NCBI GenBank assembly: GCA_902799685.1
Contig: CADCBO010000003.1
Span: 62,001 to 126,000 of the forward strand
Reading direction: 5' to 3'
Source: an uncultured Bacteroidales bacterium
GTDB lineage: Bacteria > Bacteroidota > Bacteroidia > Bacteroidales > Bacteroidaceae
Length of the DNA: 64,000 nucleotides
Shown: positions 1 to 64,000 of the stretch, piece after piece
Numbering within the stretch: the first letter of the stretch is position 1
Layout of the letters: each line of letters opens with the position of its first letter
Notes under the pieces: generated by a model
What the model was told of the DNA's origin: nothing
The model's input: only the letters and a program-made list of their open reading frames with translations
The model's database searches: none
Made by a program: the position numbers and the translations under genes

Positions 1-1
1 T

Positions 2-1576
2 GGCAAATCATTTACATACCGAAAACTGTATGAAGGGATAGAACTTGTTGCCAAAGCATTTTTGCAGAATGGCATAGGCAAGGGTGATGTGGTGATGCTC
101 ATGCTGCCCACGCTCCCGGAGTCACTTTATTGTTTTTATGCCCTGAACAGGATTGGCGCTATCTCAAATCTGGTTGATGTCCGTATAGCACCAAGACAGT
201 TGGTGGAGATATCGCATAAGACTAAGCCCAAGATGATTTTCCTTATGGATTTCTATCTGGAACGGGCAGATTCCATAAAGGACTTGACAGGCATTGAGAA
301 GATTGTTGTACTCAGGGGGTGTGAATCTTTTCCGTTTGCCGTTTCAATGTACAGATTCAGCGAGCTGTTCAACGGCAGGAGCAGGATTGTCCGTAGGGAC
401 AGCAGATATTCATTCTGGCAGGAGTTCTTAAGGTCGGGCAAGGATTGTAGTATGCCTCTTGATGCGGATGTCCATGCCGATGACATTGCAGCCATATATC
501 AGACAAGCGGAACAACCGGATTCCCCAAGAGTGCCGTACACACCAATTTCAACCTGAACAACTCATCCACGATGAAGCATTTCCACATGAATGAGTTTAA
601 TCCGGGTGATAAAGTACTCTCCATATTGCCCTTATTCACCCTGTTCGGATTTGTGTTTGACATACATATGCCACTTAGATATGGCATGACACTGGTTATA
701 GTCCCTCTGTTCAAAAAGAAGAGTCTTGCCGACCTGATATTGCGTCATAAGCCCAACCATATATTCAGTGTGCCTTCACAATGGGAATCTGTGGTGGGTA
801 ACAAAAGGATCAAGTGTGACCTGTCATTCATAAAGACCATATTCGTGGCAGGTGAAGTGCTTGACAAGGCTTTGAGGCTGAATATAAACAGCCTGCTCCA
901 TGAAGGTGGCAGCAAGGCGGAGATTTGTTCTGACTACGGTATGACAGAGGCCGGCGGAACTATATCGTTCGTGAATCCTGCCTATACATCGCATGATGCC
1001 TGTGGAAACGGTTATTCGGGAATTCCCATGCCTTTGTGCAACATATGTATCTATGACAATGAAGCCTTAAAAGAGATGGATTATAACCGGCCGGGTGAGA
1101 TTTGCGTTCAGGTTCCTTTTGCGGTAAAAGGATATTACAATGACCCTGAAGCTACCGATAATCTGTTCTGCACGCATCCTGACGGCAGTGTGTGGCTGCA
1201 TACAGGAGATATCGGCTATCTGACAGAGAAAGGTCATCTCTATGTCATTGACCGCAAGAAACGGATGATTGTGCGTTTTGACGGCAGCAAGGTGTTCCCC
1301 ATCGAACTTGAATCAGTAATAAAAGAGGTCAGGGGTGTAGCAGAATGCTCCGTAGTCCCTGCGCCAGACCCTGTCCATCTTCAGGGTAAGGTTCCGTTTG
1401 CATTCGTAGTGACAGAGGAACCAGATATTCAGGAAAGGGTAGAGAATGACATCAAGCGTATCTGCAGTAGCAGACTCCCGGTCTATCTGCAGCCATACGG
1501 AATAAAGTTCATTGGGGAGATTCCTCGTAACTCAATGGGCAAGGCTGATTATCTGAAACTTATAGAAATGATATAA
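2..1576 (+). CDS. Adenylate-forming acyl/aryl-CoA ligase, 5' end outside window
   Basis: This is an ANL-superfamily enzyme (AMP-binding) that activates a carboxylate as acyl-AMP and usually passes it to CoA or a carrier protein. The reading frame is open from base 2, so the true start lies upstream; the first start-like codon inside (TTG at 62) is internal. Seen in order: the phosphate-binding loop TSGTTGFPKSA (about bases 503-537), the DYGMTEAGG motif (about 930-957), the LHTGDIGYL hinge-proximal motif (about 1196-1222), and the C-terminal lysine motif SMGKADY (about 1532-1552). All core motifs are intact, so the enzyme should be active. The substrate cannot be read from the sequence. The next gene starts one base after the stop codon, so the two are co-transcribed and may act on the same product. 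Confidence 0.85.
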   Translation, partial: GKSFTYRKLYEGIELVAKAFLQNGIGKGDVVMLMLPTLPESLYCFYALNRIGAISNLVDVRIAPRQLVEISHKTKPKMIFLMDFYLERADSIKDLTGIEKIVVLRGCESFPFAVSMYRFSELFNGRSRIVRRDSRYSFWQEFLRSGKDCSMPLDADVHADDIAAIYQTSGTTGFPKSAVHTNFNLNNSSTMKHFHMNEFNPGDKVLSILPLFTLFGFVFDIHMPLRYGMTLVIVPLFKKKSLADLILRHKPNHIFSVPSQWESVVGNKRIKCDLSFIKTIFVAGEVLDKALRLNINSLLHEGGSKAEICSDYGMTEAGGTISFVNPAYTSHDACGNGYSGIPMPLCNICIYDNEALKEMDYNRPGEICVQVPFAVKGYYNDPEATDNLFCTHPDGSVWLHTGDIGYLTEKGHLYVIDRKKRMIVRFDGSKVFPIELESVIKEVRGVAECSVVPAPDPVHLQGKVPFAFVVTEEPDIQERVENDIKRICSSRLPVYLQPYGIKFIGEIPRNSMGKADYLKLIEMI

Positions 1577-1577
1577 T

Positions 1578-1934
1578 ATGTGGAAAATCATACCTCTATC
1601 GCTGTTGCAGAGCGTGCTTCTTACCGCAGGCCAGCTCTTTTTCAAGCTGGCACTTGACAAGGCCGCCCCGTATGAGGGTATCCGTAAACTTTGGACATGT
1701 GTAAAGAGAGACTGGTATCTGTGGCATGGCTGCTGGATCTCACTTACCTTAGCCACATTGCTGTGGGCATATATCTTGCGCCATTTTCCGTTCAGTGTGG
1801 CCTATCCGCTAAGCTGCATAAGCTTCCTGCTGGGCATCATTGCCGGTGCTGTTTTCCTTAACGAACAGCTCTCTGCCAATAAGATTATCGGCATAGCGGT
1901 AATGATGATTGGTGCATTCATCATAGCTAAATGA
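1578..1934 (+). CDS. Small EamA/DMT-type membrane protein (ArnE/SMR-like)
   Basis: A 118-residue integral membrane protein with four predicted helices (roughly residues 5-23, 50-68, 74-93 and 98-116) and little else. The size, the helix pattern and a C-terminal EQLSANKIIGIAVMMIGAF segment fit a half-size drug/metabolite transporter such as the small multidrug resistance or ArnE/ArnF flippase subunits. It starts one base after the ligase stop, so it probably exports or flips a product of the same pathway. A homodimer would be needed to form a transporter. The substrate is unknown; the family assignment is from fold and motif, not from a search. Confidence 0.7.
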   Translation: MWKIIPLSLLQSVLLTAGQLFFKLALDKAAPYEGIRKLWTCVKRDWYLWHGCWISLTLATLLWAYILRHFPFSVAYPLSCISFLLGIIAGAVFLNEQLSANKIIGIAVMMIGAFIIAK

Positions 1935-1980
1935 ATCTTTTTTTATAAGTTTGTAAATAGTAACCGGTTATTGACTTAAT

Positions 1981-3396
1981 ATGAAAACCAGATCCCTTAT
2001 CGTTATGGCCGTGACAGCGGCTTCTCTGCTTATGGCAGGTTGCAAGGAGCAGAAGGCTCCAATCAAAGTGTGCATATTCCCGGGTGACTATCCAGACCCC
2101 ACCATCTTGCGTGACGGGAATGATTTCTACATGACCCATTCCAACTTCACCTATTATCCCGGACTGCTTATATGGCACTCCACCGATCTGCTTCACTGGG
2201 AGCCTATAGCACGTGCGGTGCAGGGCCATGACTATTCAATCTATGCTCCGGACCTGTGCAAGGTAAACGGCAAGTACTACATCTATTATCCCACCAGCAG
2301 CGGCGAGAATTTTGTGGTTACCGCCGATAAGATGGAGGGCCCGTGGAGCGACCCCATAAAGCTGCGCGTAAGCGGTATCGATCCCGGTCATGCAATGGAT
2401 GACCAGGGCAACCGGTATCTTTACACCAATGACGGTCATGTGGCTCCGCTGTCGGCCGACGGACTGAGCATAACAGGCCGCAACCAGAAGGTATATGACC
2501 CATGGCAGTACCCCGAGGAGTGGGAGACCGAGGGCATGTGGCTTGAATCGCCCAAGATACTCAAACGCGGCGACTGGTATTATCTGGTAAGCGCCGAGGG
2601 CGGCACAGCCGGTCCTGCCACCAGCCACATGTGCGTAGTGGCACGCAGCAAGTCTGTTACAGGTCCCTGGGAGAACAGTCCCTATAACCCGCTGGTACAC
2701 ACCTACACAATTGATGAGGAGTGGTGGTCAAAAGGTCACGGAACACTGATTGACGATCCTCAGGGCAACTGGTACATAGTATATCACGCATACCGCAACG
2801 GATTCCACACCCTGGGCCGCAGCACCATCATTGAGAGCGTTAACTGGACTAAGGACGGTTGGCCCGTACTGGCCCTGAAAGACGGCGCCAAATGGGAGAA
2901 CGGCGGTCTGCAGGACTATGACTACCTGCGCCACTATGAGAATCCTCTCATGTGGGCCAAGTGGGAGCCCGGCTTTGATAACGGCACTCTGATGACTACC
3001 ACAGCCGTAGATACCAAGTATGAGATTACCGCTAAGTTCAATATCAAGGAGGGTGGCCGTGCAGGACTCTATCTGTTCTATGACGAGCAGGCATATTTAG
3101 GCGTTCAGGGCACTGATTCAAAAATGGCTATTACAGACATTGCATTGGTGCAGCCCCAAATGAACGTAAAATGTCCGGTGAACGCTGGCTCACAGTTCTA
3201 TGTTCGCATACGCAATGACCGCAACAAAGTAACAGCTTGGCGTAGCACAGACGGCAACAACTGGACAGAAGTCTGCAAGGACATTGACGTATCAACCTAC
3301 CACCACAACGTCTACAAAGGCTTCTTTGCCCTCCGTCCCGCCTACTTCCTGGACGGCGCCGCCACCCTTGAATCCTTCACCTACAAACCGCTGTAG
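1981..3396 (+). CDS. GH43 family glycoside hydrolase, lipoprotein
   Basis: A 471-residue secreted glycosidase of the five-bladed beta-propeller GH43 family (arabinofuranosidase/xylosidase type). The N-terminus is a lipoprotein signal with lipobox LMAGC (Cys21), so it is probably anchored to a membrane. The three expected acidic residues are visible: Asp39 in YPDPTI (base), Asp134 in SGIDPGH (pKa modulator) and Glu189 in WLESPK (acid). The last 150 residues look like the beta-sandwich (concanavalin-like) domain that often follows the propeller in beta-xylosidases. It has no SusC/SusD partners here, so it is not part of an obvious polysaccharide utilisation locus. Exact sugar specificity is not determined. 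Confidence 0.88.
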   Translation: MKTRSLIVMAVTAASLLMAGCKEQKAPIKVCIFPGDYPDPTILRDGNDFYMTHSNFTYYPGLLIWHSTDLLHWEPIARAVQGHDYSIYAPDLCKVNGKYYIYYPTSSGENFVVTADKMEGPWSDPIKLRVSGIDPGHAMDDQGNRYLYTNDGHVAPLSADGLSITGRNQKVYDPWQYPEEWETEGMWLESPKILKRGDWYYLVSAEGGTAGPATSHMCVVARSKSVTGPWENSPYNPLVHTYTIDEEWWSKGHGTLIDDPQGNWYIVYHAYRNGFHTLGRSTIIESVNWTKDGWPVLALKDGAKWENGGLQDYDYLRHYENPLMWAKWEPGFDNGTLMTTTAVDTKYEITAKFNIKEGGRAGLYLFYDEQAYLGVQGTDSKMAITDIALVQPQMNVKCPVNAGSQFYVRIRNDRNKVTAWRSTDGNNWTEVCKDIDVSTYHHNVYKGFFALRPAYFLDGAATLESFTYKPL

Positions 3397-3401
3397 CACA
3401 C

Positions 3402-3667
3402 AGGGGCACAAAGGGGACGGTTCTTTTTGTGCCCCTATCCAAGAGAACTTTTGGGGTATCAGTATCTGAAACTACGCGCCTTACGGCGCTATCCCTCCCA
3501 TCCCTAATAAGACGCTCTGAAAGGCATGAGTAAACTCCTACCTTCCAGAGCATCTTCTTAGGCACGGGCCCCTCCCGTTCACAAGCCCACGGGCGGCCAT
3601 GGTTTCCGATACCGATACCAGTTCTCTTGGATAGGGGCACAAAAAGAACCGTCCCCTTTGTGCCCCT
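3402..3667. repeat. 266-bp inverted repeat with two GGGGACGGTTCT palindromes (BIME-like)
   Basis: Bases 3402-3449 and 3620-3667 are perfect 48-bp inverted copies of each other. Each arm begins with a 35-nt unit that is itself a hairpin: AGGGGCACAAA, then core GGGGACGGTTCT, then TTTTGTGCCCCT. Complementarity continues inward with mismatches (GGTATC-rich segments at about 3453-3472 and 3601-3619), and the centre holds another imperfect pair around 3507-3526 and 3541-3560. The whole gap between the GH43 stop and the AbiE promoter is this element. The layout resembles a BIME made of two REP units. It could end transcription from GH43 and insulate abiE. Confidence 0.85.
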
Positions 3668-3715
3668 CCAGCTTAAGAAAGTATGAGAATCTTTTATTTT
3701 GTTTCCAAAAATCAC

Positions 3716-3723
3716 TATATTTG
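3716..3723 (+). promoter_or_regulatory. Bacteroidota -7 box upstream of abiEi
   Basis: TATATTTG fits the Bacteroidota TAnnTTTG -7 consensus and lies 27 bases before the chosen abiEi ATG. A clear TTTG -33 box at the right distance is not evident; the region there is T-rich. It starts just outside the inverted repeat. Confidence 0.55.
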
Positions 3724-3750
3724 CAGAGTTTTAGAAACAAAACGCGCATA

Positions 3751-4368
3751 ATGGACTTTCTGACATTCAAGGAACGGATGTATCCGATGGGGTGTTTCAA
3801 CATCAATCAGGTGCTGTTATGGGAGAAGGATTTTGACCGTAACAATCTGACGCGATGGTGTAATAGAGGGTTGCTGGTTAAGTTGAGGAACCAGCATTAT
3901 GCTTTTCCCGAGTATCGGAAGGAACCGGATTTTTCACGCTATGTAGCAAATCGTATCTATGCGCCTTCATATATCAGTCTGCATAGTGCCTTGTCGTTTT
4001 ATGGGATGATTCCTGAAGAGGTGATTCAACTGACTAGTGTGACTACTCTTAAAACCGCCCGGTTTGAGAATGCCTTTGGTACTTTCCATTATCAGAACGT
4101 TAAGACGCCGCTCTATTTCGGTTATGAAATAAAGACGATGCAAAACGGGCGTGGCCTGCTATTTGCCACACCTGAAAAGGCTCTACTTGATTTGCTCTAC
4201 CTGAATCCCTATTATAGGACTGAGCAGGATATGGAGGATTTACGTCTGGATGAGGATTATATGCAGAATGAACTTAATACAGAACGTTTAATGAGCTTCC
4301 TGGCAAGATTTGAGAGCAAGACACTGGAACAGAAATTAAGACGCTTAATGAAGGTTTACGAACTATGA
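3751..4368 (+). CDS. abiEi: AbiEi-family type IV antitoxin / transcriptional regulator
   Basis: A 205-residue protein with an N-terminal winged-helix-like region (FNINQVLLWEKDFDRNNLTRWCNRGLLVKLRNQHYAF, split here only by description) followed by an AbiEi C-terminal domain, including the motif ATPEKALLDLLYL near residue 140. AbiEi proteins repress their own operon and counteract the AbiEii nucleotidyltransferase toxin without binding it. The ATG at 3751 is chosen because it follows the -7 box; the frame is open further upstream but that part overlaps the inverted repeat. The stop overlaps the next start in ATGA, which indicates translational coupling, as usual for this pair. Confidence 0.85.
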   Translation: MDFLTFKERMYPMGCFNINQVLLWEKDFDRNNLTRWCNRGLLVKLRNQHYAFPEYRKEPDFSRYVANRIYAPSYISLHSALSFYGMIPEEVIQLTSVTTLKTARFENAFGTFHYQNVKTPLYFGYEIKTMQNGRGLLFATPEKALLDLLYLNPYYRTEQDMEDLRLDEDYMQNELNTERLMSFLARFESKTLEQKLRRLMKVYEL

Positions 4369-5150
4369 TAGACATTGAATACATACGCAGTTTTTTTCCG
4401 CCTGCAATAGCCCGCGAGAGCCGTTTTGACCGATATATGCTCAAGGAGTATCTGCAGCTGATGATACTTGATTATATTGCGACTACGCCTTATATTGGCA
4501 AGATATCATTTATAGGAGGAACAAACCTACGGCTAATACAAGGAATTGACCGTTTTTCGGAGGATCTGGATTTTGATTGCAAGGAAATGAGCGCCGAAGA
4601 GTTTGTTGCTATGACAGACGGTGTGGTGAGATTTTTGCAGCAGAACAACATTGATGTTGAAACCCGGGATAAGGATAATCCAAGAATGACGGCATTCAGA
4701 CGCAATCTTTATTTCCCTGAGATGCTGTTCAATTTGGGACTGACAGGTCACAAGGAAGAAAGGTTTTTGGTGAAAATAGAGGCACAGGATCAAGGCGTTC
4801 TTTATGAGCCGGAAATTGCCAACATCAACAGGATGGGCTTTTTCTTTGGTGTTCAGGTGCCGCCGATAGATGTGCTTTGCGCCATGAAGTTTGCAGCAAT
4901 CCTGGCAAGGGCCAAGGGACGCGATTTCTATGATGTCATTTTCCTGCTGTCAAAGACCAAACCAAACATGGACTTTCTTTATGCCAAAACCGGTATTACA
5001 TCTATGGAAGGTCTAAAAACTGCAGTTGCAGAACGGCTGCATGATATTGACTTGAACAAGAAGAAGCACGATTTCTTTCATTTGGTCTTTAATGAGCAGC
5101 ACGCAGAAATAATCTTACAGTTCCCTGGTGTTGTGGCTGATTTGCTTTGA
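4365..5150 (+). CDS. abiEii: AbiEii-family nucleotidyltransferase toxin
   Basis: A 261-residue toxin of the AbiEii/AbiGii (DUF1814-type) nucleotidyltransferase family. The active-site signature is visible: FIGGTNLRL near residue 48 and RFSEDLDFD near residue 63, the G-T/S and DxD elements of the Pol-beta-like fold. A later KFAAILARAKGRDFYDVIFLL segment contains the conserved lysine, arginine and R-D-xYD motif of the family. Members transfer nucleotides to tRNA or otherwise inactivate a nucleotide-dependent target and cause reversible growth arrest, with roles in phage abortive infection and stabilisation of mobile DNA. Both genes look intact. Confidence 0.88.
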   Translation: MIDIEYIRSFFPPAIARESRFDRYMLKEYLQLMILDYIATTPYIGKISFIGGTNLRLIQGIDRFSEDLDFDCKEMSAEEFVAMTDGVVRFLQQNNIDVETRDKDNPRMTAFRRNLYFPEMLFNLGLTGHKEERFLVKIEAQDQGVLYEPEIANINRMGFFFGVQVPPIDVLCAMKFAAILARAKGRDFYDVIFLLSKTKPNMDFLYAKTGITSMEGLKTAVAERLHDIDLNKKKHDFFHLVFNEQHAEIILQFPGVVADLL

Positions 5151-5906
5151 CTATTCAATCAGCTCAAAGTGCTGGAAGTCTTTGGTTGATTTCCAGTTAC
5201 CGCCCCATTCAAATCCGGCTTGGGTAAAGAGACGGTAACAGAGGTCGCTGTGGTCTATTTTGTAGGGGAATGTCTTGGTGCGGTCGCAGTACTGGGCTGC
5301 TGTGGCGGGCTGAATAAGGCGTGTGCCGTCAGCGCGATCCTTGTAATAGGGATTATACAGGGGGTTGATGTCAATGGCCAGCCCGCGGGCGTGCTTGGAG
5401 AGCTTGGTGCTGCCTGAAACGGCGCGATAGCAGAAACATGATGAGTTGTTGTCACGCATCTGAGTCTCGTCATCGGCGTCATATACATCGGGCAGGAGCA
5501 TGCGCTGGATAGGGTAGCGGGCATCAAACAGCTGGTGCAGTATGCTGACCACACGATCAGCAATTATGGCATTGCAAATCATTTCACCCACATGAATCTG
5601 CTCATCATAGTCCCAATGCAGTGCGCGTATGTGGCGCAAGTCACTGAGGCCGATATAAGGGTTATCCTTATAACTCTTGCCTTGCATGCGCTGCCACACG
5701 CCATCAGGAATGGGCTCTACCGCAAAACACTTGTCAATGCCGCCAAAAGCCTCAACCACATCGGCCGATACAGTCTTTCCCGCCTGCCACTCTTGCAGAA
5801 CCGTAGTATCAATGCTGTTCTGATTGCTGCGGGATGCACAATATATAGTTGTGAATGCACCACAGGCCAGCGTGACGGAAAGCACCAGTTTGATACTCTT
5901 TTTCAT
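5151..5906 (-). CDS. M15-family metallopeptidase (peptidoglycan peptidase)
   Basis: A 251-residue exported zinc peptidase. The first ~25 residues are a signal sequence (KKSIKLVLSVTLACGAF) without a good lipobox. Zinc ligands are visible in SKHARGLAIDINP (His and Asp, about residues 171-178) and in DFQHFE near the C-terminus, the M15 pattern HxxxxxxD...HxE. Family members cut L-Ala-D-Glu or D-Ala-D-Ala bonds in peptidoglycan peptides. It is the last gene of a two-gene minus-strand unit, eight bases after the Gfo/Idh/MocA gene. A function in cell-wall turnover is likely, and the pairing with a sugar oxidoreductase hints at amino-sugar or peptidoglycan recycling, which is inference. Confidence 0.82.
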   Translation of the reverse strand: MKKSIKLVLSVTLACGAFTTIYCASRSNQNSIDTTVLQEWQAGKTVSADVVEAFGGIDKCFAVEPIPDGVWQRMQGKSYKDNPYIGLSDLRHIRALHWDYDEQIHVGEMICNAIIADRVVSILHQLFDARYPIQRMLLPDVYDADDETQMRDNNSSCFCYRAVSGSTKLSKHARGLAIDINPLYNPYYKDRADGTRLIQPATAAQYCDRTKTFPYKIDHSDLCYRLFTQAGFEWGGNWKSTKDFQHFELIE

Positions 5907-5914
5907 TTATTCAT

Positions 5915-6883
5915 TCAATCCATGGGATAGACCACACCCCACTGTTTGCGTAGTCTGTCCATTATCTTCATGATTTCAAGAGTTTCCTGATGCGGCATAT
6001 AGGGTGATTCAAGCCATCCGTTCTGAAGAGCCTGCTTGCAGGCCAGCACCTGATATTCATAACCTGTAATCTGGCCGGCAGGTTTGTCAAAGTGTGCAAC
6101 AGGCTTGTAATCGTTGTAAACGGTAATGCTCTGAGGGCAATTGATGTTATCCACAAGCAAATAACCTTCAGTGCCGCATATCTGGCCTATTCGGCCGCAC
6201 AGACAGAGTGCGCTGGATTGGATGTTGGCAATACGGCCGTCACTGTATGACCAGCTTATGGAGTTGTGCATATCCATTCCGGTGCTGCTCTTGATGCAGT
6301 TGGATGTCTCGTTTATGATATCGGCCCCAAAGTACATGCGGCAGAAATTGATGCTATAGACACCCAGGTCCAAAAGTGCGCCGCCGCAAAGGTCGGGCCT
6401 GAGTATGCGCTCCTTGAACTCCATCATATAGCAGAGGCTGGCATTGAGCAGACGCGGTTTACCTATGGCTCCGCTGTCAAGCAGCTCCTTGACTTTCATG
6501 GAAAGCGGCATATAGCGGGTCCAGATAGCCTCGGTTATGAATATACCTTTCTTGTGAGCCAGGTTGAGCAGGGCATCGGCCTCACGTGCATTGGCGGTGA
6601 AAGCCTTCTCGCAAAGCACCGGCTTGCCCGCATTTATGGCCAGGCTGGCATGCTCAAAATGGTGGGAGTGGGGCGTAGCCACATAAACCAGGTCCACATC
6701 AGGGTCCTCAACCATCTCCTTGTAGGAGCCGTAAGCTTTCTCAAATCCCCAGTAGCGCGCAAACTCCTGAGCGCGGCCCAGGTCACGTGCAGCAATTGCA
6801 TACTTCATCGACGGGTCCAGTCCTGTAAGGGTCTCACCCATCTTGTCGGCTATCCAGCCGGCTCCGATAATTCCTATTTTCAT
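5915..6883 (-). CDS. Gfo/Idh/MocA-family NAD(P)-dependent oxidoreductase
   Basis: A 322-residue cytoplasmic oxidoreductase. The N-terminal Rossmann fold starts with KIGIIGAGWIADKM (glycine-rich nucleotide loop), and the catalytic-lysine motif appears as CEKAF instead of the common EKP. The C-terminal half is the alpha/beta substrate-binding domain with GGALLDLGVY. The sequence resembles the dihydrodiol dehydrogenase-like branch (WTRYMPL, GGALLDLG). Substrates of the family are sugars, inositols or related polyols; which one cannot be read here. It is the promoter-proximal gene of a two-gene operon with the M15 peptidase, divergent from blaI. Confidence 0.85.
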   Translation of the reverse strand: MKIGIIGAGWIADKMGETLTGLDPSMKYAIAARDLGRAQEFARYWGFEKAYGSYKEMVEDPDVDLVYVATPHSHHFEHASLAINAGKPVLCEKAFTANAREADALLNLAHKKGIFITEAIWTRYMPLSMKVKELLDSGAIGKPRLLNASLCYMMEFKERILRPDLCGGALLDLGVYSINFCRMYFGADIINETSNCIKSSTGMDMHNSISWSYSDGRIANIQSSALCLCGRIGQICGTEGYLLVDNINCPQSITVYNDYKPVAHFDKPAGQITGYEYQVLACKQALQNGWLESPYMPHQETLEIMKIMDRLRKQWGVVYPMD

Positions 6884-6912
6884 ATCCGGTAAGGTTAGTA
6901 ATTATTGTAGTG

Positions 6913-6920
6913 CGAATATA
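6913..6920 (-). promoter_or_regulatory. -7 box of the oxidoreductase/M15 operon
   Basis: Read on the minus strand this is TATATTCG, one base off the TAnnTTTG consensus, 30 bases upstream of the oxidoreductase ATG. Three ATTCAAT/ACTCAAT repeats lie just upstream of it (6930-6957). Confidence 0.45.
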
Positions 6921-6991
6921 CTAAATAGTACTCAATTTTACATTCAATCTACTCAATCAGTTCAAAGAGATGAGAAAAATTAAAGATTTAG

Positions 6992-7022
6992 CTTGCAATT
7001 TAAAATATTAGCTATATATTTG
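6992..7022 (+). promoter_or_regulatory. Promoter of the blaI-blaR1 operon
   Basis: A CTTG -33 element at 6992-6995 and a TATATTTG -7 box at 7015-7022 are separated by 19 bases, the normal Bacteroidota spacing. The start codon of blaI lies 24 bases further on. BlaI-type repressors usually bind their own promoter, but I cannot identify a certain operator dyad. Confidence 0.6.
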
Positions 7023-7046
7023 CAGCGTTAACTTAACAAAACAGTT

Positions 7047-7433
7047 ATGGCTGAATCAAATAAACTCATCCAGGAGCTTACCAAGGCCGAGCTGGAGATA
7101 ATGCAGGTTATATGGAGTGTAGGGCGTGAATTCGTGGTTCGTGACATCCATGAGCTACTTCCTGATCCCAAACCTGCGTATAGTACGGTATCAACAATAG
7201 TACGTATTCTCGATACAAAGGGATTCCTCACTCACAAGACCTATGGTCATAGCAATGTCTATATGGCGGCTGTGAGCAAGGAGGATTACACAGACTCGTT
7301 CATGCATGGTGTGCTTAACTCCTTCTTTGGAGGTTCCATCAGCACCCTTGTGAACTATTTCTCCTCACGTAAATCAATCTCCGTGCAGGAGACCGATGAG
7401 ATTCTTAAGATACTTGACGAAGATAAAAAATAA
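7047..7433 (+). CDS. blaI: BlaI/MecI/CopY-family transcriptional repressor
   Basis: A 128-residue winged-helix repressor. LTKAELEIMQVIWSVG at the N-terminus and YSTVSTIVRILDTKGFLTHK form the helix-turn-helix and wing typical of BlaI/MecI, and the C-terminal helices (SIQETDEILKILDED-like) form the dimerisation region. These repressors are released when their membrane partner BlaR1 senses a signal and triggers their cleavage. The partner gene starts three bases after the stop. No beta-lactamase gene is adjacent, so the regulon must lie elsewhere or the pair responds to another signal. Confidence 0.9.
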   Translation: MAESNKLIQELTKAELEIMQVIWSVGREFVVRDIHELLPDPKPAYSTVSTIVRILDTKGFLTHKTYGHSNVYMAAVSKEDYTDSFMHGVLNSFFGGSISTLVNYFSSRKSISVQETDEILKILDEDKK

Positions 7434-7436
7434 AAA

Positions 7437-10100
7437 ATGAATGCTATGAGTCCTATCCTTATCTATTTTATTGAAACTCTCCTGTGCAGCGGACTATTCC
7501 TGTTGCTGTATCATTGGTTTATTGCCCGTAAGGCAGGTTACGGTTTCTGCCGCAAGTACCTGATTGTTACTATGGTGCTGGCATCCGTTATTCCTGTGCT
7601 TAATGTTCCGCTCTATCCGCCGCTAAACACCGACAGTAAGGTGGCTGTGGTAAGTGAGCCGGAAAAGGTTGAAACAGTTGGGACTGTTGCCGAAACCACA
7701 TCGGCAGTATCGTCAGAGCCAGTCTCAGCACAGGCGTCGGAGGTATCAGCCACGGCACTGGAGGTATCGGCCACAGCAGAGGTTGCGACGGTGGAGCAGG
7801 CTCAGGCTGCCCCGGTGGCAATAAGCAACATGCAGCAGGTATCAGATTTTCTACGTCGTAACGCACTCCTTATTATATATCTCACAGGAGTGGCCGTTTC
7901 ATTGCTAGCTATTGCCGGTGGAGCGGTGTCGGTGGCCAGAATCAGGCGTAAATCTCATATCACACTGGCCCGGTCATACGATTTGGCTGAGAGTGACGGC
8001 ATTGAGACTCCGTTCTCATTCTTGCATACCATCTATATGGGTTACGGATATGATGAAAAGGATCGCTGCCATATACTGAGCCATGAGGTCAGTCATGTAC
8101 GTCATCATCACTCCATAGAGAAACTGTTCATGTCTTTGATGCGGTCACTGTTCTGGTTCAATCCCCTGATGTGGCTTGCCGAGAAGTGCCTGGAGGATGT
8201 ACAGGAGTGGCAGGCCGATAAGGATGCCCTATCGGACGGTTACAGGCTGGATGAATACAGACAGACTGTAGTTAACCAGCTGTTCGGATACAACCCGGAG
8301 ATGGTATCGGGGCTTAAAAGCTCATTTACCAAACGCAGACTGTTGAAAATGAAACAGACCGAATACAAAGGCGGTATAGGGCTTCAGGTTTGTGCAACCT
8401 CACTTGTTGCGGCAGTTCTGTTCCTTGCTTTCGGCTGCGGACGTGCCAAGACGGCAGAGACCCCGGCGGATGCCCCGATAGACTATGAGGACCTCTACAA
8501 TAATAAAAATTATATCATGACTGCCGATGAGTTCCTGGGCGATTTTTCAGGCACAAGAACCCGTACCGCAAGTTATGTGTTTGAACGTGACGAACAGGGA
8601 CGCGTAATCAAGGGTGTGGAGATTTATGAGAACAAGGATTATACTATTGCTCCCGTAACAATTGCAGTAAACGGCGTGGAAAGGGCTAAATCACCCAGAG
8701 ACCGTAAACTCAGATGGATAAACAAGAGTACCGTGATAATTATTGGCGGAAAGAAATCCACACGGGCAGACTTCCTTGCACTCAAGGAGGGGGAATATGA
8801 AAAGATATACTATTTCCGTCCCAAAGGTGAAAAGGCGGATGAATGCTCGTTTGTTTATGTCTCCACTCAGGAGCACCAGGTTGCACCAAACGGCTTTCCT
8901 GTTATAATTGATAACCCCGGATTTGACGCTCCCGATATCATAGATCCTGTAGGAATGAGTTTCTATGAAGAGATGTTCTTATATCAGGCCGTAAATCACA
9001 GTGTTGCCACTCCTGATGCCAAATTTGTTCTTGACGGGAATTTTGTAAGTTATGATGTGTTCCAGAAATACCTGGTTAATCCTGAGAACAAGATACCTAA
9101 TCTTCTTGTCTATCGTAATGATGCTGCAAGGAAGTTTTTCGGTGATGATTGCTGGGAGGTGGTTGAATGCAGTAACCGTAAGAACGTGTTTATATGGTTT
9201 GACAGGCTGCATGGCGACAAAGTGGTTCCTCAGTTGGGGCGGAACGGAAAGGAGTCCAGTTATGAGGATATCATAGATGCCATTGCCGCTGCAAAGGAAT
9301 ACAACAAGACAATAGGCGGACCTACGCTGGTTGACCTGCATGTTCAGAAAGATGTAACAGATAGCCAGGTTAAGGAACTGATAGATAATTGTATTGATGC
9401 TGATGATCCGGATGTGTATCTGTATATGCAGAGGACCAGACATATTGTCTCTGAAGACGGTAACGGAAACAGAACTGTACGCTCAGTCTATGATGATAAT
9501 ACCGATAATCTGAGTGAGCATGAGTATGTGGATCTGGGCCTGTCTGTAAAATGGGCCACATGTAATGTGGGTGCTTCCCAACCGGAGGATTATGGAGGTT
9601 ACTATGCCTGGGGTGAGACTGCTACAAAGAGTGATTATGTGTGGAACACATACAGATATCGTAACGGTGTTACCGGTCCATTTACCAAATATAACTCGGA
9701 ACGGGGCAAGGGGACAGTTGACCATAAGACAGTCCTTGAACCCGATGACGATGTGGCTCATGTAAGGTGGGGTGGCGACTGGCGCATTCCCACCAAGGAT
9801 GAACTGGAGGAATTGCTGAATAACTGCACATGGACCTGGACCACTCTCAACGGTGTAAACGGATATCAGGTTACAAGCAACAAATCCGGATATACAGACT
9901 GCTCGATATTCCTGCCTGCTGCCGGACGTTATCTGGCCGAAATGAAGCATGAAACAGGAACCAGAGTCTGCATTGCTACCAGTACGCAATGTGCTGAGTA
10001 TGCCGATGGCGCATATATGCTCTATTTCAGCCAGGATGAACGTGAAATAAAGCCCGGTTACCGGGAGTATGGAGTTCCGGTCCGTCCGGTTATGCCCTGA
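7437..10100 (+). CDS. BlaR1-like M56 metallopeptidase sensor with C-terminal FISUMP domain
   Basis: An 887-residue membrane protein. Two transmembrane helices lie in the first ~60 residues, then a Ser/Ala/Val/Glu-rich linker containing EVSATALEVSATAEV (about 95-115), a third helix (about 143-163), the M56 peptidase domain with HEVSH at 216-220, and a fourth helix near 318-337. A long extracytoplasmic region follows. Its last ~195 residues, from EYVDLGLSVKWATCNVG (about 694) to the end, match the FISUMP-type domain common in Bacteroidota and Fibrobacter surface proteins. There is no penicillin-binding sensor domain as in classical BlaR1. The protein probably cleaves or triggers cleavage of the BlaI repressor on sensing an unknown ligand. 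Confidence 0.85.
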   Translation: MNAMSPILIYFIETLLCSGLFLLLYHWFIARKAGYGFCRKYLIVTMVLASVIPVLNVPLYPPLNTDSKVAVVSEPEKVETVGTVAETTSAVSSEPVSAQASEVSATALEVSATAEVATVEQAQAAPVAISNMQQVSDFLRRNALLIIYLTGVAVSLLAIAGGAVSVARIRRKSHITLARSYDLAESDGIETPFSFLHTIYMGYGYDEKDRCHILSHEVSHVRHHHSIEKLFMSLMRSLFWFNPLMWLAEKCLEDVQEWQADKDALSDGYRLDEYRQTVVNQLFGYNPEMVSGLKSSFTKRRLLKMKQTEYKGGIGLQVCATSLVAAVLFLAFGCGRAKTAETPADAPIDYEDLYNNKNYIMTADEFLGDFSGTRTRTASYVFERDEQGRVIKGVEIYENKDYTIAPVTIAVNGVERAKSPRDRKLRWINKSTVIIIGGKKSTRADFLALKEGEYEKIYYFRPKGEKADECSFVYVSTQEHQVAPNGFPVIIDNPGFDAPDIIDPVGMSFYEEMFLYQAVNHSVATPDAKFVLDGNFVSYDVFQKYLVNPENKIPNLLVYRNDAARKFFGDDCWEVVECSNRKNVFIWFDRLHGDKVVPQLGRNGKESSYEDIIDAIAAAKEYNKTIGGPTLVDLHVQKDVTDSQVKELIDNCIDADDPDVYLYMQRTRHIVSEDGNGNRTVRSVYDDNTDNLSEHEYVDLGLSVKWATCNVGASQPEDYGGYYAWGETATKSDYVWNTYRYRNGVTGPFTKYNSERGKGTVDHKTVLEPDDDVAHVRWGGDWRIPTKDELEELLNNCTWTWTTLNGVNGYQVTSNKSGYTDCSIFLPAAGRYLAEMKHETGTRVCIATSTQCAEYADGAYMLYFSQDEREIKPGYREYGVPVRPVMP

Positions 10101-10200
10101 TAATAACAGCAAACCGTATAATTATCCGGTATAACATTATTTAATAGAGCGATTGTTGAAAACTTATTCATTCTGATGTGCACGTTTAAGGGAAAAGCAG

Positions 10201-10208
10201 TACCTTTG
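10201..10208 (+). promoter_or_regulatory. -7 box of the carAB operon
   Basis: TACCTTTG matches TAnnTTTG exactly. Transcription would begin near 10215, giving a leader of about 160 nt before carA. A TGTG at 10177-10180 is the best -33 candidate. Confidence 0.6.
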
Positions 10209-10236
10209 CGGCATGTTAAGAAAGAGAGGAAATATT

Positions 10237-10340
10237 GACTGTTCACCAAAGCATAAACCCACGGGTGGTGATAGTGTTTTCAGTCATTTCATTTCATAAA
10301 GGGGGAATTGTTTAAGACGGTTTCCCCTTTTTTCTTTTTT
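10237..10340 (+). promoter_or_regulatory. Structured carA leader with hairpin and intrinsic terminator (putative attenuator)
   Basis: Two structures lie in the leader. First, GACTG (10237-10241) pairs with CAGTC (10281-10285) around an inner CACC/GGTG pair (10244-10247 with 10267-10270). Second, AAAGGGGGAA (10298-10307) pairs with TTTCCCCTTT (10321-10330), followed directly by TTTCTTTTTT (10331-10340): a textbook intrinsic terminator between promoter and carA. This arrangement suggests transcription attenuation controlled by a pyrimidine, arginine or other signal. I do not recognise a known riboswitch class. Confidence 0.6.
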
Positions 10341-10372
10341 AGGGATAGAGACTAAAACAAACATAAAACAAA

Positions 10373-11434
10373 ATGACAGTATCACTAGTTTTGGCCGACG
10401 GCACCTCATTCAAGGGTGAGTCATTCGGATACAATCAGCCCGTAAGCGGCGAGCTTGTATTCAATACCGCAATGGCCGGTTATCCTGAGATTCTGACAGA
10501 GCCCGCATCGCGCGGACAGCTCATTGTTATGACCTATCCGGTGATAGGTAACTACGGCATCCAGCCCATGAGTGCCGATGAGAACGGGCTTCCCACCAAT
10601 GCGGAGAGCGAGCACGCACAGGCACGCGCCCTGATAGTAAGTGACAAGAGTGATTTCTACAGCCACTGGAACGCTGCCGAATCTCTTGAGGAGTGGATGA
10701 AGCGTGAAAAGGTGGTTGGCATAGAGGGAGTTGATACCCGTGAGCTTACCAAGCATATCCGCAATCACGGCAGCATGACCGCCAAGATACTGTTTGACGG
10801 AAAGCAGAAACCAGCTGAGTATGCATACACCAATATGCTGCCCGAGGTATCGGTCAAGGAGCCTGTTACATACAATGAGGGTGGTTCCAAGACTGTAGTT
10901 CTGGTGGACTGCGGTGTCAAGGCCGGCGTGGTACGCTGCCTTATCAATGAGGATCTCAAGGTTGTCCGCGTGCCCTGGAACTATAATTACTCAAAGATCA
11001 AGATGGACGGCCTGGTGATATCGGACGGCCCGGGTAACCCCAGTTACTGCAGTGAGGTGGTTACAGCCCTGCAGAAGTTCATGGCTAAGAATGACACCCC
11101 GATATTGGGTATAGGTATGGGATGCCTGCTGCTTGGCCTGGCCGGTGGCATGGATACTTATAAGCTCAAGTTCGGTCATCACACCCAGAACCAGCCGGTT
11201 CAGCTGGTGGGCACCGACCGCTGTTACATTACCACCCAGAACCACAACTACGCTATCCGTGAGGATTCTGTAGTAGGTCAGTGGAAGGTGTATCTCAAGA
11301 ACCTGAACGACGGATCGGTAGAAGGAATCTACAATACCCGCAAGCCCTGGGTGGGAGTGATGTTCCACTCGGAGAGCGATCAGGTAAGCACTGATGCTGA
11401 GTTTATTTATGATGATTTTGTTTCAAAACTCTAA
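10373..11434 (+). CDS. carA: Carbamoyl-phosphate synthase small subunit, glutaminase nucleophile missing
   Basis: A 353-residue CarA homologue with the CPSase small-chain domain (about 1-130, motif VFNTAMAGYPEILTEPASRGQ split by description) and a class I amidotransferase domain (about 165-350). In glutamine-using CarA the nucleophile lies in GICLGHQ; here the segment is GIGMGCL, with Gly248 in the cysteine position and Cys251 in place of the histidine. The His and Glu of the triad appear to remain in FHSES. Loss of the nucleophile is the hallmark of ammonia-dependent CPS I, whose vertebrate form has Ser there. The segment NQPV...TTQNHNYAI also resembles CPS I. So this subunit probably does not hydrolyse glutamine. 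Twelve bases separate it from carB. Confidence 0.9.
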   Translation: MTVSLVLADGTSFKGESFGYNQPVSGELVFNTAMAGYPEILTEPASRGQLIVMTYPVIGNYGIQPMSADENGLPTNAESEHAQARALIVSDKSDFYSHWNAAESLEEWMKREKVVGIEGVDTRELTKHIRNHGSMTAKILFDGKQKPAEYAYTNMLPEVSVKEPVTYNEGGSKTVVLVDCGVKAGVVRCLINEDLKVVRVPWNYNYSKIKMDGLVISDGPGNPSYCSEVVTALQKFMAKNDTPILGIGMGCLLLGLAGGMDTYKLKFGHHTQNQPVQLVGTDRCYITTQNHNYAIREDSVVGQWKVYLKNLNDGSVEGIYNTRKPWVGVMFHSESDQVSTDAEFIYDDFVSKL

Positions 11435-11446
11435 CACCCTAAGGAT

Positions 11447-14400
11447 ATGGCATTGAAGAAGTATAAGAAAGTGCTGCTGCTTGGATCGGGCGCACTCAAG
11501 ATAGGTGAGGCAGGCGAGTTTGATTACTCCGGTTCACAGGCTCTTAAGGCCCTGAAGGAGGAGGGCATAGAGACCATCCTTATCAACCCCAACATTGCTA
11601 CGGTTCAGACCAGCGAGGGTGTTGCCGACAGAGTTTATTTCTACCCTGTAACCCCGTTCTTTGTAGAGAAGGTAATTGCCAAGGAGCGTCCCGATGCAAT
11701 CCTGCTGGCATTCGGTGGTCAGACCGCACTTAACTGCGGTGTGGCACTGGAGCAGAGCGGTGTTCTGGCCAAGTATAAGGTAAAGGTGCTGGGTACCCAG
11801 GTTAAGGCCATTATGGATACTGAGGACCGTGACCTCTTTATCAAGCGTTTGGATGAGATAGGCGTACAGACCATCAAGAGTCACGCAGTTGAGACCATGG
11901 ACGATGCACGTGCAGCTGCACGTGAACTGGGCTACCCGGTTATCATCCGTTCCGCATACGCTCTGGGCGGTCTGGGCTCGGGTTTCTGCGACAATGAGGA
12001 GGAACTCAACAAATTGGCCGAGAAGTCATTCTCATTCTCACCGCAGATTCTTGTTGAGAAGAGCCTCAAGGGCTGGAAGGAGATTGAGTTTGAGTGTGTG
12101 AACGACAAGAGCGGCAACTCTATCATAGTCTGCTCAATGGAGAACTTTGACCCGCTGGGCATACATACCGGCGAGAGTATCGTGGTTGCTCCCACACAGA
12201 CACTTACTCACCACGAGGTGCAGAAGCTGGAGGAACTGACCATCCGCATAGCCCGCCACGTGGGTATAGTAGGTGAGTGCAATATCCAGTTTGCATTCGA
12301 TCCCCAGAGCGAGGATTACCGCGTTATTGAGGTTAACGCCCGCCTGAGCCGCTCATCGGCCCTGGCATCAAAGGCTACCGGTTATCCTCTGGCATTCGTG
12401 GCCTGCAAGCTGGGTTTGGGCTACAACCTTTATGAGCTTAAGAACTCCATCACCAAGGATACTACCGATTTCTTTGAGCCCTCTGTTGACTATGTAGTCT
12501 GCAAGATACCGCGCTGGGATCTGAGCAAGTTCCACGGTGTGGATCGCGAGATAGGCTCATCAATGAAGTCCGTAGGTGAGGTTATGTCTATCGGCCGCAG
12601 CTTTGAGGAGGTTATCCAGAAGGGTATCCGTATGATTGGTCAGGGCATGCACGGATTCGTGGAGAACAAGAGCATCAAGTTTGCCGATCTGGACAAGGCG
12701 CTCAAGGAGCCTACCGACAAGCGTCTGTTCGCAATCAGCCAGGCATTCAGCGAGGGCTACACCATAGACCGTATCTATGAACTTACCAAGATTGACAAGT
12801 GGTTCCTGAACCGCCTGAAGGGTATTGTTGACCTGTCCAAACAGCTGCACAAGGTTAAGGGCATCGAGGCTCTGGGCGAAGACCTGTTGCGCAAGGCCAA
12901 GAAGATGGGATTCAGCGATTTCCAGATTGCACGTGCCATCGGTGAGGAGAAGAAACTGGGCACACAGGCCGGTCTTCTCTCTGTACGTAACAAGCGTAAG
13001 AGTCTGGGCATTGTTCCTTACGTTAAGCAGATAGATACCCTGGGCGGTGAGTATCAGGCCAAGGAGAACTACCTGTATATGACTTATAACGGCTGCGCTC
13101 ACGATATACCGTTCTTTGATGACAAGAAGTCTATCATCGTAATAGGCTCTGGTGCATATCGCATCGGTTCTTCGGTAGAGTTTGACTGGTGCGGCGTTCA
13201 GGCTCTGAACACCGTCCGCAAGGAGGGCTACCGCAACATCGTGATCAACTGCAACCCTGAGACCGTAAGTACTGACTACGATGTTACAGACCGTCTGTTC
13301 TTTGACGAGCTTACGTTTGAGCGCGTTATGGATATCATAGAGTTGGAGAATCCCTACGGCGTGATTGTATCAACCGGCGGACAGATTCCCAACAACCTGG
13401 CTATGAAGCTTGACGCCATGAACGTGCCTATCCTGGGTACAAGCGCCAAGGACATCGATAATGCCGAAGACCGCGAGAAATTCTCGGCCATGCTTGACCG
13501 CATAGGTGTTGACCAGCCGGAATGGAGCGAGCTTACCTCAATGAAGGAGATTGGCAAGTTCATAGACAAGGTTGGATTCCCCGTACTGGTACGTCCGTCA
13601 TACGTGCTCTCAGGTGCTGCCATGAACGTTTGCAGTAACCAGGAGGAGTTGGAGCGTTTCCTGCAGCTGGCCGCCGAGGTATCAAAGGAGCATCCGGTTG
13701 TAGTAAGCCGCTTTATTGAGAACGCCAAGGAGGTTGAGATGGATGCCGTTGCCAAGGACGGTGAAATCATTGCATATGCCATCAGTGAGCATATTGAGTT
13801 TGCCGGCGTACACTCAGGTGATGCTACTATCCAGTTCCCGCCTCAGAAACTCTATGTAGAGACAGTTAAGCGCATCAAGCGCATCAGTCGTCAGATTGCC
13901 AAAGAACTCCATATAAACGGTCCTTTCAATATCCAGTATCTGGCTCGTGAGAACGATATCAAAGTTATTGAGTGCAATCTGCGCGCTTCACGTTCATTCC
14001 CGTTCGTGAGCAAGGTGCTCAAGATCAACCTGATTGAGATTGCAACCAAGATTATGCTGGGCATTCCTGTAGAGGCACCTGAGAAGAGCCTGTTTGATAT
14101 CGATTATGTTGGTATAAAGGCTTCACAGTTCTCATTCAACCGTTTGCAGAAGGCTGATCCCGTGCTGGGTGTTGATATGGCATCGACCGGTGAGGTGGGC
14201 TGTCTGGGTGATGACCAGCGCTACGCTATCCTGGAGTCAATGTTATCGGTCGGTTATCGGATTCCTAAGAAGAACATCCTGCTCTCAACCGGTACAGCAA
14301 AGCAGAAAGCCAGTATGCTTGATGCTGCCAAGATGCTTACTGCCAACGGATTCAATATCTATGCTACAGGCGGTACAGCAAAGTATCTTGAGGAGAACGG

Positions 14401-14674
14401 TGTTCCAAATACCCGCGTTTATTGGCCCAGTGATGAGGGACAGCAGCCGCAGGCTCTTGATATGCTGCACAACAAGCAGATTGATATGGTGGTGAACATT
14501 CCTAAGAATCTCACTCAGCACGAGCTTACCAACGGCTACAAGATCCGTCGTGCAGCCATTGACCTGAACATCCCGCTGATTACCAACGCCCGTTTGGCCA
14601 GCTCGTTCATCAATGCGTTCTGCACCGTCAACATAGACGACATCCCCATCAAGAGCTGGGACAGCTTTAAATGA
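11447..14674 (+). CDS. carB: Carbamoyl-phosphate synthase large subunit
   Basis: A 1075-residue synthetase that makes carbamoyl phosphate from bicarbonate, ammonia and two ATP, feeding pyrimidine and arginine synthesis. It has the duplicated layout expected: first ATP-grasp half (about 1-400), oligomerisation segment (about 400-550), second ATP-grasp half (about 560-935) and a C-terminal MGS-like allosteric domain (about 940-1075). The first-half ATP-binding motif reads IIRSAYALGGLGSG, the form seen in eukaryotic CPS I/CAD-type enzymes rather than the common bacterial RPSFTLGG. Together with the altered carA this places the pair in the CPS I-like lineage (inference). The stop codon is inside a 39-bp palindrome. 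Confidence 0.95.
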   Translation: MALKKYKKVLLLGSGALKIGEAGEFDYSGSQALKALKEEGIETILINPNIATVQTSEGVADRVYFYPVTPFFVEKVIAKERPDAILLAFGGQTALNCGVALEQSGVLAKYKVKVLGTQVKAIMDTEDRDLFIKRLDEIGVQTIKSHAVETMDDARAAARELGYPVIIRSAYALGGLGSGFCDNEEELNKLAEKSFSFSPQILVEKSLKGWKEIEFECVNDKSGNSIIVCSMENFDPLGIHTGESIVVAPTQTLTHHEVQKLEELTIRIARHVGIVGECNIQFAFDPQSEDYRVIEVNARLSRSSALASKATGYPLAFVACKLGLGYNLYELKNSITKDTTDFFEPSVDYVVCKIPRWDLSKFHGVDREIGSSMKSVGEVMSIGRSFEEVIQKGIRMIGQGMHGFVENKSIKFADLDKALKEPTDKRLFAISQAFSEGYTIDRIYELTKIDKWFLNRLKGIVDLSKQLHKVKGIEALGEDLLRKAKKMGFSDFQIARAIGEEKKLGTQAGLLSVRNKRKSLGIVPYVKQIDTLGGEYQAKENYLYMTYNGCAHDIPFFDDKKSIIVIGSGAYRIGSSVEFDWCGVQALNTVRKEGYRNIVINCNPETVSTDYDVTDRLFFDELTFERVMDIIELENPYGVIVSTGGQIPNNLAMKLDAMNVPILGTSAKDIDNAEDREKFSAMLDRIGVDQPEWSELTSMKEIGKFIDKVGFPVLVRPSYVLSGAAMNVCSNQEELERFLQLAAEVSKEHPVVVSRFIENAKEVEMDAVAKDGEIIAYAISEHIEFAGVHSGDATIQFPPQKLYVETVKRIKRISRQIAKELHINGPFNIQYLARENDIKVIECNLRASRSFPFVSKVLKINLIEIATKIMLGIPVEAPEKSLFDIDYVGIKASQFSFNRLQKADPVLGVDMASTGEVGCLGDDQRYAILESMLSVGYRIPKKNILLSTGTAKQKASMLDAAKMLTANGFNIYATGGTAKYLEENGVPNTRVYWPSDEGQQPQALDMLHNKQIDMVVNIPKNLTQHELTNGYKIRRAAIDLNIPLITNARLASSFINAFCTVNIDDIPIKSWDSFK

Positions 14675-14707
14675 TACAATTGGGGTCAGACCCCTTTTGT
14701 ATCATTT
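14669..14707. repeat. Palindrome with GGGGTCAGACCCC core overlapping the carB stop
   Basis: A 39-bp near-perfect palindrome: outer arm AAATGATACAA at 14669-14679, core GGGGTCAGACCCC, outer arm TTGTATCATTT at 14697-14707. The carB stop TGA (14672-14674) is inside the left arm. An identical 39-bp copy is at 16148-16186. In RNA it would form a strong hairpin followed by T residues, so it may act as a terminator or RNA end stabiliser. Confidence 0.9.
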
Positions 14708-14723
14708 TTAAAGATAGTTTGAG

Positions 14724-16148
14724 ATGAAACACTCGGTATTGAAATTTTTGTTCAGATACATGATATCAGGAGTTATCATGGCATCATGCTCTCAGAATGT
14801 ATCTGCACAATATCAGATGCTTGTCAAAACCGATGATGGTTTGTTGTACCCGTTCAATGTGGATAGAATTGAAAGTGTTTCATTTCTAGAAGTGGAGCCT
14901 AATGAGAATGACATTGACCTGTCTGTCCAGACAATATGGACAGGAAAAAGCATAGCATGGTTCGGAACATCCATACCAGCCGGTACAAGCGCTTTTCGTG
15001 TTCCTATCAAGGGAAATGCCATCAGTGTATATGATTCTTATAAAGTAACTGAGAAATACTTTACAAAAGATGAATATCTGCTGTCTGAATATCCGGTCAT
15101 AGCTGCCTCCCTTATTGGTGCAAAAGAGATACACAACGAATCTCAAGGTTCATCAAGGATTACAAGAAACGCTACTGATCCAAGGTTGGAGATACGCTGT
15201 AAGGCACTTACAAATACGGTTCAGGAGATATGTTCATATGTATGGGGAAGTTATGATATAGATATCGCTGACAGGACTTATAGAGAGAACCATGATAACA
15301 CCATAGGTGTCACGACCTTTCTTACTACTACAGGAACATGGAAAAACTTTGTTGACATGGTATGCGTATGTCTTCGTCAATCATACCAGATATGTCTGAC
15401 GTTAAGACATCTGATAAGCGACGAAACGCAGAGGTCAAGGTATACTGCTGACATCTTTGGTGACTATTATGATGATGTCGCGAATTTGTTGTCATCTGTA
15501 GGATATACGATGGATGATATAGCAGGTTATCATGCTATTGACCTGTTTGTGATTGAACATTCGGTAAATGACTCATATACTTTCATGTATCCGTTCTCCA
15601 ATTTTTCTGTTGATAGTGAAGATGTCAATGACTTTTATGGGGCATATAACAAGATAATCAGCGAGATATTAAAATACAAACCATCTGTAAGAATTGCTAT
15701 TATATCCAATTGTGGAAAGACATCCATAGAGAATGCCGATCATGAGGATAAAGTGTCATGTCTTAAACGCATAGCTGAAAAGTGGCAGTTGCCTTTTTGT
15801 CAGATGGATTTATATACTAATGTCCAATGGGTAAGTCAACTGACTCAGGGATATTGGGACAAAGAACACTATTGGCACGACAGCGGATTTGAGTGGACGG
15901 AGGATGTTGAGAATGACTCATTTACCACCAATGCTACTTTCAATGCCGCCTTTTATGATGAAAGTCTTGCTGTAATGAAGGCCAAAATCAATCCACAAGA
16001 GATAAACGGTGTTTGGTATTGGGAGGCACCATCCGTGTATCTGTGGATGTTTGATGCACTTCACCCTCATTCTGATAAAAGCGGGAGGTTGACAATACTG
16101 ATAGCCAGAGTGCTGTCTAAATGGCTCTTAACTATCGGAAATATCTGA
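14724..16148 (+). CDS. SGNH/GDSL-type hydrolase, secreted
   Basis: A 474-residue exported protein. The signal peptide ends near MASCSQNVSAQ, possibly a lipoprotein (Cys22). A short beta-rich segment follows (LVKTDDGLLYPFNVDRIES), then an SGNH-hydrolase-like domain: block I appears as IAWFGTSIPAG (nucleophile Ser in GTS), block III as EHSVNDS (the Asn of GxND), and block V as DALHPH (Asp and His). Such Bacteroidota proteins (DUF5040-like) are probable carbohydrate or lipid esterases; the substrate is unknown. The gene is more AT-rich than carB and the amylase and lies between two identical palindromes, which suggests it was inserted as a cassette. Confidence 0.7.
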   Translation: MKHSVLKFLFRYMISGVIMASCSQNVSAQYQMLVKTDDGLLYPFNVDRIESVSFLEVEPNENDIDLSVQTIWTGKSIAWFGTSIPAGTSAFRVPIKGNAISVYDSYKVTEKYFTKDEYLLSEYPVIAASLIGAKEIHNESQGSSRITRNATDPRLEIRCKALTNTVQEICSYVWGSYDIDIADRTYRENHDNTIGVTTFLTTTGTWKNFVDMVCVCLRQSYQICLTLRHLISDETQRSRYTADIFGDYYDDVANLLSSVGYTMDDIAGYHAIDLFVIEHSVNDSYTFMYPFSNFSVDSEDVNDFYGAYNKIISEILKYKPSVRIAIISNCGKTSIENADHEDKVSCLKRIAEKWQLPFCQMDLYTNVQWVSQLTQGYWDKEHYWHDSGFEWTEDVENDSFTTNATFNAAFYDESLAVMKAKINPQEINGVWYWEAPSVYLWMFDALHPHSDKSGRLTILIARVLSKWLLTIGNI

Positions 16149-16186
16149 AATGATACAATTGGGGTCAGACCCCTTTTGTATCATTT
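16148..16186. repeat. Second identical GGGGTCAGACCCC palindrome at a convergent gene junction
   Basis: Base for base the same 39 bp as 14669-14707. Its first base is the last base of the SGNH hydrolase stop codon, and its right arm contains the stop codon of the convergent amylase gene (16181-16183). It is the only sequence between these convergent genes, so it is the natural place for termination from both sides. Confidence 0.9.
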
Positions 16187-17854
16187 CTGCCATTTAAGGA
16201 TTACGCCTGATTGGGCGGGGACTGTGAGGCGGATGGGGAAGTCGGGGTGGAGGTTGGTCAGGAAGGTTTGCCCTGAGAGTAAATCTTTGACCTTTACGCC
16301 GTCCTGGGCTTTGAGATTCATGTAGTCAAAGGCATGCTGGGGGATGTTTACGGCGGTGTAGAGCGGCTGGTCTGTGAAGTTTGTCACTACTAGGATGGCG
16401 TCGTGGCCGTCGGAGCGCAGGAATGCGTACTGGCGGTGAGGGTTGAAATCCGATGACTGCGGATTTACGTACATCAGGTCAAAGAACTTGCCGTCACGTA
16501 TTGCGTTCTCCTTATTGCAGATACCCAGCAGAGTGGAGTAGAAGTGCCTGAGTTCACGCTCCTGTGCGGTGAGTTTTGCATCGTCCCACTTGCCGTCATT
16601 GAAAAGGCGGGTAAGAGTATCGGGAGCCCAATAATCGAATATTGTGGTACGTCCGTCAAGACCGCTGAATCCCTCCTGGTCCATACCGGGTTCGCCAACC
16701 TCCTGACCGGCGTAAACCATTACAGGACAGCCATCCATAAGGGCCGAAACTATCATGGCGGGACGTCCTTTTTGCGCGTTTCCACCGAAGAATCGGGATG
16801 CTACACGCTGCTCGTCATGGTTCTCCATAAAGTGGAGCATGTGCGGACCGTTCTGTCCGTTCTGCTGCCAGCAACGGGTGATTGCCGTGGCCGATTCACG
16901 GGACTCAACGACAGCGCGCAGGGTATCGTAAAGGCCAACCTTGTCATATATGAAATCAAATCCGCCCCAGTCGATGTATGAACCGTATGATCCGGGGTTG
17001 TAAATCTCGGCTATGAACTGTATGCTTGGATGAGCCTCTTTTACTTGACTGATGGCCCAATGCCAGAAGTCAACGGGTACCATCTCGGCCATATCACAGC
17101 GGAATGCATCAATGCCTTTTGCCGCCCAGTAGAGCAGTATGTGGAGCATCTTCTTCCAGGTGTCGGGAATGGGGTCGAAACAGTGTCTGCCGCCGCCTGT
17201 GTAATCAACTCCATAGTTTAGTTTTACAGTCTCATACCAATCTGAATATGAAGGAGTTGCAGTGAACTGGTCATTGCCTGTGGCACGTGCCGGGAACTCC
17301 TTGTAATCACCCCAGTTTACCTCTCCGCCAAGTGTCTGTCCGGGCAGATAATAGAAGTTGTTCTTCGGTGAGAAATGCAGGTTCACGTCATCGTCTTTTC
17401 CCAGGTCTTTCACTCCTTTGGGCTTGGCTATGGAATGATACTCGCGGGCCACATGATTTGGCACAAAATCCATGATGAATTTCATGCCTGCAGCATGGAC
17501 GCGGTCCACCAGAGCCTGGAACTCTGACATACGGTCAGGAACTGACTCGGCCAGGTCCGGATCGATGTCATAATAGTCACGGATGGCGTAGGGCGAGCCG
17601 GCAATTCCCTTTACGGTTTCAGGGTGTGACAGAGGAATCCTGTATTTCTTATAGCTGGTGCATGAAGCATGGGCTATGAGTCCGGTGAACCAGATATGAG
17701 TAACTCCCATCCGCCTGATGTTGTCAAGCACGATGGGAGTATAGCTGTTAAGTTTGCCGGAACCGTTTTCCTGGATGCTGCCGCCGGGGATATTCTGCCC
17801 GCCGCTGTTGCAGCAAAGACGTGTAAATATCTGATATATAACGGCTTTATCCAT
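16181..17854 (-). CDS. GH13 alpha-amylase family protein, cytoplasmic
   Basis: A 557-residue GH13 enzyme starting MDKAVIYQIFTRL, without a signal peptide. GH13 conserved regions are visible: DFVPNH (region I), DAFRCDMAEMVP with the nucleophile Asp (region II), FIAEIYN with the acid/base Glu (region III) and FMENHDEQR with the transition-state Asp (region IV). A C-terminal beta-sandwich domain ends in LILKWQK-like sequence. It probably degrades or remodels alpha-glucans such as glycogen or maltodextrin in the cytoplasm. It lies seven bases downstream of fabD on the same strand, so the two may share a transcript. The stop overlaps a palindrome. Confidence 0.88.
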   Translation of the reverse strand: MDKAVIYQIFTRLCCNSGGQNIPGGSIQENGSGKLNSYTPIVLDNIRRMGVTHIWFTGLIAHASCTSYKKYRIPLSHPETVKGIAGSPYAIRDYYDIDPDLAESVPDRMSEFQALVDRVHAAGMKFIMDFVPNHVAREYHSIAKPKGVKDLGKDDDVNLHFSPKNNFYYLPGQTLGGEVNWGDYKEFPARATGNDQFTATPSYSDWYETVKLNYGVDYTGGGRHCFDPIPDTWKKMLHILLYWAAKGIDAFRCDMAEMVPVDFWHWAISQVKEAHPSIQFIAEIYNPGSYGSYIDWGGFDFIYDKVGLYDTLRAVVESRESATAITRCWQQNGQNGPHMLHFMENHDEQRVASRFFGGNAQKGRPAMIVSALMDGCPVMVYAGQEVGEPGMDQEGFSGLDGRTTIFDYWAPDTLTRLFNDGKWDDAKLTAQERELRHFYSTLLGICNKENAIRDGKFFDLMYVNPQSSDFNPHRQYAFLRSDGHDAILVVTNFTDQPLYTAVNIPQHAFDYMNLKAQDGVKVKDLLSGQTFLTNLHPDFPIRLTVPAQSGVILKWQK

Positions 17855-17861
17855 ATCGGAC

Positions 17862-18725
17862 TTATCCTCTTATTCTCTTGATGAGACCTGTCAGCACTGT
17901 GCCGGGACCGCACTCAATGAACTCCTGGGCACCATCGGCAACCATATTCAGGACGCTCTGTGTCCAGCGTACGGGAGAATTGAGCTGGGTTACCAGATTT
18001 GCCTTGATTTCATCGGGGTTTACATGCGGTTTTGCATCCACATTCTGGTAGATGGGGCATATGGGAGTGTTGAACTGAGTCTCGCTGATGGCCTGTGCAA
18101 GTTCATCCTTGGCTGGAGTCATAAGGGGTGAGTGGAAAGCGCCGCCTACCACGAGCGGGAGGGCACGCTTGGCACCGGCCTCGGTCATAAGCGGACATGC
18201 GGCTGTGATGGCATCTTTTGAACCTGAAATCACCACCTGACCGGGGCTGTTGTAGTTGGCGGGAACAACCACCATGCCTTTTGCATTCAGGTCAGCGCAG
18301 ATTGCCTCGATCTTGTCATCGGCCAAACCGATGATGGCAGCCATTGTGCCGGGTACTTTCTCGCAGCATTTCTGCATGGCGTTGGCGCGCTTTGAAACCA
18401 GCTTGAGTCCGCTCTCGAATGAGAGGGAACCGCAGGCAACAAGAGCCGAAAACTCGCCCAGAGAGTGTCCTGCCACCATGTCGGGCTTGAAATCAGCGCC
18501 ATGTGACTTGGCTACTGCAACCGAGTGGATGAACACTGCGGGCTGGGTTATATCAGTGCGGCGCAGGTCCTCGTCGCTGCCGCTGAACATTATGTCGGAG
18601 ATCTTGAATCCAAGGATTGAATCTGCCTCTGCAAACAACTCTTTTGCCCAGTCAAACTGGTCATACAGGTCTTTACCCATGCCCGAGAACTGGGCACCCT
18701 GTCCGGGAAACACGTATGCTTTCAT
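17862..18725 (-). CDS. fabD: Malonyl-CoA:ACP transacylase
   Basis: A 287-residue FabD that loads malonyl groups onto acyl carrier protein for fatty-acid synthesis. Visible motifs are VFPGQGAQFSGMG at the N-terminus, the nucleophile elbow GHSLGEFSALV (Ser near residue 91), the conserved Arg in the following helix region, GAFHSPLM with the catalytic His (about residue 198), and the C-terminal IECGPGTVLTGL. The ATG at 18725 is chosen because homologues begin MKAYVFPGQGAQ; a longer frame adds ten unsupported residues. The amylase follows after seven bases. Confidence 0.93.
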   Translation of the reverse strand: MKAYVFPGQGAQFSGMGKDLYDQFDWAKELFAEADSILGFKISDIMFSGSDEDLRRTDITQPAVFIHSVAVAKSHGADFKPDMVAGHSLGEFSALVACGSLSFESGLKLVSKRANAMQKCCEKVPGTMAAIIGLADDKIEAICADLNAKGMVVVPANYNSPGQVVISGSKDAITAACPLMTEAGAKRALPLVVGGAFHSPLMTPAKDELAQAISETQFNTPICPIYQNVDAKPHVNPDEIKANLVTQLNSPVRWTQSVLNMVADGAQEFIECGPGTVLTGLIKRIRG

Positions 18726-18810
18726 ATCGTTATGATTTTCTGATAACCTGTGCAAAAGTAGTCATCATTTGGTGTGAACAAGAATTATTTCTTTACATTT
18801 TTGATGATAC

Positions 18811-18840
18811 TACACAATTGTTGCTTTTTGTGCGCGTTAT
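18811..18840 (+). promoter_or_regulatory. Conserved promoter-like element of polysaccharide module A
   Basis: This 30-base stretch matches 27507-27536 at 24 of 30 positions, ending in TTTTGTGCGCGTTAT here and TTTTGTGCACGTTAT there. Both lie just upstream of the first gene of a polysaccharide transcription unit. A TnCnTTTTG stretch may be a variant -7 box with the start site in the CGTTAT segment. Function is inferred from position and conservation. Confidence 0.5.
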
Positions 18841-18852
18841 ATAAAAAATAAT

Positions 18853-19926
18853 ATGCCGGCTATGGAGAAAGAAAAAAGATTGATGCCCCAGATTAACCTG
18901 ATGACGTTGATAACCCAACTATGGAGCAGGAAGTGGACAATCATCCTTATAGCATTCATAAGTGGTGTTGTGGGATTCCTGCTTGCTCTTGACATACCCA
19001 AGAGATACAGGACAGTAGTAACTCTTGCCCCTGAATCAACCGAATCTGATCTTGCGTCTGCCGCGTCTTCCATAACATCGCTCCTTGGAGGCGGTTTTGG
19101 TGCCCCGACTTCGGACGCCATCTACCCGGAACTTTATCCGGATATAATCAACACGATTCCGTTCAGTGTGGAGATGCTGAACATTCCTGTCAGTACGGTT
19201 GACGGCTCTTATTCCGGTGATTTGTACCATTATCTTACCTCGGCTCAGAAATTACCTTGGTGGAGTTGGATAAAATACAGTATAAAAGAACTGTTCAGGA
19301 GCAAAAAAACAGGTGGAAGTGAAGTTCTTGATCCCTATCGCATTACCAAAAGGCAGATGACGGTAATAGATTCATTCCATAAAATGGTGACATGTGAAGT
19401 TGATGTCAAGACAAGCGTGATAACGCTGACATCCCAGATGCAGGACAAACTGGTAGCCTGTACGGTGGCCGACAGCCTGTGCGTAAAACTTCAGGAGTAT
19501 GTGACCGCATACAAGACCAACAAGGCTAATAATGACCTTGCTACAGTGAAAAGACTGTATGATGAAGCCCGGTCTGATTATATGTCTGCACAGCAGGAAT
19601 ATGCTTCTTTTCTGGACCGAAACGTGAATATGGCGCGTGAGAGCGTTAAGGCAGAGGCTGTAAGGCTGGAAAATGAACAGAACATAACTTTTGGCGTATA
19701 TCAGGAAATGTCGTCTCAACTTGCGGCTGCCAGGGCAAAGCTTCAGGAGCAGACCCCGGCGTTCACCGTATTGGAACCTGCCCGTCTCGCCGAGTGGCAT
19801 TTTGCACCCAAGAAGTCTGTAATTGCTGTGATATTCGCATTTTTAGGAGGTATTTGTGCATGCGTTTGGCTTATGTTCAAAATCAATTCACATGACATAA
19901 AGGAGTGGTTCAGAAAGGAGGATTAG
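18853..19926 (+). CDS. Wzz-type chain-length determinant, module A
   Basis: A 357-residue inner-membrane polysaccharide co-polymerase. It has a transmembrane helix near residues 24-45, a periplasmic region with coiled-coil-forming segments (about 200-290), and a second helix near 318-340 followed by a short basic tail. These proteins set chain length in Wzx/Wzy pathways. No kinase domain is present. It begins module A, right after the conserved promoter element; a second start nine bases downstream (MEKEK) aligns better with the module B homologue at 30694. A strong AAAGGAGG near its end serves wecB. Confidence 0.85.
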   Translation: MPAMEKEKRLMPQINLMTLITQLWSRKWTIILIAFISGVVGFLLALDIPKRYRTVVTLAPESTESDLASAASSITSLLGGGFGAPTSDAIYPELYPDIINTIPFSVEMLNIPVSTVDGSYSGDLYHYLTSAQKLPWWSWIKYSIKELFRSKKTGGSEVLDPYRITKRQMTVIDSFHKMVTCEVDVKTSVITLTSQMQDKLVACTVADSLCVKLQEYVTAYKTNKANNDLATVKRLYDEARSDYMSAQQEYASFLDRNVNMARESVKAEAVRLENEQNITFGVYQEMSSQLAAARAKLQEQTPAFTVLEPARLAEWHFAPKKSVIAVIFAFLGGICACVWLMFKINSHDIKEWFRKED

Positions 19927-19928
19927 GG

Positions 19929-21089
19929 ATGAAAAAGGTGATGTTTGTATTCGGAACCAGACCTGAGGCCATAAAGATGGCTCCTTTAGTACGTGAATTC
20001 AGAAAATACCCTGAAGAGTTTGAAACTATGGTTTGTGTAACCGGTCAACACAGGGAGATGCTGGATCAGGTCCTTTCCATTTTTGAGATCATGCCTGAAT
20101 TTGACCTTAATATCATGAAACATGGACAGGATTTGTTTGATATAACCTCCAGGGTGTTGTGCGGAATGCGTGATGTGCTTATAGAGGCTAAACCTGATGT
20201 GGTCCTGGTTCATGGAGACACCACGACGTCAACAGCAGCCGCACTTGCGGCATTCTATATGCAGATTCCGGTAGGGCATGTTGAAGCCGGACTGCGTACC
20301 GGCAACATATACAGTCCATGGCCCGAGGAGATGAATCGTCAGATAACCGGCAGGATAGCATCCTTTGATTTTGCACCCACACCTTTGAACCGGAACAATC
20401 TTCTTAAAGAGAATGTTCCGGACAGTAAGATAACAGTAACAGGTAATACTGTCATTGATGCTTTGCATATGGTTGTGGAACGCATAAGAAATGATAAGGG
20501 GCTGGCAGATGAGTTGCATAAATCTCTTATGATTGCAGGATATGACACTGACAGGCTTACCGATGGGCATAGGATGCTCCTGATAACCGGCCACCGCCGT
20601 GAGAATTTCGGTGACGGGTTCATAAACATCTGCAACGCAATAAAAGACCTTTCCATAAAATATCGGGATGTGGATTTTATTTATCCCATGCATCTTAATC
20701 CTAATGTCCGCAAGCCTATACATCAGGTGTTCGGAGAGAATCTTGACGGGCTTAGCAATATGTTTTTCATAGAACCGCTTGGGTATCTGTCTTTTGTCTA
20801 TCTTATGGAGAAGAGTTATCTGGTTCTGACAGACAGTGGAGGCATACAGGAGGAGGCACCTGGTTTAAGCAAGCCCGTACTGGTGATGCGTGATACGACC
20901 GAGCGTCCTGAGGCTCTTGAATCAGGAACAGTCAGACTGGTCGGGACTGATTACGGAAAGATAGTAAATGAGGTCTCAATGCTTATTGATGACGAGGAAC
21001 ATTACAGAACCATGAGTAATGCCGTGAACCCCTATGGTGACGGCAAGGCATCTGGGCGGATAGTTGATTTTGTTAGAAACAATATCTGA
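19929..21089 (+). CDS. wecB: UDP-N-acetylglucosamine 2-epimerase (non-hydrolysing)
   Basis: A 386-residue cytoplasmic GT-B-fold epimerase converting UDP-GlcNAc to UDP-ManNAc. Family motifs visible: FGTRPEAIKMAPL at the N-terminus, VTGQHREMLDQVL, VHGDTTTSTAAALAAF, VEAGLRTGN with PEEMNRQ, TGHRRENFG, and TDSGGIQEEAPGL with the substrate-binding region. The ATG at 19929 is preferred because it follows an AAAGGAGG ribosome-binding site (19914-19921) and sits just after the wzz stop. UDP-ManNAc suggests a ManNAc or ManNAcA residue in the module A polymer. Confidence 0.93.
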   Translation: MKKVMFVFGTRPEAIKMAPLVREFRKYPEEFETMVCVTGQHREMLDQVLSIFEIMPEFDLNIMKHGQDLFDITSRVLCGMRDVLIEAKPDVVLVHGDTTTSTAAALAAFYMQIPVGHVEAGLRTGNIYSPWPEEMNRQITGRIASFDFAPTPLNRNNLLKENVPDSKITVTGNTVIDALHMVVERIRNDKGLADELHKSLMIAGYDTDRLTDGHRMLLITGHRRENFGDGFINICNAIKDLSIKYRDVDFIYPMHLNPNVRKPIHQVFGENLDGLSNMFFIEPLGYLSFVYLMEKSYLVLTDSGGIQEEAPGLSKPVLVMRDTTERPEALESGTVRLVGTDYGKIVNEVSMLIDDEEHYRTMSNAVNPYGDGKASGRIVDFVRNNI

Positions 21090-21098
21090 TTTAGACTC

Positions 21099-22280
21099 AT
21101 GGCAATATACTTCATACCGTTGCTGATATGTCTTGTTTCGGCTGTCTCATACCAGTTATCTGACAACCGGCGATGGGCAATGGCGGTATGTGTATTGCTA
21201 TGTGTGTTTTATTGTTTCGGATTCATGACCGGAAGCGACTGGAGAACTTATGAGTACTGGTATGACAATCTGGATTTCAACCGCTTTTTCTATGGGTATT
21301 TGAATGAGCCGGGATATTATCTTTATATGATGATATTCAAAAAAGCGTGTGTTCCTTTCTGGCTGTTCTTTATATTAACCAAATCATGGCTTTTCATTGT
21401 TATTTACAAAAGTCTGTTTGAATATTCAAAAGAGTCAGGGTGGCTGTCGCTAATGTATTATCTGCCATGGTTTGGCCTATATTTCTTTATTGACAATCCC
21501 ATGCGCAACTGTATTGCGGTAGGATTGTTCATTTTGTCGGTAAGATATGTCATAAGCCGTGAATTCTGGAAATTCCTGCTAATGTCCCTGTTGGCAGCTT
21601 CGTTTCATTTCACCGCCTTGTTTGTCATACCGTTGTATGCCGTTCTGACCAAGGATGTCAGGAAATGGGTATATCTACTGTTGTTTGTGGTAATCAATGT
21701 CCTGTTCCTGAACAGAGATGTTCTGGTTAATGGCTTGACTTCGGTTTTTGGACTTATTCCATATTATCAGAGTAAGGTAATCACTTATTTCCTGTTTGAT
21801 TCTCCGTTTGCCCAGGGAAAACTGTTTTCGTTCGGAATGATATGGCAGACGGCCCTGTTTGTCTTGATATTATGTTATAAGGAGAGAATAGTTGAACAGA
21901 TAGGCGGCACTAAGGGACAGGTAGCTTTCAATGGGGCAATGATTTATTTCCTGTTGGTTCGGTTCACTATGAGTATGGAGATGTTCATGAGGCTGCAGCT
22001 GTATATGTCTGTATTTGTATGTGTATGTATTGGCCTTGTGATATTGTCGTTTGAGTGGCGTTCCAGATTAATGTACCTGTGTGTCCTTTTTATGGTATCT
22101 TCATATGTCTGTATGGACAGGGTGACAGGTTCTGCCAGATATATTCCATACAGCAATGTCCTGGAATATGTCGTAAAAGGTGATTATCCGTCATTCTCCG
22201 CGCGTTATTACTACAATATAAAACACAGTCCTTATACCAGGGAGATAGACGTGCCGGATAAAACGTCTGCAAGACAGTAG
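21099..22280 (+). CDS. EpsG/Wzy-type polysaccharide polymerase, module A
   Basis: A 393-residue polytopic membrane protein with about ten hydrophobic segments. The N-terminal third carries the EpsG-family signature MTGSDWRTYEYWYD (about residues 43-57), followed by LNEPGYYLYMMIFK. Such proteins act as the Wzy polymerase that joins undecaprenyl-linked repeat units in the periplasm. It stands between wecB and a flippase, nine bases after the wecB stop and four before the flippase start, as expected for an operon. Confidence 0.82.
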   Translation: MAIYFIPLLICLVSAVSYQLSDNRRWAMAVCVLLCVFYCFGFMTGSDWRTYEYWYDNLDFNRFFYGYLNEPGYYLYMMIFKKACVPFWLFFILTKSWLFIVIYKSLFEYSKESGWLSLMYYLPWFGLYFFIDNPMRNCIAVGLFILSVRYVISREFWKFLLMSLLAASFHFTALFVIPLYAVLTKDVRKWVYLLLFVVINVLFLNRDVLVNGLTSVFGLIPYYQSKVITYFLFDSPFAQGKLFSFGMIWQTALFVLILCYKERIVEQIGGTKGQVAFNGAMIYFLLVRFTMSMEMFMRLQLYMSVFVCVCIGLVILSFEWRSRLMYLCVLFMVSSYVCMDRVTGSARYIPYSNVLEYVVKGDYPSFSARYYYNIKHSPYTREIDVPDKTSARQ

Positions 22281-22284
22281 GAAT

Positions 22285-23727
22285 ATGAAGGAATCATTAG
22301 GACAACAAACCATAAGAGGAGTTGGCTGGAGTGCGATTGAACGCCTATCGTACCAAGGGATAACATTCCTCATCCAGATAGTCCTTGCCAGACATCTTAC
22401 TCCCGACGACTATGGAGTGGTGGCTATGCTGGCCATTTTCCTGCAGATTGCCCAGGTATTCATTGACAGTGGGTTTGCCAACGCCTTGATAAAAAAACAG
22501 GACTGTACCGATGCAGATTATTCCACTGTGTTTTATTACAATCTTGGAATAGCTCTTCTCCTTTATCTTATCCTGTTCCTGGCATCCCCAGCCATAGCGC
22601 TGTTTTACAAGACGCCTTTGCTGGTACCGGTCTTGAGAGTTCTGGCTTTGACGCTGATTTTCAATGCCCTGTCAATAGTTCAGCAGACAAGATTGGTTAA
22701 ACAGGTGGATTTCAAGTCGCAGTCTGTCGTGACATTTACCAGTGCGGTTGTATCGGGCGCTGTAGGCATCTATTTCGCTTGCCGCGGATTGGGCGCATGG
22801 GCGCTTGTTATCCAACAGCTCCTGAACAGCATCTTGAGGACGGTCATCTATTGGGCTGTTGTAAGATGGATGCCGCGCCTTATATTCTCAATGGAGTCAT
22901 TCCGATTTTTGTTCGGTTTCGGTTCCAAATTGCTGGTAAGCACACTCATTGATGTCATATATAAGAATCTCTATAAACTTGTGATTGGAAAGAGGTTTAT
23001 GGAAAGGGATCTGGGTTTCTATACAAAAGCCGAAGAGTTTGCCATATTTCCTTCCACAAATGCTGCAAATATCATATCCAGGGTATGTTTCCCCATATTG
23101 AGCAGAATTCAGGATGATGATGCCAGACTATCAAGGGTTTACAGATCACTTATCCGGTATTCATCCTGGGGCATTTTTCCGATGATGATAGGATTGCTGG
23201 CTGTATCAGAGCCATTTATCATTACTTTCCTTAAAGAACCATGGGCTCCGGCTGTTCCAATACTCAGGATTCTATGTCTTGACTGGATGTTGGATTTCAT
23301 TTGTGTCTTGAATCTTAATCTTCTTTTTGTGAAAGGCAGGACAGATTTGGTACTGAATCTGCAGATTGTAAAAAAAATAATAGCATTGTCCATACTGTTC
23401 ATGTCTGTACCGTTCGGTCTTGTAGGTATGTGCTGGGGACGTGTGATTTATTCCGTCATTTCGGTTTGTATCAACACATATTATACCAAAAGGCTTATTG
23501 GACTGGGGCTTTTTTCACAGTTGGGTGATATTATTCCATTTATGCTGGCATCGGCTGTAATGGGTGTCCTTGTCTATGTAATTATTAGTCAAATAGATTG
23601 CAGCCAGGTGGTTAGGCTTACGGTGGGCATATTGACCGGTGTCTTTGCTTATACACTCATTTCATTCCTGTTTTTCAAGAGTGAGATGAAAATACTGAAA
23701 GATATACGGAGAATAGGAAATGAATGA
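22285..23727 (+). CDS. Wzx-type oligosaccharide flippase, module A
   Basis: A 480-residue MOP-superfamily membrane protein with 12-14 predicted helices. The N-terminal GVGWSAIERLSYQGITFLIQ and LARHLTPDDYGVVAML segments are typical of the WzxC/polysaccharide-transport branch. It would flip lipid-linked repeat units to the periplasm for the EpsG-type polymerase encoded just upstream. Its end overlaps the next gene by eight bases. Confidence 0.88.
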   Translation: MKESLGQQTIRGVGWSAIERLSYQGITFLIQIVLARHLTPDDYGVVAMLAIFLQIAQVFIDSGFANALIKKQDCTDADYSTVFYYNLGIALLLYLILFLASPAIALFYKTPLLVPVLRVLALTLIFNALSIVQQTRLVKQVDFKSQSVVTFTSAVVSGAVGIYFACRGLGAWALVIQQLLNSILRTVIYWAVVRWMPRLIFSMESFRFLFGFGSKLLVSTLIDVIYKNLYKLVIGKRFMERDLGFYTKAEEFAIFPSTNAANIISRVCFPILSRIQDDDARLSRVYRSLIRYSSWGIFPMMIGLLAVSEPFIITFLKEPWAPAVPILRILCLDWMLDFICVLNLNLLFVKGRTDLVLNLQIVKKIIALSILFMSVPFGLVGMCWGRVIYSVISVCINTYYTKRLIGLGLFSQLGDIIPFMLASAVMGVLVYVIISQIDCSQVVRLTVGILTGVFAYTLISFLFFKSEMKILKDIRRIGNE

Positions 23728-25006
23728 TTTATATAAGAAAATAAGAAAAACCGTATCGCCAGTTTACCGGCATTGGGAAATGCTGGTAAAGATAGCATGG
23801 TATAGAGCCCATGTGGGCCGAATAATTGAATCTGTCCGACAGAAAGGGAGGATAAGAGTGGCTTTTCTGACAGTCAATCTGTCCATGTGGAAATGTGAGG
23901 AACTGTTCAGACTTCTTTTGGAAGATGATTTATTTGACCCTGTAATGGTCCCGATGCCCAGACCTATGTTCAATTGGGAGGCTGAAAAAGAAGAGCAGAA
24001 CAGGCTGATGGATTATTGCCGACAAAACGGTTTTCCATATATACCAGGATATGATTATGATAAAAATACATTTAATGGATACGAGGCCATAAAGCCTGAT
24101 GTGGTTTTTTACAGTCAGCCATATAGCAATGCTTCATATAAGGCACATAGGGTTGAGGAATTCTGGAAAAAATGTATCTTTTTCTATGTGCCTTATTGCT
24201 TCATAATAGAGAATGAAGCTGCTTTTGTAGATACATTATATGTCAATATCTGCCAGAACGTGTTTCTTGAGAATGAGATGGTAAGAAGCATTGAATGTGG
24301 TATGGCAACAAACAAAGGCAGGAATTTCATTGTGACCGGCTATCTGGGAGCCCGAAAGCTTCTGGTTCATGACGAATCCGACAGCCAGGCCTGGAAAATG
24401 CAATCGACTGATGTCAAGAGAATTATTTGGGCTCCGCATCATTCCATATTAAACAAGGACATACTGAATTATTCAAATTTTCTTGATATTGCGGATGATA
24501 TGCTGTCTCTTGCACATGAGTATAACGGGAGGGTTCAGTTTGCATTCAAGCCCCATCCCGGACTCAAGCCCAAACTATATGATCACCCAGAATGGGGAAA
24601 GGAACGGACAGACCGGTATTATGCGGAATGGAACGATATGCCTAATTCAATCCTGGCAGAAGGGTCATATGAACGTCTTTTCCGTTCTTCGGACGCTATG
24701 ATCCATGATTGCTCTTCATTTACTGTGGAATATCTTTATACAGGTAATCCTGTAATGTATGTCACAAAAGATGACCATCTTGATTATTTGAACGATTTTG
24801 GGAAGGCATGTTTTGATGTTCATTATAAAGGAAAGACAATAAGCGATATACGTTCATTTATTGATAATGTAGTTCTGGACGGACAAGATCCAATGAGAAT
24901 GATTCGCAGCGAATTTGTCGATAAGAACCTAATGCTTGATGATATGAGAACCCCAGAGCAGATTATTGCTGATATAATGAAGAATGTTTGTGTTTATGGC
25001 AAATAA
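23720..25006 (+). CDS. CDP-glycerol glycerophosphotransferase-like transferase
   Basis: A 428-residue protein of the TagB/TagF (CDP-glycerol:glycerophosphotransferase) family. Characteristic GT-B C-terminal motifs are visible: WAPHHS near residue 238, FAFKPHP near residue 274, and MIHDCSSFTVEYLYTGNPVMYV near residue 330. The family transfers glycerol- or ribitol-phosphate, or related polyol phosphates, to a growing glycan. The N-terminal ~100 residues look like a membrane-associating or acceptor-binding region. No CDP-glycerol synthesis gene is visible in the window, so the donor must be made elsewhere or be different. Confidence 0.78.
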   Translation: MNDLYKKIRKTVSPVYRHWEMLVKIAWYRAHVGRIIESVRQKGRIRVAFLTVNLSMWKCEELFRLLLEDDLFDPVMVPMPRPMFNWEAEKEEQNRLMDYCRQNGFPYIPGYDYDKNTFNGYEAIKPDVVFYSQPYSNASYKAHRVEEFWKKCIFFYVPYCFIIENEAAFVDTLYVNICQNVFLENEMVRSIECGMATNKGRNFIVTGYLGARKLLVHDESDSQAWKMQSTDVKRIIWAPHHSILNKDILNYSNFLDIADDMLSLAHEYNGRVQFAFKPHPGLKPKLYDHPEWGKERTDRYYAEWNDMPNSILAEGSYERLFRSSDAMIHDCSSFTVEYLYTGNPVMYVTKDDHLDYLNDFGKACFDVHYKGKTISDIRSFIDNVVLDGQDPMRMIRSEFVDKNLMLDDMRTPEQIIADIMKNVCVYGK

Positions 25007-25036
25007 GCACTATTATTGCAATGTTTTTGCAATGAT

Positions 25037-26146
25037 ATGAAGGTTGTAGTACTGACAAGCAACATAAATGAGGCACGCGTACCCAATAGAATAGCCGAAT
25101 TCAGAAAACGGGGATACCAATTGGAGGTTTATTGCTACTGTCGTGATCCGGAACGGCCTTTCCTTAAGGAGGAGGGGGTATTGTATCACGTTTTGGGAGA
25201 GGTAGGGAGAGGGGCTTCTTCATATTTCAAGCGGCTTTTCGCTGAGTTCAAGGATGTAAGAAAGGTCATAAGACAATATAAAGGCCAGGATGTAGTGTTC
25301 TACCTTATCAATAATGATATGGCTTTGCTGTATTACATGATAGGTGGCAGACAGCCTTTCATATATGAAGAAGCTGACCTGAGACATACATATTTCAGTT
25401 CCGGCATATTAAGGAGAGCGTTTGAATACATAGACAAAAGGATTATAAAGAGGTCTCTGCTGACTGTTTTCGTTTCAAAGGGCTTTGCTACTTATCATTA
25501 TGGCGACGGTAAGATACCCGATAACATCACGTATATATTCAACAAACTCAATCCGTCAGTTATGGATTTGCCATATGAGAGAATCCGCATTCCTGACGTG
25601 AACCATCTCAAGATGGGCTTTGTGGGGTCTATCCGTCTTTATGACAGCTTGTATAATTTTGCCAAGGTTTTCTGTGACGCTTTCCCTAATCATGAATTCC
25701 ATTTCTACGGCAATGTCGTTGACAGTAAGTTCTATGAACTCAAGTCATTAGCCAACTGTATTTTTCACGGCCCATTTTCAAATCCGTCGGACCTGCCTGG
25801 AATATATTCGGAAATAGACATACTTCTATCCACATACGATATCCGTTTTGATAACGTCAGATATGCTGAACCCAACAAGATATATGAGTCAATTTTTTTT
25901 GAGGTGCCTATTATAGTATCCAGTGGAACTTATCTGGCGGAGCGCGTATCGGATCTGGGTATAGGATATTCCGTTGATGCAATGGATGATGCGGAGGTAA
26001 AACGTCTTGTGTCCATGTTGACAAGAGAAGACCTTCTGCAGAAAACGGCTAATGCTCATTCAATTGCCAAGAAAGAGTGTGTCATAGACAATGATGACTT
26101 TTTCGGGATTCTTGAAGGCAGGCTGAAAACTATAAAAAAGGTATGA
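25037..26146 (+). CDS. Glycosyltransferase, GT4-like (GT-B fold)
   Basis: A 369-residue cytoplasmic glycosyltransferase. The N-terminus KVVVLTSNINEARVPNRIAEF fits the first Rossmann half of GT-B enzymes, and the C-terminal half contains MGFVGSIRLYDSLYNFAK, a Rossmann start, and YAEPNKIYESIFFEVPIIVS, a nucleotide-sugar-binding E-x7-E-like region. The ATG at 25037 is preferred over an upstream TTG because it begins the first beta strand directly. The donor and acceptor are unknown. It overlaps the next gene by four bases. Confidence 0.75.
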   Translation: MKVVVLTSNINEARVPNRIAEFRKRGYQLEVYCYCRDPERPFLKEEGVLYHVLGEVGRGASSYFKRLFAEFKDVRKVIRQYKGQDVVFYLINNDMALLYYMIGGRQPFIYEEADLRHTYFSSGILRRAFEYIDKRIIKRSLLTVFVSKGFATYHYGDGKIPDNITYIFNKLNPSVMDLPYERIRIPDVNHLKMGFVGSIRLYDSLYNFAKVFCDAFPNHEFHFYGNVVDSKFYELKSLANCIFHGPFSNPSDLPGIYSEIDILLSTYDIRFDNVRYAEPNKIYESIFFEVPIIVSSGTYLAERVSDLGIGYSVDAMDDAEVKRLVSMLTREDLLQKTANAHSIAKKECVIDNDDFFGILEGRLKTIKKV

Positions 26147-27405
26147 ACAGGATTGAATCGTTTATCTATGGCATTGTCCGAAGAAATCCTGCAATCAAGA
26201 ATGCTGTAAGGAACCTGTATCAGTCATTGTTTGACCTGCTTCCGCGTAAAAAAGAGTATTTCAGATACGGATTTGAATTCAAGGAGGGATATTATTTCGG
26301 GTTCCATGACCTACAGGAGCTATCTGCCGATGGCTTAAAGCTTCTTGTGCATAAGTTGCCTTTTGACCTGAGGATGCCTGTGGCCGGTGAAACGGAGCAG
26401 GTTGGATATCTGGATTTCAGCCAAGACGGTCATCTGGGTGATTTTCATGAGCTTGATTCCACATCGGCATGGAACTTTCATAAAGGGTGCCGCCTGCAAT
26501 GGCTTGATGATAACAATGTTATCTTCAATACTGCGGTGGATGGACGGCTCCTATCAAAGATAATTGATGTGACATCGGGTGAATCCAGGATAATAAACAG
26601 CCCTATAGACTCTGTCAGTCATGACTCTGCATGGGCCACATCATTCAGTTATGAAAGGCTTGAAAAATGTATGTCAGGTTACGGATATCCGTATAAGGAT
26701 GATTCTTATCTGGATCAGGATGTGCCGTGTGATACTGGTTTGTTTTTGGTTGATTTGAAGGGAGATACAAAAAAACTTGTTGTATCATTGAGTGAACTGG
26801 CGGAAGACGCACCGGAAGAGTTCCGTCAAGGATACATGCATTACGTCACGCATACAGAGTTTTCGCCCGATGACCGTTACATTTCATTCCTGCACAGATG
26901 GAGATTACGTACAGGGACTGACCTTAAAAGATGGACCAGGATTATGGTATATGACCGTACGGATGGAAGACTGACAGAATTGCCTTCACAGATTTCAGGT
27001 TCACATTATGTGTGGAATTCAAGGAATCAGTTGCTGGCATCGTGCATTATTGACGGGCGTAGCTGTCATGTGCTTTTTGATATGAATAACATTGATTCAT
27101 ACAGGATTATTGCACCATCCGTATTGAATTCTGACGGCCATCAGAGCTTTATTTCAGATAACTTGTTCATAACGGATACATATCCTGACAAATACAGGAT
27201 GGCCAAACTGTTCAGGGTTAATGTCAATGACGGCAATACGGAACTTATAGCGTCGGTCCATTCTCCAAAAACATTTCAGTCCAGCCCCCGTAAAGGTCAT
27301 ATAGCCTGTGATTTGCATCCCCGTGTGTCACAAGACGGAAGATACGTTTTCTTTGACAGTTGCAGAACGGGAAAAAGAGGTGTCTATGTTATGAAACTTT
27401 TCTGA
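26143..27405 (+). CDS. Predicted beta-propeller protein of unknown function in polysaccharide module A
   Basis: A 420-residue protein without signal peptide or transmembrane helix. It contains repeated propeller-like segments: VGYLDFSQDGHLGDF, VTHTEFSPDDRYISFLH, and near the end CDLHPRVSQDGRYVFFDS. The SPDGRY-type turns and the GHQSF and HPRVS histidines recall seven-bladed propellers such as oligogalacturonate lyase (PL22) or TolB-like proteins. Function is not known; a sugar-lyase-like or binding role in the polymer pathway is only a guess. The start overlaps the preceding glycosyltransferase by four bases, so it is part of the module A operon and ends it. Confidence 0.5.
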   Translation: MNRIESFIYGIVRRNPAIKNAVRNLYQSLFDLLPRKKEYFRYGFEFKEGYYFGFHDLQELSADGLKLLVHKLPFDLRMPVAGETEQVGYLDFSQDGHLGDFHELDSTSAWNFHKGCRLQWLDDNNVIFNTAVDGRLLSKIIDVTSGESRIINSPIDSVSHDSAWATSFSYERLEKCMSGYGYPYKDDSYLDQDVPCDTGLFLVDLKGDTKKLVVSLSELAEDAPEEFRQGYMHYVTHTEFSPDDRYISFLHRWRLRTGTDLKRWTRIMVYDRTDGRLTELPSQISGSHYVWNSRNQLLASCIIDGRSCHVLFDMNNIDSYRIIAPSVLNSDGHQSFISDNLFITDTYPDKYRMAKLFRVNVNDGNTELIASVHSPKTFQSSPRKGHIACDLHPRVSQDGRYVFFDSCRTGKRGVYVMKLF

Positions 27406-27413
27406 ATTTGTAT

Positions 27414-27421
27414 TACCTTTG
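27414..27421 (+). promoter_or_regulatory. Possible upstream promoter of polysaccharide module B
   Basis: TACCTTTG is a perfect TAnnTTTG box just after the propeller gene. A transcript from here would have a 128-nt leader containing a GGCCTC/GAGGTC pair (about 27438-27462) and a short TTATTC/GAATAA stem followed by six T (27482-27501), which could act as a weak attenuator. No TTTG is seen at the right -33 distance. Confidence 0.4.
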
Positions 27422-27506
27422 CAGGTCCTTAAAAAGTGGCCTCTATTTGTGAAAATGAGGTCATTCTTTCGGGATTCCAAGTTATTCTTGAATAATTTTT
27501 TGCTGT

Positions 27507-27536
27507 TGTACAATTTTTACATTTTGTGCACGTTAT
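27507..27536 (+). promoter_or_regulatory. Conserved promoter-like element of polysaccharide module B
   Basis: Partner of the element at 18811-18840, identical at 24 of 30 bases, ending in TTTTGTGCACGTTAT. It lies 20 bases before the ATG of the initiating sugar transferase. Shared sequence at the heads of both modules suggests common control. Confidence 0.5.
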
Positions 27537-27555
27537 TTTTAATAAAAACAAAGTG

Positions 27556-28209
27556 ATGCTAAAATATAATATTCAGAACTACGGTAATGTGAATTATATG
27601 GTGCATAAGGATGCAATGGGTGGTTTTCAGCATTTCGTGAAGCGTTTGTTTGATATTGTCTTCTCGCTGCTGGGACTTGTTATTTTTTCACCGTTGATTT
27701 TGGCTTTCTCCATAATTCTCCTGTTCAGCGACGGGCCTGTTATATTCCGTCAGGAACGTATCGGTTACCAAGGTCGTCCTTTCACGATATACAAGTTCCG
27801 CACTATGCGTGTTGATGCCGAGTCTCATGGGTGCATCCCGCGTTTGGAGGGAGAGCGCAATATGTATCTGACTCCTTTCGGGCGTTTTCTGCGTGCGCAT
27901 CATCTTGATGAACTTCCTCAATTATGGAACGTTTTGCGTGGCGACATGTCTTTTGTAGGTCCGCGCCCTGAACGCCAGTATTTCATTGACCAGATTAACC
28001 GTGAAACTGATGATTATCGTTACATCTACCTGATGCGTCCAGGTGTGACATCTTACGCCACCATCTACAACGGCTATACAGACACCATGGACAAGATGCT
28101 GAAGCGTTTGGAGTATGACATAGAGTATCTTGATAACCGCAATATATTCACGGATTTGTCCATTATCTTCAGAACCGTGTTTTCTGTTTTTAGCGGCAAA
28201 AAGTTCTAA
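27556..28209 (+). CDS. Initiating sugar-phosphate transferase (WcaJ/WbaP-type)
   Basis: A 217-residue polyprenyl-phosphate sugar-1-phosphate transferase (bacterial sugar transferase family, PF02397 type). It has one hydrophobic membrane re-entrant helix (about 25-50, FDIVFSLLGLVIFSPLI) and the catalytic region VIFRQERIGYQGRPFTIYKF, split here by description, with the DE in LDELPQLWNVLRGDMSFVGPRPE. It loads the first sugar onto undecaprenyl phosphate. The ATG at 27556 is chosen; a GTG 30 bases upstream lies inside the conserved promoter element. It is the only such enzyme in the window and probably serves both modules. Confidence 0.9.
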   Translation: MLKYNIQNYGNVNYMVHKDAMGGFQHFVKRLFDIVFSLLGLVIFSPLILAFSIILLFSDGPVIFRQERIGYQGRPFTIYKFRTMRVDAESHGCIPRLEGERNMYLTPFGRFLRAHHLDELPQLWNVLRGDMSFVGPRPERQYFIDQINRETDDYRYIYLMRPGVTSYATIYNGYTDTMDKMLKRLEYDIEYLDNRNIFTDLSIIFRTVFSVFSGKKF

Positions 28210-28228
28210 TCACCCTTTAATTCCGGAT

Positions 28229-30694
28229 ATGAGAAGGATTGTTTTATCACTGTTATCTGTTTTTTGCAGTATATTGACATATGCTCAGATGTCTGATGAG
28301 AGCATTTACCGATATGTATCTGACCGTCAGGCACAGGGAGCGTCCCAGGAGCAGATAGTCATGGAGCTTGGGCGTCGCGGTGTTACAATGCAGCAGTTAC
28401 AGCGTATGCGCGAAAAATATGAGCGCAACCAGCAGTCAAGTGTTTTCGGTTCAACTTCGGAGCTGCAGGATGACCCGTCGCGTGTCCGTTCTGCGGGCCG
28501 TGCCTTTAACCGTGTTGGCTCGTCGGACATAAGTGATGGCGTATCGCAGTCCTTGTATGATGAGTCATCTTTTCTTTTTGCTGACTCTTCTTTTGTGTCC
28601 ACCCGCCAGGAAGTGACCTCACGTGCCAGTAAGATATTCGGTCACGACATATTCAGCGGTCGTGGCCAATCATTTGCCCCCAGTTCTAACCTCGCTACTC
28701 CCCCCAATTATCGTCTGGGGCCTGGCGATGAGGTTATCATTGACATCTGGGGTGCGTCACAGACTACTGTCCGCGAGGTAATTTCTCCTGACGGCAACAT
28801 TATGGTTCGCGAACTGGGCCCTGTCTATCTTAACGGCCGAACCGTCCGTGAGGCAGATTCTTACGTAAAAAAAGTATTTAGTCGTGTTTATTCCGGTCTT
28901 GACGGTGATGATGCCAATTCCAGTATCAAACTGACACTTGGCCAGAACCGTTCAATTCAGGTCAATGTGATAGGTGAGGTGGTAGTTCCCGGAACTTATA
29001 CCATGTCATCTTTCTCTACGTTATTCAATGCTTTGTACATGGCAGGCGGCGTGAGTGACATAGGTTCCTTGCGCGATGTCCGTGTCTATCGAGGAAATAA
29101 AGAAGTGGCTGCTGTTGATATGTACGACTACATTTTGCGCGGTAGCCTAAGTTCTGATATCCGTCTTGAGGACAATGATGCCATTGTTGTACAGCCTCAG
29201 AGCGTACTTGTAAATATTGAAGGCCGTGTGCGTCGCCCCATGTACTATGAGATGAAGGAAGGTGAGACCCTTGCAACTCTTCTTGGCTACGCCGGTGGTT
29301 TGTCATCTGATGCATACCGTAAGGATGTACGCGTTGTCCGCATGGGATCTTACCAGAGGGACGTGTTCACAGTGCCGGATACCGGTTTTGACGGATTCTC
29401 TCTTTATGACGGAGATTACGTATATGTTGATTCCATCCGCGATACATACTCCAATATGGCCGAGGTTCGCGGTGCAGTTAACCGTCCGGGGCGTTTTCAG
29501 ATAGGCGGTTCCATAACCACGCTCCGTGACCTGGTTGAAGTGGCCGGCGGCCTGAAGGAAGACGCATTCCCGTCGCGTGCATTGTTGAGCCGCACCAATC
29601 CTGACAAGACCCTTACCAACCTGTCTATAGACATCCGTGGACTTATGGATGGTACCGTCAGTAATGAGCAGTTGCGCAATGATGATGTACTGTTTGTTCC
29701 TAGTGTTTTAGAGATAGGTGAAGTCAAGACATTCGGAATATTTGGCGAGGTTTTGTTCCCGGGCGTTTACCGCTATGCTGATAACACAAGTATTGAGGAC
29801 CTGATCATTCAGGCTGGTGGTATGAAGGAGAACGCATCGGTTTCCAAGGTTGATGTGGTGCGCCGTATAAGCGATAAGGGCGCGATGGAAAAAACAGACT
29901 CCCTGACTATTATGTATTCGTTCTCAATAGATGAGGATCTGTCTATACGTGATGATGGATTCCGTCTTATGCCATATGATGAGGTATATGTACGCCGTAG
30001 TCCAGGCTATGCCACCAACCGCCATGTGATAGTTGTTGGTGAGGTTACATTTCCTGGTTATTATTCAATGGAAACAAATACTGAGCGTCTTAGCGACATA
30101 ATGTCCCGTGTAGGTGAGTTCAGCTCTGAGGCATATCCCGAGGGGGCGCGTCTGGAACGTGTGATTACTGCCGATGAGCGTGAACGCATGCTGAACACCG
30201 CAGAGGTTCTTGCGGACAATGATTCAGTGGCGTTGTCCAAGACTATCGCCAAACTGGAGAAGTCCACCACGTATAGTGTTGGTATAGATCTTAGGGAGGC
30301 CATCAAGCATCCTGGTGGTTCAGCCGACATAGTGTTGCGTGAGGGTGACCGCATTGTCATTCCTTCTTTCAATAATACGGTCAAGATAGATGGCGAGGTC
30401 ATGTTCTCAAACACGGCTCCATATGTAAAAGGCAAGAACTTGAGTTACTACATAGACAAGGCGGGCGGTTACTCCCAGCGGGCCAAGCGTAACAAGGTGT
30501 ACATTGTTTATGTGAACGGTTCTGTGGCAAAAGCCCGCCGCTATTCTTCAAAGCTGGTTCAACCTGGCTGTGAGATAGTTGTTCCTGCCCGCAAGGAGCG
30601 TGAGGGCCTGAAGGCTACGGAGGTGTTGAGCTTGGGTTCCACATCGGCATCACTTGCTACAGTTGTCCTTGCTCTGATGAACCTTTTGAAGTGA
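28229..30694 (+). CDS. Wza-like polysaccharide export outer-membrane protein with multiple SLBB domains
   Basis: An 821-residue exported protein. The signal peptide RRIVLSLLSVFCSILTYAQ ends at about residue 20. A poly-export domain begins at about 160 with NYRLGPGDEVIIDIWG, and several SLBB beta-grasp repeats follow, each with a VxGEVxxPGxY-type motif: IGEVVVPGTY, EGRVRRPMYY, RGAVNRPGRF, FGEVLFPGVY, VGEVTFPGYY. A hydrophobic C-terminal helix (LGSTSASLATVVLALMNLL) probably spans the outer membrane. The size and repeated SLBB domains are typical of Bacteroidota. The start codon at 28229 is preferred because it gives the signal peptide. No other export channel is in the window. Confidence 0.9.
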   Translation: MRRIVLSLLSVFCSILTYAQMSDESIYRYVSDRQAQGASQEQIVMELGRRGVTMQQLQRMREKYERNQQSSVFGSTSELQDDPSRVRSAGRAFNRVGSSDISDGVSQSLYDESSFLFADSSFVSTRQEVTSRASKIFGHDIFSGRGQSFAPSSNLATPPNYRLGPGDEVIIDIWGASQTTVREVISPDGNIMVRELGPVYLNGRTVREADSYVKKVFSRVYSGLDGDDANSSIKLTLGQNRSIQVNVIGEVVVPGTYTMSSFSTLFNALYMAGGVSDIGSLRDVRVYRGNKEVAAVDMYDYILRGSLSSDIRLEDNDAIVVQPQSVLVNIEGRVRRPMYYEMKEGETLATLLGYAGGLSSDAYRKDVRVVRMGSYQRDVFTVPDTGFDGFSLYDGDYVYVDSIRDTYSNMAEVRGAVNRPGRFQIGGSITTLRDLVEVAGGLKEDAFPSRALLSRTNPDKTLTNLSIDIRGLMDGTVSNEQLRNDDVLFVPSVLEIGEVKTFGIFGEVLFPGVYRYADNTSIEDLIIQAGGMKENASVSKVDVVRRISDKGAMEKTDSLTIMYSFSIDEDLSIRDDGFRLMPYDEVYVRRSPGYATNRHVIVVGEVTFPGYYSMETNTERLSDIMSRVGEFSSEAYPEGARLERVITADERERMLNTAEVLADNDSVALSKTIAKLEKSTTYSVGIDLREAIKHPGGSADIVLREGDRIVIPSFNNTVKIDGEVMFSNTAPYVKGKNLSYYIDKAGGYSQRAKRNKVYIVYVNGSVAKARRYSSKLVQPGCEIVVPARKEREGLKATEVLSLGSTSASLATVVLALMNLLK

Positions 30695-31755
30695 TGTATA
30701 TGGAGAAAGAGACTAATAATGACAATACTTCTGAATTGATTGTACTTTTCAATTTATTGTGGAGCAAGCGTAAAAAGATAATTCTTGCTTGTCTCATAGG
30801 TGGTATTCTGTCAATAATTGTGGCATTCAGTATTCCTAAGGAATTTACTTCAAGAGTTATTATTGCTCCAGAAATGTCAACCGAAGGTGGAATTTCTGGG
30901 GGGTTAGGTGCTCTTGCTTCTATGGCTGGAATAAATATGGATACAGAAGAGGAGGCTATTTATCCGCAATTATATCCGCAAATTGTATCTACAACTCCTT
31001 TTTTGTGTGACTTGGTAGTAATATCCGTGGAAGGCAAGTTCAGGAAAGACACTATATCTACAAATCTTTACAATTATTTAAGTGAATATCAAAAGGCACC
31101 ATGGTGGAGTAAGGTTATCTCAATCCCGTTCAGGCTTATTAAACGTGAAAAAAATGAATTGCTTGAAGATGGTGCGACACTTGATCCTAAGCGATTAAAC
31201 AGACAACAGCAGGAATTGCTAAAAGCGTTGAGTGATAGAATAGTTATTGATTTTGACAAACTTTCAAGTGCAATCTTTGTAAATGTTACTATGCAAGATG
31301 CAGGGATTGCTGCTACCGTGGCTGATGCAGTTACTGATAAACTTCAAAATTATGTCGTGAATTACAGGACTGCAAAAGCCCGTAAGGAAATGGAAAACAC
31401 ACAACTTATGTATGATGAGGCACGTGATAATTATTATGCAGCACAACGTGCATATGCTGAGTATTGTGACCAACACATTGGAGTTACCAAACTGCAATAT
31501 CTGATAGAACAGGATCGTCTTTCGGATGAAAAGGACTTGGCATATAATCTTTATAACCAGTTGGCACAACAACTGGACATGAGTAAAACTAAACTTTTGG
31601 AAAAGACTCCTGTAGTAGTAATTCTGCAACCGTCTACAATACCGTATAAAGCAACTAGTCCCAAGAAGATGATGCTTGGAATGCTTTTCGTTTTCTTGGC
31701 ATTCTTCGGAACATCCGCATGGGTGCTCATAAAAGAACGTATTTTTAACCGTTGA
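30694..31755 (+). CDS. Wzz-type chain-length determinant, module B
   Basis: A 353-residue polysaccharide co-polymerase homologous in layout to the module A copy. Transmembrane helices lie near residues 27-48 (IILACLIGGILSIIVAF) and 325-345, with a periplasmic coiled-coil-rich region between. It shares the segment IYPQLYPQI / IYPELYPDI with the module A protein. The start overlaps the Wza stop; a second ATG six bases downstream (MEKET) is equally possible and aligns with MEKEK in the other copy. From this gene on the base composition becomes visibly more AT-rich. Confidence 0.85.
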   Translation: MYMEKETNNDNTSELIVLFNLLWSKRKKIILACLIGGILSIIVAFSIPKEFTSRVIIAPEMSTEGGISGGLGALASMAGINMDTEEEAIYPQLYPQIVSTTPFLCDLVVISVEGKFRKDTISTNLYNYLSEYQKAPWWSKVISIPFRLIKREKNELLEDGATLDPKRLNRQQQELLKALSDRIVIDFDKLSSAIFVNVTMQDAGIAATVADAVTDKLQNYVVNYRTAKARKEMENTQLMYDEARDNYYAAQRAYAEYCDQHIGVTKLQYLIEQDRLSDEKDLAYNLYNQLAQQLDMSKTKLLEKTPVVVILQPSTIPYKATSPKKMMLGMLFVFLAFFGTSAWVLIKERIFNR

Positions 31756-31756
31756 T

Positions 31757-32995
31757 ATGGGGTTGCTTATTCTCATTTCATTATTGATTGAGGTGGGAGT
31801 ATTGTTCTACCTGGAGGTTAAGGTATGGGATACAATATACACGCCTCTAAATTTATTAATGCTACCATATACTGTCGTCGTTTTAGTGTCGGCATGTATA
31901 TCGGGGCATTTTGGTTTTGTTGAGATGTATTACCCAAGTATATTGATTTGGAGCATAGCATTACTGGTTTTTGCTATTCCAAGTCAATGTCTGGGCTATT
32001 TTCTTCATAGGAATGGTAAACCATATTATTCCAGTATGGAATTTAATGAAATTCCTGTTTTTTTAGTGTGGATATCTGTATTTGTGTGTTTGGCTTTATT
32101 ATATAGGCTTAGGCAGGCAGTTGCCATTTCTCCATATTCGATTGGAACAGATGATTTTGGAGATTATTTTGATAACAATGGTTTATGGGCTCATGTCAGT
32201 AGGCTAAATTCAATTTTGTTAATAATAACAGTCTTTTTTGTTGACCGGAAACATAAATATCTTTGGTTTATCATAATAGTGCAATTGGCCTTGCTGTTTA
32301 TTCATAATGTAAAAGGTTGGATATTTGTCCCTGTTGTTGCAGGTATGTTGATGCGGCTGTGTTTTGGCAGGAGTCAGTTTTCATTCAAATTTATCTTTTA
32401 TGTGGTTCTGGGTACAATCTCCGTTTTTTTCATTATTTATATTTTGTCTGTTGTTGTTGGACAGAATTTAGATTTTGACGGAAAATTCATTGCTTTCATA
32501 TTTCGACATGTTGTTCATTATCTTACGAGTGGTGTTTGGGGGTTGAGTGTTGATATGGTTTACGGTTTCCCTGACAAGGGACCTTTTGAGTTGAATATTG
32601 CACAGTTCGTTAATATGGCAAGAGCCATCACTGGTAATACAGAGTATGTTTCTACTATAAATACGTATTATTATCATACAGGATTCAATTATACGAATGT
32701 CAGGACACTTTTCGGTACAATATATATTAATTCTAATCAATTGACTTATATTTTGACTGTTTTGGTTTTGAGCAGTATAATATACTTGATTAAGATTTTT
32801 ACGATAAGGTTTGATGGGTTGTATTCGAATATGGTGTTATACTACTTCTGCTCGTTACTTTTCATGGGATGGTTTGATACTTTTTTCAGTCAATTGGTTG
32901 TGATTGAGGTTCCTTTGTGGATAATGATTCTATGTATTATTGATAAAATATTACAAAAAAACGATAGTAAACAAAAAGTATACATTAGAGAATGA
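31757..32995 (+). CDS. Predicted O-antigen/polysaccharide repeat-unit polymerase (Wzy-type), module B
   Basis: A 412-residue polytopic membrane protein with about ten or eleven hydrophobic helices and a larger loop in the second half (about residues 265-325). It has no similarity in order of motifs to the module A EpsG-type protein. Position between Wzz and Wzx genes, size and topology make Wzy the best call, but sequence motifs of this family are weak. The gene is strongly AT-rich, with runs of A and T, compared with the genes at either side, suggesting recent acquisition. The stop overlaps the next start in ATGA. Confidence 0.68.
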   Translation: MGLLILISLLIEVGVLFYLEVKVWDTIYTPLNLLMLPYTVVVLVSACISGHFGFVEMYYPSILIWSIALLVFAIPSQCLGYFLHRNGKPYYSSMEFNEIPVFLVWISVFVCLALLYRLRQAVAISPYSIGTDDFGDYFDNNGLWAHVSRLNSILLIITVFFVDRKHKYLWFIIIVQLALLFIHNVKGWIFVPVVAGMLMRLCFGRSQFSFKFIFYVVLGTISVFFIIYILSVVVGQNLDFDGKFIAFIFRHVVHYLTSGVWGLSVDMVYGFPDKGPFELNIAQFVNMARAITGNTEYVSTINTYYYHTGFNYTNVRTLFGTIYINSNQLTYILTVLVLSSIIYLIKIFTIRFDGLYSNMVLYYFCSLLFMGWFDTFFSQLVVIEVPLWIMILCIIDKILQKNDSKQKVYIRE

Positions 32996-34266
32996 ATTCG
33001 CAATCAGGCAGATTTTTTAAAAGTGATTATAGGAAAGTGGCAGGTAATTTTATGTATCTGTCTGTACTGAATGCACTCAATGTCTTATTGCCACTTATCA
33101 CCCTTCCTTATCTTATGCGTACCGTAGGTAAGGCTAATTATGGTATTTACAGTTATGTATATATGATTTTGCAGTATGTGATATTGTTTGCTACGTATGG
33201 TTTCAATTTCTCGGCCACAAAGCAGATATCACAATGCCGTGACGATAGGGACAGGGTCAATGTGATATACAACTCGGTCATTGCATCAAAGCTTCTGATA
33301 GGTGCTACATCTATTGTTCTTATTATGCTCTTTTCGCATTTCGTTTTTAAGGATGAGCAGGCCCCTCTAATGTTCCTTTTTGGTATGGGTATGGTTGCCG
33401 GTGACATCCTTACACCAGTATGGCTGTTCCAGGGAATGGAGAAGATGAAATATATGACTTTGGTAAATGCATCGTCAAAGATATTGTTCACAATACTTGT
33501 TTTTGTGGTCATACGTAAGGCTGATGATTATTATCTGCTCATATTGCTGAATTCTGCCGGATACATTCTGGCTGGACTGATGAGCCTGTATCTGGCATCA
33601 AGACAATTCGGGATGCGTCTCAGGTTTGCGGCATTCAATGACATAAAGTATCAGTTGAAAGAGGGTGCTGCCGTTTTTGGCTCAACGTTCGGAATGAACC
33701 TGTACAGGAATGCCAATGTTATTATTCTTAAACAACTGGTTCCCAATGAGGTGGTTGGCTTGTACGCGGCGGCAGAGAAGGTTATCAAGGGCTTCCAGTC
33801 TGTTATTTCTCCTGTAGCACAGGCCATATTCCCTCATTTGAGCCTTAAGTTCAAGGATAAGACTGCTTCTGAGAACATATCATCGCTCAAGAAAATAGCC
33901 TTTCCTTTTGCTGGTGTGGTTTTCATACTTTCATTGTTGGTTTTTCTGTTTGCACCGTGGATATCCGATCTGTTGTGCGGAGGGGTAGAGTTCCGTGATT
34001 GTGTGCCTATTATAAGACTTATGACACCTGTTATCCTGTTTGGTGAGATAAACTATCTTATAGGGATAGTAGGACTAATCAATCTGAACCGCCAAAGGCA
34101 GTTTTTCCATTTCGTCCTTATTGCAGGCTTTTTCAGTGTTTGTTTTATTATTATATTTGCAGTTAGGTATGGCGCACAAGCTGCGGCTGTCTCCATGTCA
34201 TTATCGGAGGTGCTTCTATGCATATTGTGCCTGTTATGCCTGATTTCAATCAACAAAAAAGGATGA
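32992..34266 (+). CDS. Wzx-type oligosaccharide flippase, module B
   Basis: A 424-residue MOP-family flippase with about twelve helices. LNALNVLLPLITLPYLMRTVGKANYGIYSYV at the N-terminus (not quoted in full elsewhere) is typical of the RfbX/Wzx O-antigen branch, and PVWLFQGMEKMKYMT is the family PxWLFQGxE motif. It differs from the WzxC-like flippase of module A, so the two modules probably move different repeat units. It is coupled by ATGA overlaps to both neighbours. Confidence 0.88.
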   Translation: MNSQSGRFFKSDYRKVAGNFMYLSVLNALNVLLPLITLPYLMRTVGKANYGIYSYVYMILQYVILFATYGFNFSATKQISQCRDDRDRVNVIYNSVIASKLLIGATSIVLIMLFSHFVFKDEQAPLMFLFGMGMVAGDILTPVWLFQGMEKMKYMTLVNASSKILFTILVFVVIRKADDYYLLILLNSAGYILAGLMSLYLASRQFGMRLRFAAFNDIKYQLKEGAAVFGSTFGMNLYRNANVIILKQLVPNEVVGLYAAAEKVIKGFQSVISPVAQAIFPHLSLKFKDKTASENISSLKKIAFPFAGVVFILSLLVFLFAPWISDLLCGGVEFRDCVPIIRLMTPVILFGEINYLIGIVGLINLNRQRQFFHFVLIAGFFSVCFIIIFAVRYGAQAAAVSMSLSEVLLCILCLLCLISINKKG

Positions 34267-35207
34267 CGGCAGTTATTATTCTGAACTGGAATGGAGCGGA
34301 TGACACTATCATGTGTCTGGATTCATTATCGCATGCAGACGGTAGTTTTTTCATTGTCATTGCAGACAATGGTTCGACCGATAATTCTGTCCAACGTCTT
34401 AAATCATATATCAGCCAATCCGGTTTGGATATAACTTTACTGGAGCACAATAATAATTTTGGATTTGCCAAAGGTAACAATCTGGCTATCTCTTATGCAT
34501 CAAAACGTAGGCCGGACAGCTATTTGCTGTTGAATAATGATACAGAGGTTACATCTGATTTTCTTGTAAAGCTTGTAGATTTCCAGAGTAGCAATCCGCG
34601 TTTCAGGATTCTTACACCCAGAATCAATTTCTTTTATAAAAAGAATATCATTTGGAATTGCGGTGGAGTTTTGCGGTTAGGATTCAGAAAGTACAGGTTT
34701 GCCGGATGCGAAGAGAAAAAAGCAACGCGAAGGAAATACTTTCCAATATCATTCATAACGGGATGTGCTCTTTTCTTTATGCCAGATGTTCTGGAACCTG
34801 ATGGAACTTTGTTTACTGAAAGATTCTTCTTCGGTGAGGAGGATTTTGAATTCTCCATAAGGATGAAACGCTGGCATTACAAAATGGCTTGTGTCACTGA
34901 TTCTGTGATATATCATAAAGTGATGGCTTCAAGCGAAGGAAAGAGTGTAGGTAAGTTTTATTTGCATCTGTTGAACAGATATGTTGATGTCCGTCTTCAA
35001 TATGGAAAACTGTTCTTTTTTATATGGCGTATAGTAAATAAACCTATTTCTTTTTGTCATCTTAAGAAGATTTATGGTTCAGCAGGGCAAGCATTACAAA
35101 AATTGAGGCATCTTGAAAAAGACTGTCTTTGCAGAGATAAGGTTACTTATGAGGATTTCAGAAGATTGGTGATATCGGACGATTTTTTTGATGAAAGTAA
35201 TGATTGA
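34263..35207 (+). CDS. GT2-family glycosyltransferase (rhamnosyltransferase-like)
   Basis: A 314-residue GT-A enzyme. MTAVIILNWNGADDT begins the fold, IADNGSTDNS follows, and LLNNDTEVT is the DxD-equivalent (NDT) nucleotide-sugar/metal site; GEEDFEFSIRMKRWHYKM contains the ED acceptor-side motif. The pattern NWNG...NNDT is characteristic of WcaA/RfbF-like rhamnosyl transferases. The ATG at 34263 is chosen because it overlaps the Wzx stop (ATGA); an earlier frame start lies within the flippase gene. Sugar specificity is not certain. Confidence 0.83.
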   Translation: MTAVIILNWNGADDTIMCLDSLSHADGSFFIVIADNGSTDNSVQRLKSYISQSGLDITLLEHNNNFGFAKGNNLAISYASKRRPDSYLLLNNDTEVTSDFLVKLVDFQSSNPRFRILTPRINFFYKKNIIWNCGGVLRLGFRKYRFAGCEEKKATRRKYFPISFITGCALFFMPDVLEPDGTLFTERFFFGEEDFEFSIRMKRWHYKMACVTDSVIYHKVMASSEGKSVGKFYLHLLNRYVDVRLQYGKLFFFIWRIVNKPISFCHLKKIYGSAGQALQKLRHLEKDCLCRDKVTYEDFRRLVISDDFFDESND

Positions 35208-35227
35208 ATCCTATATTTATTACTGCA

Positions 35228-35779
35228 ATGAAGAAAAAAATAGTTTGGTTGATGCTATACTGTCTGGTCAAACATTTACCTGTTAGTTATTGCCGGATAG
35301 GAGGTGGCTTATACAAGAAAATCAGGCTGTTTGTATGCTCTCATGTTTTTGAGTATTGTGGACATAATGTAAATATTGAGAAAGGGGCTGAGTTCGGTTT
35401 TGGACGAGGAATACGGATAGGAGATAATTCAGGTTTAGGAATTAATTGCAGGATACCGGAAGGCTCGATAATTGGAAACGATGTCATGATGGGGCCTAAT
35501 TGTTATGTTTTTGACAGAAACCATGTTTATGAGCGTACGGATATTCCTATGCGTTTACAGGGTTTTACAAAAAGTGTTCCTGTGATTATCGACGACGATG
35601 TATGGATTGGGCGTGATGTCACTATTATGGTAGGGCGGCATATTTCCAAAGGGACAATTGTTGCAGCATGCAGTGTAGTCACTAAAGATTTTCCGCCATA
35701 TTCTGTAATTGGAGGTAATCCTGCCAAATTAATACGTAGTCGTGTGGAGGTAAAAGATAACAATAATACTCCAGTGTGA
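35228..35779 (+). CDS. Left-handed beta-helix acyltransferase (LpxA/CysE-like)
   Basis: A 183-residue protein with hexapeptide repeats from about residue 50 on (IRIGDNSGLGINCRIPEGS and following), the coil of left-handed beta-helix acetyltransferases. The catalytic-type histidine is in DRNHVYERT, and VVTKDFPPYSVIGGNPAKLIR is the typical C-terminal motif. It probably O- or N-acetylates a sugar of the module B repeat unit. The start is the ATG at 35228; a TTG upstream overlaps the previous gene. Confidence 0.82.
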   Translation: MKKKIVWLMLYCLVKHLPVSYCRIGGGLYKKIRLFVCSHVFEYCGHNVNIEKGAEFGFGRGIRIGDNSGLGINCRIPEGSIIGNDVMMGPNCYVFDRNHVYERTDIPMRLQGFTKSVPVIIDDDVWIGRDVTIMVGRHISKGTIVAACSVVTKDFPPYSVIGGNPAKLIRSRVEVKDNNNTPV

Positions 35780-35781
35780 AA

Positions 35782-36663
35782 ATGGCTGTCAAATATATTC
35801 GCATAATTCTTTCTACTCTTCACGGGTATCTGCTGTGTATCATATACCTGTTGATGCCTGTGAGAAAGTTGTCGTGCTCAGACAGAGAACCGAACTTAAT
35901 TGTTTCTCTAACCAGTTATGGACGCCGTATATCTAAAACTTTGAGGTTCTCTTTGCTGTCTATGCTTCACCAGACAAGAATGCCGGATAGGATTGTTGTA
36001 TGGCTTAATGAAAAAGAATTTACCATGGACAGTATTCCATCATATCTTAAAAAATATTCAGATAAGTATGGAATTGAGATCAAATTCTGCCCTGATTTGA
36101 AATCATTTAAAAAACTGATACCTTCATTAAAATATTTTCCCAATGACCTTATAGTTACAATTGATGATGATCTGGTTTACAAACGCGACCTCATCAGGTT
36201 GTTGTATGAAAAACACTTGCATTATCCCGGGTTGGTGATTTGTTCTAATGCCCATGTTCCTACATTCAGCGGCAAATGCCTGTTGCCATATAAACAATGG
36301 AATCTGAATGCATATAATGCAAAAGACAGAATAATATTTCCTTTGGGAGGATCCGGAACGCTATATCCACCTCATTCGCTTCATTCTGATGTCTTGGATC
36401 AAAGCCTGTTCTTAAATCTGGCTCCTTCTGCAGATGATGTCTGGTTCTGGTGTATGGGGTTGTTGAATGGTACTTCTTCGGTTGTCCTGGGTACAAAGAG
36501 AATGTATATGGAGATTGATCTTTTTTATCAAACCGTTCACAAATATTCATCCTTGAAAAGCAAGAATCTGGCGGAGGACATGAATGATACCCAGATTAAA
36601 GCTGTTTTTGACCATTACGGACTGATTCCCGATAAGGAGTTATTAGAGAATATGCTACATTAA
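35782..36663 (+). CDS. Predicted glycosyltransferase with DDD motif
   Basis: A 293-residue protein with an N-terminal hydrophobic stretch (about 8-26) and a GT-A-like domain: LIVSLTSYGRRI, then VVWLNEKEF, and the metal/nucleotide-sugar motif LIVTIDDDLVYKRD near residue 128. Similar proteins occur in Bacteroidota capsule loci, but the family is not well characterised. An in-frame GTG at 35776 would add two residues. Position between two acyltransferase/GT genes supports a role in assembling the module B repeat unit. Confidence 0.65.
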   Translation: MAVKYIRIILSTLHGYLLCIIYLLMPVRKLSCSDREPNLIVSLTSYGRRISKTLRFSLLSMLHQTRMPDRIVVWLNEKEFTMDSIPSYLKKYSDKYGIEIKFCPDLKSFKKLIPSLKYFPNDLIVTIDDDLVYKRDLIRLLYEKHLHYPGLVICSNAHVPTFSGKCLLPYKQWNLNAYNAKDRIIFPLGGSGTLYPPHSLHSDVLDQSLFLNLAPSADDVWFWCMGLLNGTSSVVLGTKRMYMEIDLFYQTVHKYSSLKSKNLAEDMNDTQIKAVFDHYGLIPDKELLENMLH

Positions 36664-36687
36664 ACATAAAGTTGCTATCTTTGTGGC

Positions 36688-37473
36688 ATGAAAGAAGGTT
36701 TGGTGTCCATAATAACATCGCTTTATAATTCTGAAGCCTATATTGCGCAGACAATAGAATCTGTCTTAGCGCAGACATATACTGATTGGGAAATGATTAT
36801 CACCGATGACGGGTCAGTTGATAATTCAACGTCAATTGTGGAATCATATTCCGCTAAAGACCAGAGAATTCGTTTGCTCAGGCTGAATGCAAACGGTGGA
36901 CCGGGAATAGCCAGGAATAATTCTATCAGTAATGCAAACGGTCAATATATAGCATTTCTGGATAGTGATGACTTATGGTATCCGGATAAACTAAAGACAC
37001 AGCTTGAACTTATGAACAGAACGGGGTGTGGAGTTGTCTATTCCAGTTACCATACCTGTGATGAAAATAACAAGATAAACGGTTCTGTCATATGCAGGTC
37101 ACGGATTCCATACTGGCGTATAATATGTGACAATGCCATTGGCTTTCTTACGATGATGTATGACCGTAAGGTGACAGGTTTAGAGTTGTTGCCTGAGATA
37201 CGTAAGCGTCAGGACTGGGGGCTGAATATTAAGTTAATCAAAAAATGCCGTATTGCCTATGGCGTCAAGGAGCCTCTGGCCTGCTACAGGATTAGGACGG
37301 GTTCCGTGTCCAGAGAAAAATTCCCTTTGATAAAATATAATGTCGCTATATACAGACAGATTTTGGGCTATTCTAAACCTGTATCCATATTGATGTTCAC
37401 ATTCGTGTTCCTGCCGTTTTATTTCGGCAAGAAACTTCTGAACGTTATTCATAATGTATTTAACAAGCGATGA
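36688..37473 (+). CDS. GT2-family glycosyltransferase
   Basis: A 261-residue GT-A enzyme. VSIITSLYNSEAYIAQTIESVL opens the fold (described, not quoted further), ITDDGSVDNS is the nucleotide-binding segment, NGGPGIARN follows, and AFLDSDDLWYP contains the DxD metal site. RKRQDWGLNIKLI has the acceptor-side acidic residues. The C-terminal 40 residues are hydrophobic and may associate with the membrane. It ends in an ATGA overlap with the next gene. Confidence 0.88.
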   Translation: MKEGLVSIITSLYNSEAYIAQTIESVLAQTYTDWEMIITDDGSVDNSTSIVESYSAKDQRIRLLRLNANGGPGIARNNSISNANGQYIAFLDSDDLWYPDKLKTQLELMNRTGCGVVYSSYHTCDENNKINGSVICRSRIPYWRIICDNAIGFLTMMYDRKVTGLELLPEIRKRQDWGLNIKLIKKCRIAYGVKEPLACYRIRTGSVSREKFPLIKYNVAIYRQILGYSKPVSILMFTFVFLPFYFGKKLLNVIHNVFNKR

Positions 37474-38012
37474 AACATTTGCTTCAAACCATCTATAATA
37501 TCATCTTCAATTTGACAAGTCCGTTTTTTCTGTGGCTGCCGTTTGCTGATCTTAGAAGATGGTATTTGAGATTGTTTGTCAAATCGTTGGGAAAAAGGAC
37601 ATATATAGGCAGGAATATTGATGTGAAAGCGCCTGACAGAATATCAATAGGACATCATTGTGTTATTAACAAGAATGTGGTATTGAACGGAAGAGGAGGT
37701 CTGGTTATAGGAGACAATGTGGATATAGCACAGGATGTCTTTATACTCACCGAGCAGCATGACCAGAATGATGATATGCATGCTCTTGTAAAGAAAAGTG
37801 TCCGTATCGACGATTATGTGTGGATTGCCACCCGTGCCACAATCCTTCCGGGGGTTAGTCTTGGCAGGGGCGCTGTAGTGGCTTGCGGTGCGGTGGTTAC
37901 AAAGGATGTGGCTTCCATGACTGTAGTGGGGGGAGTTCCCGCCAAATATATTTCAGACAGAAAGAGCGGACTTAAGTATAGCTTCAATTACAGGGAGAAA
38001 TATAGTTTCTGA
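37470..38012 (+). CDS. Left-handed beta-helix acetyltransferase (WbbJ/maltose O-acetyltransferase-like)
   Basis: A 180-residue hexapeptide-repeat enzyme. Beta-helix coils run from about residue 50 to 160 (IDVKAPDRISIGHHCVINK and RIDDYVWIATRATILPGVSL). The WIATRATILPGV segment and VVTKDVASMTVVGGVPAKYI are the usual signatures of the CysE/LacA/NodL group. The histidine in LTEQHDQND is the likely catalytic base. It is the second acetyltransferase of module B, so the repeat unit may be multiply acetylated. Confidence 0.85.
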   Translation: MKHLLQTIYNIIFNLTSPFFLWLPFADLRRWYLRLFVKSLGKRTYIGRNIDVKAPDRISIGHHCVINKNVVLNGRGGLVIGDNVDIAQDVFILTEQHDQNDDMHALVKKSVRIDDYVWIATRATILPGVSLGRGAVVACGAVVTKDVASMTVVGGVPAKYISDRKSGLKYSFNYREKYSF

Positions 38013-38013
38013 T

Positions 38014-39183
38014 ATGCAAAAAGGAAGAGTTCTCATCATATCTCATTCCGATCCTTTTGGTATAGGAGGCGGGAGTTTTGCATGTCATGCTTATGTCAAG
38101 GCTTTCAGTGAGTGTTTTGATGGTGCCGCTGATATATGTGTTCCGGCTGAGAGTCAATATGAGGTCGATGAATCAATTAAATATAACAGAATTCTTAGGG
38201 TGCCTAAACGGTCAATCTTTTCCAGAATATTATCCTTCTTTTCCGGAAGAATTGACCGTTATTCGGGTTTCGTAATAAAAATCATTAGGGATAACCATGA
38301 TGTGTACTCTACAGTCGTCTTGAACGGCTGTCGGGAAAGCGGCTCCATGGTACGGGAACTCAAGTATAGCAGTATAAACGTGATAACTGTATTCCATAAT
38401 TATGAGAGAGATTATTTTAGGGATAATTGCAGGATACCGGTTTTTCGCAGTGTTATGCTGCATCATATAAGGACTCTTGAGAAAAAGGCTTATAAATACA
38501 GTGATATCAATCTCTTCCTTACTCAGCGGGATATGGATATGTATGAAAAGACATATGGAGCCAATAAGAATAACAGGCTGACAGGGGTGTTTGAGTACAA
38601 GGATATAACTAAGTCCGAAAGGCAGGATCGTAATGTATCAAATCTCACTTTCATAATAACGGGATTGCTTAACAATAAACAGGGCGAGGACAGTATTGTG
38701 TACTTCTTTAATCAGTTGTACCGTTTACTTCCTTCCGGCAGCAAGGTGCTTATTGCGGGGTTTAATCCAACCGGAAAGGTTACAGGTTTATGTAAAAGAT
38801 ATGATAATGTGACTCTTGTCCCTAATCCCTCAGACATGTGTGAAGTTATGGCTCAAGGCGATGTATATCTATGTCCTGCAAATACTGGTAGCGGTGTCAA
38901 ACTGAGGATAATGGATGGATTAAAGGCTGGTTTGCCAGTGATAACCCATGAGTATTCGTCGCATGGCTTTGAGTCATTGATATCTAAGCCGTATATCAAG
39001 TCTTTTTCTACTGTTCAGGGATTCAAGGATGCCGTCAAGGATGTATCGGAAGGCATTAGATCCGGTCAGTATAATACATCGGTTATATGGAATGATTATT
39101 ATAGTCATTTTTCTTATGACACAGGACTGGACAAAGTCCGGATTATACTCAAGGAATTTAACAAAATGTCATATTTAGTATAA
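38014..39183 (+). CDS. GT4-like glycosyltransferase
   Basis: A 389-residue GT-B enzyme. VLIISHSDPFGIGGGSFACH at the start is the glycine-rich acceptor-side loop, and CPANTGSGVKLRIMDGLKAGLPVITH near residue 290 is the nucleotide-sugar-binding region with the GSGVKxKxxxxxxxGLPVxxT/H pattern common to GT4 members. It ends module B; the next gene, a secreted esterase, is separated by 32 bases and is functionally different. Sugar specificity is unknown. Confidence 0.82.
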   Translation: MQKGRVLIISHSDPFGIGGGSFACHAYVKAFSECFDGAADICVPAESQYEVDESIKYNRILRVPKRSIFSRILSFFSGRIDRYSGFVIKIIRDNHDVYSTVVLNGCRESGSMVRELKYSSINVITVFHNYERDYFRDNCRIPVFRSVMLHHIRTLEKKAYKYSDINLFLTQRDMDMYEKTYGANKNNRLTGVFEYKDITKSERQDRNVSNLTFIITGLLNNKQGEDSIVYFFNQLYRLLPSGSKVLIAGFNPTGKVTGLCKRYDNVTLVPNPSDMCEVMAQGDVYLCPANTGSGVKLRIMDGLKAGLPVITHEYSSHGFESLISKPYIKSFSTVQGFKDAVKDVSEGIRSGQYNTSVIWNDYYSHFSYDTGLDKVRIILKEFNKMSYLV

Positions 39184-39215
39184 TTATTTAGAATTCCATT
39201 TTAAAACAAAAATAG

Positions 39216-40136
<921 letters not shown>

Positions 40137-40161
40137 TTTGAAAATCACTAGACCTTCTTTT

Positions 40162-40195
40162 ATTTTCCTTCGGAAAAATGGCGACCTCCGGTCGC
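40162..40195. other. Two short hairpins ahead of the terminator
   Basis: TTTTCC/GGAAAA (40162-40176 region) and GCGACC/GGTCGC (40181-40195) are perfect small stems between the esterase stop and the main terminator. They may stabilise the mRNA 3' end; function is unproven. Confidence 0.4.
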
Positions 40196-40200
40196 ATCAA

Positions 40201-40233
40201 AAATAAAGCCCTCAACTGAGGGCTTTATTTTTA
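40201..40233. terminator. Bidirectional intrinsic terminator
   Basis: AAATAAAGCCCTCA (40201-40214) and TGAGGGCTTTATTT (40217-40230) form a perfect 14-bp stem with a two-base loop, flanked by A and T runs on both sides. It lies between the convergent esterase and antiporter genes and can serve both. Confidence 0.9.
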
Positions 40234-40257
40234 ATTATACTGCAATTTGATACCTAG

Positions 40258-42300
40258 TTACATCCTCAACATCTTAAGGAAATCCCGCTCAGTGCGGAGC
40301 GTAGCCTCCTCCTTGCCCTTAACCGTCTTGGTCTCCGGGAACAGCAGCATGGTTGAGAAATCGGTCTCAGGCATGTGAATGCGCTCGTAGAGGTGGCGGA
40401 ATGCGCGCCCGGCATGGCTTTCGCTGTCACGCGGGCCTACAATCATGAGCAGGTGGTCTTGCTTAAGACCGCTTATTACCCAGTGCATATCGGCGGTTTC
40501 ACTGACCTCATTGTAGAGCACCCTTCCGCTTGAGAAATTGAATCCTGTTCCGCGAACTGCCGATATAGGCTGGTCCTTACCGTAAAATTCTGTGGCACAT
40601 CCAATGGCCATTGTCAGGCTGTAGATGCTTGCCATGCACTTTTCAAACGCGTCATCTTGTAGTACCGGGCCGGGTACCAGCACCACTATGCGCCGTATGG
40701 TGTTCATGGGAGTGACAAAACGCTGAAGGACTATCTGGCCGTGGAACCTGTCATTAAGTGGGCTTATTATATTGTCCAGATACGGTAGGTCAATGCTGAG
40801 CCGCAGCGGCAGTCCCATAAGCATGCGATCTGTCCCGAACTCGTTTGATGCGTGTATTATGCTGTCTATTATGTTGTTCCCCAGACGGTTGTGGGTCACG
40901 AACGGTACATCGGCCGATGCTGCTATCTTTGATGCCTCTTCCAGTCGGCCTTTACCGTCCTGAAGGTACTTGGGGGCATGCTCTCCGTTTATGGTCACGT
41001 AAAGTCCCACCAGTTCCGGGCTGTGTCTGTCATATAGCGTTATGGCGGTGTCCATCAGCGCCTGAAGGGTGTTGGAGCCGGTAAGCATCACCATCAGGCG
41101 TGATTCGGCATCGGTTATATCGGCTTGTTCAGTCTGATGCAGGGCCAATGCTCCGTTCTCGGTTATTATGTTGCTCAATATGCAGCTGAACAGCACTATC
41201 AGAACCGTTGCGCTGAGTATGATATTATCCATCAGGCCACCTGCGTATGCTCCCATGGCAATTGCCAGTGCACCTGCTGCATGTGATTCGCTCAGGCCGA
41301 ATATTATACGGCGGTCATTGCGCGCGAATCCGTTCGCTTTCTGAGCCAGCAGGGCGGCCAGCCATTTCCCGATGGTTCCTACTATGAAAAGTACGGCAAA
41401 GGCTGTCAGGAACATCCAGTTGCCGGTCATGCCGGACAGGTCTATCATCATTCCCGTACCCAGCAGGAACAGTGGTACAAACAGCGTGTTGCCCACAAAA
41501 TCCAGGCGGTTCATCAGTGGTGATGACTTGGGTATATAGCGGTTGAGCACTATGCCGGCCAGGAATGCGCCTACAATCGAATCAAGCCCTATTATCTGTG
41601 CCAGTCCGCAACTGAGCGCCAGCAGTATCATTACGAACAGGAAGTGCGAGAAGCTGTTGGTTACGCGGTGGAAGAATGTACGGGCCATGCGCGGATAGAC
41701 AAGAATGACAGCAGTGAGATAGACGGCTATCTTAAGGGTGAACCATAGGGGATTGAACTTACCATCACCGTTCGTGGACATCATTACGGCATAGACTATA
41801 AGAGCCAGTAGGATGGCTACAAGAGCGCCTGCCACCGATATTGTAACGCTCTTGCGGCGTCCCAGTCCGTATCGGCTTATAATGGGATAGGATATTAGGG
41901 TGTGAGAGCCCATGATGCAGGCGGTGACGGCAGCTGAGCGTGCGGAAAGGCCAAGAACGTACAGCCCGGCCACGTAGCACAGAGCCCAAGGCAGGGCAAA
42001 AGTGGTCACGCCAAATATTATACCCCAAACCTTGTTGCGCTTCATCTCCTCCAGGTCAATGTCAAGACCGGCAAAGAACATAATGAAGAGCAGTCCTATG
42101 CGGCTGAAGAACTGTATCTCAGGGGTAATATGGAGTATGTCCAGCAGTCCCGGACCTATGAGCGTGCCTGTAACAATCAGTCCTGCTATCTGCGGGAAAC
42201 GTAGCCGTTTGCAGAGCATAGGTACAAAAAGAACCAGCGTCAGGACTACAAAGCAGATCCAGATGCTGTCAGTAAGCGGGAACAGTTGTTGAAAACTCAT
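40258..42300 (-). CDS. CPA2-family cation:proton antiporter with C-terminal UspA-like region
   Basis: A 680-residue protein. Residues ~1-390 hold about twelve transmembrane helices of the Na+/H+ exchanger (Kef/NapA) fold, with FAGLDIDLEEMKR and LDSIVGAFLAGIVLNRYIP, the latter containing family-typical acidic and glycine residues. From about 400 the protein is soluble and looks like one or two universal-stress-type domains (MVMLTGSNTLQALMDTAI...; IVVLVPGPVL), which often regulate such antiporters. No TrkA/RCK domain is present. It probably moves Na+ or K+ against protons at the inner membrane. Divergent from the helicase gene. Confidence 0.85.
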   Translation of the reverse strand: MSFQQLFPLTDSIWICFVVLTLVLFVPMLCKRLRFPQIAGLIVTGTLIGPGLLDILHITPEIQFFSRIGLLFIMFFAGLDIDLEEMKRNKVWGIIFGVTTFALPWALCYVAGLYVLGLSARSAAVTACIMGSHTLISYPIISRYGLGRRKSVTISVAGALVAILLALIVYAVMMSTNGDGKFNPLWFTLKIAVYLTAVILVYPRMARTFFHRVTNSFSHFLFVMILLALSCGLAQIIGLDSIVGAFLAGIVLNRYIPKSSPLMNRLDFVGNTLFVPLFLLGTGMMIDLSGMTGNWMFLTAFAVLFIVGTIGKWLAALLAQKANGFARNDRRIIFGLSESHAAGALAIAMGAYAGGLMDNIILSATVLIVLFSCILSNIITENGALALHQTEQADITDAESRLMVMLTGSNTLQALMDTAITLYDRHSPELVGLYVTINGEHAPKYLQDGKGRLEEASKIAASADVPFVTHNRLGNNIIDSIIHASNEFGTDRMLMGLPLRLSIDLPYLDNIISPLNDRFHGQIVLQRFVTPMNTIRRIVVLVPGPVLQDDAFEKCMASIYSLTMAIGCATEFYGKDQPISAVRGTGFNFSSGRVLYNEVSETADMHWVISGLKQDHLLMIVGPRDSESHAGRAFRHLYERIHMPETDFSTMLLFPETKTVKGKEEATLRTERDFLKMLRM

Positions 42301-42317
42301 TGTCTCTTATTACGCTA

Positions 42318-42353
42318 CGAAGATAATTAAAAGAATGTGATTTTGTAACTTCG
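42318..42353. promoter_or_regulatory. Divergent -7 boxes between antiporter and helicase genes
   Basis: On the minus strand 42318-42325 reads TATCTTCG; on the plus strand 42346-42353 reads TAACTTCG. Both are TAnnTTCG variants of the Bacteroidota -7 box at fitting distances from the two start codons. Confidence 0.4.
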
Positions 42354-42375
42354 CGTTCGCAAAGAATTTCATATT

Positions 42376-44685
42376 ATGATAGATTACCAGCAGGAACTTA
42401 ATCCAAGCCAGAGAGATGCCGTTCTCTATACAGAGGGCGACAGTATGGTCATTGCAGGCGCCGGTTCCGGAAAGACACGTGTGCTTACATACAAGATTGC
42501 CCACCTGCTTGAGGAGGGCGTCGAGCCTTGGGCCATATTGGCGCTCACCTTTACAAACAAGGCGGCCGGAGAGATGAAACAGCGCATAGCCGCCCGTGTG
42601 GGAGAGAACCGTGCCCGCTATCTCTGGATGGGCACATTCCATAGTATATTCAGCAGGATACTCCGTTCCGAATCCGCCAGCATTGGTTATACATCGAATT
42701 TTACCATATATGACCAACAGGATAGCCAGAACCTGATAAAATCCATTATCAGGGATATGCAGCTTGATGACAAGACTTATAAGCCCAGTGTGGTGCAGAA
42801 TCGCATATCGAACGCCAAGAACCGCCTGATAACGGCATCGGGTTATGTCCAGAACGCCGATATTTATAAATTTGACCAACTTAAGCGCATACCAATGGTT
42901 GGCAAGATATATGAGCGTTACGACCAGCGTTGCCGTCAGTCCGATGCCATGGACTTTGATGACCTGCTGCTTAATACATTCATACTGTTCCGCGACAACC
43001 CTGATGTGTTGGAGCGTTACGGAACAACATTCAGGCATATTCTGGTGGATGAGTATCAGGATACCAACTATGCCCAGCACTGCATAGTGTGGCAGCTTAC
43101 AAGAAACGGAGCCAATGTCTGTGTGGTTGGCGATGATGCGCAGAGCATCTACTCGTTTCGCGGAGCCAATCTGGACAACATGCTCAAGTTCTCCAAGCTC
43201 TATCCTGATTCAAAGCTGTTCAAACTGGAGCAGAACTACCGCTCCACTCAGACCATAGTTGAGGCGGCCGGCAGTCTTATATGCAAGAACCACGCCCAGA
43301 TTCCAAAGAAAGTGTTCTCGGAGAATGAGCAGGGCGACAAGATAAAGGTGCTGTGCGCCCATTCTGATAAGGAGGAGAGCGAGATGGTGGTGAACCGTTT
43401 GCTTGACCTGCATACTTTCAATGATGTGCCATGGAGCCAGATGGCCGTACTGTACCGTACCAACGCCCAGTCACGTGCGTTTGAGGAATCGCTGCGCAAA
43501 CGCGGCCTTCCTTATAAGATATATGGTGGTCTGTCATTCTATCAGCGTAAGGAGATCAAGGACGTGATTGCTTATTTCCGCATGAGCGTGAACCCTAATG
43601 ACGAGGAGGCTTTCAAGCGCATAATCAACTATCCTGCCAGAGGAATTGGACAGACCACTATTGGCAAGATTCTTTCTGCTGCAATGGAGAATGGGGTGAG
43701 TCTTTGGACTGTTGTCAGCAATCCTGCCCAATACAGTCTGGATGTGAATTCAGGCACAGCATCAAAATTATCAGGTTTCTGTAAGATGCTGGAGAGTTTC
43801 ATTGCTGATGCATCCACGCGTACCGCAAAGGAACTGGCAGACCGCATTATGAGTGAGACCGGCATTATGCATGAACTGAGGTCAGATACAACCGTTGAAG
43901 GTGAGGGGCGTCTGCAGAATGTGGAAGAACTGATCAACAATATTGCGCAATTCTGCAAGGACCGTCAGGAAGAGGGGAACGACCAGCTCTTTATGCGTGA
44001 TTACCTGAGCGAGGTTTCATTGATGACAGATCAGGATAATGAGACCGAAGAGGATGTTGAGAAGGTTACATTGATGACCGTTCATTCCGCAAAAGGCCTG
44101 GAGTTTGATGCTGTGTTCATAGTGGGCCTGGAAGAGCATCTGTTCCCCAGTGACATGTGCGGTGATGACGAGCGGCAGATAGAGGAGGAGAGAAGGCTGT
44201 TGTATGTGGCAATGACCCGCGCCCGCAAGTATCTGACCCTGCTTTTTGCAACCACGCGTTTCCGTTATGGCAATGTGGATTTCTGCACTCCCAGCAGGTT
44301 CCTAAAGGACATAGATTCGCGTTACCTCAATATGTCAAGTGAAGGCATCAAATCATCTTGGAGCAGCAGCAACGTGCCATTGGGGACGGTTCTCTTTGGC
44401 TCGAATCAGAATAAGACGTTTGAAAGTAAACCTTCTTTCGAGCCAAAGAGAACCGTCCCCAATGGCACGTTCCAGAAAGTAACCGAATCCATGCTTCATG
44501 ACTTTGCACCGGCTCAGTCATCGGCTCTGAAAGTGGGTAATGTGATAGAGCACGAGCGCTTCGGTATAGGCAGCGTTATCTCTATAGAAGGCTCCGGTGA
44601 CAATACCAAGGCCCGTATAAAGTTCCTTAACGTAGGAGAGAAAACCCTCCTCCTCAAATTCGCCCGCTACAAGGTGATCAAATAA
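42376..44685 (+). CDS. pcrA: UvrD/PcrA/Rep-family superfamily 1 DNA helicase
   Basis: A 769-residue 3'-5' DNA helicase for repair and replication-fork maintenance. Motifs in order: Q-motif LNPSQRDAV, Walker A AGAGSGKTRVL (about 28-38), Ia TFTNKAAGEMKQR, Walker B/II VDEYQDTN, III GDDAQSIYSFRGA, IV YRSTQTI, V TVHSAKGLEFDAVF and VI YVAMTRARKYL. A Tudor-like tail (VGNVIEHERFGIGSV) ends the protein, as in PcrA. Residues 666-699, in the linker before that tail, are encoded by a palindromic repeat (44371-44471) that keeps the frame. The linker is variable in the family, so activity is probably kept. Confidence 0.93.
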   Translation: MIDYQQELNPSQRDAVLYTEGDSMVIAGAGSGKTRVLTYKIAHLLEEGVEPWAILALTFTNKAAGEMKQRIAARVGENRARYLWMGTFHSIFSRILRSESASIGYTSNFTIYDQQDSQNLIKSIIRDMQLDDKTYKPSVVQNRISNAKNRLITASGYVQNADIYKFDQLKRIPMVGKIYERYDQRCRQSDAMDFDDLLLNTFILFRDNPDVLERYGTTFRHILVDEYQDTNYAQHCIVWQLTRNGANVCVVGDDAQSIYSFRGANLDNMLKFSKLYPDSKLFKLEQNYRSTQTIVEAAGSLICKNHAQIPKKVFSENEQGDKIKVLCAHSDKEESEMVVNRLLDLHTFNDVPWSQMAVLYRTNAQSRAFEESLRKRGLPYKIYGGLSFYQRKEIKDVIAYFRMSVNPNDEEAFKRIINYPARGIGQTTIGKILSAAMENGVSLWTVVSNPAQYSLDVNSGTASKLSGFCKMLESFIADASTRTAKELADRIMSETGIMHELRSDTTVEGEGRLQNVEELINNIAQFCKDRQEEGNDQLFMRDYLSEVSLMTDQDNETEEDVEKVTLMTVHSAKGLEFDAVFIVGLEEHLFPSDMCGDDERQIEEERRLLYVAMTRARKYLTLLFATTRFRYGNVDFCTPSRFLKDIDSRYLNMSSEGIKSSWSSSNVPLGTVLFGSNQNKTFESKPSFEPKRTVPNGTFQKVTESMLHDFAPAQSSALKVGNVIEHERFGIGSVISIEGSGDNTKARIKFLNVGEKTLLLKFARYKVIK
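44371..44471. repeat. In-frame inverted repeat with GGGGACGGTTCT core inside the helicase gene
   Basis: Bases 44371-44404 and 44438-44471 are perfect 34-bp inverted copies with a 33-base loop. Each arm contains the core TTGGGGACGGTTCT also seen at 3411-3424. The outer arm segment AACGTGCCA/TGGCACGTT is specific to this site. The 101 bases add 34 codons (residues 666-699, beginning NVPLGTVLFG) with no stop. Confidence 0.9.
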
Positions 44686-44700
44686 TCAGCGTCTGTTACC

Positions 44701-45792
44701 TTATTTGAACTTGTAGGTGTGTCTGGCATTGAGTTCCCTGAGAGCATATGTGGCCAGGATGCCGGCACCGCCTGTTACGTTGTGCAGGACAGTTACGGGC
44801 TCGGACATGAAGTTTACGGTGGTGCTTTTGAAATCTGTAGCGGATTTGTGGTAGTAATAATATGTACGGGATAGGGTGTAGAGCTTTATGTCGGCATTAT
44901 AGATAACCTCATCCTTTATCTTATCGGCTATGGAATAGGATTTGGTATCAATGATTGTGCTGTCTTTATCATAAGTATAAATGTAGGCAAGAGTGTCGGG
45001 CTTTTCCATGATAATGTCAAAGCTAACCTTGTTGTTTTCTTTAATGTACAGGTCATCAAAGATAAAGAAACCCAGGCCGTGATCCAGCTGGCTGTCGGCC
45101 TCGGTGTCTTCCAATAGGGCTGTGGCGGCGCTTGCCTGTCCAAGTATAATCTTGGTGTTGGCCGGTATCTTGTAGTGGATGGTGTCTGTTATTGTCTCAT
45201 AGTCGCCTAGGGTGTCATTGAACCTGGAGTAGGTCATGGTGGGCTCAATGGTCAGGATATAGTAATCTGTTATGTTCTTGCGCTCTCCAATCTCAACATC
45301 TACAACCCAGACGGAATCAGCTGTTATTGGGTTCCTTTTTCTGAACCAGTCAAACATTTCACCTATGGTCTTTCCGGGCACATATTCCTTTTTATATCCT
45401 GTAACAATGCAACTCTGGCCGTATGGCACGGTATCGGTAGCATAAACTGTCCCATATTGGGGATGATTGGCTTGTACCGATATGATATCACCCTGGTTCA
45501 AGACACGGCCGTCAGTATATCCCTTAAGAGAGTCATCATAAGCGGCGGATTTGGCCTGCCCGTTTATGTTTATGGTTACGTCCACACCGTTGTCAAGCAC
45601 ATTGCCGGTATAGTATGAATCCAGAAAGAACGCGCTGTGGCTCATCTCAAAAACCGGAACCTGGCCGGCAGGGGTTATGCTGTTGACAATGAGCATCCTT
45701 TTGCCATCGGGACCCTTGTACTCAATGTCATTGACGCATGCGGTAATGAGTAATGCTGTAATTGCCAATATGATAATTCTATACTGTTTCAT
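44701..45792 (-). CDS. DUF4249 lipoprotein, partner of the TonB receptor
   Basis: A 363-residue lipoprotein (lipobox LITAC, Cys19) of the DUF4249 family, found almost only in Bacteroidota next to TonB-dependent receptors. The N-terminal beta-sandwich begins after the lipobox (MLIVNSITPAG, then FEMSHSAFFLDS). It probably forms a surface or periplasmic accessory of the receptor encoded five bases upstream. The ligand is unknown. The gene converges on the helicase gene with only 15 bases between and no clear terminator. Confidence 0.85.
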   Translation of the reverse strand: MKQYRIIILAITALLITACVNDIEYKGPDGKRMLIVNSITPAGQVPVFEMSHSAFFLDSYYTGNVLDNGVDVTININGQAKSAAYDDSLKGYTDGRVLNQGDIISVQANHPQYGTVYATDTVPYGQSCIVTGYKKEYVPGKTIGEMFDWFRKRNPITADSVWVVDVEIGERKNITDYYILTIEPTMTYSRFNDTLGDYETITDTIHYKIPANTKIILGQASAATALLEDTEADSQLDHGLGFFIFDDLYIKENNKVSFDIIMEKPDTLAYIYTYDKDSTIIDTKSYSIADKIKDEVIYNADIKLYTLSRTYYYYHKSATDFKSTTVNFMSEPVTVLHNVTGGAGILATYALRELNARHTYKFK

Positions 45793-45796
45793 AGCC

Positions 45797-48217
45797 TTAG
45801 AAAGATACGGTGTAACTTATTGACGGAAGGATAGGGAAGAGTGTCAGCTGGCGTAGCGTACGCTCTTCCTTATATTCGTTGTTCTCTTTTTTGCTCTCCG
45901 TAAATACATAGACCAGGAAAGGATTCATGTTGTTGTAAGCATTGTAAATGCTCAGGTTGATAGTACGCTTTACCCTGTCACTGAAATTCCTGTGCCAGTT
46001 GAATCCCAGGTCAAGCCTGTGTGTTGGTCTTAGCCTGAAATTGTTGCGGTTGTCATAATAGCCCAATGTGGAGGTCCTGTATCTATGGCCATCATCAATC
46101 AAGTTGCCGGAGTTGTAGTACTGGGTGTAGATGGTGCCGCAGTTTCCTGTTTCGAACAGCCATGTGGCCGACATGTCAAACCGGTCGCCGAATTTGTAGC
46201 TGCAGGTTATGTCCAGTTTGTGGCGGCGGTCATACTTGGCATCGAATATCCGTCCGCCGTTAATGACCATATCCTGACGGTCAAACAGGCGCTGTGACTT
46301 GCTCCAGGTGTATGATATCCAGCCGTTGAACCTGCCTACGGAGCGTTGCGCCATGAACTCAATACCATAACTCCAGCCACGTCCCATGGCAACCTTGTTC
46401 TGCCAGTCTGTATCGCCTGTCATATAGCTGGAACCCTCCTTGTATTCCAGCAGATTGTCCATTTTCTTGTAATATCCCTCAAGTGTAAAATCGGCCAGAC
46501 CTTCTAAGCTGTATGCTGCTCCAACAGCCCATTGGTGTGAATGCTCCGGCTCAATCTGATCTGTAACGGGTACCCAAAGATCAGTTGGGAGATTGATCAT
46601 GTTGTTGGACAATAGATGCACATACTGAGTCATATATGCGTAGCCGGCTTTGATTGAAATGTCATCGGTTATAAGGAACCTGGCGCTTATTCTTGGTTCT
46701 ATAGACTGGTAATGACGTCCGTTTACGTTGAATGCCGCAAAACCGGCGCCTATATTGGTCTTGATTACATCAGTCAGTTCAATGTCATCCTCAACATACA
46801 GTTGGTATTCATCTCCGGTTACATCATGTGAACCGTATGACTGGTTCAGGTCAAGAGGCATTATGCTGTCGTTCAGGTTAGAGGAGTTTATGGCCAGATT
46901 CACCACATCGGGAGTAAAGACATGATGAGTGTAACTGCCTCCAAGCCTGACATCATGGTTGTAAGACGGTGACCAATGGAAGTCCGCGCGTGCAGACAGG
47001 TCATAGATGCCTGATTTCATGGCTATGTCTATGTTGCTGGTGCTAACATTAACGTTATCCTCCTCATTTATCCCGATGCCCATCTTGTGGCGGTACTTGG
47101 TGTAGTTGGCGCTTACATCCATGAACAGTTTTTGTCCAAGCACATGATTCCATCTGATTGTTGCTACGGTGTTACCCCAGCGCCAGTCCAGTTTGGTGCG
47201 GTTGTCAACAGCTCCTTCTGAACCTTTATAATTAAAGAAGATGTCATCATCGCCGCTGTACCAGCTTAGATACAGGCGGTCATTGTCATTGAACTTATGA
47301 TTGATTTTGATGTTCAGGTCATAGAAATAGTAGCCCATGCTCGCGTCATCGGCGTCAGTGAAATTTAATTTCTTGTTTAGCCAAAGGGCTGAGTTGAGTA
47401 TAATGTCTGAGTATGTGCGTCGTGCAGATATGCTGAATGATGTCTTTCCTTTAATGATAGGACCTTCAAAGTTGAATTTTGATGATATAAGTCCGACGGA
47501 TGCGTTGCCGTGGTAGTTGTACATGTCACCGTCTTTCATACGTATGTCAACTACCGATGACAGGCGTCCGTAATAGTGTGCCGGGAAACTGCCTTTGTAG
47601 AGTGTTACGTTCTTTATGGCATCGGGGTTAAAGACAGAGAACATGCCGAACATGTGGCTCACGTTATATACTGGAACGCCGTCCAGAAGCAACAGGTTCT
47701 CATCGGGGTTGCCGCCGCGCACGTAGATGCCGGCAGTTGCCTCTGTGCCGGCCTGAACTCCCGGCAGCAATTGGAGAGCTTTGAGCACATCGGTCTCACC
47801 AAACATGGCTGGGACGGCTTTTATCTGTTCTATTGGAATGTCTATGGCACTCATCTGCGAGCCTTTTACACCCAGGATCTCACGGTTACCTATAATAGTC
47901 ACTTCGGTCAATTCTTCAATCGCCGAGACATCTATGTTGATGACAGTGTCACGGTTCAGGGCAAAAGGAACAATGACAGGTTTGTATCCGACGTATCCGG
48001 TGCGTATTTCAACCAGGCCGTCGGGTAGGGTAAGGGAGTAGAATCCGTACTCGTTCGTTATGGTTCCGCGGCCACTGCGGTTGTCAAGAATCGTGGCACC
48101 TATCAGTGTCTCCTTGCTTGACTGGTCTGTTATGTAGCCGCTTATGGTATGCCTGGTCTGTGCCTGCAGTGACAGTACAGACAGAATGGAAAGCAACAAT
48201 GTTGAAAGGCGTTTCAT
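45797..48217 (-). CDS. TonB-dependent receptor with N-terminal carboxypeptidase-like domain
   Basis: An 806-residue outer-membrane receptor. After a signal peptide (LSTLLLSILSVLSLQAQ) comes a carboxypeptidase-regulatory-like beta-sandwich (ISGYITDQSSKETLIGATI, residues ~24-100), then the plug domain (VPAMFGETDVLKALQLLPGVQAG, about 135-160; GIYVRGGNPDENLLLLDGV follows) and a 22-strand barrel ending in the aromatic residue of ILPSISYTVSF. It is not a SusC-type protein (no SusD, shorter). With DUF4249 it forms a two-gene operon, ligand unknown. It starts directly downstream of the tRNA operon terminator. Confidence 0.9.
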   Translation of the reverse strand: MKRLSTLLLSILSVLSLQAQTRHTISGYITDQSSKETLIGATILDNRSGRGTITNEYGFYSLTLPDGLVEIRTGYVGYKPVIVPFALNRDTVINIDVSAIEELTEVTIIGNREILGVKGSQMSAIDIPIEQIKAVPAMFGETDVLKALQLLPGVQAGTEATAGIYVRGGNPDENLLLLDGVPVYNVSHMFGMFSVFNPDAIKNVTLYKGSFPAHYYGRLSSVVDIRMKDGDMYNYHGNASVGLISSKFNFEGPIIKGKTSFSISARRTYSDIILNSALWLNKKLNFTDADDASMGYYFYDLNIKINHKFNDNDRLYLSWYSGDDDIFFNYKGSEGAVDNRTKLDWRWGNTVATIRWNHVLGQKLFMDVSANYTKYRHKMGIGINEEDNVNVSTSNIDIAMKSGIYDLSARADFHWSPSYNHDVRLGGSYTHHVFTPDVVNLAINSSNLNDSIMPLDLNQSYGSHDVTGDEYQLYVEDDIELTDVIKTNIGAGFAAFNVNGRHYQSIEPRISARFLITDDISIKAGYAYMTQYVHLLSNNMINLPTDLWVPVTDQIEPEHSHQWAVGAAYSLEGLADFTLEGYYKKMDNLLEYKEGSSYMTGDTDWQNKVAMGRGWSYGIEFMAQRSVGRFNGWISYTWSKSQRLFDRQDMVINGGRIFDAKYDRRHKLDITCSYKFGDRFDMSATWLFETGNCGTIYTQYYNSGNLIDDGHRYRTSTLGYYDNRNNFRLRPTHRLDLGFNWHRNFSDRVKRTINLSIYNAYNNMNPFLVYVFTESKKENNEYKEERTLRQLTLFPILPSISYTVSF

Positions 48218-48225
48218 CAGTACAA

Positions 48226-48260
48226 AACAAAAAAGCAGCCTTGTATGACAACGCTGCTTA
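48226..48260 (-). terminator. Intrinsic terminator of the tRNA operon
   Basis: On the minus strand AAGCAGC and GCTGCTT form a seven-bp stem (48253-48259 with 48233-48239), followed by TTTTGTTTTG. It lies 19 bases after tRNA-Gly and before the TonB receptor start. Confidence 0.75.
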
Positions 48261-48278
48261 GTAATTCAAATTGATTTG

Positions 48279-48349
<71 letters not shown>

Positions 48350-48351
<2 letters not shown>

Positions 48352-48379
48352 AGGTAAATTTTCTTGAAAATTTACCTGC
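48350..48379. repeat. Perfect hairpin abutting the 5' end of tRNA-Gly copy 1
   Basis: GCAGGTAAATTTTC (48350-48363) pairs perfectly with GAAAATTTACCTGC (48366-48379) around TT. It touches the first two bases of the tRNA and might influence 5' processing. Confidence 0.7.
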
Positions 48380-48456
48380 GGCGGTTTTGGGCTTCGCCTC
48401 GGCATAGTGAAAACAAGTTTTCCCTCTGCTCTCGGCTCGCACCAAAACTGCCGCAG
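48376..48456. repeat. Hairpin element (CCTCGGCATAG...CTCTCGGCT), copy 1
   Basis: Outer arms CTGCGGCGGTTTTGG and CCAAAACTGCCGCAG are complementary with one mismatch and enclose the core CCTCGGCATAG, an A/T-rich inner pair and CTCTCGGCT. A second copy with the same core but different arms is at 48806-48890. Both lie 5' of a tRNA-Gly in the direction of transcription. Confidence 0.75.
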
Positions 48457-48524
48457 AGCTCTCAGGGAAACATTTTCAGTTATTCCACTCAGATAAATTT
48501 TCCAGAATTATCAATGAACTTTGG

Positions 48525-48608
48525 TGAAGAGAATGAGACTCGAACTCACACGACATAACTGTCACTACCCCCTCAAAGTAGCGCGTCTACCAATTCCGCC
48601 ATCTCTCC
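48525..48608 (-). tRNA. tRNA-Leu (GAG)
   Basis: An 84-nt class II tRNA with a long variable arm. Anticodon stem CTACT/GGTAG encloses TTGAGGG (anticodon GAG). Acceptor GGAGAGA pairs with TCTCTTC with one G-U pair. T-arm GTTCGAGTC. CCA not encoded. Confidence 0.95.
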
Positions 48609-48615
48609 AGAGAAG

Positions 48616-48697
48616 TGCCCAGAACAGGACTCGAACCTGCACACCTCGCGGCACACGCACCTGAAACGTGCGCGTCTACCAATTCCGCCACCTGGGC
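48616..48697 (-). tRNA. tRNA-Leu (CAG)
   Basis: An 82-nt class II tRNA. Anticodon stem CACGT/GCGTG encloses TTCAGGT (anticodon CAG). Acceptor GCCCAGG with TCTGGGC, T-arm GTTCGAGTC. Seven bases separate it from tRNA-Leu(GAG). CCA not encoded. Confidence 0.95.
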
Positions 48698-48728
48698 ATT
48701 TCCAAAATAAATCAAAGATCTACTTTTG

Positions 48729-48801
<73 letters not shown>

Positions 48802-48805
48802 ATTT

Positions 48806-48890
48806 CCTGCGTAAATGCGCGATTGGCTTTCGCGCCTCGGTATAGAAAAAAACTTTTCTCTACTCTCGGCTTGGCGCCAATTGCCGCAGG
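48806..48890. repeat. Hairpin element (CCTCGGTATAG...CTCTCGGCT), copy 2
   Basis: Same core as 48376-48456, with arms CCTGCG...ATTGGC and GCCAATTGCCGCAGG that pair with each other but differ from copy 1. It lies between the operon promoter and the first tRNA, so it would form a hairpin at the 5' end of the precursor transcript. Confidence 0.7.
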
Positions 48891-48910
48891 TGCTTCCGAC
48901 GAAAGCGGTG

Positions 48911-48941
48911 CAAAGGTAGTGGTTTTGGGGAGACTTGCAAA
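48911..48941 (-). promoter_or_regulatory. Promoter of the tRNA operon
   Basis: On the minus strand TTTG (48938-48941) and TACCTTTG (48911-48918) are separated by 19 bases: an exact Bacteroidota -33/-7 promoter. Transcription would start near 48904 and run through the four tRNAs to the terminator at 48260-48226. Confidence 0.85.
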
Positions 48942-48977
48942 AACAATTTCAATTTTTTTTGGCCTCTCCGGCACTTT

Positions 48978-50285
48978 TTATTTGGAGAGTAGGGCGTCAA
49001 TGTGCTTTTGGGCGGTCTGACACACCTCTTGGGCATTCATAGTCAGGCATCTGCGATTCTCAACCACTATTTTTCCGTTCACTATGACTGTATCGACATC
49101 AGATGCGTGTGTGCTGTAAACCAGTTCGGAAATAAGGTTTGTATGCGGATACAGGTGCGGTTTTTCTATATCTACAAGCAGGATGTCGGCGAACGCGCCT
49201 GCTTGTAGTACTCCCAGCTCTCCTTCGCGGCCGATTGCCTTTGCACCGTTTACCGTTGCCATTTGTAGGGCTGTGTATGCAGGTGTGGCGCATGGATCCA
49301 TTGTGCTCACTTTCTGGAGCAATGAAGCCGTACGCATCTCCTCCCACATATCCAGGTCGTTGTTTGATGAAGCTCCGTCAGTGCCTATTGAGACATTGAC
49401 ACCGGCATCGAGCATTTTCCTGACAGGCGCTATTCCTGATGCCAGTTTCATGTTGCTTTGCGGGTTATGGGCCACAGATACGCCATTCCTGGCCAGTATT
49501 TCTATGTCATGGTCGGACATGACTACGCAGTGTGCAGCCAGTGTCTTGGTTGAGAAAAGGCCCTGTTTCTCTAGATATTCGGTAGGACTCATGCCGTGCT
49601 GAGCCATGCAGTTATCCTGCTCAGACTGTGTTTCTGCCAAGTGAACGTGACTGCCTGTGCCAAGTTCTCTGGACAAGCTTATGGAGCGTTGCAGATTCTT
49701 TTCTGATAATGTATAGATGGCATGCGGTCCCATCCACATGGTTACAAGACGGCTGTCGGAGAAACGTTTCTGCACCTGGCGCCAGTCATTCTCGAAATGT
49801 TCCATCCTGAAATCCATGGGGCAGGGGGTAACCAAGGCACGTATGCCTGCGCTTTCGGCAGCCTGGGCAACAGCTTCCTCATAAGGATACATATCAACAA
49901 AGGTTGTTGTGCCTCCCATAAGCATCTCCAGAATTCCCAGTCTGGCACCGTCAAATACCTCCTGATAACCCATTCTGGCTTCAATAGGCCATATATGCTG
50001 CTCAAGCCATTCCATAAGTGGAACGTCATCGGATATCCCGCGTAACAGCGCCATGGCAACATGTGTATGGGTGTTTATCAGACCAGGCATGACAACGTTG
50101 TCCGATGCATCTATCAGCATGCAGTCAGGGGTATGTCTGGCATAGAAATCTTCGGCAACAGCCCTGTCCTTGCTGACGAATGCTATACGCTCGCCTTCAA
50201 TGCCTACATAGCCTTTAAAGTACAGTTCATTTCCTAATGAGACATCCATAGGTAATATGATGCCGTTGCTTATCAGTATGTTCAT
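48978..50285 (-). CDS. mtaD: Amidohydrolase, 5-methylthioadenosine/S-adenosylhomocysteine deaminase type
   Basis: A 435-residue metal-dependent deaminase of the TRZ/ATZ branch. The HxH metal site is in NTHTHVAM (about residue 74), further ligands in HVHLAETQSE, LAAHCVVMSD and GTDGASSNNDLD. The segment LRGISDDVPLMEWLEQHIWP, split by description, is characteristic of MTA/SAH or 5'-deoxyadenosine deaminases. The enzyme would deaminate adenosine derivatives in methionine or purine salvage. Substrate choice within the family is not certain. It stands alone, upstream of the tRNA operon on the same strand. Confidence 0.82.
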   Translation of the reverse strand: MNILISNGIILPMDVSLGNELYFKGYVGIEGERIAFVSKDRAVAEDFYARHTPDCMLIDASDNVVMPGLINTHTHVAMALLRGISDDVPLMEWLEQHIWPIEARMGYQEVFDGARLGILEMLMGGTTTFVDMYPYEEAVAQAAESAGIRALVTPCPMDFRMEHFENDWRQVQKRFSDSRLVTMWMGPHAIYTLSEKNLQRSISLSRELGTGSHVHLAETQSEQDNCMAQHGMSPTEYLEKQGLFSTKTLAAHCVVMSDHDIEILARNGVSVAHNPQSNMKLASGIAPVRKMLDAGVNVSIGTDGASSNNDLDMWEEMRTASLLQKVSTMDPCATPAYTALQMATVNGAKAIGREGELGVLQAGAFADILLVDIEKPHLYPHTNLISELVYSTHASDVDTVIVNGKIVVENRRCLTMNAQEVCQTAQKHIDALLSK

Positions 50286-50525
50286 AGTTTATTTGTTGTC
50301 AGATTATCCCGATGCAAAAATAGAGATTCTTAATATCATGCTATCATGATTGTTTAAAAAAGTACTAATTCAAGTATAAATATTATCAAGTGTAATTTTT
50401 ATATTGAAAAATGCTCCGAATCATGAATATTTTTAATCAGATTATTCATTTTTACCTATTTTGATATATAATAAGCCCTAAAAACAATATATCTTTGGTA
50501 GGAAATCATACGAAACCAGATAATT
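50286..50525. other. AT-rich divergent intergenic region
   Basis: A 240-base, very AT-rich gap between the deaminase and the fimbrillin-like gene. It has TATCTTTG at 50490-50497, a good -7 box for the fimbrillin-like gene 28 bases before its ATG. No hairpin or ORF of note is seen. Confidence 0.5.
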
Positions 50526-51611
50526 ATGAAAAGAACTACTTTTAATCCGATGCTCTTCGTGTTTGCGGCGGTCGTTATATCTTCATGCTCGACCGAGGAA
50601 ATAGTGGATTCTTCATTCGATGCTCTTCAGACCGAAACCATATTTAATATATCATTATCAGAGAATACAAGGACCAGGACCAGGTCAAATACAAAGTCGG
50701 ACGTAGATTCCAGGACTACCTATGATGCTGAAAAGAAAAAGGCTTATCTGGATTCGAGCATCGCTTTTGGTCTGGTAGGCATAGATAATGAATCCAGAGA
50801 TGTCCTGGTTGACAATCAGGCTATTCCTGAAACAAACGGAGTAAGATCGGCAAATATCAAAACATCATATCTTTCCAGCCGTATTATGACGGTGAGTGCA
50901 TTTTATCCCTATACAACCGCAGTCAGTTATCACAAGGATTGCTCATACGTTGTATCCTTCTCTGCCGATGATGTAAAGAAAGGGCCATTGTCATCAAATT
51001 ACGTTGATATGAGATGTGATGAGACACATGAGACCGTGAACCTGAATTTCCATCATATAACCAACCATATCGGGTTTAAGGTCTGTGACATTACAGGTGA
51101 TGACCAGCTTAAGGGTCTTATGCATATCCGTAAGGTTATTCTTCACGGAATGGCAACTGAAGGCACTTATGTTGTGGACGGTGATGCCAGTTTCTGGGTT
51201 CCCAGCCCCAAGCGGCAGGATATAGTTCTTTATGAAGGAGAAGATTTTGTGGAATTCGGCGAACAGCACGAGTTGTATATTTCCGAAAACAAACTCTCAT
51301 TGTCAAATGAGGACTGCAACAGGGTATATGTGGTACCCGAGGTTCTTACGGAACGTCATTACATAGAGGTGGTGTTTGATATAGATGCATTCAACTATGA
51401 CGGTACGCGTTACAGGTCCAGTGAGGGAAAGACTCAGATAATACCTCTGTCAGGAGTAATTCCCGATGATAAGTTTGAACTGGGTCTCCAGTACACGTTC
51501 GTGCTTGGAATGAACGCTGGTGCCATCTACAGACCTATAGAGTTTACCGCATCTATAGATGAATGGGAAGCCAAGTACGGCAGTCATATTATTGACTATG
51601 ACAATGAATAA
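50526..51611 (+). CDS. Fimbrillin-family lipoprotein
   Basis: A 361-residue lipoprotein (lipobox VISSC, Cys21) with an Arg/Thr-rich stretch soon after it (NTRTRTRSNTKSDVDSRTTY, residues ~48-67), then two beta-sandwich-like halves. The order lipobox, T/R-rich spacer, YDAEKKKAYLDSSIAFGLVG, VSAFYPYT, NLNFHHITNHIGFKV is typical of Bacteroidota fimbrillin/FimB-Mfa2-like proteins, which build surface fimbriae after Arg-specific cleavage. No Mfa/Fim operon partners are visible. The small gene 26 bases downstream is likely co-transcribed. Confidence 0.75.
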   Translation: MKRTTFNPMLFVFAAVVISSCSTEEIVDSSFDALQTETIFNISLSENTRTRTRSNTKSDVDSRTTYDAEKKKAYLDSSIAFGLVGIDNESRDVLVDNQAIPETNGVRSANIKTSYLSSRIMTVSAFYPYTTAVSYHKDCSYVVSFSADDVKKGPLSSNYVDMRCDETHETVNLNFHHITNHIGFKVCDITGDDQLKGLMHIRKVILHGMATEGTYVVDGDASFWVPSPKRQDIVLYEGEDFVEFGEQHELYISENKLSLSNEDCNRVYVVPEVLTERHYIEVVFDIDAFNYDGTRYRSSEGKTQIIPLSGVIPDDKFELGLQYTFVLGMNAGAIYRPIEFTASIDEWEAKYGSHIIDYDNE

Positions 51612-51637
51612 CATGCTAACCAGAGAGGATTGTCGTT

Positions 51638-52078
51638 ATGAGGAAGATTTGGAACTATGTACAGGGACTACGGTTCATGTACTGGAAAAAGAAAATAGAA
51701 GGTAACTGGTATTTTTCAGATGTTGCCTATTACTGTGATGCCAAGCGGATACAGAGGAACACAACCGTAAATAAACGCAAGTGGAATCTTGTACTCAGTC
51801 CACATTCTTACGTTATGTACGGTGACGCACCATTGACTGTGGCAAGCATGGTCACTTTGGAGGGGCACTATTCTCTTAGACCTGACGGCAGCCTGACGTT
51901 CTGTGAGGAGAGTGATGGCGGAGAGAAGATTACCAAGAAGGCGCATCTATGCAAGCTGAATGACAAGGAACTGGTATATTGCTATGACAAGGATCAGTTT
52001 CCCAACCTCAATTATATGAATGAGCAGAAGCAGACTGCAATGGCCGACAAGGTATATTATTCATTCTTCAGATTGTAG
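51638..52078 (+). CDS. Hypothetical 146-residue protein, downstream of the fimbrillin-like gene
   Basis: No family recognised. There is no signal peptide; the N-terminus is basic and aromatic (MRKIWNYVQGLRFMYWKKK). A compact beta-rich body follows (IEGNWYFSDVAYYC, YVMYGDAPLTVASMVTLEG, GHYSLRPDGSLTF) with a lipocalin-like flavour (GxWxF near the start). It is short, intact and preceded by GAGAGGATT-like purines at a proper distance. Its place 26 bases after the fimbrillin-like lipoprotein suggests a shared transcript; function is unknown. Confidence 0.6.
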   Translation: MRKIWNYVQGLRFMYWKKKIEGNWYFSDVAYYCDAKRIQRNTTVNKRKWNLVLSPHSYVMYGDAPLTVASMVTLEGHYSLRPDGSLTFCEESDGGEKITKKAHLCKLNDKELVYCYDKDQFPNLNYMNEQKQTAMADKVYYSFFRL

Positions 52079-52121
52079 GCCGTAGTAAACAGGTTTGTTT
52101 TTATAACCCTATATAACAAGG

Positions 52122-52150
52122 AACGCGCCCCCGGTAACCGGGAGCGCGTT
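52122..52150. terminator. Hairpin terminator between convergent genes
   Basis: AACGCGC (52122-52128) and GCGCGTT (52144-52150) with inner CCCGG/CCGGG form a GC-rich stem. T-richness after it is modest on both strands, so it may be only partly efficient. Confidence 0.6.
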
Positions 52151-52170
52151 TCCATTTGTGGATATCTTTT

Positions 52171-53244
52171 TTATTTGATATTCTTGCGCTCAATCATCCA
52201 GCCTGCCATCTTGCTTACGCCGGGCTCTGAGCCTGTAAACATTGTGCTGGCCTCCTTGTCACCCTTGAGCCACCACTTGAGCCATGCGCCTGCTACCTTT
52301 GCGTAGTCACCGCCGTTAGGCTGCATGTAAGTGCCGCCGTGGCCTATGCCGTCCAGGCTAACCAGGCATGCCGGCATTGAACCTGCCATACGCTTGAAAT
52401 CGTCATTGCCGTTCTCCCATGCGATATCGGTTGAACCGCCCAGGATCCAGATGATTGACTTCTGTTTCAGTTTGGCAAGGCTGGCCTTGTCTTCACTCTC
52501 ATCGGTGCCGAAATAACCGCTGTTCATGACCATGATGGTCTTGATGCGGGCGTCGTCACTCATGTGGAGAGCCTGCAGACCACCGCATGACATACCTGCT
52601 GCTGCAATATTATCAAGATCAAGCTTGCCGTAGTAGGGGCTATTCTTGTCGGCATTCTGAGCTATTGCCCACTCAAGAGCCTGCTTCAGGCCAGTGGGGT
52701 CACCCATGGACATTCCACCGCCCATGCCGCCGCCACCCATCTGTGGCATACCGCCTCCCATTCCCATACGGGGCATTCCACCGCCTTGGCCACCTTGGCC
52801 CTGGGGACGCTGGCCGCCCATCTGAGGCATACCGCCTCCCATGCCGCCACCAAAGCCACCCATGCCACCGCCTTGTCCCATACGGGGAACATCACCGGTC
52901 TGACCGGGACGCGGAGCCTCCTGCTGCTGATAGTTGCTGGGACCGATAGCTACAATCAGGAATCCCTGCGATGCCACCTCATTCAGGAAATTGATATGAC
53001 CGCTGGGTGAGTTGGCGCAACCGCCGTTACCCCAAACCAGAACCGGCAGAAGATTGTTCTTTCCGAATTTGCTCAGGTCCTGAGGACGGAAAATAGTGTG
53101 TGTGGTAAGTGATGCTTCTTCCATCATGATTGCCTTGTAGGGGCCTGAACCGCCTTCCTCGACGATTCTTGAATTCTGTGCCTGCATGGGCACTGCAACC
53201 ATTGCCATAGCGGCCAGGGCTGCAAAGAACAGATTCTTTCTCAT
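52171..53244 (-). CDS. Secreted alpha/beta hydrolase with Gly/Met/Gln-rich insert
   Basis: A 357-residue exported hydrolase (signal ends near MAMVAVPMQAQ). The fold resembles PET-hydrolase/chlorophyllase-like enzymes: LPVLVWGNGGC with the oxyanion region, FLIVAIGPSNY, nucleophile Ser219 in AAGMSCGG, and the acid/His region near the C-terminus (GSTDIAWENGND; GIGHGGTYM). Between strands, residues ~108-181 are almost entirely Gly, Met, Gln and Pro in MGGGMPQMGG-like repeats. This loop is at the position where many relatives have only a short link. The substrate is unknown. It is divergent from the OPT transporter. Confidence 0.75.
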   Translation of the reverse strand: MRKNLFFAALAAMAMVAVPMQAQNSRIVEEGGSGPYKAIMMEEASLTTHTIFRPQDLSKFGKNNLLPVLVWGNGGCANSPSGHINFLNEVASQGFLIVAIGPSNYQQQEAPRPGQTGDVPRMGQGGGMGGFGGGMGGGMPQMGGQRPQGQGGQGGGMPRMGMGGGMPQMGGGGMGGGMSMGDPTGLKQALEWAIAQNADKNSPYYGKLDLDNIAAAGMSCGGLQALHMSDDARIKTIMVMNSGYFGTDESEDKASLAKLKQKSIIWILGGSTDIAWENGNDDFKRMAGSMPACLVSLDGIGHGGTYMQPNGGDYAKVAGAWLKWWLKGDKEASTMFTGSEPGVSKMAGWMIERKNIK

Positions 53245-53365
53245 ATAAATACAGTTAGTTTAATTGGTTTTCTGCCTCAAATGTAATGTTATTTTTTCAA
53301 TTATTAACTATCTTCGCAAATCAATTGTAACTGACTCCGAAAGTCAAATTGAGAAATAATAATAT

Positions 53366-55363
53366 ATGGAAGAAGAGAAAAAACCGGTAGAACTGCCGGA
53401 AAACGCGTATCGCGAACTTAAAGAAGGTGAATCTTATGAGCCTATCATGAAACCCGGTAAGGTCTATCCTGAGGCCAATCTTTGGTCTGTAGGCTGGGGA
53501 TTGCTGATGGCTGTGCTGTTTTCGGCTGCCGCAGCTTATCTGGGTCTTAAAGTGGGTCAGGTGTTTGAGGCTGCAATACCTATCGCAATCATTGCTGTAG
53601 GTGTGTCGAGCGTAGCCAAGCGTAAGGGCGCTTTAGGTGAGAATGTGATAATACAGTCCATAGGAGCCTGCTCGGGCGTGATTGTGGCCGGTGCCATATT
53701 CACTCTGCCTGCACTTTATATCCTGCAGGCCAAGTACCCTGATATGACAGTGAATTTCATGCAGGTATTCATCAGCTCGCTTCTGGGCGGTGTGTTGGGT
53801 ATTCTGTTCCTGATACCGTTCCGCAAGTACTTTGTCAAGGATATGCACGGAAAATATCCTTTCCCCGAGGCTACAGCTACAACCCAGGTGCTCATATCGG
53901 GCGAAAAGGGTGCCGGTCAGGCCAAGCCCCTGGTGGTTTCAGGTATTATTGGCGGTATTTATGATTTCATAGTTTCTACATTCGGACTTTGGACAGAGAA
54001 CTTCACTACAAGGGTATGTGCATGGGGCTCTGCTCTGGCAACCAAGGCCAAACTGGTGTTCAGCATCAATACCGGTGCCGCCGTGTTGGGTCTGGGCTAT
54101 ATCGTAGGTCTTAAGTACGCCTGCATCATTGCAGCCGGTTCCGCATTGGTATGGTTCGTTATAGTTCCCATCCTGCCTATGCTTGGTGACGCTTTCCTGC
54201 AGTCTCTCAATCCTGCCGTTACCGATGCTGTGGCAGGAATGGAGCCGGAGCAGATATTCTCAAGCTATGCCCGCCATATAGGTATAGGTGGTATTGCAAT
54301 GGCCGGAATACTTGGTATCATCAAGTCATGGCCTGTAATCAAAGGTGCCGTAAGTCTGGCCGGACGTGAACTTAAGGGCGGCAGCGGCGCACAGGGAGTT
54401 CAGGTGGAGCGTACCCAGCGTGACCTGCCCATGAAGATAGTCATAATAGGTATAATAGTGGCGTTGGTTGCTGTGTTTGCATTCTTCTATCTGGGTGTGA
54501 TGGATTTCAATCTGCTGCATGCGGTTGTAGGTATTCTGGTCGTAGGAATCATTGCATTCCTGTTTACCACTGTTGCAGCCAATGCCATAGCCATTGTTGG
54601 TACTAACCCTGTTTCCGGTATGACTCTGATGACTCTTATTCTGGCATCGGTGATAATGGTGGCAGTGGGTCTTAAGGGAACTCCCGGTATTGTATCGGCT
54701 CTTATAATGGGCGGCGTTGTATGTACCGCACTATCTATGGCGGGAGGTTTCATAACTGACCTCAAGATAGGCTACTGGCTTGGTTCAACCCCGGCTGTGC
54801 AGCAGGGTTGGAAGTTCCTGGGCACTCTGGTATCGGCACTTACTGTAGGCGGTGTGCTCATTATCCTGAACAAGACATACGGATTTGTTGGTGAGAACGC
54901 TCTTGTTGCTCCTCAGGCCAACGCCATGGCGGCAGTCATTGACCCGCTCATGTCAGGTACCGGTGCTCCATGGTGGCTCTATGCTACCGGCGCAGTGATT
55001 GCACTGATCCTTAACTTCTGCAAGATTCCGGCTCTGGCATTTGCACTTGGTATGTTCATACCGTTCCAGCTCAACATTCCGCTGGTTGTAGGCGGATTAA
55101 TCAACTGGTACGTAAGCACACGTTCCATAGATCCTGCTGTCAATACCGCTCGCGTTGAGCACGGAACACTGCTGGCATCGGGCTTCATAGCCGGTGGCGC
55201 ACTCATGGGCGTGGTAAGTGCCGCATTGAGGTTTGCCGGACTGGATCTTATGATGGCCGAAAGCTGGACGGGCTCACATGCAGCCGAGTGGCTCTCACTC
55301 ATCATGTATGCAGCACTTATATGGTACTTTGTGCGCAGCGTGATGAAACGCAAGAACGCTTAA
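53366..55363 (+). CDS. OPT-family oligopeptide transporter
   Basis: A 665-residue inner-membrane transporter with about 15 hydrophobic helices. The N-terminus (LPENAYRELKEGESYEPIM) and the first helices (WGLLMAVLFSAAAAYLGLKVGQVFEAAIPI, described only) are typical of the bacterial OPT/DUF1 branch, as are GENVIIQSIGACSG and YPFPEATATTQVL. It probably imports peptides or metal-peptide complexes. It stands alone and is followed by a bidirectional terminator at 55381-55417. Confidence 0.9.
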   Translation: MEEEKKPVELPENAYRELKEGESYEPIMKPGKVYPEANLWSVGWGLLMAVLFSAAAAYLGLKVGQVFEAAIPIAIIAVGVSSVAKRKGALGENVIIQSIGACSGVIVAGAIFTLPALYILQAKYPDMTVNFMQVFISSLLGGVLGILFLIPFRKYFVKDMHGKYPFPEATATTQVLISGEKGAGQAKPLVVSGIIGGIYDFIVSTFGLWTENFTTRVCAWGSALATKAKLVFSINTGAAVLGLGYIVGLKYACIIAAGSALVWFVIVPILPMLGDAFLQSLNPAVTDAVAGMEPEQIFSSYARHIGIGGIAMAGILGIIKSWPVIKGAVSLAGRELKGGSGAQGVQVERTQRDLPMKIVIIGIIVALVAVFAFFYLGVMDFNLLHAVVGILVVGIIAFLFTTVAANAIAIVGTNPVSGMTLMTLILASVIMVAVGLKGTPGIVSALIMGGVVCTALSMAGGFITDLKIGYWLGSTPAVQQGWKFLGTLVSALTVGGVLIILNKTYGFVGENALVAPQANAMAAVIDPLMSGTGAPWWLYATGAVIALILNFCKIPALAFALGMFIPFQLNIPLVVGGLINWYVSTRSIDPAVNTARVEHGTLLASGFIAGGALMGVVSAALRFAGLDLMMAESWTGSHAAEWLSLIMYAALIWYFVRSVMKRKNA

Positions 55364-55380
55364 AGAGTGATGAAACAAAC

Positions 55381-55417
55381 AATCGGGAGAGTACCTATGT
55401 GCCCTCCCGATTTTTGT
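55381..55417. terminator. Bidirectional intrinsic terminator
   Basis: AATCGGGAG (55381-55389) and CTCCCGATT (55404-55412) form a nine-bp stem followed by TTTGTT. It lies between the convergent OPT transporter and Ca2+/Na+ exchanger genes. Confidence 0.85.
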
Positions 55418-55428
55418 TATGCATGGGT

Positions 55429-56388
55429 TTAAAACAGTGACCAGGCGTAAACCGCATATGCCGCGAACAGAAGCAGGCCTGATACGCGTCCCAATTTGCC
55501 CTGCGCTTTCCAAGGCTGAACTAACAGCAGCAGTGCGGCTGAGAATGCAAGCATTATAATGAAATCAACTCTGTAAGGTGAGTACTCAAACGGGATAGGC
55601 CTGATAGAGCCCGATACTCCAAGCACACAAAGTACGTTGAAGATATTTGAGCCTATAATATTGCCTATGGATATGTCCATCTCTTTCTTAATGGCAGCAG
55701 CCACCGAAGCGGCCAGTTCCGGCAGGCTTGTTCCCAATGCAACCACAGTAAGTCCTATCACCTTGTCGCTCACGCCTATGGCCTTGGCCAGCACGGTAGC
55801 TCCATCTACCATGAAATCGGCTCCGAATGCCAGCATAGTGCATGAGAGTATAATGAGCAGCAGGGCCACTGCTACAGACATCTTCTTTTCATGAACATCG
55901 GACTCAGTGTCTTCCGATGACGATCCGGCACGCCCTTTATGGATTGATATCACAGTAAAGAGTATGATGCCCGCAAACAGTACCATTCCCTCAATCCTGG
56001 ATATTCCGCCTTTCAGCGAGAAAACAAGCAGCAGCAGGGATGCGGCAATCATTACAAGTCCGTTGACAGTGACCTTCCGGTTCTTTGTCGGAATAGGGCA
56101 TAGGATTGCAGTCAGGCCCAGAATAAGGCCGATATTGGCTATGTTGGAGCCCAGTACATTTCCCATAGCTATGCCTGCACTGCCTTTTATGGCCGATGTC
56201 ATGCTTACCAGCAGTTCCGGCGCGGATGTGCCGAATGCCACTATAGTCATGCCTATTACAAGCGGCGATATGCGGAACTTTCGTGCCAGGGCCACTCCGC
56301 CATCCACCAGCCAGTCACCACCCAGGAACAGCAGAATGAATCCTGCAAGCAATTTGATGATTGCCCAAATAGTTTCTGTGAAAATCAT
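55429..56388 (-). CDS. Calcium/sodium antiporter (CaCA/YrbG family)
   Basis: A 319-residue membrane antiporter with ten predicted helices in two inverted halves. The alpha-repeat ion-binding motifs are visible in both: FGTSAPELLVS with GNVLGSNIANIGLILG, and LGTSLPELAASVAAA with GNIIGSNIFNVLCVLG. A central hydrophilic loop (HKGRAGSSSEDTESDVHEKK) separates the halves. It exchanges Na+ (or H+) for Ca2+ at the inner membrane. It is divergent from the ATP synthase operon. Confidence 0.92.
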   Translation of the reverse strand: MIFTETIWAIIKLLAGFILLFLGGDWLVDGGVALARKFRISPLVIGMTIVAFGTSAPELLVSMTSAIKGSAGIAMGNVLGSNIANIGLILGLTAILCPIPTKNRKVTVNGLVMIAASLLLLVFSLKGGISRIEGMVLFAGIILFTVISIHKGRAGSSSEDTESDVHEKKMSVAVALLLIILSCTMLAFGADFMVDGATVLAKAIGVSDKVIGLTVVALGTSLPELAASVAAAIKKEMDISIGNIIGSNIFNVLCVLGVSGSIRPIPFEYSPYRVDFIIMLAFSAALLLLVQPWKAQGKLGRVSGLLLFAAYAVYAWSLF

Positions 56389-56478
56389 GGCGCAAAATTA
56401 GTATAAATAAGTGTGAAATTTAGTCCGTTTAGATACAAAAGGTCACTTTTAGGGAGAAGAAGGTACGTCATAAATAGT

Positions 56479-56486
56479 TATATTTG
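56479..56486 (+). promoter_or_regulatory. -7 box of the ATP synthase operon
   Basis: TATATTTG, a perfect TAnnTTTG match, 20 bases before the atpD start. A canonical TTTG -33 box is not clear (TTTT around 56447). Confidence 0.6.
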
Positions 56487-56500
56487 CAACCTACAAATAA

Positions 56501-58016
<1,516 letters not shown>

Positions 58017-58018
<2 letters not shown>

Positions 58019-58058
58019 TTGAAAATTGAGAATTGAGAATTGAGAATTGAGAATTGAG
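58017..58058 (+). repeat. Six heptamer repeats (AATTGAR) between atpD and atpC
   Basis: One AATTGAA (58017-58023) and five AATTGAG units (to 58058) fill the whole space from the atpD stop (58016-58018) to the atpC ATG at 58059. They replace any ordinary ribosome-binding site. Loss or gain of units would change the spacing by seven bases each without altering a protein sequence. Confidence 0.95.
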
Positions 58059-58298
58059 ATGTTGAGACTTAGGATTATTGCACCGGACAGGTTGGTTTTT
58101 GAGGGTGAGGTTGAGAGTGTGACCTTGCCGGGAACCGTCGGTGCGTTCACGGTACTCAACAACCATGCCCCGATTATCACTTCATTGGAAAAGGGCAGGA
58201 TTGCGTATAAGGACAAGAATGGCTCCAGTGAGGTTACTGTCAAGTCCGGATTCGCCGAAGTCAAGGATAACATCCTCTCAGTTTGTGTCGAGTTATGA
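58059..58298 (+). CDS. atpC: F1 ATP synthase epsilon subunit, short form
   Basis: A 79-residue epsilon consisting only of the N-terminal beta-sandwich (LRLRIIAPDRLVFEGEVESV, LPGTVGAFTVLNNHAP, KSGFAEVKDNIL). The C-terminal helical hairpin that inhibits the enzyme in many bacteria is missing, which is common in Bacteroidota. The ATG at 58059 is preferred over a TTG at 58047 inside the heptamer repeat. The stop overlaps the next start (ATGA). Confidence 0.93.
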   Translation: MLRLRIIAPDRLVFEGEVESVTLPGTVGAFTVLNNHAPIITSLEKGRIAYKDKNGSSEVTVKSGFAEVKDNILSVCVEL

Positions 58299-58663
58299 AG
58301 AAACTGATAACCATATATCTGATTGCGCTTTCAGTGCTGACAATAGCATCGGTACTGGTGTTGCGTATGGCGTGGCCGGAGCATTATCCGTCATTGCTGT
58401 TTATCATTCCGCTGTTTTATGCCATTATGCTTGGCGTAATGGTGTGGCTCAAGCGCATGAATGAGAAGAAGGGCAGAGACCGCAGCCTGTTCTTTCTCTC
58501 ATACAGAGTGGTAAAGATCCTGCTGGCAATTGTGCTGCTGCTTGTTTATTTTGCTGCTGTCGGTACACAGCTGTTGCCGTTTGCAATAGTGTTCATGATA
58601 TACTATCTGTGCCTGTCGGCCATTGAGACGGTACTGTTTATGAAAGGAGAAAAGAAGAGTTGA
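58295..58663 (+). CDS. Small membrane protein in the ATP synthase operon (AtpI-like)
   Basis: A 122-residue protein with four hydrophobic helices (about 3-24, 29-47, 67-86 and 90-112). It stands where AtpI or a similar assembly factor is found, between epsilon and subunit a. Sequence motifs are weak, so the AtpI-like role in c-ring assembly is inferred from position and topology. Start at 58295 overlaps the atpC stop, and its own stop overlaps the atpB start. Confidence 0.7.
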   Translation: MKKLITIYLIALSVLTIASVLVLRMAWPEHYPSLLFIIPLFYAIMLGVMVWLKRMNEKKGRDRSLFFLSYRVVKILLAIVLLLVYFAAVGTQLLPFAIVFMIYYLCLSAIETVLFMKGEKKS

Positions 58664-59766
58664 AGAGACTGGCTTACATATTGACGTTGTTGATGCTAAT
58701 GGCATCCGTTCCCGCAGTTGCATCAGAGACTGATGCTGCTCAGGATGAGACTGTCGATGTCAAGGGTATCATATTCGGCCATCTCAAGGACTCCTATCAC
58801 TGGCATATCATCACAATAGGTGAGAAGGAGATTTCACTGCACCTTCCCGTCATGCTTTACAGTAAGGTGTCGGGCTGGCATTTCTTCTCGTCACGTGAAC
58901 TTGAGGAGACAGGCAGTTATGAAGGATTCCATATCACTGATGAGGGAGCTCATGCAGGCAAACTGGTTGAAACGCTGCCCGACGGGACCGAACTCAAGCC
59001 TCTGGACCTCTCACTCACCAAAGTGGCTCTGGGAGTCATCATAAACAGCTTATTGCTTTGTGTTATCGTGATGTGTACCGCCCGTTGGTACAGACGTCAC
59101 AAATCCACCGATCCCGCTCCCGGCGGTTTTGTAGGCCTTATGGAGTATGTGGTGGCAATGATAGTTGATGATGTAATCAAACCATCGGTAGGAAAGGATT
59201 ACAAACGGTATACTCCGTTGCTGCTCACCATATTCTTCTTTATCCTGCTGAGCAATATAATGGGACTCATTCCCATTTTTCCGGCCGGAGCAAATGTAAC
59301 AGGCAACATTGCCATAACTCTCACTCTGGCGCTGGTGACATTCTTTACCGTAAACGTGTTGGGAAACCGCGAATACTGGAAAGAGATACTCTGGCCCGAT
59401 GTTCCCGTATTCCTGAAGGCTCCCATACCTCTGCTTCCTTTCATTGAGATAATAGGTATATTCACCAAGCCGTTTGCGTTGACTGTCCGTTTGTTCGCCA
59501 ATATAACGGCTGGCCATGCCATCATACTTTCACTCACGTGTGTCATATTCATAACAGCTAAGATGGGACCTCTGATAGGAACTCCTATGACTGTGTTGTC
59601 GGTGTTCTTTATGATATTCATGAACATGCTTGAGTTGCTGGTGGCATATATCCAGGCATACGTGTTCACTATGCTTAGTGCTGTGTTCATAGGCCTTAGC
59701 CGTCCGGAGGAACATCACGGGAAAGAAGAGATAAAAGTAAAGACTGATAATACATTAACAACTTAA
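58660..59766 (+). CDS. atpB: Fo ATP synthase subunit a, TTG start, N-terminal extension
   Basis: A 368-residue subunit a. The frame has no ATG in the right place; a TTG at 58660 overlapping the previous stop (TTGA) and preceded by AAAGGAGAAAAG begins a signal-like segment KRLAYILTLLMLMASVPAVA. A ~100-residue extracytoplasmic N-terminal extension follows, as in other Bacteroidota. The core has the essential arginine in LTVRLFANITAGH and the proton-path helix LVAYIQAYVFTMLSAVF. It forms the proton half-channels with the c-ring. Confidence 0.93.
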   Translation: MKRLAYILTLLMLMASVPAVASETDAAQDETVDVKGIIFGHLKDSYHWHIITIGEKEISLHLPVMLYSKVSGWHFFSSRELEETGSYEGFHITDEGAHAGKLVETLPDGTELKPLDLSLTKVALGVIINSLLLCVIVMCTARWYRRHKSTDPAPGGFVGLMEYVVAMIVDDVIKPSVGKDYKRYTPLLLTIFFFILLSNIMGLIPIFPAGANVTGNIAITLTLALVTFFTVNVLGNREYWKEILWPDVPVFLKAPIPLLPFIEIIGIFTKPFALTVRLFANITAGHAIILSLTCVIFITAKMGPLIGTPMTVLSVFFMIFMNMLELLVAYIQAYVFTMLSAVFIGLSRPEEHHGKEEIKVKTDNTLTT

Positions 59767-59778
59767 ATACATAAAATT

Positions 59779-60045
59779 ATGATGTTAGCAACATTCTTAC
59801 AGGCTGCCGCCGGTTTAGGAGCAGGATTCGGAAATGCAGGTATTGCACTTGGTGCAGCAATTGCAGTGATCGGTGCCGGTATGGGCCTGGGCCGTATAGG
59901 TCAGTCAGCAATGGAGTCAATCGCCCGTCAGCCTGAGGCTGCCGGTGACATCCGCAGTTCAATGATTCTTATCGGCGCATTCATGGAGGGTGTCTCCCTG
60001 TTGGCTGTTATTGTTTGTCTTCTGGCTCTCTATCCTCCTAAGTAA
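59779..60045 (+). CDS. atpE: Fo ATP synthase subunit c
   Basis: An 88-residue proteolipid: two glycine-rich helices joined by the RQPE loop (residues 50-53), with the ion-carrying Glu70 in AFMEGVSLL of the second helix. It forms the rotor ring. The start is one of two adjacent ATG codons. The stop overlaps the atpF start by one base. Confidence 0.97.
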   Translation: MMLATFLQAAAGLGAGFGNAGIALGAAIAVIGAGMGLGRIGQSAMESIARQPEAAGDIRSSMILIGAFMEGVSLLAVIVCLLALYPPK

Positions 60046-60542
60046 TGGACCTTCTGATTCCCGAAGTCGGTACAATCATCTGGATGCTCATTGCAGCCGG
60101 AATTGTCTTCTTCATATTGGTCAAGTGGGGATTCCCCATAATAACCGATATGGTGGACAAGCGCAATGAGTATATAGACAAGTCGCTTGATGCGGCCCGT
60201 CAGGCCAACGAGCGTCTTGCCGGAATCCAGAATGAGTGTGATGAATTGCTCCAGGAGACCCGTGCCGAGAAGGCGCGTATCCTTAAGGAGGCTGCCGACC
60301 GGCGTGATGAAATCATTGCAGAGGCCGAAAACCGTGCCAAGGAGAGCGGTGAGAAACTCATCGCCGATGCACGTGAACAGATACGTCTTGAGAAGGAGGA
60401 GGCACTGCGCAGCATGCGCCGTCAGGTAGCCGAACTGTCGGTCCAGGTGGCCGAGAGGGTTGTGCTTAAGGAACTCTCAACTGATGAGGACCAGCTCCTT
60501 CTGATAGACCGTATGATAGATGACGTCAAAACAGAAAAGTAA
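60045..60542 (+). CDS. atpF: Fo ATP synthase subunit b
   Basis: A 165-residue peripheral-stalk subunit. An N-terminal membrane helix (IIWMLIAAGIVFFILVKWGFP, residues ~10-30) is followed by a long charged coiled coil (about 35-150) rich in Glu, Arg and Ala, and a C-terminal KELSTDEDQLLLIDRMI segment that binds delta. Confidence 0.95.
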   Translation: MDLLIPEVGTIIWMLIAAGIVFFILVKWGFPIITDMVDKRNEYIDKSLDAARQANERLAGIQNECDELLQETRAEKARILKEAADRRDEIIAEAENRAKESGEKLIADAREQIRLEKEEALRSMRRQVAELSVQVAERVVLKELSTDEDQLLLIDRMIDDVKTEK

Positions 60543-60545
60543 GGT

Positions 60546-61109
60546 ATGAATACAGGAACCGTTTCCGTGCGTTACGCCAAGGCTCTGCTGCAGTATGCGG
60601 TGGAGCAGGGTGATGCTGCGCAGGTGTATCTGGAGATGCAGACGCTTGCCTCACGGATGCGGGCTGTTCGTGCCATACATGACCGTCTGGTTGACCCCAC
60701 GGTAAGCGTGGGCGATAAATGCAGCCTGCTTGAGACTGCTGTCACGGACGGAAAGAAACCGCTGAGCGGTTCTGCACAGGCTTTCTTCAAGCTCGTTGTA
60801 GGTGCCGGACGCGGTGACTGCCTGCTGTTTATGGCCGTAAGCTATCAGGACCTGTACCGCCTCAAAAATGGTATCGTGCCGGTTCAGCTTATTACAGCCA
60901 CCCCTGTGGGTGATGAACGCAGGGCGCGGCTCAAACAGCTGGTAGAGAATGTAGAGCATGGTCGTGTGGAGTGGACACACACCGTTGATCCGTCACTTGA
61001 CGGCGGATTTGTGCTTCTGGTTGATGGATTCCGCCTTGACGCCAGCGTGGCGGGCAAGCTGCAGAGAATCCGCAAGGAACTTATAGAAAAGAATAACCGT
61101 ATCATATAA
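60546..61109 (+). CDS. atpH: F1 ATP synthase delta subunit
   Basis: A 187-residue stalk subunit linking F1 and b. [21 protein letters not shown] starts the N-terminal helical bundle (not quoted in full elsewhere), and [28 protein letters not shown] is the typical C-terminal OSCP motif region. Three bases after atpF; its stop overlaps the atpA ATG. Confidence 0.94.
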
Positions 61110-62695
61110 TGGCAAACGGAATAAAGGCAAGTGAGGTATCGGAGGTACTTCTGGAACAGCTTAAGGGCATTGACACCAGCGCCAAGTTTCAGGAGGTTGG
61201 AACCGTACTCCAGGTGAGTGACGGCGTGGTCCGCATATACGGACTCAAGAATGCCGAGGCCGATGAGCTGATAGAGTTTGACAATGGCATCCAGGCCATA
61301 GTTATGAATCTGGAGGAGGATAACGTAGGTGCCATCCTGCTTGGTCCTACCGATCAGATCAAGGAGGACATGACCGTGCACCGCACAGGACGCATTGCCT
61401 CCATCAATGTAAGTGAGAACATGCTTGGCCGCGTGGTTAACCCGCTGGGTAAGCCGCTTGACGGTCTTAAGGATATAGAGGGTCCCTTCTTTGAGATGCC
61501 CCTGGAGCGTAAGGCTCCCGGTGTGGTGTTCCGTGAGCCGGTGCATCAGCCGCTGCAGACTGGTCTGCGTGCCATCGATGCCATGATTCCCATCGGCCGC
61601 GGTCAGCGTGAGCTTATAATCGGTGACCGTCAGACAGGTAAGACCGCCATTGCCATTGATACCATCATCAACCAGCGTAAGAATTATGAGGCAGGTGATC
61701 CTGTCTATTGCATATATGTTGCTGTGGGCCAGAAGGGTTCAACCGTTGCAACCATCGTGAACACTCTGCGTCAGCACGGCGCTCTGGATTACACCATCGT
61801 GGTTGCCGCAACCGCTGCCGATCCTGCAGCTTTGCAGTATTACGCTCCTCTGGCAGGTGCCGCAATCGGTGAGTATTTCCGCGATACTGGCCGTCACGCC
61901 TTAGTGGTTTATGATGACCTTTCCAAGCAGGCTGTAGCCTATCGTGAGGTGTCACTTATTTTGAAACGTCCTTCGGGCCGTGAGGCATATCCCGGTGATA
62001 TATTCTACCTGCATTCACGCCTGCTTGAGCGTGCAGCCAAGATAATCAGTCAGCAGGAGGTGGCCGAGAAGATGAATGACCTTCCGCCGTCATTGGTGGG
62101 TCACGTCAAGGGTGGCGGCTCTCTGACCGCTCTGCCTATCATCGAGACACAGGCCGGTGACGTATCGGCCTATATCCCTACAAACGTGATTTCCATTACC
62201 GACGGTCAGATATATCTGGAGTCAAGCCTCTTTAACCAGGGATTCCGTCCGGCCATCAACGTGGGTATATCGGTATCACGTGTGGGAGGTAACGCTCAGA
62301 TCAAGTCCATGAAGAAGGTGGCCGGTACGCTTAAGATAGACCAGGCGCAGTACCGTGAGCTGGAGGCATTCAGCAAGTTCAGCAGCGATATGGACCCAGT
62401 GACCGCCATGGTGCTTGACAAGGGCCGCAAGAACAACCGTCTGCTTATCCAGCCTCAGTATTCACCTATGCCGGTAGGAGAGCAGATAGCAGTACTCTAC
62501 TGCGGTATACACGGTCTTCTGAGCAAGGTTCCGCTGGACCGTGTCATTGAGTTCGAGGACCGTTTTGTGGAGATAGTACGTACCAAATACAAGGAGAATA
62601 TACTGGATGTCTTATCCAATGGAGTCATGAATGATGAGGTGGGCAAACTCATTGAGGAGGCTGCCGACAAGACAATCCAGGAATTAGGAATCTGA
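61109..62695 (+). CDS. atpA: F1 ATP synthase alpha subunit
   Basis: A 528-residue regulatory nucleotide-binding subunit. Walker [16 protein letters not shown] (about 170-184), the [14 protein letters not shown] region with the Walker B Asp, and [26 protein letters not shown] (the alpha/beta signature, described only) are intact. Length is normal. Confidence 0.97.
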
Positions 62696-62701
62696 TAAGT
62701 A

Positions 62702-63556
62702 ATGTCACTCAAGGAGATAAAGACCCGTATCCAGTCGGTCAGCAATACACGCAAGACCACATCGGCCATGAAGATGGTATCGAGCGTGAAACTGCGCAAG
62801 GCTCAGCAGAACATTCAGTTTGCCGTGCCTTACGTGAATCAGTTGGACGGTATCCTTAAACGCCTTTCGTCCGACCCTGAGGCACGTAAGGTTTCACCAT
62901 TAGTGGTGGAGCGTGATGTCAAGGAGGTTGCTATGGTCTGCTTCTCGTCCGATTCCAGCCTGTGCGGCGGTTTTAACGGCAACATAATACGCCACAGCCG
63001 CGCACTTTACAATGAACTCTACAATATTGACCAGACTCCTCTGGTATATACCGTAGGACAGAAGATAACCGATGCTTTCCGTAAGGAGGGACTGACCATA
63101 AACACAGGTTATTCCGGCATGATGCAGAGTCGCAGTTATGAGCAGGCCGCATCACTGGCCGATGACCTTATGGATATGTATCTGAACGGTCATCTGGACA
63201 AGGTGGTGCTTACTTATACCCACTTTAAGAGTGCGGGATCACAGCAGATTGTGGATGAGGTCCTGCTACCGGTTACTGTTCCTGCCGGCCAGGCGGAGCA
63301 GGAGAGTGACTACATTCTGGAGCCGTCGGCCGCAGAGCTTATGAAAGTGCTGCTGCCCAAGGTGATACGCATGAAAGTATATTGCGCCATGCTGGATTCT
63401 TTTGCCAGCGAGCAGGCTGCCCGCGTGATTGCCATGCAGGCCGCCACCGAGAATGCCGATAACCTGATTGGCGAGCTTACCCTGCAATACAACAAACTGC
63501 GCCAGCAAGCCATAACCAATGAGATACTGGATCTTGCTGCCGGCGCCCAAAAATAG
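62702..63556 (+). CDS. atpG: F1 ATP synthase gamma subunit
   Basis: A 284-residue central-shaft subunit. N-terminal coiled coil SLKEIKTRIQSVSNTRKTTSAMKMVS, split by description, with the T-xAMxMV motif, the Rossmann-like middle (FSSDSSLCGGFNGNI) and the C-terminal helix (QAATENADNLIGELTLQYNKLRQQAITNEI region). It ends the operon. The TAG stop lies inside a GGGGTCAGGCCCC palindrome. Confidence 0.96.
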   Translation: MSLKEIKTRIQSVSNTRKTTSAMKMVSSVKLRKAQQNIQFAVPYVNQLDGILKRLSSDPEARKVSPLVVERDVKEVAMVCFSSDSSLCGGFNGNIIRHSRALYNELYNIDQTPLVYTVGQKITDAFRKEGLTINTGYSGMMQSRSYEQAASLADDLMDMYLNGHLDKVVLTYTHFKSAGSQQIVDEVLLPVTVPAGQAEQESDYILEPSAAELMKVLLPKVIRMKVYCAMLDSFASEQAARVIAMQAATENADNLIGELTLQYNKLRQQAITNEILDLAAGAQK

Positions 63557-63590
63557 TACAATTGGGGTCAGGCCCCTTTTGTACTATTTT
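63550..63590. repeat. Palindrome with GGGGTCAGGCCCC core overlapping the atpG stop
   Basis: Left arm AAAATAGTACAA (63550-63561) and right arm TTGTACTATTTT (63579-63590) are exact complements around ATTGGGGTCAGGCCCC. The atpG stop TAG (63554-63556) is in the left arm. Core as in the palindromes at 14669 and 16148; outer arms differ. Probably acts as the terminator of the ATP synthase operon. Confidence 0.9.
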
Positions 63591-63604
63591 ACCGAAAACG
63601 AATT

Positions 63605-64000
63605 ATGTCAGAAATGAAGATAGAGAGCATGGCCCTGCATTATGTAGGTAACCAGGCTAATGAGGAGCCGTTTGTATGCTCCAAGAAACTGTTTACGCTG
63701 AGCGAGGATATGAACACCCTGCTCACCGAGTACTTTGTGGGCTCGTTCAAGAGTGATGAGCGTTTTGTGTTCCATGATGACATGGGGCTTGAGAACAACC
63801 GTGTCTACAGGCTGGTATCGGACATATTCGATAATCCCGGCATGCTCTATGACTTCTCGGTGGATCTGGCCACACACCTTTATGAGAACTGCCAGCATCC
63901 CAAGATCAAGGGCGGCGATTTTATCGTGGCTCATATTACGGGTATGGGCATCGGCCGTGACATAAATGAGGCAATAGGCCTGTTCAAGATAGAGAACAAG
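63605..64000 (+). CDS. Nucleoid-associated protein (NdpA-like), 3' end outside window
   Basis: The first 132 residues of a protein starting MSEMKIESMALHYVGN. The segments LTEYFVGSFKSDERFVF and GDFIVAHITGMGI fit the nucleoid-associated protein family (YejK/NdpA, PF04245-type) found across Bacteroidota. The frame stays open to the window edge, so the length is unknown. The start follows the atpG palindrome by 14 bases. Confidence 0.8.
   Translation, partial: MSEMKIESMALHYVGNQANEEPFVCSKKLFTLSEDMNTLLTEYFVGSFKSDERFVFHDDMGLENNRVYRLVSDIFDNPGMLYDFSVDLATHLYENCQHPKIKGGDFIVAHITGMGIGRDINEAIGLFKIENK

Follow-up and report, generated by a model that had tools for sequence, protein, structure and literature searches.

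The window analysed here is a stretch of 64,000 nucleotides from a 2.81 Mb Bacteroidales genome (85.8% complete), and five of its loci carry palindromic elements of two families, A and B. Family A hairpins close three genes, and family B hairpins form the two ends of a composite and an inverted pair inside a fourth gene; the gene names below are those that we take from recognition of the sequences.

3402 to 3435, plus strand: family B hairpin, arms GGGGCACAAA, forming the left end of a composite of 266 bases
3436 to 3633, no strand assigned: internal module of this composite, a repeat in its own right
3634 to 3667, minus strand: family B hairpin forming the right end of the composite, an inverted copy of 3402-3435
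11447 to 14674, plus strand: presumed carB (large subunit of carbamoyl phosphate synthase), whose stop lies in the element at 14669
14669 to 14707, no strand assigned: family A hairpin whose left outer TGA (14672-14674) is the carB stop codon
16148 to 16186, no strand assigned: family A hairpin; the amylase-like gene stops at its right outer TGA (minus strand, 16181-16183)
16181 to 17854, minus strand: presumed amylase-like gene of GH13 type, whose stop lies in the element at 16148
42376 to 44685, plus strand: presumed UvrD/PcrA-like helicase gene, with the following pair in its linker
44371 to 44471, no strand assigned: two family B elements as an inverted pair, arms of the GTGCCATT type, lying within the helicase gene and in its frame
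62702 to 63556, plus strand: presumed atpG (gamma subunit of ATP synthase), whose stop lies in the element at 63550
63550 to 63590, no strand assigned: family A hairpin whose left outer TAG (63554-63556) is the atpG stop

The composite begins 6 bases past the stop of the open reading frame 1981-3396, and, within the part of the genome that was fetched, stretches similar to its inner module recur about eight times elsewhere; compared with plasmids, the 266 bases gave no match. Complementarity is 100% for the inverted repeats 3402-3449/3620-3667 and 44371-44405/44437-44471; the three family A hairpins contain an inner 2x2 mismatch, their figures being 89% (14669-14707), 82% (16148-16186) and 89% (63550-63590) over the arms as extended by the inverted-repeat tool. 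Folded as single-strand DNA, four window copies gave z values from -4.5 to -14.8. At gathering thresholds Rfam recognised four tRNAs in the window, none of its families matching the hairpins, and its three matches in 3300-3800 were all far under the gathering scores.

All five loci hold the sequences described for them in the original prediction, and the cores are abundant well beyond the window: GGGGTCAGRCCCC occurs exactly 85 times and GGGGACGGTTCT 62 times genome-wide, against 0 and 1 matches of the reversed control patterns. Within the window only, with two mismatches allowed, the excess is modest (8 against 2.0 expected and 8 against 3.2 expected). The 188 arms of 94 relaxed family A cores draw on a short common list, namely TGATACAA (81), TAGTACAA (43), CAGTACAA (9), AAGTACAA and TGGTACAA (6 each), with others at three or fewer each. 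These 94 sites form 22 close pairs and 50 singles, and in 17 of the 22 pairs, read by eye from the list, the cores are reverse-complementary.

The arms had been proposed to be locus-specific yet complementary. Complementarity holds for the inner five bases, which are alike in 77 of the 94 sites; locus specificity does not hold, given the short shared list. The outer trinucleotide, mostly TGA or TAG, is alike on both sides in 34 (46%) and different in 40 of the 74 family A sites that have TACAA on both sides, where 35% agreement would be expected if the sides were independent. With these 40 sites, one of the refuting outcomes named in the original prediction, arms that lack complementarity, has in part occurred. 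The suggestion that correction or selection keeps the stem agrees with the inner arm but not with the outer trinucleotides, whose agreement is little above chance. It happens that the three family A sites of the window all have agreeing outer trinucleotides. Copying of the local flank in inverted orientation, also considered originally, is ruled out, because many unrelated loci have identical arms, and arm and core track the transposase lineage.

The outer TGA or TAG of family A is often the stop codon of the adjacent gene. Among the 128 stop-bearing arms of this family 38 are in frame with the neighbouring gene, versus 11 and 12 in the shifted frames, while the 60 arms that lack a stop are distributed 8, 6 and 8 across the three frames. 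Six of 30 carB orthologues receive their TGA from an element, and 23 of the 24 others end in TAA; an element likewise closes 8 of 30 orthologous atpG ends and 6 of 30 of those of the amylase-like gene. The predicted overlap of three copies with stop codons is right, at the coordinates listed above, and the predicted preference for gene ends, supported for family A, is largely explained by such stop-codon capture. No frame-locked stops were seen in family B, where stops scatter from 5 to 29 bases from the core. At the carB and amylase-like gene ends genome G010 has a different family, with the core GGGGACGGTTCC, and G021 has GGGGCACAAA arms a few bases past both stops.

The palindromes resemble short mobile repeats relying on transposases whose genes lie at other loci of this gut bacterium, much as had been suspected when they were compared with REP elements served by an IS200-like (Y1) enzyme. 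The genome has two PF01797 matches over the cut-off, each with its own palindrome family on both sides: 12 A cores lie at C9:84240-90384 around the family A transposase gene and 10 B cores at C2:65770-75811 around that of family B. Both proteins contain HVH and YIHQNP and match Y1_Tnp over the cut-off; under their cut-offs remain the C-terminal helix-turn-helix matches (HTH_29, E 0.19, in A; HTH_28, E 0.077, and HTH_23, E 0.21, in B) and the NCBIfam REP transposase model (47 and 55 bits, cut-off 80). Transposase A, searched by sequence against the PDB, gave no match. The two belong to different clades of the transposase tree, and near-identical copies were not seen in this 85.8% complete genome.

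The association of core and enzyme holds throughout the genus. One of six core types lies near each of its 36 transposase reading frames (34 found by script and 2 by eye), and on the tree of these 36 the core type changes 7 times, against a mean of 20.0 and a minimum of 16 in 300 shuffles, a comparison that ignores relatedness. In named relatives 52 of 74 loci (80 fetched minus 6 with no reading frame or with a short flank) have a core within the 80 bases that follow the transposase stop, compared with 19 of 269 background windows. We take the core to be the element's older, common portion and the inner arms to mark the lineage. Some observations tell against this picture. Two genomes are mixed in their arms, G020 and G022 having 16/32 and 48/47 ACAA/TACCA matches, and in G017 the family A transposase has GCCAA arms, its genome holding 19 ACAA and 4 TACCA matches. 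A transposase gene was not found in G008 or G009.

With 37 genomes of the genus searched, the same sites could be followed from species to species; the three-gene species tree has several weak inner branches. Over 101 orthologous-site sequences the inner arm pair is A.T in 70 and C.G in 31 and mismatched in none, and both states are present across species at 12 of 23 orthologous loci. Pairing at this position 7 is not perfect overall, being Watson-Crick in 93% of 257 distinct 33-base stretches. The outer trinucleotides tend to remain with the site: atpG has TAG on both sides in 7 of 8 genomes, and site S67 has CGG or CAG on the right in 7 of 8. Away from the transposase cluster their conservation is 0.74/0.66 where the inner arm has changed and 0.73/0.69 where it has not; near the cluster the right trinucleotide varies along with the arm (0.56 to 0.34). 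Within a genome the arms agree in 493 of 523 and 250 of 250 comparisons, figures that we down-weight, the loci of six genomes having been fetched by arm type, which inflates them. We read the arm differences at orthologous sites as probable in-place replacement, a reading that the sampling itself partly favours.

From our analysis we consider it probable that the palindromes belong, as REP-like elements without autonomy, to several Y1/HUH single-strand transposase lineages, nearest to the TIRYT (RAYT group 1) type, with the following steps included. The transposase would act on folded single-stranded hairpins, and insertion just before a stop would be tolerated if it brings the outer TGA or TAG into frame, since either of the other frames would run on through the hairpin; the gene's own stop, displaced to the far side of the element, would then decay. 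Later on, the element version then prevailing in a genome may replace the one at an old site, so that the inner arms would stay matched and the outer frame would remain with the site. Movement of the elements we infer from one empty site, in G017, together with the comparative evidence. That the transposase itself rewrites old sites, exchanging the inner hairpin for that of the current lineage and keeping the outer frame (the A run, the stop codon, TAC), we put forward tentatively, as a conceivable course that is somewhat below an even chance.

Other explanations deserve consideration. Recombination between copies, as gene conversion or template switching, could spread a common version with no transposase involved, and it would suit the hybrids that combine a new arm with an old one (L374, L390, L391) and the core variants mixed inside genomes; the homology is, however, just about 30-40 bases, and the equal conservation of the outer trinucleotide with or without an arm change, away from the transposase cluster, would make an edge sharper than conversion tracts should give, so that we find it rather doubtful. 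Independent insertion of different elements at the same base, in hot spots with a short preferred target such as gene ends or A runs, would account for the different families at the carB and amylase-like ends in G010 and G021; we regard it as unlikely, since species whose elements differ on the inside still share unusual outer trinucleotides at a given site (TAG at atpG, CGG or CAG at S67).

Compensatory mutation would keep the original element at each site and change its arm bases singly, with pairing selected for transposase binding, termination or mRNA protection. Six same-site sequence pairs at four loci (S7, S56, S69, S93) do differ in the A.T/C.G arm pair alone, but what is seen, at 12 of 23 loci, is a double transversion, the 101 sequences contain no mismatched intermediate, only about 7% of the 257 distinct stretches are non-Watson-Crick at the inner-pair position, and there are often further differences in the core and in the two bases next to it, which leaves this course quite improbable. 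It is hardly credible that immobile intrinsic terminators or RNA hairpins simply evolved at gene ends, though mobile elements might serve as terminators besides. Family A has indeed the corresponding form, a stable hairpin at gene ends with a T run after it on both strands, but a single conserved core stands at 85 places, copies cluster around cognate transposases, an empty site exists, copies lie in frame within the helicase gene, and the ACAA-armed family A pattern was found in none of 83 sampled genomes outside the genus.

Among known systems, IS200/IS605 elements have a Y1/HUH enzyme with a hairpin substrate, as we propose here, and differ in that our genomes have two diverged transposase genes each instead of near-identical copies. 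The closest system appears to be that of the TIRtrons and their TIRYT transposases (Di Nocera 2013, PMC3733652); according to the 2018 TnpA survey (PMC6006769) TIRYTs fall mostly in its subclass 2.1, a subclass taken there as equivalent to RAYT group 1 of Bertels 2017. As these sources describe them, the common features are a Y1/HUH gene with inverted repeats on both sides and a low copy number of this gene, and both of our proteins have the HUH motif and the Y...NP signature. The GGGGWSAS motif of the flanking repeats fits GGGGTCAG and GGGGACAG; family A (GGGGTCAG) agrees with it, whereas GGGGACGG of family B departs at one base, with G where A is expected. For the C-terminal helix-turn-helix extension of this type our proteins gave the matches under cut-off listed above. 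The hairpins here are also dispersed, with 85 and 62 exact cores, while for subclass 2.1 the survey reports that REP-like sequences were not seen (PMC6006769), and our arms are lineage-specific, differing between species at the same site.

Canonical REP/RAYT systems of proteobacteria (REPtrons, REPINs) share, in the accounts available to us, dispersed palindromes, many in inverted pairs, one cognate and coevolving transposase per family and repeats near its gene (PMC2817692, PMC3686654, PMC3116915, PMC8266576). GTAG REPs are also described as providing TAG stops and lying within repair genes (PMC3733652). Unlike these, our elements have outer TGA or TAG on both sides and a palindromic core with separate inner-arm and outer layers, and GT[AG]G stands at the hairpin foot in just 4 of 188 arms of family A, the family counted. 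The orthoswitch of REP classes named by Nunvar 2013 (PMC3686654), whose mechanism is presented there as speculative, is similar in that orthologous transposases have different REP classes and new classes spread; old copies decay in that description, while here old sites carry the new inner arm. Literature searches on GGGGACGG palindromes returned unrelated items, and those on REP elements with Bacteroidales and rumen returned none.

How REP-like families change their sequence and yet stay matched to their transposase is an open question, and this genus, with 37 genomes searched and several transposase lineages, allows the core, the inner arm and the outer frame to be traced separately at orthologous sites. 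The finding adds abundant dispersed hairpins to what is apparently a transposase group in which the survey reported no REP-like sequences (PMC6006769), and gives an element from which housekeeping genes, carB and atpG among them, take their stop codons. If the rewriting of old sites is true, a change of transposase lineage would be followed by a site-by-site change of the arms, which would stay complementary throughout.

The original prediction described palindromes at five loci of the window, and the described sequences are present at all five. According to our analysis, these loci belong to two palindrome families, A and B, whose window copies, with some variants from the source genome (C-numbers denote its contigs), are as follows:

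14669-14707, 16148-16186 and 63550-63590: family A, core GGGGTCAG[A/G]CCCC flanked by TACAA/TTGTA arms
3402-3435 and 3634-3667: family B, GGGGCACAAA arm type, GGGGACGGTTCT in the hairpin loop
44371-44471: family B, a pair of the GTGCCATT arm type, GGGGACGGTTCT in the hairpin loop
C2:65770, C2:66086, C2:70466, C19:43615 and C20:68717: family B variants with TGGACAAGCCAAGCGGC...GCCGAGCG

Four window copies folded much better than shuffled sequences (z -4.5 to -14.8). When only the window was searched and two mismatches were tolerated, the core excess was modest; in the source genome (37 contigs totalling 2.81 Mb, completeness 85.8%) exact matches numbered 85 for the A core and 62 for the B core, and 0 and 1 for the reversed control patterns. 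Family B has several arm types around its GGGGACGGTTCT loop, and some elements have TGGACAAGCCAAGCGGC...GCCGAGCG to the right of the core instead of the half usually seen there, a structure that the swapping in of a second hairpin would give. Within the 266-base composite (3402-3667), the inner module (3436-3633) forms a separate, imperfectly self-complementary repeat. About eight further copies of it occur in the portion of the genome that was fetched, with family B copies on either side; one, at C12:28980, adjoins a family A core. Directly after the composite lie two adjacent ORFs (3658-5150), which we take to resemble an AbiE-type antitoxin and nucleotidyltransferase pair, and the minus strand of the window carries four tRNA genes at 48279-48801.

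In the fetched portion of the source genome a relaxed family A core, GGGGNCNGNCCCC, occurs at 94 sites, the count being the same with 218,221 and with 231,180 bases. The arms were expected to differ between loci and to be complementary at each. Complementarity largely holds for the inner arm, where the five bases of the two sides agree at 77 of 94 sites, and is not borne out for the outer trinucleotide, mostly TGA or TAG with AAAA outside it in 127 of 188 arms, which is the same on both sides at 34 of the 74 sites with TACAA on both, little above chance (independence predicts 35%). Over 257 distinct 33-base stretches with such cores from all loci fetched by then, pairing amounts to 86-95% at positions 4-8 and to 46-54% at the outer three, so the element has two layers, a paired inner arm and an outer trinucleotide whose pairing is barely above chance. 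Copying of the local flank as the source of the arms was rejected, since unrelated loci share the same arms, TACAA making up 156 of the 188 inner ones.

An IS200-like transposase encoded elsewhere had also been proposed, and the source genome indeed has two genes with Y1_Tnp (PF01797) matches, each between copies of one family. Transposase A (C9:87217-88074) is flanked by family A pairs (C9:87151/87197 and 88077/88123) and transposase B (C2:71316-72176) by family B copies (C2:71218 and 72272); C9:84240-90384 holds 12 A cores and one B core, C2:65770-75811 ten B and two A cores. The genus, which record titles place among uncultured Bacteroidales/Bacteroidaceae chiefly of rumen and other herbivore gut origin, shows such matches in 23 of 37 genomes, at 42 places. 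We recovered 36 ORFs from the fetched loci, leaving out the remaining places, and all 36 have one of six core types nearby, 34 by script and two (L165, L173) by eye, because the script overlooked a reversed core. On the protein tree of these 36 the core type changes 7 times (300 shuffles: mean 20.0, minimum 16), and the arm words, judged by eye at 23 genes, 10 times (mean 15.6, minimum 11). Each of the ten members of one clade has two or more relaxed family A cores within 1,500 bases and lacks B cores there. Our impression, uncounted, is that many transposase genes stop on the outer trinucleotide of their own downstream hairpin.

Among the best 80 of 420 relatives of transposase A from 84,980 genomes, further ones come from Prevotella, Xylanibacter, Clostridia and others. 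A GGG[A/T]C[A/G]G-type core lies within 80 bases past the stop at 52 of the 74 loci with an ORF and enough flank, vs 19 of 269 background windows, and at 29 of 36 in the genus set. Several distant transposases (32-38% identity; L230-L249; Clostridia, Lachnospiraceae, others) have GGGGACGGTTC-like hairpins just past the stop codon, and their occurrence in other phyla hints at a very old origin of this core.

The ACAA-armed family A pattern was found in 17 of 120 searched genomes, the source and 16 of 36 congeners, and in none of the 83 from outside the genus; 34 of the 120 carry GGGGACGGTTCT, no genome beyond the genus having more than 3 matches. TACCA-armed family A is present in 17 of 37 genus genomes. 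ACAA/TACCA matches, with one palindromic site often counted twice for TACCA, are 74/1 in the source genome, 29/0 in G025 and 35/2 in G036 (G-numbers denote congeners), 2/117 in G011, 10/57 in G002 and 31/189 in G021, and mixed in G022 (48/47) and G020 (16/32).

Comparing 500-base flanks of the source sites with fetched congener loci located both flanks for 25 site clusters; one double element is missing in G017, where the flanks are joined. A few elements (L374, L390, L391) are hybrids that combine a new arm with an old one. Insertion may have struck some sites more than once. Single hairpins gave 101 sequences from 23 loci and 14 genomes, 34 resting on one flank only. Both states of the variable inner pair, A.T (70) and C.G (31), occur at 12 of 23 loci, and none is mismatched, with mismatches permitted by the search pattern; stepwise compensatory mutation of the arms is a less likely account than replacement.

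The outer trinucleotide follows the locus (on the left, 157 of 238 pairs from one locus are identical against a shuffle mean of 93.6, and 191 of 523 pairs from one genome against 204.2; on the right, 128 of the 238 against 65.8), with some genome signal on the right too (186 of 523, mean 143.3, reached by 5 of 1000 shuffles). Inner arm state is identical in 127 of 238 same-locus pairs (mean 135.6) and 493 of 523 same-genome pairs (mean 298.7), the latter inflated because the loci of six genomes were chosen by arm type (ACAA: G020, G022, G017, G008; TACCA: G002, G009). Core and neighbouring bases are identical above chance in both, 41 of 238 (mean 14.6) and 85 of 523 (mean 31.9); the shuffles disregard relatedness. 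Away from the transposase cluster an inner-arm change makes no difference to outer identity (left/right 0.74/0.66 vs 0.73/0.69); near it, right identity falls from 0.56 to 0.34. The genome-linked arm state is supported by gene-anchored loci, transposase flanks and genome-wide ACAA/TACCA counts, all free of arm-type choice; the mixed counts of G022 and G020 speak against it. Arms that match those of the transposase near the cluster occur in G000, G022, G025 and G036 (TACAA) and in G002, G005 and G021 (TACCA); counter-cases are G020, with a TACAA transposase yet two TACCA cluster sites, and G017, whose transposase has GCCAA arms. The Y1_Tnp search found no match in G008 or G009.

Three copies had been noted to overlap stop codons, and in the window carB, the amylase-like gene and atpG do each close on a family A outer trinucleotide. 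Taking upstream frames open for at least 60 codons in the source genome, stop-bearing arms (n=128) are entered in frame 38 times and in the two shifted frames 11 and 12 times; for arms without a stop (n=60) the three frames give 8, 6 and 8. Such ORFs are closed by 35 of 94 family A sites, on both sides by three. By its sequence, a typical family A hairpin has no stop in the other two frames. No frame-locked stop pattern was seen for family B in the source genome.

Among 30 loci per gene, carB keeps the same final residue throughout, its stop being the element-edge TGA in 6 genomes and TAA (23) or TGA (1) in the other 24; atpG ends on the element TAG in 8, all GAQK, and on TAA (13), TGA (8) or TAG (1) in the other 22; the amylase-like gene ends on the element TGA in 6. 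At carB and the amylase-like gene, G010 has elements with a GGGGACGGTTCC core, G021 a GGGGCACAAA-armed element a few bases past each stop, and G029 a single element between the convergent genes, giving TGA to both. A 474-aa ORF (14724-16148) lies between the two window elements; G029 has no ORF there. In G020 and G005 GTAA directly follows the carB element, which would fit an AAG TAA that was split so that the native stop was pushed away. A UvrD/PcrA-like helicase (gene 42376-44685, with the pair at 44371-44471) has in its linker in-frame palindromic inserts that differ among congeners and are missing in others; visual inspection of 20 aligned sequences (L473-L502) showed them in at least 7: the source, G007, G015, G021, G022, G025 and G036.

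These elements work like REP/RAYT systems. Canonical REPs have a GT[AG]G foot, whereas only 4 of 188 family A arms do, so we do not class them as canonical REPs. They are closest to TIRYT, to which they may belong. Di Nocera 2013 (PMC3733652) describes TIRYT genes flanked by repeats with a common GGGGWSAS, and GTAG REPs that often provide a TAG stop and are also present within repair genes, including a UvrD/REP helicase; a 2018 survey (PMC6006769) assigns 20 of 26 TIRYTs to subclass 2.1, for which it reports no REP-like sequences. Coevolution and orthoswitch are described in Nunvar 2010 and Nunvar 2013 (PMC3686654). We found no description of in-place arm replacement in the literature searched, most subscription journals being outside its coverage.

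The best supported reading of these sequence comparisons is that the palindromes are REP-like elements of cognate single-strand transposases, with inner hairpins replaced at existing sites. The transposases would act on the elements, whose outer bases stop translation in frame and would thereby make them tolerable at gene ends. The inner hairpins would be replaced at sites already occupied, whether through excision followed by reinsertion, through an exchange that the transposase drives or through recombination among copies.
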